Shown here piece after piece: positions 1-64,000 of a stretch of DNA of 64,000 nt. The notes beneath the pieces were generated by a model, which saw nothing but the letters and a program-made list of their open reading frames with translations, was not told where the DNA came from and did not search any database. Made by a program: the position numbers and the translations under genes. This stretch comes from Artemia franciscana (lineage: Eukaryota > Arthropoda > Branchiopoda > Anostraca > Artemiidae). Every line of letters starts with the position of its first letter. Position 1 is the stretch's first letter. The stretch lies in the NCBI RefSeq assembly GCF_032884065.1, contig NC_088867.1, forward strand, positions 31,822,593 to 31,886,592, given 5' to 3'.

Positions 1-426
1 CTACTACTACTACTACTAACGACTCACTGCAGCGCAAAGCTGTTTGAAGCCAACATTCTTAAATTCAATTTCTTAAATTCGGGTAAAGATAAGACCCCAG
101 TTACTCGCCAAAGAGGGGTCTATCAAATACCCTGTGATTGCGGAAAATACTATGTCTGCAGGACCCATCAGAATCTAGACAAAAGGTTACCACAGCATAA
201 AAATGACATAGGTAAGGCCTTAATTTCAAATGGTTCCAACAACTCCTTTGATTCTGCTCTAGGTTGGCACATATTTAATAATCCGTCCCACATGATACTT
301 TTTGAAAACTCTTCACTCATTAGTAATGATTTGGGAATAAAACAGGTGGTTCGAGAATCAATTGAAATTAATCTTTCAAGTTTTTTTCATTCTATTTCAA
401 GTGGGAAAAGAAGGAATATTTGTTGA
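1..426 (+). pseudogene. Penelope-like element, GIY-YIG endonuclease fragment
   Basis: One frame is open from the window edge to a stop at 424-426 (141 codons). After a linker it reads GVYQIPCDCGKYYV, the GIY-YIG signature of the endonuclease that ends Penelope-like retroelement proteins. RTHQNLDKRL and a QHKNDI helix follow, then a tail with a WHIF segment and RESIEIN, as usual near the end of this domain. In the family the domain nicks target DNA for reverse transcription. The YxG position reads YVC, which may weaken activity. The reverse transcriptase is not in view; it would lie upstream of base 1. The stop fits the usual C-terminal end. Family call fairly sure; activity unknown. Confidence 0.75.
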
Positions 427-1440
427 ATCTAGGTTTCTTCTCAGGAAATTTTAGTAGCCTGTACTTCAGGAGAGTCTAAGCCTTAGAGATATGTCGTGGC
501 ACTGCATCCTCGATTCTTTGCACTTTTAATTCTGATCTATTTATATGTGCTGATAGACTTTGTATTCAATTTATAAAGAAGAATGGTGTCTTTGAAATGC
601 TTTATCCCTATATGGATTTTTCTTACTTGTTTTGTCCTACGAAAAAATAATTGAAGAAAAAACGAAAATAGCGACGAAGACCACACTGCCTTTCCATAAC
701 AAACAAATACAACGTAGAAACAATAGGGAAAGTTTTTTTCAAGACAATGGAAATTATTTATGTAGATATTTCGGCCCTATGTCCATGGGCCGTCTTCAGC
801 ACAATACAATACTATATATATATATATAAAAGAACTTACATCAAATTGTGAGAATTAAAACTGATTAGTTAAAAACACTTATTAAAACATATTTTTTTTT
901 TAAAATATAGCCCTAGCATCCTTACTTCAGCGAAGTTCAACCAGGACTGGCGAAAAGAATGAAATGAAGAAATATAAACTCATTCAAACTAAAGAGAATA
1001 AAATGATTAGATGCAATTTCTTAAAGCTAATCTTGCTTGTTTAGCAGCCTGTCACAAAGGCCTTTTCGTAGTTGGTTCAGTACTATTATAAATTGGTTTA
1101 GTAAAATATTTTGTTAGATCATTTTTAATTAAATTTGAGTATAAAGAATTTAGTGAGTATTCCCCCAAGTCCCTGTTCAAAGAAATATTTTTATTTATTC
1201 CATGGACAAAGGATTTCTTGCTAAGAGTGATTTCCACTTAGCCAAGAACATTATTATGACCAGAGTAAAACAACTATCTAAAAAAAAAAATATTGAAAAA
1301 AAAACAAGATGGATTTACAGCCATTTTCACTAATCTTCAATACACATTGTATTTTACTTAGACAAGGTATTTTAAGGCAGGTGTCAACAAAGCTCCAGCA
1401 GTGATTGCTTTACTTAAGAATCAAACTAGCATGGTGAATG
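427..1440. other. AT-rich non-coding part of D
   Basis: No supportable gene. It probably includes the 3' tail of the Penelope-like element. There is a short TA run near 810-828 and several A runs (1280-1310). Short open frames at 632-829 and 1052-1237 have no recognisable motif. Confidence 0.5.
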
Positions 1441-1449
1441 CTTAGCTCG

Positions 1450-1548
1450 TAAAAACCAAATACACTAGCAATGCCAGGAATTAAACCTGTACCCGTTGGA
1501 CAAAGGATTCCCAAACCAGAGTGCCAACAACTTAGCAAGGAGCACAAA
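1450..1548 (-). repeat. tRNA-derived SINE head (degenerate)
   Basis: Read on the minus strand, an A-box-like segment (GCTAAGTTGTTGGCACTC) is followed at tRNA spacing by a B-box-like GGTTTAATTCC. The spacing and intervening text parallel the better preserved SINE at 44667-44990 (GGGAATTCTGTGCCC there, GGGAATCCTTTGTCC here). I infer a diverged member of the same family; a tRNA pseudogene is the alternative. It is duplicated with D near 61441-61539. Confidence 0.5.
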
Positions 1549-2269
1549 TGTGACCAGAGAACTATTATTTGAAAAAAGAAATATTGAAAAAAAAACTCAA
1601 TTCATGGTTGTTGCCATTTTCTCTACTGTCCCATAAACAATATATTTTATTTAGACAAATTAATTTTAAGACGGGTATCAACAAAACTCCATCAGGGATT
1701 GTATTTACTTAAGATACAACAAGCAATGTGATTGCATAGCTTTGTGATATTCTAGTCTTAAATAATAAAAAAAAGCAAATTTACATTTGCTATTTGTTTT
1801 CCAAAAACTCATTTAAGCAAAACCATTTGCAACAGCAATACGCCCATGGTTAGATTAGTGTCTATCCAAAATGCTTTACAACAGAAGGGACACATTTCTT
1901 GCTTAGCCTACAAATTCTTCTTTTCAAAATCTACGCCTGAAAAGTTCAACCAACAATTATGAATGGTAGAACCCTAAGGTTAAAAACAATGACAGTTCTG
2001 GTTAAATTAGAGTTCAACCAGTCAATTGTTTCACGCAAAAACACTTTTCATGACAACCTGGTTTGTCACTGTTTCACGCAAAAACAGTGGTTGAGCTCAA
2101 CCACACCGAGTGGTTGAGCTCAAACAGTCTCTTTGGTTGACGCGAAAAAAAGGCCTAATTCTACCAATTGCTGGGTGTCCTGGGTGTAATAAGCGTTGCC
2201 AATAAAATAAAAGAACCGGTGAAAATAAAATTAACTAGATTATTGAAAAAAATCATTAAATCAGTATAC
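1549..2269. other. Non-coding spacer with an 18-bp palindrome
   Basis: No gene seen. Between about 2010 and 2140 a short phrase (TTTCACGCAAAAAC) recurs twice. A perfect 18-bp palindrome, GTGGTTGAGCTCAACCAC, lies at 2087-2104, followed by a half copy at 2111-2124. The same text recurs in D2 (palindrome at 62077-62094). Confidence 0.6.
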
Positions 2270-2555
2270 AAATCGCTAGATTGTTGCTTTTCCTTTTCAG
2301 CAGTATGGTGTAAAGACGTTTTACCTGAACTTTTGCATCTATATAGGCACAATTTGAAATGAGTAGGTGAAAAATATTTAGCTTTCCATTCTCGGCAGTA
2401 AGGTGTAAAGCCGTTCAACTCCGACGATTTTTCCTCATCTATATTGGCATAATTTGAAATGAGTAGGTGAAAAATATCTAGCTTTCCATTCTCAGCAGTA
2501 TGGTATAAAGGCGTTCTATCCCGACAATTTTTTTGCATCTATATTGGCACTGTTT
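2270..2555 (-). pseudogene. Ankyrin-repeat remnant
   Basis: Read on the minus strand, three degenerate units of about 97-100 bp (33 codons) follow each other. The first reads RTPLYHTAENGKLDIFHLLI then SNYANID, a standard ankyrin unit with the TPLxxA turn, two helices and the next beta-turn. The next unit continues out of frame and the third reads KTSLHHTAEKEKQ, so the array cannot be read as one protein without shifts. Ankyrin units are protein-protein interaction scaffolds in many families, so no function can be assigned. The boundary of duplication D (2357) falls inside the array, and D2 keeps only the partial last unit. It looks like debris of a host gene or of an element that carried it. 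Confidence 0.7.
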
Positions 2556-3398
2556 AAAACTAATAAGGACTGGTTCGCTTATTCAGGTAGCATAATGCAA
2601 AGGAGTGTAATATATTAAACATCTTACATTAGGGTTTATTTATACCATTATTTAAATGGTATTTCAGTTATCTAATATAATTTTTTAATACAGCTTTATG
2701 CCAAAAAACAAAACATTTGCAATCCAAATTTCAAAGGAAGCTTGATTTTAGTGTTCGATTAAACCTCGTGATCCTAATATTTGAAAAATTAGTGTTGCGC
2801 AAATTTGAAGCGTCCATACTACCACTACGGAATAAGCATTGTTCTAACTGTTAGATTATCACTGTGTGTTCTTTTTATAGCTTTACGTGACACGTTTTAT
2901 TGTATAAGACGTAGTCACGTATAATATAAGATGTAGTTACGCATAATCTTCTTAGTGCCAGAGATATATTTACAACTTTACATAAAAATCAAGAAATGTA
3001 AAGAAAATTAATGTAAATCTGTTCAGATTAAACATAAATTTTAATGCGACTGACGAAGCAAATTATCTAATATGTAAAAAATAAATTTGTTAATAAAACC
3101 AAGAAAAGGACAATGACACATTAAGCTACAATAATCATATTACGTTTTACAAATTGATAACGCATACAATGCTGGATTAAAGTATTTTCTAGAAATAGAA
3201 AGCTTTGAAAAACCATTTAATCTTTCAATTGATGGAGTTTAAGACATTTTGAGGGATTTTCAATCTCTATGGTTAAAGGAGCATTGGCTTAGGAGCATTA
3301 TTGCCTACGTCGTGACTCGGCCAAAGGACTAAATTTAGTTTGAAGTTTCTTTGCTATCAACCCATACCTCGTGTCAGTTATTTAGCAAAAAACATAGG
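2556..3398. other. Single-copy AT-rich spacer between D and the left arm
   Basis: This 0.84 kb is not repeated elsewhere in the window. It is AT-rich with no open frame worth calling and no recognisable repeat ends. It lies between the end of D plus the ankyrin remnant and the breakpoint at 3399 where inverted homology begins. Confidence 0.5.
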
Positions 3399-3924
3399 CA
3401 TGCTGCAGGCTATTCAAACTGAAATCATACGAAAATTGTAAAATAAGATCAGTAGGAAGCACAAAGTTGGCCAAGGGCCTCTCCAACGCCTCTCTGATCT
3501 TTCTCAGTAAATTTAAGCAGATATGTCTTTTGTTTCTTAGTTGAATTGGAATTATGTAATAACATTCTATTGGTATGATTAGAGAACCAAAGTGGCAAAA
3601 AGAGAGAACTTTTGAACCTTGTTTGAGCCAGCATCATACAAGTATTCTTTGAACCAAAATCGACAAAATTGTTTGAACAAAAATTAAAATCAACATGGTC
3701 GATACGAAATTTCCGTTTTCATACTTTTTTTATTTGTATTCATAGGTTTTAGAGATAAATATTATTTCCAGTTCCAAAAATCATAGAGAGGTATGTGGAC
3801 TTTTATCAAGTCCCTTCACCTCTTTGACTCCTTCATCGGATAGACTAGCCACTGGAAGCACTATTGTCCTCCAGTCAGCAAACAATGAATACACACTATT
3901 ATATACAATAATACACTATTATTG
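3399..3924. other. Non-coding left-arm sequence
   Basis: No gene recognised. A 62-codon open frame on the minus strand (3449-3637; right-arm copy 55745-55933) is preserved in both arms but has no known motif and no supporting signals. Confidence 0.4.
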
Positions 3925-4022
3925 ATTGTGGGAAGTGCGGGTACCTGAGCTACCTTTCCCCAGCAGTTTAAGGCCTCTAAGCCGGCCCGTACCAATACGG
4001 CTCTTCCTACTTACTCCCGCTC
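3925..4022 (+). repeat. Possible SINE 3' part
   Basis: The segment ending TACGGCTCTTCCTACTTACT resembles the 3' end of the SINE at 44667-44990 (TTGCCGTCTTACCTACTTAC), and the preceding text aligns loosely. No tRNA head is attached, so this would be a 5'-truncated, diverged copy. The right-arm copy lies at about 55360-55458. Confidence 0.35.
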
Positions 4023-4093
4023 TTTTCTGCACAATTGAAACCTATACGTGAATCATTTCCTTTTAAATTGACTTCTTCATTCTTTAATAATGA

Positions 4094-4348
4094 CTAAAAA
4101 ATGTTTCTCTTCTTTAAGATATCAACAGAGGCCTTAAAAATCTTATGATCAATATCCCAACACAGGTTGGAATTCAGGATAGCTGTATATGTATTTGGAA
4201 TCTTATCGAAGGAGCAGAAACACTTCAGAGAAATAGCGCCCTCACTCAGAGCCTGGCAATCAAATAATACATGATGCATTGTTTCATCTTTTGAGAAACA
4301 GACTTTCATCTGTTGAGAAGCAAACTTATTTTCTATTTTTTTGTGCAT
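4094..4348 (-). pseudogene. LINE-like C-terminal remnant with Cys/His motif
   Basis: An 84-residue minus-strand frame contains CFSKDETMHHVLFDCQALSE. The C-x(n)-ET-x-HHxLFDC pattern is typical of the C-terminal tail of non-LTR retrotransposon proteins (usually CgxpETxxHlLfdCp). The residues that follow, ending in VDILKKRNIF, fit the usual tail. No reverse transcriptase lies directly upstream on this strand, so it is an isolated fragment. A matching copy is at 55034-55288 on the plus strand. Confidence 0.5.
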
Positions 4349-4440
4349 TTTTGGAAACGAGTTTGAAATGGCTAATTATAGTTAAATTTTTAATTCTTTA
4401 AAACTAAAAAGTTTTTAGTATTCTCTGAGAAAAAAATTTG

Positions 4441-4516
4441 TCCTACAAAAGATTCAAACCCAAGTTACCACAGCCACAATCAAATTTTCTTACCGCTGTG
4501 CTATCAATTCGTGCAA
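4441..4516 (-). repeat. Degenerate tRNA-like sequence
   Basis: On the minus strand GATAGCACAGCGGTAAG resembles an A box and GGGTTTGAATC a B box, about 35 bases apart as in tRNAs. The acceptor ends do not pair convincingly. It could be a tRNA pseudogene or the head of a SINE. Right-arm copy 54866-54941. Confidence 0.4.
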
Positions 4517-5779
4517 AATAGTATCTGTTTTTTTTTTACTTTTTTTGGTCAAAAAGAGGCTGAGAAATGCATGCCAAAAAATGCAAGTCGATGTAAATAA
4601 GTTATAAAACAACAAAACTACCCCCCCCTTTAGATTTTGACAAATAAATTTTGCTCCCTTCCTCTCTTATCTTGAACTGGCACTACTGGTGTTCTTTACA
4701 GTAATGATGCTTCCAAATACGGCTTTTAAGCTCATTTTTGAATGCAGTATACAGAATATAGAAAGAGCAGTTGTTTTTCCTCGTTGATTACAGATTGTAT
4801 TTTTTTAAGATTTCAAACATTTCTGAAACGGTCATCATCAGCTCCAAGTCACTGTGACTGAAAGAACAACTGCTTTCAGAGAAATTCGTTTAATCAGACG
4901 CAACATTTTACCAGATTTCATATTTGATGTGAAATACGCTTTTAAAAGTAATCCATTTTTGTCCAGATCTCAGCAGAAGAAGCAGAGTAACTTTGACTGC
5001 TCATCTATATCCAGATTACTTTAAATACAAAAGCTATCCAACCGGTACTTGTCTGAAAGGAAATAAAGGCAGTTTTGCAAATGAAAACGCATTTTATTAT
5101 ATACTTTGAAAGCCCAACTTCTAAAATAATATAACAAAAGTTACACTCCAGAGTTGCATGCTCCGATGTCGTCGAAGAAAGACACTGTTATCGGCATTTG
5201 CGACCGTAAGAGCGCTCATACAACTTTCTTTAATAAACTGTTTTATAAGCAAAGAAGAGGCTCTTTAAACAGATCATGTGAATAGCTTCGTTAAAATAGT
5301 CGTAACTTAAAGTTCAACTTTCCCAAGGTAAATGTTTAGTGCTTCCTACGACAGTATAGGAAGAATTTGTTAGTAGTATTACAAAAAAAAATGACAAATA
5401 TTTAGACTGGAAATGATTTTTGTACCAACTGATCGTCAAAAACTGAAACGAAAATACTCTCAAAAGTTTTTGGGCTTGAAAAGCATTAAAGGTATACGTT
5501 CCCCTCCAAAACAAGCAATGCTACGATAAATCTGCAGCCGTAACTTATACCGAGAGGGGAAGACACTTACATGAGTGGATTAATTAGTCTCAGGTACATC
5601 CATTCACAAAGCCAGAATTATGATATTACTTACTTTTTCTTGAGGAAGGATCTGAACTTACCAGGAAGTGTAAAACTTATCCTTTTTTCAGCGGTTTATG
5701 ACCAAAATTTAAAAATTCAAGTCTGTACATAGATAAAACTGAATCTCAGCTACGGCAAAATTTTCGTCTTTGATTGAAA
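4517..5779. other. Non-coding left-arm sequence
   Basis: I see no gene or repeat with readable ends. The 66-codon minus-strand frame at 5314-5514 (copy 53867-54067) has no motif and is probably chance. Confidence 0.4.
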
Positions 5780-7410
5780 TATTAAATTAAAACACATTTT
5801 TCAACTAAAAGTAAGGAGCATCGTTAAAACTTAAAACGAACCGAAATTATTATTCATATGAGGAGGGTTGCTTCTCCTCAACACCTCACTCTTTACGCTA
5901 AAGTTTTTTAGCACTTAAAAAATGCCTCTTATTGTTCTAATTAAACAAACCCTGTTCCAGGATTCGTTCTTAAAGAATTGAAACATAATTCAAACTTTAG
6001 CATAAAGAGCGTGGTGTTGAGGAGGAGCAACCCCGCTCATATACATAACAATTTCTAGTCGTTTGAAATTTTAATGTTGCTTCTTACTTTCAGCGAAAAA
6101 CTTGTTTTTTTTATTTAATTTCTGATCGTATTTTAAATAATGTCATAAAATCTGGCTATACCTCCACGGAAAAATCCCTCCTCCCTATGGATTTATTCTC
6201 TAGACCAATGTTTCTCAAACTATGGTAAGAGTGTCCCATAGGGGTACGCAAAAAGTTTTAGAGGGTACGTGGCCGGCCAACAAAAAAAAATAACCCTTTA
6301 ACTCTAGGACTGGCAATTTTATTTATATTTTAGCTATAGTTTACTTAGTACCCGTAACTGAGAAGGGGTACCTAAAATGCTTTGTGGGTTGCAAAGGGGT
6401 AAAACTTCTAAATAAGTTTGAGAACCACTGCTATAGACAATTCAATCCTGGTGAAAATTTACCCCGGACAAGTACCCTTAAAATATCCAAGCGTAAAATT
6501 GAGTCGGCAAAGAGAAAGCAATATGTAGTAATAATTTTGTACAGGAATTCTTGCAAACTCTCCAATCATAAAATTTCCCCTCTGGAAACTTCCCTCCTCA
6601 TAGGAAATTATTCCCATGGATAATCCCACCAGCAGAAAATTCACCCCCACCACCCGAAAAATGTATGCATACTTCCCAATAACAAATACTATACGTAAAC
6701 AATGGGCAAATTTTGTAACTTAAAGACCATTTCCTAGGGGCTGTGGGGGGGGGGGGTCATGATATATCCAAAGATATAGTTATTCGGCCTTTAAACTATG
6801 CCGAACGAAGTGGCTATCTCGAAATTTTGATCGGCCGAGTTGAGAAAAAAAATTGATCAGCTGATTTTGAAAAAAAAAGACGTGGGAGGGGACTTGATGC
6901 CCTCCAATATTTTTGGTCACTTAAAAAGGACACTAGAACATTTAATTTTTGTTCGAATGATCGCTCTCCCAACATTCTAGGACCACTGTGTCGATACGAT
7001 CACCCCTGTAAAAAAAAAACAACAAATATACACGCATCTGTGACCTTTCTTCTGGCAAAAAACAAACTTCCACATTTTTGCTCATAAAACCTCCAGAGTA
7101 GAGTTCTCTGGTAGGCTGAATCTGACGGTATGAATTTCATTAGAATTCTTTGACTTTTAGGAGATATTTCCCCCTTTTTTCAAAAATCAGGCAAATTTCC
7201 CTCAGGCTCATAGCCTTTTATAGGTAAGACTAGACTTAATGAAACTTATATATTTGAAATCAGAATAATAAGCCGTTTCTTCTGATATGTCTATTGATGT
7301 CAAAATTCTATCTTAGCATTTCAGTGACTATTGAACTGGGTCGCTCCTTTTCGTTACCACAAATTGTTTGATTAAAACCTTGAGGGAGCATAAATATAGC
7401 ACAACAAAAC
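5780..7410 (-). repeat. Foldback repeat family with long body (member a)
   Basis: A core of two roughly 120-bp inverted arms lies at about 5800-6108. One arm runs from AAGTAAGGAGCATCG through CACTCTTTACGCTAAAG; the mirrored arm starts AGCATAAAGAGCGTGGTG and ends at the mirrored TTGCTTCTTACTTTCAG. The spacer is about 100 bp. A body of about 1.3 kb follows to 7410 with landmarks shared by other members, including a TTTTTAAGTGACC-type phrase and a GTGGTCCTAGAAT-type phrase, both read on the minus strand. There are no coding frames. Copies lie at 12.9, 45.1, 52.0 and 56-60 kb. A hAT-type MITE interrupts this member. Confidence 0.75.
6206..6430. mobile_element. hAT-type MITE, 225 bp, with 8-bp target duplication
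   Basis: Termini are CAATGTTTCTCAAAC on the left and the complement of CAGTGGTTCTCAAAC on the right, an imperfect terminal inverted repeat of the hAT kind. The flanks are CTCTAGAC at 6198-6205 and CTATAGAC at 6431-6438, an 8-bp target duplication with one mismatch. The related repeat at 13316-13327 has an uninterrupted CTCTAGACAAT, a natural empty site. No transposase is encoded. Right-arm copy 52951-53175. Confidence 0.85.
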
Positions 7411-9021
7411 TTGCAACTGTGAAGGCACTTAAACTTTCAAGAGTTACAGTCATTTGAAAAAATATCATTTTTTCAGCATTTCTGTGCAGTAATGTATACT
7501 ACGTTGTTTAGCCATGTGTGTTGTTTTTAGAAAAAAAATTTAATTCAAAGCGGGTTATTGCAATTTGATGAAACTTTCAAAGAGTTATAACTCTGGATAC
7601 ACGTCAGCCGTAAAAGTCAGCAAACATTTTCTTTTTCTTTATATTCTGTATCGATTGATAAGTATACAAAAAATTGAAAAAATTACACTTAAATAGTAAA
7701 ATTTCCAAGTTCCTACAACTCTGAGAACGCTTCTGACCCCCCAAAAAGTAAATATCAAGTTTTTATCATCAATTAAACTGCATATACATTCATGGCAAGG
7801 ATAGTTTCCAATTACGTCAATATTATAATCCAAAATACAGTATTTGAAAGAAGCTGCATCCTCTAGTTGCGTACCTAGTTTTGTATCTGGAATCTTGTAG
7901 TAATTTTTGGGCAAAATTTCTTTGGCTTACTTCTTTTTAATGATGGATACCATGGCGTATATATAGTCCTCAAGCCACAGATCAACAATAACTGGTCGGA
8001 AAAATATCCTGCCAGCATCCTTCTATGTATAAAACATAGAAGGCCAAACAATGAAAAAGCACAAAAAACTAGCGGGGAGAATTCCTAAGAAAAGGAAAAA
8101 AGGAAAGCGAAAGTTTGAACATTTTATTCAAATCTTTAGGTACACCAACATAGACGGTGTATGACTAGTTTTGAAAATACGTAATTACTTCTATGGTAAA
8201 ACTTGAGTATCAAGAAAACGAAAATTTATCGACTAGGGCAAACTTGTAGAGCAGGAAACGAAAGTTTTAGTACTGCGACTTCTAAAAGTAAATCAATAGT
8301 GGCAAGACATGAGTAAATATCTCTGTTGCATTATTACATGATTGCTGTAATCGCTTTTTGAAGTCGTCTGTTCTCATAGAAAAAAATTATTCGATAGGCA
8401 ATATTCATGAATCAAATTCATGATCAGGTTTGTCGCTTCAGGCTCATGCAGAATAAAAAAACGAATGCAATAGCCAATGTTCGTATATTAAATCCGTGAG
8501 CAATTTTAGATGGTGTTATATTCACACGGGGTTGTTTTATCTTAGACTGATGCTGTTGTTTAGAAAAAAAAGATGTCTTTTGATATGACTGTTGATGCTA
8601 TGTAGGAAACATTATCAAACAAACGGATAAGTGTGGAGTTTTTTAAACTGAATAACTTTTGGCAAAGAAAAAAAAAATGCTAATTAAACTTGTAAGTTGC
8701 AACGACAAGTAAATGAATATAATTCTGGTTAACTATGTAAACTACTGAAAGAAAGACCCCCCCCCCCCAAAAAAAAGAAGAAAAAATGCTAGTTTAACCA
8801 TGAACATTTTCAAGAAATAGTAGATTAATTTATAGCTATGTCCATAGGTTAGGGCTTTCAAGCTATCCTTCACATAAAAGCCTTAGGAGATCATTCAAAC
8901 TCAAATCTAAATTCCCTTCTAAAGCCAAAATCAAAAGAAATTAATTCTAAAGAATAATTGAGCCGCTGCTGTATATCATTCAATACAACTGAAGCATATA
9001 TAGACATGCTTGTATATATAC
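7411..9021. other. Intronic non-coding sequence
   Basis: No supportable gene. A 91-codon minus-strand frame at 7639-7914 (copy 51465-51740) is conserved between arms, but so is everything else here; it has no recognisable domain. There is a run of C at 8758-8768. Confidence 0.4.

Positions 9022-9090
<69 letters not shown>
9022..9090. repeat. (TA)n microsatellite
   Basis: A nearly pure TA dinucleotide run. The right-arm copy (50279-50350) differs in its flanking register. Confidence 0.95.
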
Positions 9091-9092
<2 letters not shown>

Positions 9093-9426
9093 TGTAAAGA
9101 CGTTCTCTGCGACCTTTCTTGATTTGTAATGACAAAAACTCAGTTGATATTGCCATCAGAATTAACGGCAAACATGAAAACAAGACGAAGAAAAGAATAG
9201 CATTTCATGGCGTCACAATCGAATTCAGTAAATTCGTATTAAATTGGCAATGAAACAACACAATTCACACCCTTATTGCACATGTAACACAATGGTAAAG
9301 AAAATATACAGGGTCAAACAACAAAAATGAAACATGCCAACTAGTCCCAAACAAACTAAAATACAGAACTTTTGAGTGAATTAACAATAAAAAGGTTCAT
9401 GGCACTTTCATACTCTAAGACACATT

Positions 9427-9612
9427 TCATTCATTTTTCTTTGACAATTCGGCTTTTCCATTCTTTTCAGCAGCGTTTTTGTCAGCCGTGGCAGCTACTT
9501 TTCCACTTACGGCGCGTTGCATAGCATCAAAAATACCGCCCATAAAAACGGCACAGAACAAGTTTTCAAATGGCAAGAATGGGTCATGGATTCCAAGAAG
9601 AAGAGATGATAG
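9427..9612 (-). CDS. TMEM38: TRIC/TMEM38 terminal coding exon (left arm)
   Basis: On the minus strand an acceptor (AATTTCAG) at the 9612 side opens a phase-0 exon of 61 codons plus stop. It begins LSSLLLGIHDPFLPFENLFC and continues AVFMGGIFDAM, the last membrane segment and end of the trimeric intracellular cation channel family. TRIC forms homotrimeric potassium-permeable channels in the ER/SR membrane that balance charge during calcium release. The tail is lysine- and alanine-rich and ends KKNE, matching the C-terminal KKxx ER-retrieval pattern. The next exon upstream on this strand (13457-13542) is truncated, so this copy may not be joined to an intact gene. The right-arm twin is 49759-49944. 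Confidence 0.92.
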   Translation of the reverse strand, partial: LSSLLLGIHDPFLPFENLFCAVFMGGIFDAMQRAVSGKVAATADKNAAEKNGKAELSKKNE

Positions 9613-12299
9613 CTGAAATTTGTACAAAAAAGGTTGATTAATTTACCTATTGGAATCAAAAGACTAGCTCACCCAAAGTTGCAAATTTAAGAGACTTCAT
9701 ATTTTTGAAGTATATGGTTGTCATGTAAATAGGATTTGTTTCCAAAAAATTACTATCACAAGAACGATATGAAATAACCTCTCATATGATGCTTAAACTG
9801 AAAGTAAAACACAAAAAAAAAAACAAGTAAATAAAGAAGACGTATTTGGTTAAGAAAGAAGAAGAAGAAAAATCCAGATACATAAAGTCAGGATATCAAA
9901 AACAAATAGAACCAGTAAAATTTATGGATTAATTAAACCGATTAATAAAAAAAAGGGTAAACAAAGAAAATAGAAAAAAACAAAAGAAAAACTAAAAGAA
10001 CAGAAAATGCGTTTGGATTAAAATAAAGTTGGTTGACCGTGATGAAAAAGTTGAGAGTCATGACTAATTGAAAATAAAAACAAAGCCAAGACAGATAGTT
10101 TTAGTGAGAGGCAAAGCTGACATAAGCCTCTTTCCGAATTACATAAAAATGATCGCATTTCACTTGTTCGATAGATAGTAAAAATACTTGAAAAATATTA
10201 GTAAAAAACAGATCATACACATGACATAGAAAACCCGAAATAGCAAAATGAAAACTATAGCAATTTCTGGTAAAAAGGGGGAGGCAGAAGAAAAATGGGA
10301 AGGAGGTTCAATTATTTAACATATTGATTATTTAGAGAAAAGAAGTTCTTTATGGGGATTTTGTTGAAGCAGAAGGACAGAAATGAAGTATAGGAGGAAA
10401 ATGACAAGGGAAAAGTGAATTGTTCCGGGTTATGGAGGACCCTATCTGCACTAAGGAAATTTCATTTCTCCGCTTTACTTCTCCTTTGCTCTACAATGAT
10501 TATATTGGTAGTGCGAAGAAGCAAGATGCAAGCCCTCATTAAAGATACATATCTTAGATACGTTTCGTAAGAGCATCTCCTTGCCTTTTTATGACTTACT
10601 AAAAATAATAGAGCCTCAATTGGCCCGAAGAGCACAATAATAAAAAAAAAAAAGTAAGAGAGGAGTCTTGGCCCTAAAAACTGAATTTTCAAGGCAGTTA
10701 GCCATGATCACATTCCTACACAAAAACCAATGTGCAACTACACTATTAAAATTAGTAGCAAGAGACAGCAGTGGAAGTATGTTGGATCAGGCATATACCT
10801 ATACTTTTTTCCAATAGAGGAGGGGGGACTTGTCTAAACAGATAAAAAAAACTGACAAATTATAAGATATTTATCGAAATCTGCTTAAGTATTGAGATCT
10901 AGAGTGAACGGGTCAAGAGCCCTCCCTCTCCTCCTCTTTCCGAATATTTGACTAATTCAAATATCACAATTCAATGGATGTACGTACACTATAAACTAAA
11001 AATCAGAAGTTGTGTACATGATTACCTACAACTAGCAATCATAAATAGAGGAAGACATCCACATCCCTTCCAGCCTTTTAAACTTCATACTTGAGCTGCT
11101 TAGAAACAAATAGTTTATGTAACCGTCCTCCCCGCTACATGTTTAGAGAGCAAGTTCTTCTGAAAACACAAATCAAGGAGGCCCTTATGTCTGTATTGTA
11201 AGCCATCAGACTCAATATTCGCGGTTTCCACCTTCAGTGACCAAAGCCCTGCTGAATTGTCAACCCTGAACTTTGGCAAAAATACCTAAAAAAGTTCATC
11301 TTCCTTTAATGCTATTTCAATAGGACCATTTTGCTCACAAGGTGCGTTACCTGATCAGGCACAACACTGATAAGGTTAAGCCACCTCAGATCCTCGACCG
11401 CAACGTTAGTATTCCAGCTCGATTGGATCGATCTTGTTTCTCAGAAATTCTTCATGTCTCCCTTTTTTTGCAGAAGCTTAGAGACACGAGTCAGCTTTCT
11501 ATTTTATTGTCCGAGGACTAATTAAAAAGAAAAAAATAATTTAGTTCATTCACCAATATATTCCTTCTATGACTAAAACTGAAAATAATTATGAAGAGAT
11601 AATGGATGAATTGGGTAACCGGTGATAAAAGCCAACCACCGGAGGCCCCAAAGGCTTTTGATAGGTCAGCTAAAAATTAAGAAGCTAACCAGCCAATTAA
11701 AAGCCAAAATGGTTTAAATGCAATAAAACGGTACGTCTAAAAAAACCCATTCTAATCAAATGCAGCTATTTAAGTAAATGGCAATTTTACATAATTACAC
11801 CAGGAAGCTTTACCAGCTCCCCAGTGAATAAATGGAAAAAAAAAAACAGCAAGTGCCCTACTTTCATCAGTAATGGTGGGAATTCTTTTCGAGAAGAGAC
11901 CTCTGTAAAATGCTAATGTAATTACTTCCAACAGCTCCTTCAAAATCTCCAATAAACACAATAAAACATGTAATCCAACTAATCCTTAAGTGTTTGAAAG
12001 TTGAAACATCAATTCCCTAAGCTGAGAAGAAGCATTACAATCAATCCGATTCCCCCGAAAAATCATAAAAGCCCGATGATGATATACCAGCCGACAGTAA
12101 TTATTAAGAGACCCTTTAAATTCAAGCCATTTTAAAGTTGCTTTCGGGTCTGTGCATGGATACACTGTGTAGTATGCTATGAGAAGTGAAGTCTCTTCGA
12201 AGTTCAAATGACTAAAGTACACTTATTCTGGAGCAGAAACCAGCATTAGCATCAATGAAGATAGTCTCAAAAATATTATTGATTAAGAGAATGCACCAA
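9613..12299. other. TRIC intron, non-coding
   Basis: Intron between the duplicated exon and the terminal exon. A- and G-rich low-complexity stretches lie at 9800-10120. I recognise no gene; the 76-codon frame at 10462-10692 and those at 11770-12222 have no motif I can defend, though the latter abut the LINE remnant and may be part of it. Confidence 0.5.
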
Positions 12300-12840
12300 A
12301 ACATATCTCGTCTTCCAACCTTTTCAAATTTTATCACTGAATGGATACTGAAGGTCATTTGGTAGTAGATGTGCGGTGGTAATCCCCTTTTAACTTCAAA
12401 TATCTTGACTGTTTCGATGACGTTGACATCCAAGTGGAATTTGTCAAGGAAGCCCAACGAATGGTCAGTGTTGCTAAGGTGTCAAAGACCAAATCGTCAC
12501 TAATTCTACTGTCAAAGGCCAAATCGAAAAGTATCCCTGGAATAGACGATACCGTGGTTTCACTTAACAAGAATAATATAGAAGAAGTACATTTTACAGA
12601 ATACCTGATCGATTATCAATGCTCACCGGGAAGTCCTTGAAGATCTCAATGTGCCATCCCCTTAGAGGAGCCAGGTTATGTTTTCTAATGTTTAAATTTA
12701 AAAATGTTTCTGCAGACAAAATATGGATCTTTTTACAGGCTAAGCTCTGCGTTTACAATGTTGAAGGCCTATCGAATCTCCATACGGTTACAAAACCTGG
12801 GTGATGGATGCTTGTCAGGCATATTCTCGGAAAACTCTTC
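12300..12840 (+). pseudogene. LINE reverse transcriptase remnant
   Basis: Read on the plus strand across several frames, the order fits the second half of a non-LTR reverse transcriptase. A helix resembling the one after the VRQGC motif (FSNFITEWILKVIW) comes first. The catalytic position follows as LDCFDDVDIQ where active copies have YADD. Next are EFVKEAQRMVSVA and, further on, SKAKSKSIPG leading to a VSLNxxxIEEVxxFxYL-like stretch. Finally PYGYKTWVMDA stands where active elements have LYGSETW. Several frameshifts and the altered catalytic aspartate pair make it inactive. It is intronic to TRIC, on the opposite strand. Mirror copy about 46534-47074. Confidence 0.6.
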
Positions 12841-12917
12841 AGCAGAGGTGTATAGGCCATATTTTAGGACGTAGTTAATCAGAAGATCCAGTAAAGTTAT
12901 TGAATAAAAAAACAAAA

Positions 12918-13456
12918 CAAGTTGTTTCAACTGAAAGTAAGGAGCAACATTTAAACTTAAAACGAACAGAAATTATTACGTATGTGAGGGAGGTTGCTCC
13001 TCCTCAAAACCTCACTCTTTACGCTAAAGTTTTCTGTACATTTAAAAAAAGCTTTTTATAATTATAATTAAACGAACACTGTTTCGGGAGTCAGAATTGG
13101 GACAGAATTCAAATTTTAGCGTAAAGAGCGAGGTGTTGAGGAGCAGCCCCCCTAATGTATGTAATAGTTTTGTTCGTTTTGAGTTTTCATGTTACTCCTT
13201 ACTCTCAGTTGAAAAAACTTGTTTGTTTTTTTATTTAATTTCTGATGTTTTTTTTAAGTAATGCCAGTAAATCTGGGCACATCTCCACGGATAAACCCCT
13301 CCTCCCCATGGATTCATTCTCTAGACAATCAAACCATTGTGAAAATTTTCCTCACACAATTACCCATAGCATCTCTACACATAAAATTGAGCCAGCAATG
13401 AGAAAGCAAGACATAAGAAGAATTTCGTATAGGAATGCTGGCAAATTCCCCTAGTA
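12918..13456 (-). repeat. Foldback repeat (member b), truncated by the junction at 13456
   Basis: Inverted arms at about 12927-13030 and 13119-13217, around a spacer of about 90 bp, match member a closely. One arm contains CTCACTCTTTACGCTAAAG and the mirrored arm contains TTAGCGTAAAGAGCGAGG. Its body is cut off at 13456, where the text joins directly to a TRIC exon. The right arm keeps the body (45140-46460). Confidence 0.75.
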
Positions 13457-13542
13457 TAGACAAGGCATGTGGTGCACTGATGTAGTCTGTTTTCTTGTCA
13501 ATCACAAACACAATAGCAGCAGCGATGCAAGCCTTCGTTGGG
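13457..13542 (-). pseudogene. TMEM38: TRIC/TMEM38 exon, truncated copy 5b
   Basis: On the minus strand a normal acceptor (TTTTCTAATTTTAG) leads into PTKACIAAAIVFVIDKKTDY then ISAPHAL. Compared with the intact exon at 44119-44239 this copy has lost one base in the codon run after CCACATG, and then breaks off. At 13456 it joins foldback-repeat DNA, so the segment GIVLFFVYF and the splice donor are missing. The missing text equals the right-arm-only stretch 44206-45917. Without a donor it cannot splice to the terminal exon at 9612. Either a damaged allele or an assembly error; the exon identity itself is secure. Confidence 0.9.
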
Positions 13543-13782
13543 CTAAAATTAGAAAATCATCAATTAATCTATACCGAAAGGAAGATACAAAAATACAAAC
13601 GGCAGAGACGAAAAAGAGACACTGAACAAAAGAAACAGAGAAAAAAAAAGAACTAGCAAAAAAAAAAATCCATGTCATGTTTTTCAATAGCCAGATTATG
13701 AAAAGAATAATTATTTACACTCAATCAACTGAAGCAACAGCGAAAGAAATGTCCAGTTTTGAAATTTCCACCCTGCTAAGAT
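13482..13782. repeat. About 302-bp direct repeat, left copy
   Basis: Matches 23947-24249 in the same orientation. It covers the 5' part of a TRIC exon, its acceptor and 240 bp of upstream intron. The two copies bracket the LINE plus R block (13783-23946). Confidence 0.9.
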
Positions 13783-14358
13783 AAAATAAAATAGAATTAA
13801 TAATAGTATAATATGCGCGATCTGAATAGGGGAAGGGGTGTCTCCGAGGTTAGTACAAGGACAACCCTGCAGAAAAAAGATGGCCTAAAAAATTTATTTG
13901 GCCGTTCTTTTGGCTTCGTTATTTATGATTAGCCAAAGTTTAAGAGATGTATTCCTAAATGGATCTGATACCACATTCAGATGCAAGGATTTGGGCGCTA
14001 TTTTCGATGTGACAATTTTCAAACGAATGTTTTCACATTGGTAAGATTCATAGATCCTTAGATCTTATGAAGAAATCATAAGATTTTTCTGACAGCTTTA
14101 GAGGATATCTCGAAAAAATCTCTGGTTAAAATAATGAAAAAATCGTTAAACAAGACTGCAATAAGACTCGCATGAATTCACCGAGCCTTCAACAATAAAA
14201 TAGATATATCTATATATATAAAAATAAGTTGTCTGTGGATCGTGGATCAGGTGACGTCATGTTTCGGCTGACGTCATGAAATTAGTTGCCATCATTTTTG
14301 CTTTGAAGGTGACGTCATTCAAGTTATATAAGACATATGTTCGCGTAGAATTCTATTA

Positions 14359-14685
14359 ATGTTTAAGTTTACAATGACTGATGAAGATGCTCAAAGAGTC
14401 TATGCCAAAAAACTTGCTGCTGATAGAGAAAGTCAGAAAAGAAAGCGTGCCGAGGAATCAAAAGAACAGCAAGGAAACAGGCTTGAGGCTAAAGAACGCA
14501 AAACCGCGCAGTTAGATGAAGATCCACCTGGACAGCGAGAGTCAAAACATATTAAAACTGAAAATGATAGCGATGATGATTGGGTTTGGGATTTTGACTT
14601 GGATAAGGTCATCAATGACTACCAGATTTTAGTTAAAAAAACAAAGGTTCGGCGATATGTATTTCATAGTGAAGCTGAAAAATAA
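14359..14685 (+). CDS. Helitron N-terminal charged protein fragment
   Basis: A 108-codon frame that starts MFKFTMTDEDAQRVYAKK. Residues 15-65 are almost all charged or glutamine (KRKRAEESKEQQGNRLEAKE), a predicted helical, coiled-coil-like stretch. An acidic patch with DSDDDWVWDFDLD follows. Highly charged N-terminal leaders of this sort precede the Rep domain in animal Helitron proteins. Here the frame stops before any Rep motif (HUH). It sits 150 bases inside the 5' end. Whether it is translated is unknown. An identical copy is at 42969-43295 on the minus strand. Confidence 0.55.
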   Translation: MFKFTMTDEDAQRVYAKKLAADRESQKRKRAEESKEQQGNRLEAKERKTAQLDEDPPGQRESKHIKTENDSDDDWVWDFDLDKVINDYQILVKKTKVRRYVFHSEAEK

Positions 14686-14869
14686 AGAAGAAAAAGAAAA
14701 CTGAAAAAAGAAAAATTACAGACTGGGATACCGGGACACAAATGACGACCGGGACACAGGGAATATAAATGGAGACCAGGACACAGGTATTTAAGAATAT
14801 CGTTCAGAGACAAATTTTTAATTGTAAGAAGACCGTTGAAAGAGAAATTTCTAATTGTAAAATGACTGA

Positions 14870-16053
14870 AAAACCTACAATGGCAACGGTACCACCATCG
14901 AAGTAGATAGCCAGTGGGTTTACGGCCAACCTACCATCTTCAAAGATACCACGATAGGAAGACTCTACACCGTTCACCCCAATCAACATGAATGCTTCTT
15001 TCTACGCCTGCTTTTGGTGAATGTACCCGGTCCGACATCCTTTGAGTATTTGAGAACTGTAAACGGTACTATACATGACACTTACCGTAGTGCATGCCAA
15101 GCTCTGAATTTATTGGAGAATGACCAACACTGGGATAACTGCATCAATGACGCGTGCGAAACGTCAACCCCAAGTCAAATTCGTACACTTGCTCTCCATC
15201 AGCTCCTACAGAGTTATGGGAAAAATATAAGTCAAAAATGTCCGAAGATATACTCCATCGAAAACAGTTAGAGACGTCAGAAATGACTTTTGATTTTACA
15301 TCAGAAATTTATAACGACACTTTAGTTATTATAGAAGATTTGTGCGTACGTATGGCAAACAAACCTCTTCAGGATTTGGGAATGCCTTCACCTAACCGTA
15401 TCGCTGCTGTTTCGACATGTGTAGAATTGGATCGTGAACAAAGTTACAGTACGAGTGATCTATTGTCGTATGTACAAAATAACATTTACAAGTTAACGTC
15501 GGAACAAAAAGACATTTATGATACGATAGACTCAATTTCAGGACGTATACAACTACCTGCTAATTTCTGTAGTTTAGTGACGTCCAAAAATGAACTGATT
15601 GAAAAAGTATTTCCGAATATTCTAAAAAATTATAAAAATAATAAATGGCTTTTAGTTATTATAGAAGATTTGTGCGTACGTATGGCAAACAAACCTCTTC
15701 AGGATTTGGGAATGCCTTCACCTAACCGTTTCGCTGCTGTTTCGACATGTGTAGAATTGGATCGTGAACAAGGTAAGGCTGTTCTTATTCCTCGCATTCC
15801 CATGATTCCAACGGATCTGCCTTTTCAATTTAAAAGATTGCAATTCCCAATTCGATTAGCATTTGCAATCACCATTAACAAAGCTCAAGGTCAATCATTA
15901 GAAAAATGTGGTATAGATCTTAATACTGATTGTTTTTCCCATGGACAATTGTACGTTGCATGTTCGAGGGTCGGTAAACCTGACAATCTATTTATATGCA
16001 GCGACAATTGGACAGCGAAGAATGTTGTATATTCGCAAGTTTTACGCAGTTAA
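14870..16053 (+). pseudogene. Helitron PIF1-type helicase, scrambled remnant
   Basis: The frame beginning about 14870 reads GRLYTVHPNQHECFFLRLLL then VNVPGPTSFEYLRTVNG and TYRSACQALNLLENDQHWD, the standard lead-in to the Helitron helicase. Near 15190 about 20 bases are missing relative to family members (RTL then CSPSAPTEL), shifting the frame. The next frame (15154-16053) runs from PTELWEKYKSKMSEDILHRK to TSEQKDIYDTI. The ATPase core (motifs I-III) is absent. A 121-bp block (15321-15441) is repeated at 15651-15771, and then the C-terminal helicase motifs follow: FAITINKAQGQSLEKCGIDL and GQLYVACSRVG. Lacking the Walker motifs, it cannot be an active helicase. Mirror copy 41594-42777. Confidence 0.85.
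15321..15771 (+). repeat. 121-bp internal duplication in the Helitron helicase
   Basis: 15321-15441 and 15651-15771 are identical except for one base that changes Ile to Phe (NRIAAV versus NRFAAV). In the right-arm Helitron both copies read NRIAAV, so the substitution is specific to the left arm. Confidence 0.95.
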
Positions 16054-16080
16054 TTTGTATTGTATCCATCTATCTATCTA

Positions 16081-16445
16081 TCTATATAAAAACGAGTTGT
16101 GTGTATGCATGTTTGTTTGTTTGTAAAAAGAGCGTTTGCATATGACGTCATTATTAGTGCATACGGCTTTGTATATGCACAGACAATGGGAAAGCCAAGA
16201 ATGTTGTATATTCGCAATTTTTACGTAGTTTAACTCCTGCAGACGAAATGAATGCTTGCCTGAAAAATTCTAATTTATGGGCACACGTAAAAATATTAAA
16301 ATTAACTACAAATATGCGTGTCCGATTGCAAAACGATGATTCTGGTCAAACATTTCCAGATCAATTGCTGGCAATTGGAAACGGAAAGCTTCCAGTAGTG
16401 GGAAAGCCAAAAATGTTGTATATTCGCAATTTTTACGTAGTTTGA
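16081..16445 (+). pseudogene. Internal second Helitron 5' end and displaced helicase fragment
   Basis: TCTATATAAAAACGAG at 16081 imitates the element's own 5' terminus. After it, 16245-16402 encodes CLKNSNLWAHVKILKLTTNM, RVRLQNDDSG and LLAIGNGKLPV, a piece that normally lies in the middle of the helicase, before the C-terminal motifs that here end at 16053. The phrase AATGTTGTATATTCGCAA occurs three times (about 16020, 16200, 16413), each followed by a TTTTACG(C/T)AGTT tail. This looks like a composite built from several Helitron copies. Mirror at about 41202-41566. Confidence 0.75.
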
Positions 16446-16609
16446 AACACATATATAAATCTATCTATATTCACAGGTGGGACACAACTACAATGGCGCG
16501 TAACTAATATGGCGCGTAACGACTTACGCGCGCGGGGGGGCTTGGGGGGTCGCGAAGCGCCCCACCAACTAGGTGTTGGGGTGGCGCGAAGCGCCACCCC
16601 AACAGCTAG

Positions 16610-17580
16610 TAGTATATATGTATCTACCAAGCTTAACAGACAGCACACAGTACTACAATATATGGCCGTCATTAAGAACTATATATGAAAGTCACACAGG
16701 AACCAGCAGCACTAAATTGCGCGGTGAGAATGTTGTAGGCTTGCAAGTACTTTGAATATTACGAAGAGTTAAAAAGCCAAGAACTACTCATAAAGTCCTG
16801 GGACGCATTTTTTTTTGTAAGCACAGGTTTAACTAAATCGTGGTTTTTGAAGCTGGGTTTGCGACCATTTAGACAAGAGTTCGCAATGGATCAGAAAAAA
16901 AAAACTACCCTTACATTCAACAAGCTCATTGCAATTATTGAGTTACTTTCAAAAGCGCTTATTAAACCAATTAAATTAGACCTTTGTTTTATGTGATTCA
17001 GAACTCAATAGCCTACAATTCCTCCTTTTCAAGATAGAAGATTCTTGATGTATTTATGTATCAGGATCAATTTAGAAATTTTCATCATTAGAATCTTTCT
17101 TGGTGCTAAAGGAGTAGCAAGATTTTTAACCCTAATGTCTTTATTTCAATTTCAACTGTATTATTTGATACAAAAGGAAAAGCGACCACTAAACATAAGA
17201 GGAAGTTTGATCACAAGATTTAAGCCTTAAAACAAGAGTTAAACTGTAAAATTTGTATTGCTGTCAAAACGGCATTCAACACAGAACGATAATTGCATTT
17301 ATTCAATAAGTAATAGCAATTAATAACAATACGCTTTACTGAACATGGAATGAACTTTTACGTAAGAAGAACCTTTTATTAATTCACTAACATCAATTTC
17401 AACCCAATTTACTTACAAATATTCTAATAAAACCTTTAAAATAAAGAAGCATATATAAAATAACAACGAATGAAAAAATTAGTCTCCATTAATAAAAATT
17501 GAAACTTAACTTATTTTTAAATATAAGACTATCGTAATGTTAAGGGGAACCAAAACGCTAAAAAAGAAAAAAAAAAAAAA
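16610..17580. other. R block spacer
   Basis: AT-rich sequence shared by all three R copies. No gene recognised; a 61-codon frame at 17045-17230 is preserved in every copy but has no motif. Confidence 0.45.
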
Positions 17581-17581
17581 A

Positions 17582-19625
17582 ACAAGAGCTAAGAGCTCAT
17601 ATGGCACTTGTGACGAGATTGGAAGAGCCAAGAGGCAAGAGCTCATATGGCATGATCTCTGGCAAAATTCTAAGAATCAATAGATTGCTTTAAAAGGAAA
17701 ATCAGAGGCTTAATGCCGGTCGGGATTTAAAATAAGAGCTCTGAGTCACAAGGTCCTTCTAAACATCAAAATTCATTAAGATCACTCATAAGTTAAAAAT
17801 ACCTCAATTTTTCTAATTTTTCCTCTCTCTTCAGCCCCCTAGATGGTTGAATCAGGGAAAACGACTTTATGAAGTCAATTTGTGCAGCTCCCTGACACGC
17901 CTACTAATTTTCATCGCCCTAGCACGTCCAGAAGCACCAAACTTGCCAAAGCACTGAACCCTACCCCCTAACCCCCCCCCCCCCAAAGAGAGTGGATCCA
18001 GTCCAGTTATGTCAATCACGTATCTACGACATTTATAAGCGTTTTCCAAGATTTCCCGTTTCCCCCTCCAAATCCCTCCAATATCAACAGATCTGGTCGG
18101 GATTTGAAATAAGAGCTCTGAGACATGAGTTCCTTCTAAATATGAAATTTCATTAAGATCCAGTCACCTGTTCTTAAGTTAAAATACCTCAATTTTTCTA
18201 ATTTTTCCAAATTAATAACCCCCAGCTCCCCTAAAGAGAACGGATCCGTTCCAATTATATCAGTCACGCATCTATAACTTGTGCTTATTCTTCCAATCAA
18301 GTTTCATCCCGATCTCTCCACTCTAAGGGTTTTCAAAGATTTCCGGTTTCCCCCAATGTCACCGGATGCGGTCAGATTTAAAATTAGAGTTTTAAAGCAC
18401 AAGCTCCTTCTAAAGATCAAATTTCATTAAGATCTGATCACCCGTTCGCAAGTTACAAATACCTCATTTTTTTCTAATTTTCCGAATTACTCCCCTCCCC
18501 CCAACTCCACCAAAGATAGCGGATCCGGTCCGGTTATTTCCGTCATATATCTTGAACTTGTGATTATTCTTCCAACCAAGTTTCATCCTGATCTCTCCGC
18601 TTTAAGCGTTTTCCCAGATTTCCCGCCCCCTAATGGTCCGGTCGGGATTTAAAATAAGAGATCTGAGTTACGAGGTCCTTCTAAATATGAAATTTCATTA
18701 AGATCCGAACACTCCTTCGTAAGTTAAAAATACCTCATTTTTTCTATTTTTTTAGAATTGCCCCCCCCCCCCACAAACTCCCACAAATAGAGCAGATCCG
18801 TCCAGGTTATGTCAATCACGTATCTAGGACTTGTGCTTATTTTTCCCACCAAGCTTAATCCCGTCCCTCCACTCTAAGCGTTTTCGAAGGTTTTAGGTCC
18901 CTCCCCCAACTCCCCCCAATGTCACTGGATCCGGTCGGGATTTAAAATAAGAGCTCTGAGACACGATATCCTTCCAAACATCAAATTTCATTAAGATCCA
19001 ATACCTCCTTCGTAAGTTGAAAATACCTCATTTTTTCCGATTTTCCAGAATTAGCCCCCCTCCAACTCCCCCAAAGAGAGCAGATCCGTTCCGATTATGT
19101 CAATCACGTATCTAGAACTTGTGATTATTTTCCCCACCAGGTTTCATCCCGACCCCCCTACTCTAAGCGTTTTCCAATATTTTAGCCCCCCCCCTCAACT
19201 CCCCACAATGTCACCGGATCCAGTCGGGATTTAAAAGAAGAGCTCTGAGACACCATATTCTTCCAAACATCAAATTTCATTAAGGTCCGGTCACTCCTTC
19301 GTAAGTTAAAAATACCTCAATTTTTCTAATTTTTCAGAACTAACCCCTCCCCCAACTCCCCCAAACAGAGCAGATCCGTTCCGGTTATGTCAATAACGTA
19401 TCCCACATCCCCCCAGATTTAACCATCCCCCAGATGGTCGAATCTGGGAAACGACAATTTCTAAGTTAATCTGGTCTGGTTCCTGATACGCCTGCCAAAT
19501 TTCATCGTCCTAGCTTACCTGGAAGTGCCTGAAGTAGCAAAACCAGGACAGACAGACCGACAGAATTTGCGATCGCTGTATGTCACTTGATAAAAACCAA
19601 GTACCATACAAGAATTAAATCCACC
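17582..19625 (+). mobile_element. Tandem-repeat-cored element, about 2 kb, non-coding
   Basis: Left end: an A run, then CAAGAGCTAAGAGCTCATAT with AGAGCTCATATGGCA repeated 46 bp later. Core: six degenerate monomers of about 270-290 bp (the first spacing is 377 bp), each opening with a GGTCGGGATTTAAAATAAG-like phrase near 17718, 18095, 18370, 18640, 18933 and 19222. Right end: CAGACAGACCGACAGAATTT, GCGATCGCTGTATGTCAC and a weak hairpin TCACTTGATAAAAACCAAGT. A homologous copy is in the 32.9 kb R block (about 34255-36290) and a partial mirror at 39120-40080. Terminal short sequences with a tandem core recall DINE/Helentron elements, but I cannot confirm the class. Confidence 0.6.
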
Positions 19626-21560
19626 TACAATACCTCATTTTTTGCAGTAAAAGTACAAGACATTACAATCTGAAGAGATTAATATACTCCATTGATTTTT
19701 TCGACCCGGTCGATATTTTCTACAAATAACAGTGATATTCCTTTGTTTAAGAGATAAATTAAAGAAATCCTTTTTAGTGAGTCTGAATTGTATTTTTCTT
19801 TTTTAGGGGGGAAGTAGGGATGGTAAATACTAACTTATTATAACCTCTTGGGGGTTTATTATTTATTAAGTTCTGTATTATTTTTAGTGTATTTTTGCCA
19901 CCCCCCTCGGACAATTTTTTTTATTCCTCGGGGTGGCAGTTAATACTGATGTTGTATTTTATTTTAATACATATCTTTCTCTCTCCCTCAATTCTTGTTT
20001 ACCTACTTGTATTGGAGGAAAGTACCGGCCCGTGCTACCGGGACTTCTAACTTGAAGTTACAATTTTCTAGCTGTGAATAAATTATCTCAGTATCGAGGA
20101 ATAAAGTATTTTGAAAAAAACAACAATACTATCGATAAGGTACCGGTTTCGCCTCAAATTCTTGAAACTTCTGGCACATCGAAGCGAATCAGAAATACAT
20201 TTCTATCACCGGAGACGCAAAGAAAGTCACTGGAAACTTGAAATCAAACCGGTAAATCACCAATGTTCTAATTCTTTTGACTTAATTTAAAAGTAAACCC
20301 ACTGGAGATAGTGCATTACATGAGGAAAATATCTCAGCAAATTAGCCTATTACGCAATGAGGAAAATTACAAGCTGCTTTCGTGGGTCAAAATAACGTAC
20401 AATTTATAAGGGAAACGCTCGAATTAATTTGTGCAATGATGTTAAACGGGACTTATCAGAAAGGTTTAATTTAAGAATGTGAATGGCGTCCATTATAATT
20501 CGTAGTTTGGCTCCATACACTGTGTCTGCTTAAACTAGTGGAAGAATTTCAGTTTGACCTCTTTTTGATGCCGTCAAAACAAAAACAAAAGAATCTTTCT
20601 CACTTTCCTTTGATATAAATTGAACTGAAAACGATACTTCAAGCAGAATTTAGAATTATCAAAATTGTCCGAATCATTTTCACTCCATGGGAAACAACTA
20701 TCATTTGAACAATAAATATTTCAAACTATCAATGTAATTATCAGATATAGGCATAAAACCTTTCGCTTTGGGTGCAATCTCTCTGCAGAAATTTTTTTAG
20801 CATTATATAGTGCTATCTAATGCTAAAAAAACCTCTCATTAGCCTAACTGATGATAGTCAGTTAGATTACCAACTGACACGCATACAAATAGTAAGGAAA
20901 TACTCGAAGGGGGCAGGAGCCAAACAGCATGAGTGCAACCTGATCTTAGATAGGTAAAAGCGAATATTTATGGCCATTGTTGAATACTTTAAAAAAAAAT
21001 TTTATGTGGATTCTCAGTCTCCCCACCCCCCCCCGGGTGAAGATATCTTTGAGGGTGGCTGTGACCCTCGAATCGCAAATTTTATAGCTATGCATTAAAA
21101 GAAAGATGAATATTAGCAAATGTGCAAAATACACATCTTTCAAGATGTTAATTCTGTTAAAGAGCCTATATTTCTTTATAGACTATTCTCGAATCTATCT
21201 ACCCAGGGAAGATATTAGTAATATCTAGTTTTGTTATCACGATTTTTTTTTCTCAACTGCAAAATTTAAGTTATTTTACATTTAATTGCTTCTTGAATAG
21301 ACTCCTATTTTTATCCGTGAGCTTTTCTGCACCAACGGAATAAAAAAAAACTTACGCGTGTGAAGTTAAGTTACAAATAAGCATCATATTAGTTCAGTGA
21401 AACTTAACGTTCAGATAAAAGCCTAAAGGCAGCAGTTGTAAAATAAAATTTCGTAAGAGGGACTAGGGAAGATCAGTATGGAGCTGAAGAAACTAAAACT
21501 CATAGCTCCAAAGTTTATAGTCCTAAATCCAAACGTTTTTTGGCAAATGACCCTTCTGAC
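19626..21560. other. R block unclassified region with paired hairpins
   Basis: No gene. A segment at 19900-20100 ending in AATAAA-type signals (GTGAATAAATTATC, GAGGAATAAAG) may be an element's 3' UTR. Two adjacent hairpins lie at 20794-20830 (TTTTTTTAGCATTA paired with TAATGCTAAAAAAA) and 20847-20868 (CTAACTGA paired with TCAGTTAG). Both recur in the second R copy near 37464-37540. Confidence 0.5.
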
Positions 21561-21736
21561 CAAGGGCATATCCAGGATTTTATTTCGGAGGATTTTTTTT
21601 TAGAGGGGGTTTACAAACGAGAAATTAAAAACCGCATCAAAAGTTTGTTTGTATAGATTTTTGTTACGTTTTTAGGATACAAAGACAAGACTACAGGAAA
21701 GGGTTGCACCCGAAAGCCCCACCCGGGACGGCCTTG
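21561..21736. mobile_element. MITE, 176 bp, with perfect 8-bp target duplication
   Basis: The left end is CAAGGGCATATCCAGG and the right end is the complement of CAAGGCCGTCCCGGG, imperfect terminal inverted repeats. CTTCTGAC flanks it on both sides (21553-21560 and 21737-21744), an exact 8-bp duplication as left by hAT-type transposases. No coding capacity. The second R copy has it at 38226-38400 with the same flanks. A relative without a clear right end starts at 59429 (CAAGGCCGTATCCAGG). Confidence 0.85.
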
Positions 21737-21744
21737 CTTCTGAC

Positions 21745-22170
21745 CAAAACCGTGTGTCACTTAATAATTAGGTCATTGATTTTACCTTTTTATGCAAATT
21801 CAGATTTTAAGACTTAACAAGAACAAATTAATTATTTACTAAAACGAATTTTTTATTAGTTCCAACTCCATTAAATTCCAATTTTGTTAGCGTTTTTTCT
21901 AGCTCACTTCTTTTTCCTGACTTCTTACTCTCCTGACCTTTTCCCCATTTCCTAAGGTTTTGTTAGTAGAGTATCTGCAAGAAGTCTTTGTAGCACTAAT
22001 TATTTTTGAATTTCTGCAACGCCTGCCAGGGGGTTTGATTTCCCAGAGAAAGGACAATTTTATATTAAGATAGTGAACTAGGAGAAGAGGGGGGCTCCTA
22101 AGATCAACTTGTTTGGAATCAACTGAAGCGATGCCATTTTAAACACACTATCTGGTAAAATAATATAGAA
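21745..22170. other. R block spacer before the LINE
   Basis: AT-rich, no recognisable gene or repeat end. Confidence 0.4.
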
Positions 22171-23946
22171 AGTTTATTTTGAATTTTTCCCACGCACAAA
22201 GATGCAGTTTATACGAATTGGCAGTCCCAGTTTCAGCATAAGGAGCTATTCACCACCAAGCTTCAACATGTTTCGGCAAAGAGTTGGTGCAGAATTGTCA
22301 AGGATGCTTTACCGTCGTCCAAGGGGACTTAAATTCCTACTCTACATACTGACGGGACTATAGAACATGATCCACAGGCATAGGCTGAAGCTCTTCCTAA
22401 AGCTTTTGCCCAATTCTCAAATCTGGACGAAGACGGCAGAGAAGTGCCAAGTTTATATGAACGAACCAATACTATCCTGGATCGTATGATTTTTTTTTGT
22501 TCCTACGATCCTTCGCATTTTGCAGCATCTTGATGTGACCAAAGCCACATATACCGCAACATACTAACTATTGTCCTCAAATTCTGCACAGCCAAACTAG
22601 CTGGGCCTTTGTCATTGCCTTTCCGGACTTGATTTCACTCCAGATATAAAAATATTATGAGATATTTAAACAGCAAATACCCAGGAATAAGCTAAATCAA
22701 GTTCTAGAAGCCAAGAACAATATTCAAAAAGCTAACCTGTATAAGTCTAGGCTAGCTATGCTTAATTAAAATGTAATTCTTATCTCGTAGGTTAATTTCC
22801 CTGGAAATATTCTGCCAGGCGCAAAGGATTAAAATCTCGGATTAAATGGATATGATCCTCATGTTTTTTTGTCAAATATTAGGGAAGCTTTTGATAAACA
22901 TGATTAGTTTCTCAGTTACTTGCAATTTATCATTCTAAAAAGCTTTCAATTCAGAATAACGGATGTGATTTTCAACGGCTCAGTAGAAATATTTCAACGC
23001 AGCCGTTAAACCGTTGTGACGCATAGACTTGAAGCAACAAGGGGATGAAATTTGTTGGTTCACGCAAAAACGGCTGTTTTTGTACATCAGTGGGAACCCA
23101 GGGTAATACCTACCCTAAAGCCGGATGACGATCCAACAAGCGTGAGTTCCTATAGGCCTATTAGCCTCCTTTCCTGCGTTGGCAAAGTCTATGAGACCGT
23201 CTTTAATAAAACATTTCAACAGTTCCTGGAATCAAACGACCTTCTAGGCGATCACCAATATGAATTCCGCCAGAAACGCTCCACATTAGACTGTCTAGTA
23301 GCCCAGCATCAGGAGTGGATCGACCTTCTGGCAATGGGGTGCGGCATTAGGCTATTGTCAATCAACATTGCTAAAGTTTTCGACAGAGTATGGCACCGTG
23401 GCCTGGTGCCATACTCTGTCTAAATCATACTGAATACTGAACATAGAAAATTATCCATGCGTACGGTGTGGATGTCTGTTAGAAATGACTGAGAGCTTTC
23501 TTTCTGATCAATCTCTGCGGGTTGCCCTCGACGGATTTATTCGCCACGAATTTTCAGTGAAAGCAGGGGCTCCCCAGGGCAGTGTCTAGGGATCTACGCT
23601 TTTCCCCATTAAGATAAACGACATGGGAGACAACTTTGCAAGCCCTGTGCATCACTTTGCCGAGGATACCACGACACACTCTGCCACCCAGAACACGAAG
23701 ACCCGACACAAGCCTCCATTTCCTTACAGAGGGATTATTTTAAAATCAAAAAGTGGTCTGAAGCATGGATGATCAGGTTCCATGCAACGAAAACAAAGGA
23801 GCTTCTTATTACCTGATCAAAAGTGCCACGTGAACAACCCATCCTCTTTTTCAAAACGAAACCATAAAGAGAGACGATGAGTTTCGTCCACTGGGGATTC
23901 ATTTTTCTGCCAATCTCTCTTGGAATAACCACCTTGATCAGGTGAG
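22171..23946 (+). pseudogene. LINE ORF2 remnant (Jockey/CR1-like reverse transcriptase)
   Basis: At 22190-22650 the reading is HKELFTTKLQHVSAKSW, AEALPKAFAQFSNLDEDGRE and, in another frame, HLDVTKATYT and KLAGPLSLPFRT: the region between endonuclease and reverse transcriptase with several stops and shifts. About 400 bp of unrelated sequence (22650-23060) follows. Then come YRPISLLSCVGKVYETVFNK, QYEFRQKRSTLDCL, LLSINIAKVFDRVWHRGLV and, past a frame change, FSVKAGAPQGSV and HHFAEDTTTHSA where FADDT is expected. It ends VHWGIHF-like at 23946, mid-protein, exactly where a TRIC exon fragment begins. No 3' UTR or A tail, so this edge is a rearrangement junction, not an insertion end. Confidence 0.85.
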
Positions 23947-24007
23947 GTAGTCTGTTTTCTTGTCAATCACAAACACAATAGCAGCAGCGATGCAAGCCTT
24001 CGTTGGG
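23947..24007 (-). pseudogene. TMEM38: TRIC/TMEM38 exon, truncated copy 5a
   Basis: On the minus strand the acceptor at 24008 opens PTKACIAAAIVFVIDKKTDY and then breaks at 23946 into LINE sequence. It is the natural downstream neighbour of the exon at 24591-24767 (intron 583 bp, phases match: two bases TT plus C give Phe). Lacking the second half and the donor, it cannot be used as an internal exon. The intact counterpart is 44119-44239. Confidence 0.9.
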
Positions 24008-24249
24008 CTAAAATTAGAAAATCATCAATTAATCCATACCGAAAGGAAGATACAAAAATACAAACGGCAGACACGAAAAAGAGACACTGAACAAAAGAAA
24101 CAGAGAAAAAAAAAGAACTAGCAAAAAAAAAAAAATCCATGTCATGTTTTTCAATAGCCAGATTATGAAAAGAATAATTATTTACACTCAATCAACTGAA
24201 GCAACAGCGAAAGAAATGTCCAGTTTTGAAATTTCCACCCTGCTAAGAT
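23947..24249. repeat. About 302-bp direct repeat, right copy
   Basis: Matches 13482-13782. The right boundary GCTAAGAT is shared; past it the two copies diverge completely (R block there, TRIC intron here). Confidence 0.9.
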
Positions 24250-24590
24250 GGTGAATATCAATAGCTAAAAATAATATTATTAATGAATCATAAGAACAAA
24301 ATTAAAGAAGCAACAAAAAGAAAATAAACAATTCAATCCAAGCCAAATTTTGAGGAGTCTCTTCGCCTCAGAGTCCTCATAAGCAGGAGAAATTATACTC
24401 CTTACGAATACAATTAATTATCACTTCCTCACAAATTGATTTTCGGGGAGGAAATCCACATAGATATGGGAATATAAAAGGGGCCAAATCAAACATTTTT
24501 AATACCCAAGACGAAGCAACCACAAACAAGACATGGGAAAATGCCACAAAAGAATTTTTTTATACATTTTCTTAATTTTGGAATACTTAC
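24250..24590. other. TRIC intron, short
   Basis: AT-rich intron between exon 5a and the exon at 24591-24767. Nothing else seen. Confidence 0.6.
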
Positions 24591-24767
24591 AATGTGGGTT
24601 GAAGCAATTCAATAGCACTGGGGGTCCACACGCCTCTGATGAGTCGCTCGGCAATTTTAATGAATCCACCGCCGTTTCCTTTGACAACTCCGATGACTAT
24701 CATTATCAACCAGGAGTTGGGGAACAATTTGGCAGCATGAGACACACCGTCATATACTTTCTTGGTT
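24591..24767 (-). CDS. TMEM38: TRIC/TMEM38 coding exon with the glycine motif
   Basis: A 177-bp minus-strand exon bounded by acceptor TTTCTCTTTTAG and donor GTAAGT. It reads TKKVYDGVSHAAKLFPNSW, LIMIVIGVVKGNGGGFIKIA and ERLIRGVWTPSAIELLQPT. Together with the preceding exon it completes the family's KEVxRxxKVxxGV motif, placed in known structures at the cytoplasmic lipid-binding pore region, and it carries the GxGGG turn of a pore-lining helix. The entering phase (one base A completing CGA, Arg) and leaving phase (TT) agree with both neighbours. No defects seen. Sequence identity to insect TRIC is high as I recall it. Confidence 0.95.
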
Positions 24768-25440
24768 CTAAAAGAGAAACGCTGCTAAAACAAAGCACAA
24801 AAAAAACTATTAAGAAAGAATGTTATTATCATGGCCGTACTCGCTTGGGGGAAAACCGAGCGGAATGACCCCCCCCCCCAGATGCTGTTTTAGGGGAGGG
24901 ACAGAGGAGGAGCTTGACCAAGACGCAGAGATTTTAGGGGTAGAAAATTTCAAATAAATAATTTAACGTTTATAATGTAATTTTGATATTTTATTTTTAT
25001 TAAAATACAGTAGAGGAACTGTTAATAAATGAAGATAATTAGTAAGAGATTAATCAATTAATAAAATTGAAACAGGTCAAAACCAAATAAATAAATAATA
25101 ATTATTAAAATAGTCAAATAATTTAAACAATCAATTTAACGATAAAGCATAATTTATTTAATAAATAGAAAATAATTATTATTAATAATGAAAATTTGGC
25201 CAACCGAACAAGAACAAGTGAACCTCGAAATTTCGGATCTTAGCCCTTCCTCTCCTCCCAACTGAATTTCTAGGCATAACCATGAATGAAACCTGCACAG
25301 AAGCGATCAAATTTTCACTTTTTTTAAAGGAATGTATCCCACCCCCACAAAACTTTTCCACTCCACATAAGATGGATTTTTTAGGTGAAAAAGTTTTTCA
25401 CCTAAGATGAATGTCGGCTTAGTTATGGAGTTTGAGAGTA
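24768..25440. other. TRIC intron, AT-rich
   Basis: Contains a C run at 24869-24878 and a very AT-rich part (24950-25200). No gene seen. Confidence 0.6.
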
Positions 25441-26790
25441 TTTTCGGCAGCAGCTTCAGAGACATGAGCTTCAACTCCTGGTTATACAGATGTTTTCACT
25501 TTTACCTTTAAAGAAAACCGCTTTCTGAATTATTTAAGCGCTACTTCACTTTAAGAAACTTGTCGGACCACTTCATTTTAAATAAGCACCTTTCATATAT
25601 TTCTGCGGGAAGTACATACGCCCCAACTTCTGTTTACACATGCTTTCATATTTACCTTTAAATACAACCGCTTCTCAGACCTTTAAGCACCACTTCACGT
25701 TATTCGCCTTTTCGGACCGTTGTACTTTAAATAAACAATTTCCAGACATTTCTTGGGGAGAGACGTGAGCTTCAACTCCTGGTTACACAAAGTTTATGCA
25801 AATACTTTCATTTTTACCTTTAAAGACAACCGCTTCTCAAGCCTTTAAGTACCGCTCCACTTTATGGGCTTTTTCGGATCGTTCTGACATTTCTGAGGGA
25901 ATGACAGGAGATCCAACTCCTGGTTAAGTTCAAGTTCTTTTATCCTTTGACTATACATATTTAAAACTATTCACATATTATCCCCGGCAAGGAAACTGGC
26001 TCGTAACCCGGGCGACAATACAAACGATATAAACAAACAAACCCAGAAGAAACAGATGTCATCACACTTCTCGCTCTATCCCTTCTCGCTCTATCCCACA
26101 CCAAAAAATAAATGCCAAAAAAACATTTATTAAAATTATTGTCATTATTTATCCGATAGCTAAACGGCCGGGAGCTACTCAAAAATTTATATTTACTAAT
26201 TAGCAGTGCTTTGATTTTAGTTTTTAATATTAATAGCGACAGCCATGGATCAAAAAAAGATTCATATGTGTTCCAATAATTTGTAATAATATTTTTAGGC
26301 GTTCGGAGACAATGAAAGGCACGGGAAGCTTACTTAAAGGACAACGAGTATTATATGGTCGGACTGAGGGAGGGTCTGGAAAAAATGATTTAAAGCAATC
26401 TGGTAGCAGATCCTTTAGATAACGGACACAAAAACGTATACATTGAAAAGCTAAAATTTGTCTAACCGGAATGATATTAAAATAACTGTAAAGACTCTTA
26501 GCTGGAAATTTACCAGGAAGAGAAACTGGGGAATAAAATAACATCTTAAGGATTCTCATTGCTTTATTTTGTAACGTTATGCAACGCTTCGATTTTTACC
26601 TTTAACAAAAACCGCTTCTCAGACTTTTAAGCGCCATTTCGGACGACTTTAATTTAAACAAACACTTGTCAGACATTTCTAGGGGAGGGACGGGAGCTTC
26701 AACTCTTGGTTACGCATATGCTTTCATTTTTACTTTTAAAGAGATCCGCTTTTCGGATATGCAAGTGTTGCTTCACTTTAAGCGCCTTTA
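25441..26790. repeat. Minisatellite of about 140-155 bp units, split by a LINE fragment
   Basis: The phrase CTTCAACTCCTGGTTA recurs in variant form near 25469, 25622, 25770, 25911 and 26697. Each is followed by a TTTCATTTTTACCTTTAAAG-like segment and an ACCGCTTCTCA segment. The array stops near 25930 and resumes near 26582; between lies a LINE fragment on the minus strand. Confidence 0.8.
25975..26580 (-). pseudogene. LINE C-terminal remnant inside the minisatellite
   Basis: On the minus strand ITLQNKAMRILKMLFYSPVS opens a frame that continues IIPVRQILAFQCIRF and PPSVRPYNTRCPLSKL. The QNKAxRI...YNTR order is the conserved C-terminal region of Jockey/CR1-like LINE proteins. After a shift near 26280 an alternative frame continues (WNTYESFFDPW). 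It lacks the reverse transcriptase and is 5'-truncated at the array edge, as LINE insertions commonly are. It lies in a TRIC intron in the sense orientation. Confidence 0.7.
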
Positions 26791-27092
26791 AACTTTCAAT
26801 TTAAATTGCTTGGAAATTTTACAGCTACTTTGAAAGCATTTACCGACTACTACGTTTCAATAGGGCTTTATGTTACAACCCTCTCTACGGCAAAATTATG
26901 TTAATAAAAAGATGCCAAGGTAAAATAAAGTTGATAACTTCAACTTTATTGCTGTTTTGAAAATCTCACATATCTGTGGGAATTGGCCTTGAAATTAATA
27001 GCTTTTATAGTGAGGATACAGAAGTCGCCATGTTTTGATGTATACGTTAATCATTATCGTTAACTTGAATCATTAGCAGAAAGACATCTTAC
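26791..27092. other. TRIC intron remainder
   Basis: AT-rich, nothing recognisable. Confidence 0.5.
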
Positions 27093-27188
27093 CGATAAAC
27101 TTCTTTCAATGCAGCAATAAGGATTTTCACAGGTAAAAACTTGGCAAATTTGTATCCAATATCAAACGGTGAATAAAAAATAACATAC
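27093..27188 (-). CDS. TMEM38: TRIC/TMEM38 coding exon with KEV motif
   Basis: A 96-bp minus-strand exon between acceptor TTCTGTTTTTTAG and donor GTAAGA. It reads YVIFYSPFDIGYKFAKFLPV then KILIAALKEVYR. The first base (G) completes the Trp codon begun in the previous exon, and the last two bases (CG) start the Arg codon finished in the next. The YSPFD loop and the KEV motif are hallmarks of TRIC channels; the Lys/Arg of this motif contact phosphoinositide in solved nematode structures. Intact. It is shorter than any frame-length cut-off would find, but its phase and motif make it secure. Confidence 0.93.
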
Positions 27189-29492
27189 CTAAAAAACAGA
27201 AACGGTTTATTCAGTTATCATAATAAAACTGCAGCAAAAGACTTGTAAAAATACAATAAACATGAAAGAGTAAAGAAAGTACTGAGCAATAAAACTTATA
27301 AAAATGACAGCCTATCCTGGTAAAAAAAAAGTAATCAGATTAACGTCGCTTCTTGACTACTAAGGTCCCTGTAGTGTGTTGCTAAAGCTGGATTCGGTCT
27401 CTGGGTCCCACATTACTAAGCCAAGGTGAAACCCACTGTATCAACACAGGACAAGGGCTATCACGGTGGATCGAATGAACCTGCCCTTTAGCCGTCTAAT
27501 AGCACCAGCACAAACAAAAGTCGAAGAAGGAAAATCGCACTTCTTATTTGCATAATTCACAAAAATATCTAGCATGAGAAAGTAAAATAACAAAGCTGTG
27601 AAACAAGCTATTATCTTTGTTAATTCGGACGGGTAATAAAAGATCCACAGTAATGCCATTCGTGGGTTTTATTTCCATCATTGAAACAAAATAGATACTC
27701 GTTTTGTTAAGAAGATCACCACGTGACACAGTGTCACACACGCTTCATAAAGAGCTTTTTCTCCTGCCGAGCAGAGAAAACTGGAAAAATCTATCAGACA
27801 AAACCAAAGACAGCAAGAAACGCTATTTGAGGGACCTGGATACGTCTTCCCCCCCCACCCCCACATTAATGATCATACAGTTCAAATCAACTTCTGGTAC
27901 AACTACCATAGATCCCGTAGGTAGAAAAGACCTCTGTGCATCCTATTTACAGGAAATCTGAATAATCACGAGTTTTTCGTTACCTATTTTGCAGTTTAGA
28001 AATGTACAGTCTTTAGACAAAAATATCAGAACTGACTCAGCGAAAGTATTCAAATCCTATTGATATATTCCGAGACGAAAAGTTTCGGAAATACCAATGG
28101 AACAACCTAACAAGAGGTATCAACAAAAACAACATAGTCAACTTGGAGTAAAAATGCATCTCCATTTGGCGGATTCTGCCAAACTGACAGTATGCTGATC
28201 TGCAGATCCTGTGGTCCCCGGTTTGCAAACTGCCAATATGAAATTGCTTAGCAAGTCTCCACTGAAATCGAACGTGCAGATAGGCATTGCTGATTTGCAG
28301 TCCGCCAAAAGAAGACATGCTTTAAAACTGCCTTATTAGGAGACTTATCTATCAGCATAACGTAGGTTCAAATCGCACGTTTCACTATTAGTTTTACTGC
28401 CTCATATGGAAAACCCTAAAAATATAGACCAATATCACAAAAAAACAGAGCATATTAGCCATTTTACGTCGAATTACTTTTAGGGGCCAATTTGAGTAAC
28501 TAGAAACTAAATTTGTTTTCTAGCAATCAGTTTTTGATACCCGATTGGAAAATCAAGGAAGATTTGACGCGATTTCCAGAGGAAGAAAAGGAGTCAAAGA
28601 CAAAAACTTTTCATTAGAAGGGGAATAAAACCGGAAAAAAATCAACTTAGTACACATTTTTAGGTCTTTTTTTAGGTACTTAAAGCGCTTTTGGATCTCG
28701 GAGGGTAGGGGGGAGATGGGTAAGTATATTTGATACTGGACCTCAAACTGTAACACGTGGAATTTTTATCCCCCCCCCACCACTTCATAGCTTCCCCTGA
28801 TTATAAACTTTATTCAGATATAAGAAATCCGACAAAATGCTTTCAATAAATCTCTTGCGTGTTAGCCGTATCTGACAAAAATGATCTGTATCTGTTCTCA
28901 AATGATCTAGTGTTAAAAAAAGGGACAGGACAAAATTTTTAAAAGTAAGAAATGCAGAAAATGGCAGATCTGATCATTAGAATGACCTACGAAATCTTTA
29001 ATAGTTCATACCAACCGCCATAGCAGTTCTACAGACCAGTCCAAGGAGATGAAAAGACCTCTTCATATACCTCCCTCCACAAGAAGATGACTGAAATCAA
29101 AAGAAAATTCTAAACTACTTTCAGCGAACAAAACAAAGTCACATTTCAAAGCGCTTTCATGGCTATATTAAATAGGATTACATTAATAATATAAGGCAAT
29201 AATTTCGTTGTTATTTCATTTTTGTTGTTATCCTTTTTTAGGAAAGGACTGGGTCTGTACATGATCCCTGAAAGAAAATTTCACAGGGAGGGGGGGGGGA
29301 GTGCTACCAGGAGCTTTATTTTTTACCAAAATTTCAACAGGAACATCCCTCATTTTCCCCATTTTTATACATTTTTCAAGTAGTTTCTTGTTTTCTGGGG
29401 GGGTAGGCATTGCAACCTCCACCCCTCTTCAAGGGTCAATGAAATCTGTATAATTACTAAGAAATTTTAGGTAAGTGGTAAAGCTTACGCAC
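27189..29492. other. TRIC intron, 2.3 kb
   Basis: I see no gene. Short open frames around 27440-27960 and 28037-28318 lack motifs. Homopolymer C or G runs are at 27850, 28770 and 29289. Confidence 0.5.
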
Positions 29493-29649
29493 CACACAGC
29501 TGTAGCAAGAAGAACGCTCTGAGTATTTTTCAAGGGGCTAAGCATTGGTTCGCCAAGCAACAAAGCTGCAATAAACCCTCCAGCATAGATGACAAGCATA
29601 GTAGAGACCCAGCAAGCCAATGGGTATTTCCTAGAAAACCCATGAGATC
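29493..29649 (-). CDS. TMEM38: TRIC/TMEM38 second coding exon
   Basis: A 157-bp minus-strand exon: acceptor CTTGCAG, donor GTGCGTAAG. It reads SHGFSRKYPLACWVSTMLVI then YAGGFIAALLLGEPMLSPL and KNTQSVLLATAVW. In the family this covers the end of the first loop and two membrane helices, and the internal GG in YAGGFI is conserved. The entering phase needs one base from a missing first coding exon, which should encode the start and first helix. I searched 29650-39019 by eye on this strand for the usual PYFDIAH segment and found none. The exon itself has no defects. Confidence 0.95.
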
Positions 29650-31799
29650 CTGCAAGATGAGTGTTAATTTTAAGTCACATAAATTGATGAATACCAAATA
29701 TATTTTTTAAAGCAGGAATAATTAAAATACTAAAAGCGGTCAAAAAATTCACACTGCATTACGCATATGGTCCCATCCCGAATATTTGAAAATAAAAATT
29801 GAAAGGGGGAGGGGGCCTAGTCACATTGCAATATGATTGTCTTTTGCAGGAATACTGTTGCGTAATTATGTACGCCCATAAACAAACTTCTTTTTAAGGC
29901 CGCTTTTGCTAAACATTTGCTTTTCACATTTGGCTATTACATTACTTTTTACAAAAAAAAATAAAAAAATAATAATTTGACAGAGTTTTGGATTCGATAG
30001 TCTTAACTCATCTTGAGTATACGGTAAATAAGGTAAAGCTAAGGGTTGATCCTTGAGTAAAGGTTAATGGTTAATTATCGGTAAAATCTCACAAAAAAAA
30101 GAGAAAAAACTCTTGAGACGTTAAGAAAAGAAGAAGTCCCTTACTAGCTTACGCGGCTGGCTGGGCCAAGTCACTTGTTTAATCAGAGTGGGATGGAAGA
30201 GTCTCCGTCATTGTTTCAGCTCAGAGATCAAAAACCTTCACAAAGCCTCACCTTTATCCTATTCCAGGTCCTGGATCGGTCTTAGGGGTACGGTTGAGTC
30301 GAAATTTTATCGTCAAACTATTTAACAGATTGATACTTTTCAGTGACAGTTGCGGAAATAACTTTTACGAAAATTAATTTTAAGGATACACGATCTCCTT
30401 AGAATTGAGGAGTTAGATTTCACTTACTCCAGCATAAAAAATTCAAAATTAAGCTTGCCGAGCTTCATTTATTTGTTTCAGACTATATAAAATCTTAAAT
30501 AGCTCAGAAACAAAGTCATTATCACAAATTAACTTCAGTTTTTCCATGGACGCAAACACAATAGAGGGGGAGTATCCGGAAGATTTAAGTAAAAATATAT
30601 TTTGTATTGAATTTAAAAAAAAAAAGAAAAAAAAGAAGGAAATAACTTCCCCGGAAGATTATTATTAGACACCATGATCATATAAAAACAGCTGCTCCCT
30701 TCCTTAAGGCAGATAAAATGGGGACCACGTGTTTTACTGGGATTTCTAAAGTTGTATTCTCTAATAAATTCGAAGACGTTGCTGGTCAGCATGTTTACGC
30801 AGGATAGGTACCAATGTTAGCGATAAGAACGCCGACAATAGCAATGGTATTGTCACCAAATTCTGTTGTCACCAATGCCGCTATAGAAATTGTCCAGACG
30901 ACTTAATAAAAATCGGCAAAACTTTTTGCAGCGGGCATTGGGAAAAGAGAAATACATATTTAATAAATATTAGCAATCAATGTATCAACAAGAAAAAAAC
31001 CTTGGTTTCTAAATAACATAACCGTTAGTCTTTTGTCGGAGTATTGATGATCCAAAGTCGATACAGCAATCTACCGTCTACTAGACCATAATTACCGGGA
31101 TGGACACCACTCAACAACGTCATTAGGCCCAACGCCGCTATGAGGTAACGCAATTTTTACCAACGGGTAATTTTTATTCATTGATTTCTTTTTTGGAGGG
31201 GGGGATATCACCATAACATCCGTCTTGGGAATTGGATTAAAATAATATCTACATGTTATATACGCTAGATATGATTTTATTCTGTAATTATATTAAGTCC
31301 TGTTATATCATATTGTTCGGTCCTATTAACGGAGAAAACATCCACAGGGAAAAAAACCCAAAGAAACTAAGCAGATATAAGAACTAGGGACCACCATCCC
31401 ATCATTTAGTGTGCGGTAAATACCTATTCCCGAGGTTTTTTTACGGAGCCTGACAATTCCTGAACTAAACAATGTCACCATTTTTATAGGGGAAGGGGGT
31501 TTAAATTGAGGTGGGAACTTGGGAAAACCTTTCCATGTTCTAGCTTGTCCTGTGGATTCATTACTGAAAGTTGTTCAAGCAGCTTGAATATTTCTCGAGG
31601 GAAATAGAAGTTACTGTTCTAGAGAAGAAGAACAGTGAAAGTAATAACTAGTTCCACTGATGCAGCAGAATAATATTTCAGGCCGACAAAAAGTCATTGT
31701 CATGTAGTGGTTCCTTTTTACTAAAAACGCCATTATGCATTTATTTATACGTTAATGCAATGTGAACGTTGTATACATGTTTTATACAATGTATATAAG
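29650..31799. other. Upstream TRIC intron or flank
   Basis: Presumably the first intron. AT-rich; no exon, promoter or repeat ends I can defend. Confidence 0.4.
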
Positions 31800-32565
31800 T
31801 ATACTATGCACAAGAATATCACTGCTGCAGTTAAGGTAGGAAATGAGGTTAGCAGCTAGTTTCGTATTAAATCAGGAGTTAAACAGGGGTGTGTTCTATC
31901 TCCCTTTACATGGATAATTTTGATGGACTTTGTCTTAAGGAGCCCAGGAAACGCAATGGGAGACCACAGAATCAAATGGTGGGGAGGGGGGGCTTTGAGA
32001 CTCTCCTGGACTTAGATTATGCTATTGGTTTAAGCATTCTAGATGAAAACGTAAGCAAAATGAATGAACTTTGGAGGTTTTGACTAAGTCACTAAGGCAA
32101 GGACGTTGGGTAAGGTGACGCTGGGTAACGAAGAGATTGATCAAATGGGCAGCTTCAATTACCATGGTAGTATTGTTAGTAAAGACGGTGGGACCAGGGA
32201 AGATATTAAAAGTAGAATTGCCAAGGCTCAGGGTGTTCACAGTTAAAAAAAAGGGTTCAAGAACAGGAAGATAAGTCTGAAAACCTAAATTAGAATATTG
32301 GAAGCTACAGTGATGACGGTGGTCAAATATGGCTCTGAAGCATGAGCGCTCCGAAAAGCGGGTTCAGATTTGCTCGATGTTTTCCAGAGAAATTGCCTAC
32401 GAATTGTTCTGGATACCCGGCTGACTGATCGTATTTCAAACAGTAGGCAGTACGAAAAGTGTGGTTGAATCCCGCTTTCTAGGGCTATAATAAGAGAAAA
32501 GTTCTAGGACACGTTCTGCAGATGAAGGATGACAGATTGCTGAAAATTGCCCTTTTTGGCCAATC
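31800..32565 (+). pseudogene. LINE endonuclease-reverse transcriptase remnant
   Basis: Across shifting plus-strand frames the order is FRIKSGVKQGCVLSPFTW, a LDYAIGLSIL segment in place of the FADDIALL catalytic region, TLGNEEIDQMGSFNYHGSIV, SKDGGTREDIKSRIAKAQGV, VKYGSEA and a CLRIVLDTRLTDR-like stretch, ending near RLRWLGHVLRMKDD. This order (GVRQGC, YADD, FxYLGSxV, SRIxKA, LYGSEAW, GHVxRM) is diagnostic of a common animal non-LTR clade. The catalytic aspartates are lost and stops occur, so it is dead. It is 5'-truncated; the 3' end near 32565 has no clear tail. Confidence 0.85.
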
Positions 32566-32867
32566 GTCTAGGCAAGTATTCTTCTTTATATAAACACAGT
32601 CAAAATCCCTGGGGCTTGATTTCTGCTGGGGGGAAGTTCATTCCACATGGTAACTAGTCACTGGATGATGTTTCTTCGTAAACATTTTTTTACATAAGAC
32701 TACTTACAAGTAAATCAATTGCGGAGGATACGGGGTCACTACCTTCAAATCTGGTTGGGATTATTTCTTTTCGGGGAGGGAGAATACAGTTGCAATGGTT
32801 AAACAGTTCTGAACTGATTTCATAAGGCTTTTTGCGACTATCAGTAAACGTTTACACCTTATTCTCT
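32566..32867. other. Junction spacer before R copy 2
   Basis: Nothing recognised. Homology to R begins abruptly at 32868. Confidence 0.5.
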
Positions 32868-35800
32868 AATAAAATAGAATTAATAATAGTATAATATGCG
32901 CGATCTGAATAGGGGAAGGGGTGTCTCCGAGGTTAGTACAAGGACAACCCTGCAGAAAAAAGATGGCCTAAAAAATTTATTTGGCCGTTCTTTTGGCTTC
33001 GTTATTTATGATTAGCCAAAGTTTAAGAGATGTATTCCTAAATGGATCTGATACCACATTCAGATGCAAGGATTTGGGCGCTATTTTCAATGTGACAATT
33101 TTCAAACGAATGTTTTCACATTGGTAAGATTCATAGATTCTTAGATCTTATGAAGAAATCATAAGATTTTTCTGACAGCTTTAGAGGATATCTCGAAAAA
33201 ATCTCTGGTTAAAATAATGACAAAATCGTTAAACAAGACTGCAATAAGACTCGCATGAATTCACCGAGCCTTCAACAATACAATAGATATATAGTATATA
33301 TGTATCAACTAAGCTTAACAGACAGCACACAGTACTACAATATATGGCAGTCATTAAGAACTATATATGAAAGTCACACAGGAACCAGCAGCACTAAATT
33401 GCGCGGTGAGAATGTTGTAGGCTTGCAAGTACTTTGAATATTACGAAGAGTTAAAAAGCCAAGAACTACTCATAAAGTCCTGGGACGCATTTTTTTTTGT
33501 AAGCACAGGTTTAACTAAATCGTGGTTTTTGAAGCTGGGTTTGCAACCATTTAGACAAGAGTTCGCAATGGATCAGAAAAAAAAACTACCCTTACATTCA
33601 ACAAGCTCATTGCAATTATTGAGTTACTTTCAAAAGCGCTTATTAAACCAATTAAATTAGACCTTTGTTTTATGTGATTCAGAACTCAATAGCCTACAAT
33701 TCCTCCTTTTCAAGATAGAAGATTCTTGATGTATTTATGTATCAGGATCAATTTAGAAATTTTCATCATTAGAATCTTTCTTGGTGCTAAAGGAGTAGCA
33801 AGATTTTTAACCCTAATGTCTTTATTTCAATTTCAACTGTATTATTTGGTACAAAAGGAAAAGCGACCACTAAACATAAGAGGAAGTTTGATCACAAGAT
33901 TTAAGCCTTAAAACAAGAGTTAAACTGTAAAATTTGTATTGCTGTCAAAACGGCATTCAACACAGTACGATAATTGCATTTATTCAATAAGTAATAGCAA
34001 TTAATAACAATACGCTATACTGAACATGGAATGAACTTTTACGTAAGAAAAACCTTTTATTAATTCACTAACATCAATTTCAACCCAATTTACTTACAAA
34101 TATTCTAATAAAACCTTTAAAATAAAGAAGCATATATAAAATAACAACGAATGAAAAAATTAGTCTCCATTAATAAAAATTGAAACTTAACTTATTTTTA
34201 AATATAAGACTATCGTAATGTTAAGGGGAACCAAAACGCTAAAAAAGGAAAAAAAAACCCAAAAAACAAGAGCCAAGAGCTCATATGGCACTTGTGACGA
34301 GATTGGAAGAGCCAAGAGGCAAGAGCTCATATGGCATGAGCTCTGGCAAAATTCTAAGAATCAACAGATTGCTTTAAAAGGAAAATCAGAGGCTTAATGC
34401 CGGTCGGGATTTAAAATAAGAGCTCTGAGTCACAAGGTCCTTCTAAACATCAAAATTCATTAAGATCACTCATAAGTTAAAAATATCTCAATTTTTCTAA
34501 TTTTTCCTCTCTCTTCAGCCCCCTAGATGGTTGAATCAGGGAAAACGACTTTATGAAGTCAATTTGTGCAGCTCCCTGACACGCCTACTAATTTTCATCG
34601 CCCTAGCACGTCCAGAAGCACCAAACTTGCCAAAGCACTGAACCCCCCCCCCCCTAAAGAGAGTGGATCCAGTCCAGTTATGTCAATCACGTATCTACGA
34701 CATTTATAAGCGTTTTCCAAGATTTCCCGTTTCCCCCTCCAAATCCCTCCAATATCAACAGATCTGGTCGGGATTTGAAATAAGAGCTCTGAAACATGAG
34801 TTCCTTCTAAATATGAAATTTCATTAAGATCCAGTCACCTGTTCTTGAGTTAAAATACCTCAATTTTTCTAATTTTTCCAAATTAATAACCCCCAGCTCC
34901 CCTAAAGAGAACGGATCCGTTCCAATTATATCAGTCACGTATCTATAACTTGTGCTTATTCTTCCCATCAAGTTTCATCCCGATCTCTCCACTCTAAGGG
35001 TTTTCAAAGATTTCCGGTTTCCCCCAATGTCACCGGATGCGGTCAGATTTAAAATTAGAGTTTTAAAGCACAAGCTCCTTCTAAAGATCAAATTTCATTA
35101 AGATCTGATCACCCGTTCGCAAGTTACAAATACCTCATTTTTTTCTAATTTTCCGAATTACTCCCCTCCCCCCAACTCCACCAAAGATAGCGGATCCGGT
35201 CCGGTTATTTCCGTCATATATCTTGAACTTGTGATTATTCTTCCAACCAAGTTTCATCCTGATCTCTCCGCTTTAAGCGTTTTCCCAGATTTCCCGCCCC
35301 CTGATGGTCCCGTCGGGATTTAAAATAAGAGATCTGAGTTACGAGGTCCTTCTAAATATGAAATTTCATTAAGATCCGAACACTCCTTCGTAAGTTAAAA
35401 ATACCTCATTTTTTCTATTTTTTTAGAATTGCCCCCCCCCCACAAACTCCCACAAATAGACCAGATCCGTCCAGGTTATGTCAATCACGTATCTAGGACT
35501 TGTGCTTATTTTTCCCACCAAGCTTAATCCCGTCCCCCACTCTAAGCGTTTTCCAAGGTTTTAGGTCCCTCCCCCAACTCCCCCCAATGTCACTGGATCC
35601 GGTCGGGATTTAAAATAAGAGCTCTGAGACACGATATCCTTCCAAACATCAAATTTCATTAAGATCCAATCCCTCCTTCGTAAGTTGAAAATATCTCATT
35701 TTTTCCGATTTTCCAGAATTAGCCCCCCTCCAACTCCCCCAAAGAGAGCAGATCCGTTCCGATTATGTCAATCACGTATCTAGAACTTGTGATTATTTTA

Positions 35801-38800
35801 CCCACCAGGTTTCATCCCGACCCCCCTACTCTAAGCGTTTTCCAATATTTTAGCCCACCCCCCTCAACTCCCCACAATGTCACCGGATCCAGTCGGGATT
35901 TAAAAGAAGAGCTCTGACACACCATATCCTTCCAAACATCAAATTTCATTAAGGTCCGGTCACTCCTTCGTAAGTTAAAAATACCTCAATTTTTCTAATT
36001 TTTCAGAACTAACCCCTCCCCCAACTCCCCCAAACAGAGCAGATCCGTTCCGGTTATGTCAATAACGTATCCCACATCCCCCCAGATTTAACCATCCCCC
36101 AGATGGTCGAATCTGGGAAACGACAATTTCTAAGTTAATCTGGTCTGGTTCCTGATACGCCTGCCAAATTTCATCGTCCTAGCTTACCTGGAATTGCCTG
36201 AAGTAGCAAAACCGGGACAGACAGACCGACAGAATTTGCGATCGCTGTATGTCACTTGATAAAAACCAAGTACCATAAAAGAATTAAATCCACCTACAAT
36301 ACCTCATTTTTCGCAGTAAAAGTACAAGACATTACAATCTGAAGAGATTAATATACTCCATTGATTTTTTCGACCCGGTGGATATTTTCTACAAATAACA
36401 GTGATATTCCTTTGTTTAAGAGATAAATTAAAGAAATCCTTTTTAGTGAGTCTGAATTGTATTTATCTTTTTTTAGGGGGGAAGAAGGGATGGTAAATAC
36501 TAACTTATTATAACCTCTTGGGGGTTTATTATTTATTAAGTTCTGTATTATTTTTAGTGTATTTTTGCCACCCCCCTCGGACAAGTTTTTTTTTATTCCT
36601 CGGGGTGGCAGTTAATACTGATGTTGTATTTTATTTTAATACATATCTTTCTCTCTCCCTCAATTCTTGTTTACCTACTTGTATTGGAGGAAAGTACCGG
36701 CCCGTGCTACCGGGACTTCTAACTTGAAGTTACAATTTTCTAGCTGTGAATAAATTATCTCAGTATCGAGGAAAAAAGTATTTTGAAAAAAACAACAATA
36801 CTATCGATAAGGTACCGGTTTCGCCTCAAATTCTTGAAACTTCTGGCACATCGAAGCGAATCAGACATAGATTTCTATCACCGGAGACGCAAAGAAAGTC
36901 ACTGGAAACTTGAAATCAAACCGGTAAATCACCAATGTTCTAATTCTTTTGACTTAATTTAAAAGTAAACCCACTGGAGATAGTGCATTACATGAGGAAA
37001 ATATCTCAGCAAATTAGCCTATTACGCAATGAGGAAAATTAGAAGCTGCTTTCGTGGGTCAAAATAACGTACAATTTATAAGGGAAACGCTCGAATTAAT
37101 TTGTGCAATGATGTTAAACGGGACTTATCAGAAAGGTTTAATTTAAGAATGTGAATGGCGTCCATTATAATTCGTAGTTTGGCTCCATACACTGTGTCTG
37201 CTTAAACTAGTGGAAGAATTTCAGTTTGACCTCTTTTTGATGCCGTCAAAACAAAAACAAAAGAATCTTTCTCACTTTCCTTTGATATAAATTGAACTGA
37301 AAACGATACTTCAAGCAGAATTTAGAATTATCAAAATTGTCCGAATCATTTTCACTCCATGGGAAACAACTATCATTTGAACAATAAATATTTCAAACTA
37401 TCAATGTAATTATCAGATATAGGCATAACACCTTTCGCTTTGGCTGCAATCTCTCTGCAGAAATTTTTTTAGCATTATATAGTGCTATTTAATGCTAAAA
37501 AAACCTCTCATTAGACTAACTGACGATAGTCAGTTAGATTACCAACTGACACGCATACAAATAGTAAGGAAATACTCGAAGGGGGCAGGAGCCAACCAGC
37601 ATGAGTGCAACCTGATCTTAGATAGGTAAAAGCGAATATTTATGGCCATTGTTGAATACTTTAAAAAAAAATTTATGTGGATTCTCAGTCTCCCCCCCCC
37701 GGGTGAAGATATCTTTGAGGGTGGCTGTGACCCTCGAATCGCAAATTTTATAGCTATGCATTAAAAGAAAGATGAATATTAGCAAATGTGCAAAATACAT
37801 ATCTTTCAAGATGTTAATTCTGTTAAAGAGCCTATATTTCTTTATAGACTATTCTCGAATCTATCTACCCAGGGAAGATATTAGTAATATCTAGTTTTGT
37901 TGTCACGATTTTTTTTTCTCAACTGCAAAATTTAAGTTATTTTACATTTAATTGCTTCTTGAATAGACTCCTATTTTTATCCGTGAGCTTTTCTGCACCA
38001 ACGGAATAAAAAAAGCTTACGCGTGTGAAGTTAAGTTACAAATAAGCATCATATTAGTTCAGTGAAACTTAACGTTCAGATAAAAGCCTAAAGGCAGCAG
38101 TTGCAAAATAAAATTTCGTAAGAGGGACTAGGGAAGATCAGTATGGAGCTGAAGAAACTAAAACTCATAGCTCCAAAGTTTATAGTCCTAAATCCAAACG
38201 TTTTTTGGCAAATGACCCTTCTGACCAAGGGCATATCCAGGATTTTATTTCGGAGGATTTTTTTTAGAGGGGGTTTACAAACGATAAATTAAAAACCGCA
38301 TCAAAAGTTTGTTTGTATAGATTTTTGTTACGTTTTTAGGATACAAAGACAAGACTATAGGAAAGGGTTGCACCCGAAAGCCCCACCCGGGACGGCCTTG
38401 CTTCTGACCAAAACCGTGTGTCACTTAATAATTAGGTCATTGATTTTAACTTTTTATGCAAATTCAGATTTTAAGACTTAACAAGAACAAATTAATTATT
38501 TACTAAAACGAATTTTTTATTAGTTCCAACTCCATTAAATTCCAATTTTGTTAGCGTTTTTTCTAGCTCACTTCTTTTTCCTGACTTCTTACTCTCCTGA
38601 CCTTTTCCCCATTTCCTAAGGTTTTGTTAGTAGAGTATCTGCAAGAAGTCTTTGTAGCACTAATTATTTTTGAATTTCTGCAACGCCTGCCAGGGGGTTT
38701 GATTTCCCAGAGAAAGGACAATTTTATATTAAGATAGTGAACTAGGAGGAGAGGGGGGCTCCTAAGATCAACTTGTTTGGAATCAACTGAAGCGATGCCA

Positions 38801-39019
38801 TTTTAAACACACTATCTGGTAAAATAATATAGAAAGTTTATTTTGAATTTTTCCCACGCACAAAGATGCAGTTTATACGAATTGACAGTCCCAGTTTCAG
38901 CCTAAGGAGCTATTCACCACCAAGCTTCAGCATGTTTCGGCAAAGAGTTGGTGCAGAATTGTCAAGGATGCTTTACCGTCGTCCAAGGGGACTTAAATTC
39001 CTACTCTACATACTGACGG
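32868..39019 (+). repeat. R block, copy 2 (Helitron-free)
   Basis: Corresponds to 13785-14208 joined directly to 16610-22355. It contains the same tandem-repeat-cored element (about 34255-36290), the paired hairpins (near 37464-37540), the 176-bp-type MITE (38226-38400, flanks CTTCTGAC) and the first 150 bp of the LINE, then stops at the gap. The empty Helitron site is at 33291/33292. Differences from copy 1 are scattered substitutions and homopolymer length changes. Confidence 0.93.
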
Positions 39020-39119
39020 NNNNNNNNNNNNNNNNNNNNNNNNNNNNNNNNNNNNNNNNNNNNNNNNNNNNNNNNNNNNNNNNNNNNNNNNNNNNNNNNN
39101 NNNNNNNNNNNNNNNNNNN
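39020..39119. other. Assembly gap, 100 N
   Basis: Exactly 100 N, the usual placeholder for a scaffold join of unknown size. Both sides are R-block sequence but in opposite orientation, and the right side begins inside the tandem array, so the join rests on repeats. Confidence 0.99.
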
Positions 39120-41037
39120 GACCGGATCCGCTATCTTTGGTGGAGTTGGGGGGAGGGGAGTAATTCGGAAAATTAGAAAAAAATGAGGTATTTGTAACTT
39201 GCGAACGGGTGATCAGATCTTAATGAAATTTGATCTTTAGAAGGAGCTTGTGCTTTAAAACTCTAATTTTAAATCTGACCGCATCCGGTGACATTGGGGG
39301 AAACCGGAAATCTTTGAAAACCCTTAGAGTGGAGAGATCGGGATGAAACTTGATTGGAAGAATAAGCACAAGTTATAGATGCGTGACTGATATAATTGGA
39401 ACGGATCCGTTCTCTTTAGGGGAGCTGGGGGTTATTAATTTGGAAAAATTAGAAAAATTGAGGTATTTTAACTTAAGAACAGGTGACTGGATCTTAATGA
39501 AATTTCATATTTAGAAGGAACTCATGTCTCAGAGCTCTTATTTCAAATCCCGACCAGATCTGTTGATATTGGAGGGATTTGGAGGGGGAAACGGGAAATC
39601 TTGGAAAACGCTTATAAATGTCGTAGATACGTGATTGACATAACTGGACTGGATCCACTCTCTTTGGGGGGGGGGGGTTAGGGGGTAGGGTTCAGTGCTT
39701 TGGCAAGTTTGGTGCTTCTGGACGTGCTAGGGCGATGAAAATTAGTAGGCGTGTCAGGGAGCTGCACAAATTGACTTCATAAAGTCGTTTTCCCTGATTC
39801 AACCATCTAGGGGGCTGAAGAGAGAGGAAAAATTAGAAAAATTGAGGTATTTTTAACTTATGAGTGATCTTAATGAATTTTGATGTTTAGAAGGACCTTG
39901 TGACTCAGAGCTCTTATTTTAAATCCCGACCGGCATTAAGCCTCTGATTTTCCTTTTAAAGCAATCTATTGATTCTTAGAATTTTGCCAGAGATCATGCC
40001 ATATGAGCTCTTGCCTCTTGGCTCTTCCAATCTCGTCACAAGTGCCATATGAGCTCTTAGCTCTTGTTTTTTTTTTTTCCTTTTTTAGCGTTTTGGTTCC
40101 CCTTAACATTACGATAGTCTTATATTTAAAAATAAGTTAAGTTTCAATTTTTATTAATGGAGACTAATTTTTTCATTCGTTGTTATTTTATATATGCTTC
40201 TTTATTTTAAAGGTTTTATTAGAATATTTGTAAGTAAATTGGGTTGAAATTGATGTTAGTGAATTAATAAAAGGTTCTTCTTACGTAAAAGTTCATTCCA
40301 TGTTCAGTATAGCGTATTGTTATTAATTGCTATTACTTATTGAATAAATGCAATTATCGTACTGTGTTGAATGCCGTTTTGACAGCAATACAAATTTTAC
40401 AGTTTAACTCTTGTTTTAAGGCTTAAATCTTGTGATCAAACTTCCTCTTATGTTTAGTGGTCGCTTTTCCTTTTGTATCAAATAATACAGTTGAAATTGA
40501 AATAAAGACATTAGGGTTAAAAATCTTGCTACTCCTTTAGCACCAAGAAAGATTCTAATGATGAAAATTTCTAAATTGATCCTGATACATAAATACATCA
40601 AGAATCTTCTATCTTGAAAAGGAGGAATTGTAGGCTATTGAGTTCTGAATCACATAAAACAAAGGTCTAATTTAATTGGTTTAATAAGCGCTTTTGAAAG
40701 TAACTCAATAATTGCAATGAGCTTGTTGAATGTAAGGGTAGTTTTTTTTTTCTGATCCATTGCGAACTCTTGTCTAAATGGTCGCAAACCCAGCTTCAAA
40801 AACCACGATTTAGTTAAACCTGTGCTTACAAAAAAAAAATGCGTCCCAGGACTTTATGAGTAGTTCTTGGCTTTTTAACTCTTCGTAATATTCAAAGTAC
40901 TTGCAAGCCTACAACATTCTCACCGCGCAATTTAGTGCTGCTGGTTCCTGTGTGACTTTCATATATAGTTCTTAATGACTGCCATATATTGTAGTACTGT
41001 GTGCTGTCTGTTAAGCTTGGTAGATACATATATACTA

Positions 41038-43453
41038 CTAGCTGTTGGGGTGGCGCTTCGCGCCACCCCAACACCTAGTTGGTGGGGTGCTTCGCGACCC
41101 CCCAAGCCCCCCCGCGCGCGTAAGTCGTTACGCGCCATATTAGTTACGCGCCATTGTAGTTGTGTCCCACCTGTGAATATAGATAGATTTATATATGTGT
41201 TTCAAACTACGTAAAAATTGCGAATATACAACATTTTTGGCTTTCCCACTACTGGAAGCTTTCCGTTTCCAATTGCCAGCAATTGATCTGGAAATGTTTG
41301 ACCAGAATCATCGTTTTGCAATCGGACACGCATATTTGTAGTTAATTTTAATATTTTTACGTGTGCCCATAAATTAGAATTTTTCAGGCAAGCATTCATT
41401 TCGTCTGCAGGAGTTAAACTACGTAAAAATTGCGAATATACAACATTCTTGGCTTTCCCATTGTCTGTGCATATACAAAGCCGTATGCACTAATAATGAC
41501 GTCATATGCAAACGCTCTTTTTACAAACAAACAAACATGCATACACACAACTCGTTTTTATATAGATAGATAGATAGATGGATACAATACAAATTAACTG
41601 CGTAAAACTTGCGAATATACAACATTCTTCGCTGTCCAATTGTCGCTGCATATAAATAGATTGTCAGGTTTACCGACCCTCGAACATGCAACGTACAATT
41701 GTCCATGGGAAAAACAATCAGTATTAAGATCTATACCACATTTTTCTAATGATTGACCTTGAGCTTTGTTAATGGTGATTGCAAATGCTAATCGAATTGG
41801 GAATTGCAATCTTTTAAATTGAAAAGGCAGATCCGTTGGAATCATGGGAATGCGAGGAATAAGAACAGCCTTACCCTGTTCACGATCCAATTCTACACAT
41901 GTCGAAACAGCAGCGATACGGTTAGGTGAAGGCATTCCCAAATCCTGAAGAGGTTTGTTTGCCATACGTACGCACAAATCTTCTATAATAACTAAAAGCC
42001 ATTTATTATTTTTATAATTTTTTAGAATATTCGGAAATACTTTTTCAATCAATTCATTTTTGGACGTCACTAAACTACAGAAATTAGCAGGTAGTTGTAT
42101 ACGTCCTGAAATTGAGTCTATCGTATCATAAATGTCTTTTTGTTCCGACGTTAACTTGTAAATGTTATTTTGTACATACGACAATAGATCACTCGTACTG
42201 TAACTTTGTTCACGATCCAATTCTACACATGTCGAAACAGCAGCGATACGGTTAGGTGAAGGCATTCCCAAATCCTGAAGAGGTTTGTTTGCCATACGTA
42301 CGCACAAATCTTCTATAATAACTAAAGTGTCGTTATAAATTTCTGATGTAAAATCAAAAGTCATTTCTGACGTCTCTAACTGTTTTCGATGGAGTATATC
42401 TTCGGACATTTTTGACTTATATTTTTCCCATAACTCTGTAGGAGCTGATGGAGAGCAAGTGTACGAATTTGACTTGGGGTTGACGTTTCGCACGCGTCAT
42501 TGATGCAGTTATCCCAGTGTTGGTCATTCTCCAATAAATTCAGAGCTTGGCATGCACTACGGTAAGTGTCATGTATAGTACCGTTTACAGTTCTCAAATA
42601 CTCAAAGGATGTCGGACCGGGTACATTCACCAAAAGCAGGCGTAGAAAGAAGCATTCATGTTGATTGGGGTGAACGGTGTAGAGTCTTCCTATCGTGGTA
42701 TCTTTGAAGATGGTAGGTTGGCCGTAAACCCACTGGCTATCTACTTCGATGGTGGTACCGTTGCCATTGTAGGTTTTTCAGTCATTTTACAATTAGAAAT
42801 TTCTCTTTCAACGGTCTTCTTACAATTAAAAATTTGTCTCTGAACGATATTCTTAAATACCTGTGTCCTGGTCTCCATTTATATTCCCTGTGTCCCGGTC
42901 GTCATTTGTGTCCCGGTATCCCAGTCTGTAATTTCTCTTTTTTCTTTTTTCAGTTTTCTTTTTCTTCTTTATTTTTCAGCTTCACTATGAAATACATATC
43001 GCCGAACCTTTGTTTTTTTAACTAAAATCTGGTAGTCATTGATGACCTTATCCAAGTCAAAATCCCAAACCCAATCATCATCGCTATCATTTTCAGTTTT
43101 AATATGTTTTGACTCTCGCTGTCCAGGTGGATCTTCATCTAACTGCGCGGTTTTGCGTTCTTTAGCCTCAAGCCTGTTTCCTTGCTGTTCTTTTGATTCC
43201 TCGGCACGCTTTCTTTTCTGACTTTCTCTATCAGCAGCAAGTTTTTTGGCATAGACTCTTTGAGCATCTTCATCAGTCATTGTAAACTTAAACATTAATA
43301 GAATTCTACGCGAACATATGTCTTATATAACTTGAATGACGTCACCTTCAAAGCAAAAATGATGGCAACTAATTTCATGACGTCAGCCGAAACATGACGT
43401 CACCTGATCCACGATCCACAGATCCACAGACAACTTATTTTTATATATATAGA
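41038..43453 (-). mobile_element. Helitron, right-arm copy
   Basis: Same element as 14209-16609, reversed: CTAGCTG and the 13-bp hairpin at the left, complement of the TC end at 43452-43453. It has the same scrambled helicase (ORFs 41594-42493 and 42376-42633) and charged N-terminal frame (42969-43295). It is slightly longer, with an extra short repeat of GATCCACA near 43418-43430. Host A/T flanks are identical, so both arms inherited one insertion. Confidence 0.92.
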
Positions 43454-44118
43454 TATATCTATTTTATTGTTGAAGGCTCGGTGAATTCATGCGAGTCTTA
43501 TTGCAGTCTTGTTTAACGATTTTTTCATTATTTTAACCAGAGATTTTTTCGAGATATCCTCTAAAGCTGTCAGAAAAATCTTATGATTTCTTCATAAGAT
43601 CTAAGGATCTATGAATCTTACCAATGTGAAAACATTCGTTTGAAAATTGTCACATCGAAAATAGCGCCCAAATCTTTGCATCTGAATGTGGTATCAGATC
43701 CATTTAGGAATACATCTCTTAAACTTTGGCTAATCATAAATAACGAAGCCAAAAGAACGGCCAAATAAATTTTTTAGGCCATCTTTTTTCTGCGGGGTTG
43801 TCCTTGTACTAACCTCGGAGACACCCCTTCCCCTATTCAGATCGCGCATATTATACTATTATTAATTCTATTTTATTTTATCTTAGCAGGGTGGAAATTT
43901 CAAAGCTGGACATTTCTTTCGCTGTTGCTTCAGTTGATTGAGTGTAAATAATTATTCTTTTCATAATCTGGCTATTGAAAAACATGACATGGATTTTTTT
44001 TTTGCTAGTTCTTTTTTTTTCTCTGTTTCTTTTGTTCAGTGTCTCTTTTTCGTCTCTGCCGTTTGTATTTTTGTATCTTCCTTTCGGTATAGATTAATTG
44101 ATGATTTTCTAATTTTAG
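43454..44118. other. R-block edge and TRIC intron end
   Basis: Mirror of 13543-14208. Polypyrimidine-rich near the acceptor TTTTCTAATTTTAG. Short open frames here are intronic. Confidence 0.6.
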
Positions 44119-44239
44119 CCCAACGAAGGCTTGCATCGCTGCTGCTATTGTGTTTGTGATTGACAAGAAAACAGACTACATCAGTGCACCACATGCCCTT
44201 GTCTACTTCGGAATCGTTCTTTTCTTCGTTTACTTCAAG
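44119..44239 (+). CDS. TMEM38: TRIC/TMEM38 coding exon 5, intact copy
   Basis: A 121-bp exon between acceptor TTTTCTAATTTTAG and donor GTGACC. The first base completes a Phe codon with the TT left by the exon at 24591-24767, giving PTKACIAAAIVFVIDKKTDY, ISAPHALVYFG and IVLFFVYFK, and the exon ends in phase 0 as the terminal exon requires. This covers the last cytoplasmic loop and the sixth membrane helix region of the family. It is the only full copy among three in the window. Its upstream partner exons are not on this strand within the window; the sequence before it is R-block DNA leading back to the gap. Confidence 0.95.
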
Positions 44240-45917
44240 GTGACCTTTTAATCTTTTTGTTACATTTTTTATAGGATGTAGCTTAAGCATAGAACAGTCG
44301 CTCTGTAATATTCGAACCTTTTTCTTTGTTAAGAGGTAAGTATTCTATTTAGAGAAGAATAGAGTAACTTCTTGTTCACAACAAGACATAAACACTGTTA
44401 ACACTGTAAACGAAAACGCAAATTCCTTATGGTATACTTAAGCGCATTACCATATTTAAGTAGGCTACTATAGTGGGTATATTTTTTTATTTTATTACAA
44501 AAAAAAAAATCTTGACGCACTTGCAAGCCATGTAGAAGCTGATCATGGCACCCACTGATGTCAATAACTCTTCCCCGTGCTAACAAGATCATGAGCAGGG
44601 GGCTCCAGTTGGATTTGACGGTGTTATGTCATATCGCCTTCTGTCTTTGGTTCCTTTTTTTCTATGGTGCCGTCCTGGCTGAGTGGTTAGCGCGTGGCAT
44701 GGGAATTCTGTGCCCAAGGGGCACGGGTTCAATCCCAGTTGTGACCAGTTATTTAGTTTGGGACGGGGGTCCGTGGCGTGACTCTGTAAGCTCAGCCAGA
44801 GTCGACCCGGCTCTAAATGGGTACCTGGAGAAATCTGGGGAAGGTAAGCAAGAAGGGTTTGCGACAAAACAGGATGGTTGACCCCCAACCCCCCATTGCA
44901 CTTCCTGGCTGAAGGGCCATGAAACGGATATCAGCACCGCTGGTTTGGACCTTAAGGGTCTATTGCCGTCTTACCTACTTACCTCTCTTTTTCTGTGGGG
45001 GTGAGGGGCAGGCAATGCAGGCGTCTCTATGCAAGCGTCTCTATGCATTGTCAGGTATGTGTGTAGCATGGCTTAACTCTCTTAAATGATTCTTTAATGA
45101 GTCTGGAGGGCAAAGGCGTTCCCTCGTCTTCTGCTAGTCAAACAGTTCGTGGTAACAAACTGTAAGTAAGGAGCGACCAGGCTCAATAGCAACCCAGACT
45201 CTGAAAAACGTAGTTTTGACACCAGTAGATATACTAAAAGAATCGAATTTTTATGTTAATTTTAAATACTTAAGTTTCATTACGTTTAGTCTTACCCATC
45301 CATGATTACAAGCCTGAGAAAATTTGCCTGATTTTCGAAAAAAAGGGAGAAAATCCCCCTAAAAGTCATAGAATCTTAATGAAAACCACAACATCAGATT
45401 CAGCATATCAAAGAACCCTACTGTAGAGGTTTCAAGCTTCCATCTGAAAAAATGTAGAATTTTGTAATTTTTCCAGAAGAGAGATCACGGATTCGTGTTT
45501 TTTTATTTCAGGGGTTATTGTATCGACCCAGTGGTCCTAGAATATCTAAAAAGGGCTCATTCGAGTAGAAATTAAAGTTTTTAGTGTCCTTTTTAAGTGA
45601 CAAAAAATGGGAGGGTAAGTAGGCCCCATCCCTCGGTCTTTTTTTTAAAGTGGTTTGATCAAAACTTTGAGAGCCGTTTTGTTCAGCTCAGTTGAAAGGC
45701 TGAATAACTGTACCTTTGGAGATATTATGACCCCCCCCCCCCCACAGCTTGTGGGATAAAGTATTTAAGTTAAAAAATTTGCCCATTGTTCACAGATATT
45801 ATTTGTTATTGGTAAGTATGCATACATTTTTCGGGAAAGGGGGGCAAATTTTCTGCTGGTGGAATTTTACATGGGGAGGGAAGTTTTCAGGGTGTGAATT
45901 TTTCAGGGTAAATTTTA
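44206..45917 (+). other. Right-arm-only segment (missing from the left arm)
   Basis: About 1.71 kb with no counterpart in the left arm, where the text joins 13456|13457. It comprises the end of TRIC exon 5, its donor, intron, a SINE and the body of a foldback repeat. The edges share only a TA, suggesting end-joining deletion in the left arm rather than insertion here, since exon 5 is complete with it. Confidence 0.85.
44667..44990 (+). repeat. tRNA-derived SINE
   Basis: The head has an A box (TGGCTGAGTGG at 44676-44686) followed by TTAGCGC, and a B box (GGTTCAATCC at 44726-44735), with tRNA-like spacing and a Leu/Ser-type long variable region. A unique body follows (CGACCCGGCTCTAAATGGGT, then GGAGAAATCTGGGGAAGG) and a tail of CTTACCTACTTACC. 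Pol III internal promoter structure is clear. Diverged relatives are at 1450-1548 (head) and 3925-4022 (tail). I do not recognise a named central domain with certainty. Confidence 0.8.
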
Positions 45918-46460
45918 TACTAGGGGAATTTGCCAGCATTCCTATACGAAATTCTTCTTATGTCTTGCTTTCTCATTGCTGGCTCAATTTTATGTGTAGA
46001 GATGCTATGGGTAATTGTGTGAGGAAAATTTTCACAATGGTTTGATTGTCTAGAGAATGAATCCATGGGGAGGAGGGGTTTATCCGTGGAGATGTGCCCA
46101 GATTTACTGGCATTACTTAAAAAAAACATCAGAAATTAAATAAAAAAACAAACAAGTTTTTTCAACTGAGAGTAAGGAGTAACATGAAAACTCAAAACGA
46201 ACAAAACTATTACATACATTAGGGGGGCTGCTCCTCAACACCTCGCTCTTTACGCTAAAATTTGAATTCTGTCCCAATTCTGACTCCCGAAACAGTGTTC
46301 GTTTAATTATAATTATAAAAAGCTTTTTTTAAATGTACAGAAAACTTTAGCGTAAAGAGTGAGGTTTTGAGGAGGAGCAACCTCCCTCACATACGTAATA
46401 ATTTCTGTTCGTTTTAAGTTTAAATGTTGCTCCTTACTTTCAGTTGAAACAACTTGTTTT
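45140..46460 (+). repeat. Foldback repeat family, full member b (right arm)
   Basis: Starts near CAGTTCGTGGTAACAAACTG, then a body with GTATCGACCCAGTGGTCCTA and TCCTTTTTAAGTGAC, then the inverted-arm core at about 46155-46447 (arms around AACTGAGAGTAAGGAG and mirrored CTCCTTACTTTCAGTTG). No protein. The left arm retains only its distal 540 bp. Confidence 0.75.
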
Positions 46461-46533
46461 GTTTTTTTATTCAATAACTTTACTGGATCTTCTGATTAAC
46501 TACGTCCTAAAATATGGCCTATACACCTCTGCT

Positions 46534-47074
46534 GAAGAGTTTTCCGAGAATATGCCTGACAAGCATCCATCACCCAGGTTTTGTAACCGTATGGAGATTC
46601 GATAGGCCTTCAACATTGTAAACGCAGAGCTTAGCCTGTAAAAAGATCCATATTTTGTCTGCAGAAACATTTTTAAATTTAAACATTAGAAAACATAACC
46701 TGGCTCCTCTAAGGGGATGGCACATTGAGATCTTCAAGGACTTCCCGGTGAGCATTGATAATCGATCAGGTATTCTGTAAAATGTACTTCTTCTATATTA
46801 TTCTTGTTAAGTGAAACCACGGTATCGTCTATTCCAGGGATACTTTTCGATTTGGCCTTTGACAGTAGAATTAGTGACGATTTGGTCTTTGACACCTTAG
46901 CAACACTGACCATTCGTTGGGCTTCCTTGACAAATTCCACTTGGATGTCAACGTCATCGAAACAGTCAAGATATTTGAAGTTAAAAGGGGATTACCACCG
47001 CACATCTACTACCAAATGACCTTCAGTATCCATTCAGTGATAAAATTTGAAAAGGTTGGAAGACGAGATATGTT
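46534..47074 (-). pseudogene. LINE reverse transcriptase remnant, mirror copy
   Basis: Mirror of 12300-12840 with the same frame breaks; an intronic passenger of the right-arm TRIC copy. Confidence 0.6.
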
Positions 47075-49758
47075 TTGGTGCATTCTCTTAATCAATAATA
47101 TTTTTGAGACTATCTTCATTGATGCTAATGCTGGTTTCTGCTCCAGAATAAGTGTACTTTAGTCATTTGAACTTCGAAGAGACTTCACTTCTCATAGCAT
47201 ACTACACAGTGTATCCATGCACAGACCCGAAAGCAACTTTAAAATGGCTTGAATTTAAAGGGTCTCTTAATAATTACTGTCGGCTGGTATATCATCATCG
47301 GGCTTTTATGATTTTTCGGGGGAATCGGATTGATTGTAATGCTTCTTCTCAGCTTAGGGAATTGATGTTTCAACTTTCAAACACTTAAGGATTAGTTGGA
47401 TTACATGTTTTATTGTGTTTATTGGAGATTTTGAAGGAGCTGTTGGAAGTAATTACATTAGCATTTTACAGAGGTCTCTTCTCGAAAAGAATTCCCACCA
47501 TTACTGATGAAAGTAGGGCACTTGCTGTTTTTTTTTTCCATTTATTCACTGGGGAGCTGGTAAAGCTTCCTGGTGTAATTATGTAAAATTGCCATTTACT
47601 TAAATAGCTGCATTTGATTAGAATGGGTTTTTTTAGACGTACCGTTTTATTGCATTTAAACCATTTTGGCTTTTAATTGGCTGGTTAGCTTCTTAATTTT
47701 TAGCTGACCTATCAAAAGCCTTTGGGGCCTCCGGTGGTTGGCTTTTATCACCGGTTACCCAATTCATCCATTATCTCTTCATAATTATTTTCAGTTTTAG
47801 TCATAGAAGGAATATATTGGTGAATGAACTAAATTATTTTTTTCTTTTTAATTAGTCCTCGGACAATAAAATAGAAAGCTGACTCGTGTCTCTAAGCTTC
47901 TGCAAAAAAAGGGAGACATGAAGAATTTCTGAGAAACAAGATCGATCCAATCGAGCTGGAATACTAACGTTGCGGTCGAGGATCTGAGGTGGCTTAACCT
48001 TATCAGTGTTGTGCCTGATCAGGTAACGCACCTTGTGAGCAAAATGGTCCTATTGAAATAGCATTAAAGGAAGATGAACTTTTTTAGGTATTTTTGCCAA
48101 AGTTCAGGGTTGACAATTCAGCAGGGCTTTGGTCACTGAAGGTGGAAACCGCGAATATTGAGTCTGATGGCTTACAATACAGACATAAGGGCCTCCTTGA
48201 TTTGTGTTTTCAGAAGAACTTGCTCTCTAAACATGTAGCGGGGAGGACGGTTACATAAACTATTTGTTTCTAAGCAGCTCAAGTATGAAGTTTAAAAGGC
48301 TGGAAGGGATGTGGATGTCTTCCTCTATTTATGATTGCTAGTTGTAGGTAATCATGTACACAACTTCTGATTTTTAGTTTATAGTGTACGTACATCCATT
48401 GAATTGTGATATTTGAATTAGTCAAATATTCGGAAAGAGGAGGAGAGGGAGGGCTCTTGACCCGTTCACTCTAGATCTCAATACTTAAGCAGATTTCGAT
48501 AAATATCTTATAATTTGTCAGTTTTTTTTATCTGTTTAGACAAGTCCCCCCTCCTCTATTGGAAAAAAGTATAGGTATATGCCTGATCCAACATACTTCC
48601 ACTGCTGTCTCTTGCTACTAATTTTAATAGTGTAGTTGCACATTGGTTTTTGTGTAGGAATGTGATCATGGCTAACTGCCTTGAAAATTCAGTTTTTAGG
48701 GCCAAGACTCCTCTCTTACTTTTTTTTTTTATTATTGTGCTCTTCGGGCCAATTGAGGCTCTATTATTTTTAGTAAGTCATAAAAAGGCAAGGAGATGCT
48801 CTTACGAAACGTATCTAAGATATGTATCTTTAATGAGGGCTTGCATCTTGCTTCTTCGCACTACCAATATAATCATTGTAGAGCAAAGGAGAAGTAAAGC
48901 GGAGAAATGAAATTTCCTTAGTGCAGATAGGGTCCTCCATAACCCGGAACAATTCACTTTTCCCTTGTCATTTTCCTCCTATACTTCATTTCTGTCCTTC
49001 TGCTTCAACAAAATCCCCATAAAGAACTTCTTTTCTCTAAATAATCAATATGTTAAATAATTGAACCTCCTTCCCATTTTTCTTCTGCCTCCCCCTTTTT
49101 ACCAGAAATTGCTATAGTTTTCATTTTGCTATTTCGGGTTTTCTATGTCATGTGTATGATCTGTTTTTTACTAATATTTTTCAAGTATTTTTACTATCTA
49201 TCGAACAAGTGAAATGCGATCATTTTTATGTAATTCGGAAAGAGGCTTATGTCAGCTTTGCCTCTCACTAAAACTATCTGTCTTGGCTTTGTTTTTATTT
49301 TCAATTAGTCATGACTCTCAACTTTTTCATCACGGTCAACCAACTTTATTTTAATCCAAACGCATTTTCTGTTCTTTTAGTTTTTCTTTTGTTTTTTTCT
49401 ATTTTCTTTGTTTACCCTTTTTTTTATTAATCGGTTTAATTAATCCATAAATTTTACTGGTTCTATTTGTTTTTGATATCCTGACTTTATGTATCTGGAT
49501 TTTTCTTCTTCTTCTTTCTTAACCAAATACGTCTTCTTTATTTACTTGTTTTTTTTTTGTGTTTTACTTTCAGTTTAAGCATCATATGAGAGGTTATTTC
49601 ATATCGTTCTTGTGATAGTAATTTTTTGGAAACAAATCCTATTTACATGACAACCATATACTTCAAAAATATGAAGTCTCTTAAATTTGCAACTTTGGGT
49701 GAGCTAGTCTTTTGATTCCAATAGGTAAATTAATCAACCTTTTTTGTACAAATTTCAG
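47075..49758. other. TRIC intron, right arm
   Basis: Mirror of 9613-12299. No gene recognised. Confidence 0.5.
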
Positions 49759-49944
49759 CTATCATCTCTTCTTCTTGGAATCCATGACCCATTCTTGCCA
49801 TTTGAAAACTTGTTCTGTGCCGTTTTTATGGGCGGTATTTTTGATGCTATGCAACGCGCCGTAAGTGGAAAAGTAGCTGCCACGGCTGACAAAAACGCTG
49901 CTGAAAAGAATGGAAAAGCCGAATTGTCAAAGAAAAATGAATGA
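49759..49944 (+). CDS. TMEM38: TRIC/TMEM38 terminal coding exon (right arm)
   Basis: Acceptor AAATTTCAG, then 61 codons and a TGA at 49942-49944. Same protein as 9427-9612: LSSLLLGIHDPFLPF, ENLFCAVFMGGIFDAM, then a charged tail ending KKNE, a C-terminal KKxx ER-retrieval pattern. It lies 5.5 kb downstream of the intact exon 5 in matching phase, so these two could splice. The TGA is not followed by an obvious AATAAA until AAAGG/TTATTG-type text about 40 bp on; the poly(A) site was not determined. Confidence 0.93.
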   Translation, partial: LSSLLLGIHDPFLPFENLFCAVFMGGIFDAMQRAVSGKVAATADKNAAEKNGKAELSKKNE

Positions 49945-50278
49945 AATGTGTCTTAGAGTATGAAAGTGCCATGAACCTTTTTATTGTTAATTCACTCAAA
50001 AGTTCTGTATTTTAGTTTGTTTGGGACTAGTTGGCATGTTTCATTTTTGTTGTTTGACCCTGTATATTTTCTTTACCATTGTGTTACATGTGCAATAAGG
50101 GTGTGAATTGTGTTGTTTCATTGCCAATTTAATACGAATTTACTGAATTCGATTGTGACGCCATGAAATGCTATTCTTTTCTTCGTCTTGTTTTCATGTT
50201 TGCCGTTAATTCTGATGGCAATATCAACTGAGTTTTTGTCATTACAAATCAAGAAAGGTCGCAGAGAACGTCTTTACA

Positions 50279-50350
<72 letters not shown>
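50279..50350. repeat. (TA)n microsatellite, right arm
   Basis: Mirror of 9022-9090 with slightly different length. Confidence 0.95.
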
Positions 50351-50356
<6 letters not shown>

Positions 50357-51989
50357 GTATATATACAAGCATGTCTATATATGCTTCAGTTGTATTGAAT
50401 GATATACAGCAGCGGCTCAATTATTCTTTAGAATTAATTTCTTTTGATTTTGGCTTTAGAAGGGAATTTAGATTTGAGTTTGAATGATCTCCTAAGGCTT
50501 TTATGTGAAGGATAGCTTGAAAGCCCTAACCTATGGACATAGCTATAAATTAATCTACTATTTCTTGAAAATGTTCATGGTTAAACTAGCATTTTTTCTT
50601 CTTTTTTTTGGGGGGGGGGGGGTCTTTCTTTCAGTAGTTTACATAGTTAACCAGAATTATATTCATTTACTTGTCGTTGCAACTTACAAGTTTAATTAGC
50701 ATTTTTTTTTTCTTTGCCAAAAGTTATTCAGTTTAAAAAACTCCACACTTATCCGTTTGTTTGATAATGTTTCCTACATAGCATCAACAGTCATATCAAA
50801 AGACATCTTTTTTTTCTAAACAACAGCATCAGTCTAAGATAAAACAACCCCGTGTGAATATAACACCATCTAAAATTGCTCACGGATTTAATATACGAAC
50901 ATTGGCTATTGCATTCGTTTTTTTATTCTGCATGAGCCTGAAGCGACAAACCTGATCATGAATTTGATTCATGAATATTGCCTATCGAATAATTTTTTTC
51001 TATGAGAACAGACGACTTCAAAAAGCGATTACAGCAATCATGTAATAATGCAACAGAGATATTTACTCATGTCTTGCCACTATTGATTTACTTTTAGAAG
51101 TCGCAGTACTAAAACTTTCGTTTCCTGCTCTACAAGTTTGCCCTAGTCGATAAATTTTCGTTTTCTTGATACTCAAGTTTTACCATAGAAGTAATTACGT
51201 ATTTTCAAAACTAGTCATACACCGTCTATGTTGGTGTACCTAAAGATTTGAATAAAATGTTCAAACTTTCGCTTTCCTTTTTTCCTTTTCTTAGGAATTC
51301 TCCCCGCTAGTTTTTTGTGCTTTTTCATTGTTTGGCCTTCTATGTTTTATACATAGAAGGATGCTGGCAGGATATTTTTCCGACCAGTTATTGTTGATCT
51401 GTGGCTTGAGGACTATATATACGCCATGGTATCCATCATTAAAAAGAAGTAAGCCAAAGAAATTTTGCCCAAAAATTACTACAAGATTCCAGATACAAAA
51501 CTAGGTACGCAACTAGAGGATGCAGCTTCTTTCAAATACTGTATTTTGGATTATAATATTGACGTAATTGGAAACTATCCTTGCCATGAATGTATATGCA
51601 GTTTAATTGATGATAAAAACTTGATATTTACTTTTTGGGGGGTCAGAAGCGTTCTCAGAGTTGTAGGAACTTGGAAATTTTACTATTTAAGTGTAATTTT
51701 TTCAATTTTTTGTATACTTATCAATCGATACAGAATATAAAGAAAAAGAAAATGTTTGCTGACTTTTACGGCTGACGTGTATCCAGAGTTATAACTCTTT
51801 GAAAGTTTCATAAAATTGCAATAACCCGCTTTGAATTAAATTTTTTTTCTAAAAACAACACACATGGCTAAACAACGTAGTAAATAATACATTACTGCAC
51901 AGAAATGCTGAAAAAATGATATTTTTTCAAATGACTGTAACTCTTGAAAGTTTAAGTGCCTTCACAGTTGCAAGTTTTGTTGTGCTATA
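50351..51989. other. Right-arm non-coding sequence
   Basis: Mirror of 7411-9021. No gene recognised. Confidence 0.4.
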
Positions 51990-53610
51990 TTTATGCTCCC
52001 TCAAGGTTTTAATCAAACAATTTGTGGTAACGAAAAGGAGCGACCCAGTTCAATAGTCACTGAAATGCTAAGATAGAATTTTGACATCAATAGACATATC
52101 AGAAGAAACGGCTTATTATTCTGATTTCAAATATATAAGTTTCATTAAGTCTAGTCTTACCTATAAAAGGCTATGAGCCTGAGGGAAATTTGCCTGATTT
52201 TTGAAAAAAGGGGGAAATATCTCCTAAAAGTCAAAGAATTCTAATGAAATTCATACCGTCAGATTCAGCCTACCAGAGAACTCTACTCTGGAGGTTTTAT
52301 GAGCAAAAATGTGGAAGTTTGTTTTTTGCCAGAAGAAAGGTCACAGATGCGTGTATATTTGTTGTTTTTTTTTTACAGGGGTGATCGTATCGACACAGTG
52401 GTCCTAGAATGTTGGGAGAGCGATCATTCGAACAAAAATTAAATGTTCTAGTGTCCTTTTTAAGTGACCAAAAATATTGGAGGGCATCAAGTCCCCTCCC
52501 ACGTCTTTTTTTTTCAAAATCAGCTGATCAATTTTTTTTCTCAACTCGGCCGATCAAAATTTCGAGATAGCCACTTCGTTCGGCATAGTTTAAAGGCCGA
52601 ATAACTATATCTTTGGATATATCATGACCCCCCCCCACAGCCCCTAGGAAATGGTCTTTAAGTTACAAAATTTGCCCATTGTTTACGTATAGTATTTGTT
52701 ATTGGGAAGTATGCATACATTTTTCGGGTGGTGGGGGTGAATTTTCTGCTGGTGGGATTATCCATGGGAATAATTTCCTATGAGGAGGGAAGTTTCCAGA
52801 GGGGAAATTTTATGATTGGAGAGTTTGCAAGAATTCCTGTACAAAATTATTACTACATATTGCTTTCTCTTTGCCGACTCAATTTTACGCTTGGATATTT
52901 TAAGGGTACTTGTCCGGGGTAAATTTTCACCAGGATTGAATTGTCTATAGCAGTGGTTCTCAAACTTATTTAGAAGTTTTACCCCTTTGCAACCCACAAA
53001 GCATTTTAGGTACCCCTTCTCAGTTACGGGTACTAAGTAAACTATAGCTAAAATATAAATAAAATTGCCAGTCCTAGAGTTAAAGGGTTATTTTTTTTTG
53101 TTGGCCGGCCACGTACCCTCTAAAACTTTTTGCGTACCCCTATGGGACACTCTTACCATAGTTTGAGAAACATTGGTCTAGAGAATAAATCCATAGGGAG
53201 GAGGGATTTTTCCGTGGAGGTATAGCCAGATTTTATGACATTATTTAAAATACGATCAGAAATTAAATAAAAAAAACAAGTTTTTCGCTGAAAGTAAGAA
53301 GCAACATTAAAATTTCAAACGACTAGAAATTGTTATGTATATGAGCGGGGTTGCTCCTCCTCAACACCACGCTCTTTATGCTAAAGTTTGAATTATGTTT
53401 CAATTCTTTAAGAACGAATCCTGGAACAGGGTTTGTTTAATTAGAACAATAAGAGGCATTTTTTAAGTGCTAAAAAACTTTAGCGTAAAGAGTGAGGTGT
53501 TGAGGAGAAGCAACCCTCCTCATATGAATAATAATTTCGGTTCGTTTTAAGTTTTAACGATGCTCCTTACTTTTAGTTGAAAAATGTGTTTTAATTTAAT
53601 ATTTCAATCA
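51990..53610 (+). repeat. Foldback repeat family, member a (right arm)
   Basis: Mirror of 5780-7410, including the hAT-type MITE at 52951-53175 (flanks GTCTATAG and GTCTAGAG) and the inverted-arm core at about 53270-53590. Confidence 0.75.
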
Positions 53611-54865
53611 AAGACGAAAATTTTGCCGTAGCTGAGATTCAGTTTTATCTATGTACAGACTTGAATTTTTAAATTTTGGTCATAAACCGCTGAAAAAAGG
53701 ATAAGTTTTACACTTCCTGGTAAGTTCAGATCCTTCCTCAAGAAAAAGTAAGTAATATCATAATTCTGGCTTTGTGAATGGATGTACCTGAGACTAATTA
53801 ATCCACTCATGTAAGTGTCTTCCCCTCTCGGTATAAGTTACGGCTGCAGATTTATCGTAGCATTGCTTGTTTTGGAGGGGAACGTATACCTTTAATGCTT
53901 TTCAAGCCCAAAAACTTTTGAGAGTATTTTCGTTTCAGTTTTTGACGATCAGTTGGTACAAAAATCATTTCCAGTCTAAATATTTGTCATTTTTTTTTGT
54001 AATACTACTAACAAATTCTTCCTATACTGTCGTAGGAAGCACTAAACATTTACCTTGGGAAAGTTGAACTTTAAGTTACGACTATTTTAACGAAGCTATT
54101 CACATGATCTGTTTAAAGAGCCTCTTCTTTGCTTATAAAACAGTTTATTAAAGAAAGTTGCATGAGCGCTCTTACGGTCGCAAATGCCGATAACAGTGTC
54201 TTTCTTCGACGACATCGGAGCATGCAACTCTGGAGTGTAACTTTTGTTATATTATTTTAGAAGTTGGGCTTTCAAAGTATATAATAAAATGCGTTTTCAT
54301 TTGCAAAACTGCCTTTATTTCCTTTCAGACAAGTACCGGTTGGATAGCTTTTGTATTTAAAGTAATCTGGATATAGATGAGCAGTCAAAGTTACTCTGCT
54401 TCTTCTGCTGAGATCTGGACAAAAATGGATTACTTTTAAAAGCGTATTTCACATCAAATATGAAATCTGGTAAAATGTTGCGTCTGATTAAACGAATTTC
54501 TCTGAAAGCAGTTGTTCTTTCAGTCACAGTGACTTGGAGCTGATGATGACCGTTTCAGAAATGTTTGAAATCTTAAAAAAATACAATCTGTAATCAACGA
54601 GGAAAAACAACTGCTCTTTCTATATTCTGTATACTGCATTCAAAAATGAGCTTAAAAGCCGTATTTGGAAGCATCATTACTGTAAAGAACACCAGTAGTG
54701 CCAGTTCAAGATAAGAGAGGAAGGGAGCAAAATTTATTTGTCAAAATCTAAAGGGGGGGGGGTAGTTTTGTTGTTTTATAACTTATTTACATCGACTTGC
54801 ATTTTTTGGCATGCATTTCTCAGCCTCTTTTTGACCAAAAAAAGTAAAAAAAAACAGATACTATT
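53611..54865. other. Right-arm non-coding sequence
   Basis: Mirror of 4517-5779. No gene seen. Confidence 0.4.
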
Positions 54866-54941
54866 TTGCACGAATTGATAGCACAGCGGTAAGAAAATTT
54901 GATTGTGGCTGTGGTAACTTGGGTTTGAATCTTTTGTAGGA
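54866..54941 (+). repeat. Degenerate tRNA-like sequence, right arm
   Basis: Mirror of 4441-4516 with the A-box-like and B-box-like motifs unchanged. Confidence 0.4.
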
Positions 54942-55033
54942 CAAATTTTTTTCTCAGAGAATACTAAAAACTTTTTAGTTTTAAAGAATTAAAAATTTAA
55001 CTATAATTAGCCATTTCAAACTCGTTTCCAAAA

Positions 55034-55288
55034 ATGCACAAAAAAATAGAAAATAAGTTTGCTTCTCAACAGATGAAAGTCTGTTTCTCAAAAGATGAAA
55101 CAATGCATCATGTATTATTTGATTGCCAGGCTCTGAGTGAGGGCGCTATTTCTCTGAAGTGTTTCTGCTCCTTCGATAAGATTCCAAATACATATACAGC
55201 TATCCTGAATTCCAACCTGTGTTGGGATATTGATCATAAGATTTTTAAGGCCTCTGTTGATATCTTAAAGAAGAGAAACATTTTTTAG
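55034..55288 (+). pseudogene. LINE-like C-terminal remnant, right arm
   Basis: Same 84-residue frame as 4094-4348 with the HHVLFDC motif. Confidence 0.5.
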
Positions 55289-55982
55289 TCATTATTAAAG
55301 AATGAAGAAGTCAATTTAAAAGGAAATGATTCACGTATAGGTTTCAATTGTGCAGAAAAGAGCGGGAGTAAGTAGGAAGAGCCGTATTGGTACGGGCCGG
55401 CTTAGAGGCCTTAAACTGCTGGGGAAAGGTAGCTCAGGTACCCGCACTTCCCACAATCAATAATAGTGTATTATTGTATATAATAGTGTGTATTCATTGT
55501 TTGCTGACTGGAGGACAATAGTGCTTCCAGTGGCTAGTCTATCCGATGAAGGAGTCAAAGAGGTGAAGGGACTTGATAAAAGTCCACATACCTCTCTATG
55601 ATTTTTGGAACTGGAAATAATATTTATCTCTAAAACCTATGAATACAAATAAAAAAAGTATGAAAACGGAAATTTCGTATCGACCATGTTGATTTTAATT
55701 TTTGTTCAAACAATTTTGTCGATTTTGGTTCAAAGAATACTTGCATGATGCTGGCTCAAACAAGGTTCAAAAGTTCTCTCTTTTTGCCACTTTGGTTCTC
55801 TAATCATACCAATAGAATGTTATTACATAATTCCAATTCAACTAAGAAACAAAAGACATATCTGCTTAAATTTACTGAGAAAGATCAGAGAGGCGTTGGA
55901 GAGGCCCTTGGCCAACTTTGTGCTTCCTACTGATCTTATTTTACAATTTTCGTATGATTTCAGTTTGAATAGCCTGCAGCAT

Positions 55983-58900
55983 GCCACTTTTTTCTTATTA
56001 GCAAAACAGGTCTTGTGACGTTTTTCTGATTATCGCATCACCTTCCTATTAGCTTATGAAGTAACACAAGTTTTGTGATGTCAGGTCTTAAATGTGCCCG
56101 TATTCAATATTTGTAATCTTTTACAGTCAAATTGGCAGGGCCGCAAGACACCTGTTTTGAAACATGCCATGAACGGCTGTGCCAGGATTCGGCTGACTCA
56201 CATTTTGTATTTAAGAGTTCAAAACCTTTACAGTACGGTTCTCTGTTATGCAAATATCGTGGTGTAATTTTCACCAACATTGATTGAATTTTTGGGGTTG
56301 TTCCCTCCCCCTTTTCAACATTTTCCCAAATTTTTTAAGGCTTGTAATTTCTTATGGGAATCATTAGACTTAATGAGCTTTACATATTTGGATTGTCTGA
56401 TTAAATGGTAAAAAAACGAGTTTTTCAGCTTAAGGATATGAGCAACATAAAAACTAAGAAATAACAGAAATTAATCGATATATGAGGGGTGTGTTGCCCT
56501 CTCCTCTTTTCTTTGATCGTTCCACTAAAAATCTTCTTATTCCCAATCAACGAGCCAGGGGTATGATCAGTCGCTCTTAAAGCATTGGAAGAACTAACAG
56601 TCAAATTTTAGTGTGAAACAAGAAAAAATGAAGAAGGGGGAGGGTAAAATTCCTCTTATTCGGCAACATTTCTTACTTTTAGTCGAAATAACTTGTTTTT
56701 TTATATTTCATTTCTGATCTTTGTTCCCCTATTTGGCAAAATACCAAAAGAAAACTCTCCTTCATCTCAGTGCTTAATTCCTCACCAAAAATTTTTGCAT
56801 GCCAGCAGCAAAGTTCATATTTGAACAATAAGCAAATTTAAAAAGTCAAGTACCTTTCCCCATTGGCTTTGGGGGTGATTTTACCCCAAAAAGAATAGTT
56901 TATGAAACATTCAACTATGCTGAATAGAATAACCTTCTCAAAATTTGGATCGTCTGTTTTTGAGGAAAATAAGAGTGTTGGAGTGGGTCCTCTCTGCCAA
57001 TCTTCAGTGACCAATTGCTTAGTATGATTACCCCTGGAAAAAATTACACCTATTGTGATCTTTCTTCTTGAAAAAAATGTAAAATTCTACATTTTCACAG
57101 GAGCTTGAAACATCTACATTGGGGTTTTTAAATAGGCTGAATCTGATAGTGTGGTCATCACTTTTAAAAAAACTAGGTAAATTTTACCCAGGCTCACAGC
57201 TATTAATGGAAAACTTTAAACTTAATGAACTTTACATGTATGAAATCAGTGTAAGATATAAATCATTTGATCTTGATTTTTTTGGAAAAAAGTAACTGTT
57301 AGAATATTTCTTTATTCAAAGAAGGCACCTTTGGAAAGACAAAATTTTTAAAAAACTTGTGCTTAAATTTTAAAAAATATAACAAAATAGCTCCATTTTT
57401 ATTTAAAAAGATTGTTGCAAAAAGTCAATCATTGGCGTAAAAGTCAACCTTCGCATAAAAAGTGAAGGTTGAAGGAAAGATGTGCCCCCTACCCTACTCA
57501 TAAGCGGAATGGTTTCTGTTCGCTTCTGATTTAATTAAATAAAAAAAAGCAAGTTTTTGTTTTAACTGAAAGTAAGGAGCGACATTAAAACTTAATACGA
57601 GCAGAATTATTCTGTTTATGAAAGGGACTGTCCTCTCCTCAATGCCCCGCTCTTTACACCAAAATGTTATATCGTTTCAAATAGTAGCGTTGTGAGAAAG
57701 AGTCAAACTTCAACGTAAAGAGCGAGACATTGAGGAGGAGACAAGCCCTTTCATTTACACACTAATTTCTGTTAGTCTTAAGTTTTAATGTGGCTCCTTA
57801 CCTCCAGTTAAAAAACTTGTTTTTTTTATATAATTTCTGAACATTTTTTAATTTATGCAGGTTTTGATTTCGGCTCAAAATACATGAATAACTGAAAACA
57901 AATTTGCATATTAATTTTACTTTTTTTTGGAAAATCGGCGTTCTTACGGAAGTTTTGATCGGACGGTTTCGAAAAAAGAGGTGCAGGAGGGGGCCTATTT
58001 GTCCTCCAATTTTTTTGGTCACTTAAAAAGAACACTACGTAAAAATCGTAACTTAAACGTAACTTTAACGTAACTTAAAAATCGACTTACAAAACGAACA
58101 TTTATATTCGTATATTTCTATTACGTATATGAGGGGGTTCACCCCCTCGTCAATACTTCGTTCTCTAGAATAAATGGCTCTTTTGAAATGGCTAAAACCA
58201 CTTTAGCGTAAAGAGCAAGATATTGAGGCATAAAGAATGACCCTGAATCACAATGACCTTTTAATTACAATATCTAGCTCTTTTGAAACCACTAAAATAT
58301 TTTAGCGTAAAGAGTGAAGTACTGAGGAGTGGACGAGCCCCCCCCCCCATATAAATAACAATTACTCTTCGTTTTAGGTTTTGATGTTCCTCCTCACTTT
58401 CAGTTGAAAGACTGGTTTATTTTATATAATTTTTCATTGCTTTTTAAATATTGCTGAAAAATCCAGAACCCCGTTCTTAGAAATTCTCTTCTCCCATAAT
58501 GGATTCTACCATGGAAAGATATTCTCACGTGACCCCCCCCCCCACCACCAGAAAAAATACCCCTGAAAATGTCTGTATACTTCCCAATAACCAATACTAT
58601 CTGTAAACAATGGGCAAAGTTCATAACTTGCAGCCCTTCCTCTGGGGACTGTAGGGAAAAAGCGTCGTCAAAGACATAGTCTTTGACGATGCTTTTTGGC
58701 AATGCTAAGCAAAATGGCTATCTTGAAATTTTGATCCGATGACTTTGTGAAAAATGAGCGTGGGAGGGGGCCTAGGTGCCTTCCAATTTTTTTGTCACTT
58801 AAAAAAGCAATAGAACGTCTAATTTCCATTAGAAAGAGCCTACGTACGACATTCTAAGACCACTGGATTGATACGGTCACCCCTGGGAAAAACAACAAAA

Positions 58901-59991
58901 TAAACAGATAAACAAGTGATCTTTCTTCTGGTAAAAAATACTGAACTACATATTTTTGCAGATAGGAGCTACTTCTACAGTAGGGTTCTCTAAAACGTTG
59001 AACTTGACGTTGTGATTTTCGTCAAGATTCAATGACATTAAGGGGATGTTTCCCCCTTTTTACGGAAATAATGTAAATTTTTATTGGTATCCGAAATCCG
59101 GTTTTTAGAGTTTTGTTAACTATTAAGCCAACTCACTCCCTGTTATAGTTCGTTACAACACACTGTTTGATTTTTGATCCTTACTTTCAGTTGAAAAAGC
59201 ATGTTTTGTTTGATTACTGACTATTTTTCAAATCATTCCAGGAAATCCAATCCTTCGCCGTGTAAGGTTTCTGTTGGAAAATTCCCTGTAAAAATATTGT
59301 TCTCCCGTGAGACACCTTCCTCCGAGGAGATAATCCCCCCTTCACAAGAAGCTCCCGTATATTCCCCATTAACAGATATTATTAGTGAGCACTGAGCAAA
59401 TTTCATAACTTACAGCCTGTCCCCTACGCAAGGCCGTATCCAGGGGTGGTTAGGGGGTTTGCACCCCTCCAAAAATTTGTCTGACTCGAAAAAATGTAAC
59501 ATAAATGAATATAGACAAATTTTTTATGTAGCTTAAAGATTTTTAACCCCCCTCCCCCCAACAAATTTATTTCGTAAGGAACCCCTTCCACCAGATATCT
59601 CCTTGACACAAACCTGACCCCCCGAGACTCTGAGGGGTCATGTCACCACTAAGTATACTAGGGGTATACTTAATAAATGTTGGAAAATATCTAGTCGAAA
59701 GGTTGTCCAAAAGTTGTAATCGGATTTCTTTGGGAGAAAATGGTCATGGGAGGGGGGGGGGGACTATTTTCCCTTTAATCTATGTGGTCACTTAACTGTT
59801 AAAAACAATCCTCCTGGTGAAAAAATAAAGAAAAAACTAAGATCCCCGTTCCACCTTCAAGCCAAAACGACGAAATTCCACATTTTTGTAGTATGTACAT
59901 TAAATTGTACATTAAATTAAAGGAATTTTTTATGAACATTTAAGATCGAGTAGTTCGTGATAACGAACTACTAAAATAACTACTGCCGCTA
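55983..59991 (+). repeat. Cluster of foldback-repeat members
   Basis: Single-copy as a block but built from the foldback family. Inverted-arm cores lie at about 56425-56700, 57560-57815 and 58120-58412, and body segments in both orientations at 56280-56420, 57010-57300 and 58412-59200. A MITE relative starts at 59429. Before D2 comes a short hairpin, TAGTTCGTGATAACGAACTA (59950-59969). No coding sequence. Confidence 0.65.
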
Positions 59992-60417
59992 CTACTACTA
60001 CTACTACTAACGACTCACTGCAGCGCAAAGCTGTTTGAAGCCAACATTCTTAAATTCAATTTCTTAAATTCGGGTAAAGATAAGACCCCAGTTACTCGCC
60101 AAAGAGGGGTCTATCAAATACCCTGTGATTGCGGAAAATACTATGTCTGCAGGACCCATCAGAATCTAGACAAAAGGTTACAACAGCATAAAAATGACAT
60201 AGGTAAGGCCTTAATTTCAAATGGTTCCAACAACTCCTTTGATTCTGCTCTAGGTTGGCACATATTTAATAATCCGTCCCACATGATACTTTTTGAAAAC
60301 TCTTCACTCATTAGTAATGATTTGGGAATAAAACAGGTGGTTCGAGAATCAATTGAAATTAATCTTTCAAGTTTTTTTCATTCTATTTCAAGTGGGAAAA
60401 GAAGGAATATTTGTTGA
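59992..60417 (+). pseudogene. Penelope-like GIY-YIG endonuclease fragment, copy 2
   Basis: Same frame as 1-426 with a Pro-to-Gln difference after KRL (QQHKND here). Upstream sequence is a CTA microsatellite and foldback DNA, not reverse transcriptase. In this copy the element is therefore truncated at the microsatellite and carries only the endonuclease domain and tail. Confidence 0.75.
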
Positions 60418-62264
60418 ATCTAGGTTTCTTCTCAGGAAATTTTAGTAACCTGTACTTCAGGAGAGTCTAAGCCTTAGAGATATGTCGTGGCACTGCATCC
60501 TCGATTCTTTGCACTTTTAATTCTGATCTATTTATATGTGCTGATAGACTTTGTATTCAATTTATAAAGAAGAATGGTGTCTTTGAAATGCTTTATCCCT
60601 ATATGGATTTTTCTTACTTGTTTTGTCCTACGAAAAAATAATTGAAGAAAAAACGAAAATAGCGACGAAGACCACACTGCCTTTCCATAACAAACAAATA
60701 CAACGTAGAAACAATAGGGAAAGTTTTTTTCAAGACAATGGAAATTATTTATGTAGATATTTCGGCCCTATGTCCATGGGCCGTCTTCAGCACAATACAA
60801 TACTATATATATATATATAAAAGAACTTACATCAAATTGTGAGAATTAAAACTGATTAGTTAAAAACACTTATTAAAACATATTTTTTTTTTAAATATAG
60901 CCCTAGCATCCTTACTTCAGCGAAGTTCAACCAGGACTGGCGAAAAGAATGAAATGAAGAAATATAAACTCATTCAAACTAAAGAGAATAAAATGATTAG
61001 ATGCAATTTCTTAAAGCTAATCTTGCTTGTTTAGCAGCCTGTCTCAAAGGCCTTTTCGTAGTTGGTTCAGTACTATTATAAATTGGTTTAGTAAAATATT
61101 TTGTTAGATCATTTTTAATTAAATTTGAGTATAAAGAATTTAGTGAGTATTCCCCCAAGTCCCTGTTCAAAGAAATATTTTTATTTATTCCATGGACAAA
61201 GGATTTCTTGCTAAGAGTGATTTCCACTTAGCCAAGAACATTATTATGACCAGAGTAAAACAACTATCTAAAAAAAAAAATATTGAAAAAAAAACAAGAT
61301 GGATTTACAGCCATTTTCACTAATCTTCAATACACATTGTATTTTACTTAGACAAGGTATTTTAAGGCAGGTGTCAACAAAGCTCCAGCAGTGATTGCTT
61401 TACTTAAGAATCAAACTAGCATGGTGAATGCTTAGCTCGTAAAAACCAAATACACTAGCAATGCCAGGAATTAAACCTGTACCCGTTGGACAAAGGATTC
61501 CCAAACCAGAGTGCCAACAACTTAGCAAGGAGCACAAATGTGACCAGAGAACTATTATTTGAAAAAAGAAATATTGAAAAAAAAACTCAATTCATGGTTG
61601 TTGCCATTTTCTCTACTGTCCCGTAAACAATATATTTTATTTAGACAAATTAATTTTAAGACAGGTATCAACTAAACTCCATCAGGGATTGTATTTACTT
61701 AAGATACAACAAGCAATGTGATTGCATAGCTTTGTGATATTCTAGTCTTAAATAATAAAAAAAAGCAAATTTACATTTGCTATTTGTTTTCCAAAAACTC
61801 ATTTAAGCAAAACCATTTGCAACAGCAATACGCCCATGGTTAGATTAGTGTCTATCCAAAATGCTTTACAACAGAAGGGACACATTTCTTGCTTAGCCTA
61901 CAAATTCTTCTTTTCAAAATCTACGCCTGAAAAGTTCAACCAACAATTATGAATGGTAGAACCCTAAGGTTAAAAACAATGACAGTTCTGGTTAAATTAG
62001 AGTTCAACCAGTCAATTGTTTCACGCAAAAACACTTTTCATGACAACCTGGTTTGTCACTGTTTCACGCAAAAACAGTGGTTGAGCTCAACCACACCGAG
62101 TGGTTGAGCTCAAACAGTCTCTTTGGTTGACGCGAAAAAAAGGCCTAATTCTACCAATTGCTGGGTGTCCTGGGTGTAATAAGCGTTGCCAATAAAATAA
62201 AAGAACCGGTGAAAATAAAATTAACTAGATTATTGAAAAAAATCATTAAATCAGTATACAAATC

Positions 62265-62347
62265 GCTAGATTGTTGCTTTTCCTTTTCAGCAGTATGGTG
62301 TAAAGACGTTTTACCTGAACTTTTGCATCTATATAGGCACAATTTGA
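62265..62347 (-). pseudogene. Ankyrin remnant, end fragment
   Basis: Only the last partial unit (KTSLHHTAEKEKQ) of the 2270-2555 array is present; beyond 62347 the sequence is unrelated. Confidence 0.6.
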
Positions 62348-63594
62348 TTTATTATGGTATACAAGTCGTTTCACGAGAATGCCCTTAGGAAACACTGGAA
62401 AATCCTAGTTTATTCAATTGCCCCTAAGAGTTTCAAATTGATCGGGCAATCAGGGCCGAACATGACCACCTTTTTTACTGTAACCTATCTGCGAAGGAGA
62501 GTTAATTTGTATATAATGTAGGGCAATATGCCCCTTGAAATGTGGGATTACATGGACTCGAGAGACATATTTTTTAGATTATTACACTATTCTGAAAAAA
62601 ATGACTTTCCAATACCCCAGAAGGTTACGACGGTATTTAGGGGCAAAAAAGGGTACAGGAGGGGAGGGAGCTGGTCGCCACCCATCCACTTTAAGCCCTG
62701 AACAGGTCAGTAGAACTTTGATTTTTGTTCGAGTGAGCCCTCTCCCTATTGTCTAAAACCACACGAGTAATAGAGAAAAACATGGGAGGCACATGGCAAC
62801 AGCAGTGCGTTGCCCCTGATTCCTAACCGAATTTTTTACTTTTCTCCCTCAAACATCGTCCGCTATTTTATCAGTTATTTTCCTAAATCATTCTATCCAC
62901 CCTTTGTGTTACGAAATTCTCCAGTTGCAGATTTCGCTTTTAGTATCCCTCTCAGGTTTTAATCCTGAAGTCTATTAACAGTAAAACTACAAATGAAACA
63001 GCTACGCTTCTTAAATGTCATCTTTAAATAGACTCCTTTACTTTTAAAATAAATAGGAGCATTCCTGGCCACTCTAGTGTCCAAAATCGAATCTGAAATC
63101 TTGAAATTACAGTAGCATAAACAATAAGTTTAGCCGTCTTATGTGTACTTGGACCTTTCTATGAAGCAATACCGCTAACTTATTGTGCTAATACGAATCT
63201 TCAGTTCATTAGAAGGGAAATACTGAAAAAGGAAATAAAGAATGGGAAATATATAAATAAGCTTAGGCAATTTTAATGGAAGAAAAATTTGAAGAGGAAA
63301 GAACTTCTTTCTTCATTGATACTAAAATAAGTATGCACTCGAATGAATTATATGTTTGCCAATCATCAAGACAAAACAGCAAAAAATCAATTGAATAAGT
63401 ACAAATATCAAATAAAACAAAATCAAATCACACCCCATATGGCACAGTAGGGAATAATATCTAATAAAAACATAAGCAGATAGACAGTAAATAAACAATA
63501 AACGTAAATATAAACAGCAGATAGAAAAAAGTACAAGTAGTACAAACGTATTCCCCCTTTAAATTTCAAAATTTCTATATATATTTTTTTTGCA
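62348..63594. other. Single-copy non-coding sequence
   Basis: Unrelated to the rest of the window. 62348-62830 has G-rich and C-rich phrases resembling a diverged repeat. The remainder is AT-rich with no gene recognised. Confidence 0.4.
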
Positions 63595-63680
63595 TAGTTT
63601 GTCGATTTTTGGCACTTTTAAAAGTCTCAAAGCCATGTAATATCAGTTCCCACAGCTTGATGGTCATGACTCCTCATACA
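63595..63680 (-). pseudogene. Degenerate exon-like copy
   Basis: The minus strand reads MTIKLWELILHGFETFKSA, closely matching the end of the exon at 63861-64000 (TIKLWELILQGIENDFKS). There is no matching donor at the equivalent place. It looks like a decayed tandem duplicate of that exon's 3' end, about 200 bp downstream in gene sense. Confidence 0.5.
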
Positions 63681-63860
63681 ATAGAATACAACATAAAACT
63701 AAAGAAAAATTGACATAGGTTATTTTAGTATATATAGGTTTCAGTATATTTCGTTTTTGCACTAAAGGTGAAACACAAGCTATTTTTGTTTTGGTATTTT
63801 GCTACTTTAGCTCCCTATTCTTTTCAATATAATAATAAATAAAGAAATTAAAAACAATAC

Positions 63861-64000
63861 CTGATTTAAAGTCATTCTCAATGCCCTGTAATATTAGTTC
63901 CCATAACTTGATAGTCTGAGCAGAAATCAGCTCAAAAGTCACAACATTCTCCAAAGACTCCAAAAATGGCCTCCCCACAAAGTCTGATCCAAGTTTTAAC
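63861..64000 (-). CDS. Exon of an unrecognised gene (partial at window edge)
   Basis: On the minus strand one frame is open from the window edge to a donor-like CAG|GTATTG. It reads LKLGSDFVGRPFLESLENV, VTFELISAQTIKLWELILQG and IENDFKSG. The composition is that of a folded helical protein, with no low complexity and a plausible splice site. I do not recognise the family. A shortened, decayed copy of the last 20 residues lies at 63595-63680. The rest of the gene would lie beyond the window to the right. Confidence 0.6.

What the first reader, a model, noticed from the sequence alone, without database searches (positions are those of the whole stretch)
9427..49944. One TRIC exon present three times, only one copy whole
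The exon encoding PTKACIAAAIVFVIDKKTDY onward occurs at 23947-24007 (cut after KTDY by LINE sequence), 13457-13542 (one base lost, then cut after HAL) and 44119-44239 (whole, with donor). The exons before it exist only once, on the minus strand. On the left contig neither copy can be spliced to the terminal exon; on the right contig the good copy has no upstream exons in view. Either TRIC is broken or rearranged in one haplotype, or the assembly has split one gene between two misplaced haplotigs.
Basis: partly seen in the sequence, partly recalled or inferred. Interest (0 to 1): 0.75.

Follow-up and report, generated by a model that had tools for sequence, protein, structure and literature searches.

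The report
Channel gene scrambled by tandem duplication
In what looks like an animal genome, a gene for an ion channel (TRIC) seems to carry an old partial tandem duplication followed by deletions, and two near-identical stretches of the locus lie head to head in the assembly, so one exon shows up three times; it is an instructive case of gene damage and possible repair, but made of ordinary parts.

Summary
The window is two contigs (100 N at 39020-39119). Left 3397-18530 is the inverted near-identical partner of right 39120-55985 (14 substitutions in 15,124 aligned columns), best read as misplaced haplotigs. That accounts for two copies (A, left; R, right). The third (B) is not their allele: B is the odd one at 21 of 28 variable sites, and A and R share an 8.6-kb deletion (exons 2-4) and a Helitron that B lacks. 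Hence a tandem duplication running from inside a LINE to inside exon 5, then loss of exons 2-4 from the second unit. Exons 2-4 total 430 bp, so a message with both sets would shift frame; losing one set puts exon 4 back in phase with the distal exon 5. I infer that the R-type allele works by skipping exon 5B, and that the L allele, which also lost 1.7 kb with the exon 5A donor, is null. Exon 1 was not found. Reads or RNA are needed to exclude an assembly chimera. Ordinary parts, instructive combination.

The parts
29493..29649 (-). TRIC exon 2 (157 bp; acceptor TTGCAG, donor GTGCGT)
   Evidence: PF05197 8-55, E 8.8e-19; frame fits exon 3
27093..27188 (-). TRIC exon 3 (96 bp)
   Evidence: PF05197 56-87, E 1.4e-10
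24591..24767 (-). TRIC exon 4 (177 bp)
   Evidence: PF05197 88-145, E 7.4e-21
23947..24007 (-). exon 5 copy B: acceptor kept, cut after KTDY; the frame reads LT and then a stop in LINE sequence
13457..13542 (-). exon 5 copy A (left contig): one G lost at 13463, 3' end and donor deleted
44119..44239 (+). exon 5 copy R (right contig): whole, acceptor and donor present
   Evidence: PF05197 147-188, E 1e-11
44206..45915 (.). 1,710 bp present in R and missing in L at 13457/13458 (2-bp overlap TA); holds the last 34 bp of exon 5 and its donor
49759..49944 (+). TRIC terminal coding exon 6 with stop (right contig)
   Evidence: part of the composite aligned to PDB chains
9427..9612 (-). TRIC exon 6 with stop, left contig, identical to the right one
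24250..32867 (.). 8.6 kb with exons 2-4, present in B and absent from A and R at the same junction
13478..23946 (.). proximal tandem unit (A), gene strand minus, from LINE interior to exon 5
23947..39019 (.). distal tandem unit (B); runs off the contig end inside the same LINE-like motif
14209..16609 (+). 2,401-bp Helitron-like insertion in A (R counterpart 41038-43453): 5' TC, 3' hairpin then CTAG|T; exact empty site in B at 33291/33292
22306..23946 (+). degenerate LINE, cut inside its reverse transcriptase region by the exon 5 junction
   Evidence: RVT_1 at 23049-23423, E 2.9e-10; motif positions
3397..18530 (.). left arm of the inverted near-identical pair
39120..55985 (.). right arm of the inverted near-identical pair
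39020..39119 (.). gap of 100 N between the two contigs

Best explanation
A single animal TRIC gene suffered a tandem duplication with breakpoints inside an upstream LINE and inside exon 5 (order in gene direction: LINE, exons 2-3-4, truncated 5B, LINE, exons 2-3-4, 5, 6). The second set of exons 2-4 was later lost by an 8.6-kb deletion, and a Helitron entered the same unit. Both haplotypes of this animal descend from that state. One haplotype (left) then lost a further 1.7 kb, removing the 3' end and donor of its only long exon 5. The scaffold holds the two haplotype contigs head to head with a gap. Shown: three copies, the A+R versus B grouping, shared deletion and Helitron, phases and frames. 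Inferred: allelism of L and R, physical reality of the LINE/exon 5 join, exons 2-4 upstream in the R haplotype, mRNA joining exon 4 to the distal exon 5 by skipping 5B, and a null L allele.
For: L vs R: 3 substitutions in 10,055 ungapped columns and 11 in 5,069; A vs B: 55 in 5,721. Three-way columns (2,621 ungapped): B odd 21, A odd 4, R odd 3; P 8e-6 against equal thirds. The 8.6-kb deletion junction and the Helitron are shared by A and R only; B has the exact empty site. A LINE-like motif at 22339-22380 spans the point (22355) where B reaches the contig end, and B reads the same motif up to its end, so both units begin in the same LINE; the LINE is cut inside its RT region at 23946, which a retrotransposition 3' end would not give. 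Exons 2-6 splice into one open frame with GT/AG sites; the composite matches C. elegans 5egi residues 53-251 at E 8.9e-73. Exons 2+3+4 = 430 bp, not a multiple of three (lengths).
Against: No reads, RNA or second assembly could be examined. The LINE/exon 5 join (23946/23947) is seen in one contig only. R's upstream exons are not in view. Exon 1 was not found, so whether the duplication is wholly inside the gene is unknown. Species unknown. In the three-way alignment the gap events do not favour the grouping (B odd 4, A odd 2, R odd 4). L-R divergence is very low (0.09%) and uneven (3/10,055 vs 11/5,069, Fisher p 7e-4); PMC8081667 (passages) says wrongly kept haplotype contigs arise in regions of increased haplotype divergence, which does not fit the substitutions here, though the arms do differ in structure. 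The segment 1-2357 lies in the opposite relative orientation in R.
Confidence: 0.58

Rival explanations
1. The left contig is an assembly chimera. A third, more diverged allele (pooled or polyploid sample) with a normal TRIC gene was joined to the A haplotype at the LINE/exon 5 point; there is no tandem duplication.
For: The join at 23946/23947 is in one contig only; both contigs end in repeats: L inside the LINE, R inside a 289-bp tandem array. Gap events do not separate B from A and R (4, 2, 4).
Against: A, B and R are three distinct sequences, one too many for a diploid without duplication. The two sides of the join share no word longer than 8 bp within about 200 bp, so no repeat there would mislead an assembler. 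Under this reading the A and R haplotypes would lack exons 2-4 altogether.
Confidence: 0.22
2. The two arms are a real inverted duplication (palindrome) in the genome, not haplotigs; the scaffold is right and the gap lies near its centre.
For: The scaffold places them so; the arms are nearly identical over 10 kb (3 substitutions), less divergence than one expects to split haplotypes.
Against: A join by 100 N between contigs that both end in repeats suits a misplaced contig; [quoted passage not shown]
Confidence: 0.12
3. TRIC is wholly dead at this locus (a decaying pseudogene cluster) and a working copy lies elsewhere.
For: No first exon accepted in the window; two of three exon 5 copies broken.
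Against: Exons 2, 3, 4, 5R and 6 are all open with GT/AG sites and fitting phases, and the composite aligns without gaps to 5egi over 199 residues, unlike a decaying gene.
Confidence: 0.08

Closest known systems
TRIC channel family (PF05197; PDB 6iyu, 6iz3 vertebrate TRIC-A and TRIC-B; 5egi and 5eik of C. elegans, listed as uncharacterized proteins and recalled as TRIC-B1/B2)
   Same: Exons 2-5 match consecutive stretches of the profile; the composite of exons 2-6 matches 5egi residues 53-251 at E 8.9e-73
   Different: N-terminal exon not found; gene parts duplicated and deleted
Heterotype false duplications in assemblies (PMC8081667, passages read)
   Same: Near-identical contigs of one locus both kept in one scaffold around a gap
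   Different: It accounts for only two of the three copies; substitution divergence is low here, and the arms differ instead by a 1.7-kb deletion and an apparent inversion
Intragenic multi-exon tandem duplications, e.g. the Dmd Dup18-30 mouse (PMC8103086, passages read)
   Same: A run of exons repeated inside one gene; removing one set restores the normal product (there by genome editing)
   Different: Here the removal would be a natural deletion, and one breakpoint lies inside an exon, leaving an exon with acceptor but no good donor

Membership tests
TRIC channel gene (PF05197) | Profile match above the gathering score | tested here: met
   Exons 2, 3, 4, 5R: 68.2, 41.4, 75.0, 45.2 bits against cut-off 25.9. 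Exon 6 (71-aa ORF): no match; exon 5 already reaches position 188 of 193
TRIC channel gene (PF05197) | Continuous reading frame over splice junctions | tested here: met
   734 bp of exons 2-6 open in one frame, with exons 5 and 6 taken from R
TRIC channel gene (PF05197) | N-terminal part (about 50 residues, exon 1) | tested here: not met
   Profile search best E 0.11. Two of four local-alignment queries beat their shuffles (42 vs at most 40; 49 vs at most 44), but at wrong places or strand. Exon 1 may lie beyond the contig end
Allelic haplotigs (L versus R) | Half read depth on each copy | not testable with these tools
   No reads held; no genome held for this window
Allelic haplotigs (L versus R) | Colinear near-identity between two contigs | tested here: met
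   Inverted arms, 99.75% and 99.35%, on contigs parted by 100 N; colinearity ends at 3397/55985
Tandem partial gene duplication (A and B) | Direct repeats on one contig, more diverged than the presumed alleles | tested here: met
   55/5,721 substitutions A-B against 14/15,124 L-R; B odd at 21 of 28 sites, gap events not informative
Helitron | 5' TC, 3' hairpin and CTRR, insertion between A and T without target-site duplication, empty site (rules recalled) | tested here: met
   TC at 14209, hairpin and CTAG ending 16609, exact empty site AATAGATATA|TAGTATATATG in B
Helitron | Rep/helicase protein domain | tested here: inconclusive
   Of three ORFs, one has a sub-cut-off helicase match (PF02689, 23.6 bits, cut-off 27) and two have none of note

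The most novel reading that the evidence does not exclude
The gene was broken by a frame-shifting intragenic duplication and mended in nature by a second, independent deletion that removed the redundant exon set. It is now a working gene assembled from two units, with a leftover stop-carrying exon 5B that splicing must skip (or that acts as a poison exon), and a null allele from a third lesion segregates in the same individual.
Probability: 0.3. Interest if true: 0.45.

Novelty: new member of a known kind. Interest (0 to 1): 0.3.

Why it matters
If true it is a readable natural case of break and compensation by two structural mutations in a conserved channel gene, with the order of steps legible in the sequence, and a warning that annotation of this scaffold could report broken TRIC fragments. 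If the join is an artefact, it is a useful example of how haplotigs and repeats fake gene damage.

Tried and rejected
Exon 1. Local alignment with human TMEM38A and TMEM38B N-termini and with an approximate arthropod-like N-terminus and its core, each against shuffled queries (5 and 10 shuffles), and a small profile from four N-termini. TMEM38A: best 42 at 54288-54344(+) and its twin 5037-5093(-), shuffles at most 40; these lie beyond the last exon. TMEM38B: best 35, shuffles 35-38. Arthropod-like: best 49 at 33533-33619(+), shuffles at most 44; it is on the strand opposite to the gene. Core: best 34, shuffles up to 42. Profile: best E 0.11 (the same 54288/5037 pair), then 0.17 at 32855-32932(-), which lies on the right strand at the edge of the 8.6-kb deletion but has no ATG in the open stretch. 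None accepted. The positive control was one of the four training sequences, so it shows only that the profile runs. Of 23 ATG frames of 30 codons or more on the minus strand of 29650-39019 none looked like TRIC by eye.

LINE insertion into exon 5 as cause of the cut in B: rejected, because the LINE is cut inside its RT region on that side. The RT reading beyond 23423 rests on motifs recognised by eye; a 22-residue piece with the PQGS motif had no Pfam match.

Insertion of the 1.7 kb into R: rejected, because it holds the conserved end of exon 5 and its donor, and a 74%-identity repeat (45214-46052) runs across its far edge.

Cryptic donors (sites with 6 or more of 9 consensus bases within about 300 bp; the gene's own four donors score 6, 6, 7, 7): in B, exon ends 23933 and 23813 both lie after the in-frame stop; in A one site (13364, score 6) leaves phase 1, while exon 6 needs phase 0.

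Sequencing error as cause of the lost G at 13463: of 16 L-R gap openings 11 lie in single-base runs of eight or more; 13463 is the only one-base gap outside such a run, so it may be a true lesion near the breakpoint. Not certain.

Rfam at gathering threshold and ARAGORN gave nothing. Papers: four searches, two papers opened for passages. No search by species, since the species is unknown.

Full report
What is there. The window has one run of N, 39020-39119, so it is two contigs of a scaffold. A self-comparison (matches of 80 bp or more) gives three large relations. First, left 3397-13458 and 13457-18530 match right 55985-45916 and 44205-39120 in inverted orientation (99.75% and 99.35%), with 1,710 bp (44206-45915) missing on the left. 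Second, within the left contig 13478-22355 matches 23943-39019 directly, in three pieces of 98.4-98.6%, with 8.6 kb (24250-32867) present only in the second and 2.4 kb (14209-16609) only in the first. Third, 1-2357 matches 59992-62347 directly (99.7%), so this piece is inverted relative to the arms.

The gene. Peptides of exons 2, 3, 4 and 5R match Pfam TRIC in consecutive profile stretches; exon 6 has no Pfam match. Exact borders are: exon 2 29493-29649, exon 3 27093-27188, exon 4 24591-24767 (minus), exon 5 44119-44239 and exon 6 49759-49941 (plus, right contig), 157, 96, 177, 121 and 183 bp. Joined, they give one open frame, with GT donors and AG acceptors at every junction. The composite matches six PDB sequences: four named TRIC type A or B, and two of C. 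elegans listed as uncharacterized (5egi, E 8.9e-73, residues 53-251; 5eik), which I recall as TRIC-B1 and B2. About 50 N-terminal residues are missing; three sets of searches of the window gave no acceptable exon 1 (the scores, including two that beat their shuffles, are under Tried and rejected).

The three exon 5 copies. R is whole. A is identical to R up to ...SAPHAL except for one lost G, then jumps 1.7 kb downstream with a 2-bp overlap; its frame runs on for 43 codons after HAL and stops, with no in-frame donor to exon 6 in the scan made. B keeps the acceptor and 61 bp, identical to R, then meets LINE sequence and reads two codons and a stop.

Which copies are alleles. On 2,621 ungapped three-way columns (three segments, ends trimmed by about 10 bp at some borders) B is the odd one at 21 sites, A at 4 and R at 3 (P 8e-6 for 21 or more of 28 at one third, sites taken as independent). 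Gap events in the same alignments do not discriminate (B 4, A 2, R 4). A and R also share the 8.6-kb deletion with the same junction letters (I read two A's as filler) and the Helitron (5' TC, 3' hairpin, CTAG|T), for which B has the exact empty site. A and R are therefore closest relatives, which fits alleles, and B is an older paralog. As A, B and R are distinct, a diploid needs a duplication to hold them. A pooled or polyploid sample is the escape, and I keep it as a rival.

How the duplication was made. The left contig continues A upstream into a LINE on the plus strand: a pre-RT motif at 22339-22380, an RVT_1 match in 23049-23423, later RT-like motifs at 23557-23586 and 23650-23673, and a last motif at 23891-23944. 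Only RVT_1 is a tool match; the other motif names are recalled, and one piece put to Pfam gave nothing. B reaches the contig end (39019) inside the same pre-RT motif, equivalent to 22355 in A. So both units start in the same LINE, and the unit junction joins the LINE RT region to the interior of exon 5. A LINE insertion would end in its 3' tail there, so this is a rearrangement breakpoint. The two sides share no word longer than 8 bp near it. The contigs also break where one expects: left inside the LINE, right inside sequence of a 289-bp tandem array.

What it does to the gene. Exons 2-4 sum to 430 bp. If both sets had been spliced in, the message would shift frame. The deletion in the second unit leaves exon 1 (wherever it is), B exons 2-4, and the distal exons 5 and 6 in phase, provided exon 5B is skipped; its candidate donors lie after its stop. 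This is inference: no RNA was available. The left haplotype has in addition lost the donor of exon 5A, so I expect it to be null. If exon 1 lies inside the duplicated unit instead (not found there), the second gene copy would simply have been truncated by the deletion and the compensation story weakens.

Alleles or palindrome. L and R differ at 3 of 10,055 and 11 of 5,069 sites, plus 16 gap openings, 11 of them in single-base runs. False duplications, including wrongly placed haplotype contigs, are a well described assembly error (PMC8081667, passages read); but that paper ties them to regions of increased haplotype divergence, which the low substitution count here does not fit. A real palindrome is not excluded, and the uneven divergence (p 7e-4) is unexplained.

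Verdict. Observation confirmed; the two offered explanations are each part of it. The parts (haplotig misplacement, partial tandem duplication, deletion, Helitron) are known kinds. The combination, with a possible natural repair of a frame-breaking duplication, gives moderate interest.

Noticed in passing
1-2357 and 59992-62347: Near-identical (99.7%) in direct orientation while the neighbouring arms are inverted: an apparent inversion of more than 2.3 kb between the two contigs, with the left breakpoint in a 100-bp tandem repeat (2335-2550) inside an ORF with weak ankyrin-repeat matches.
   Followed up: partly
59980-60417 (+): ORF with a GIY-YIG endonuclease domain (E 8.3e-5), perhaps a Penelope-like element remnant (element type recalled); most of it lies in the stretch copied in the left contig from base 1.
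   Followed up: no
14209-16609 and 41038-43453: 2.4-kb Helitron-like element with decayed ORFs and an internal 121-bp direct repeat (15321-15441/15651-15771); the exact empty site is visible at 33291/33292.
   Followed up: partly
18637-19402, 34767-36071, 39120 onward: 289-290-bp tandem array, of different reported length in the two units; the right contig starts inside sequence of this kind.
   Followed up: no
3397-13458 versus 13457-18530: Left-right divergence is about seven times lower downstream of exon 5 than upstream (3/10,055 against 11/5,069); cause unknown.
   Followed up: partly
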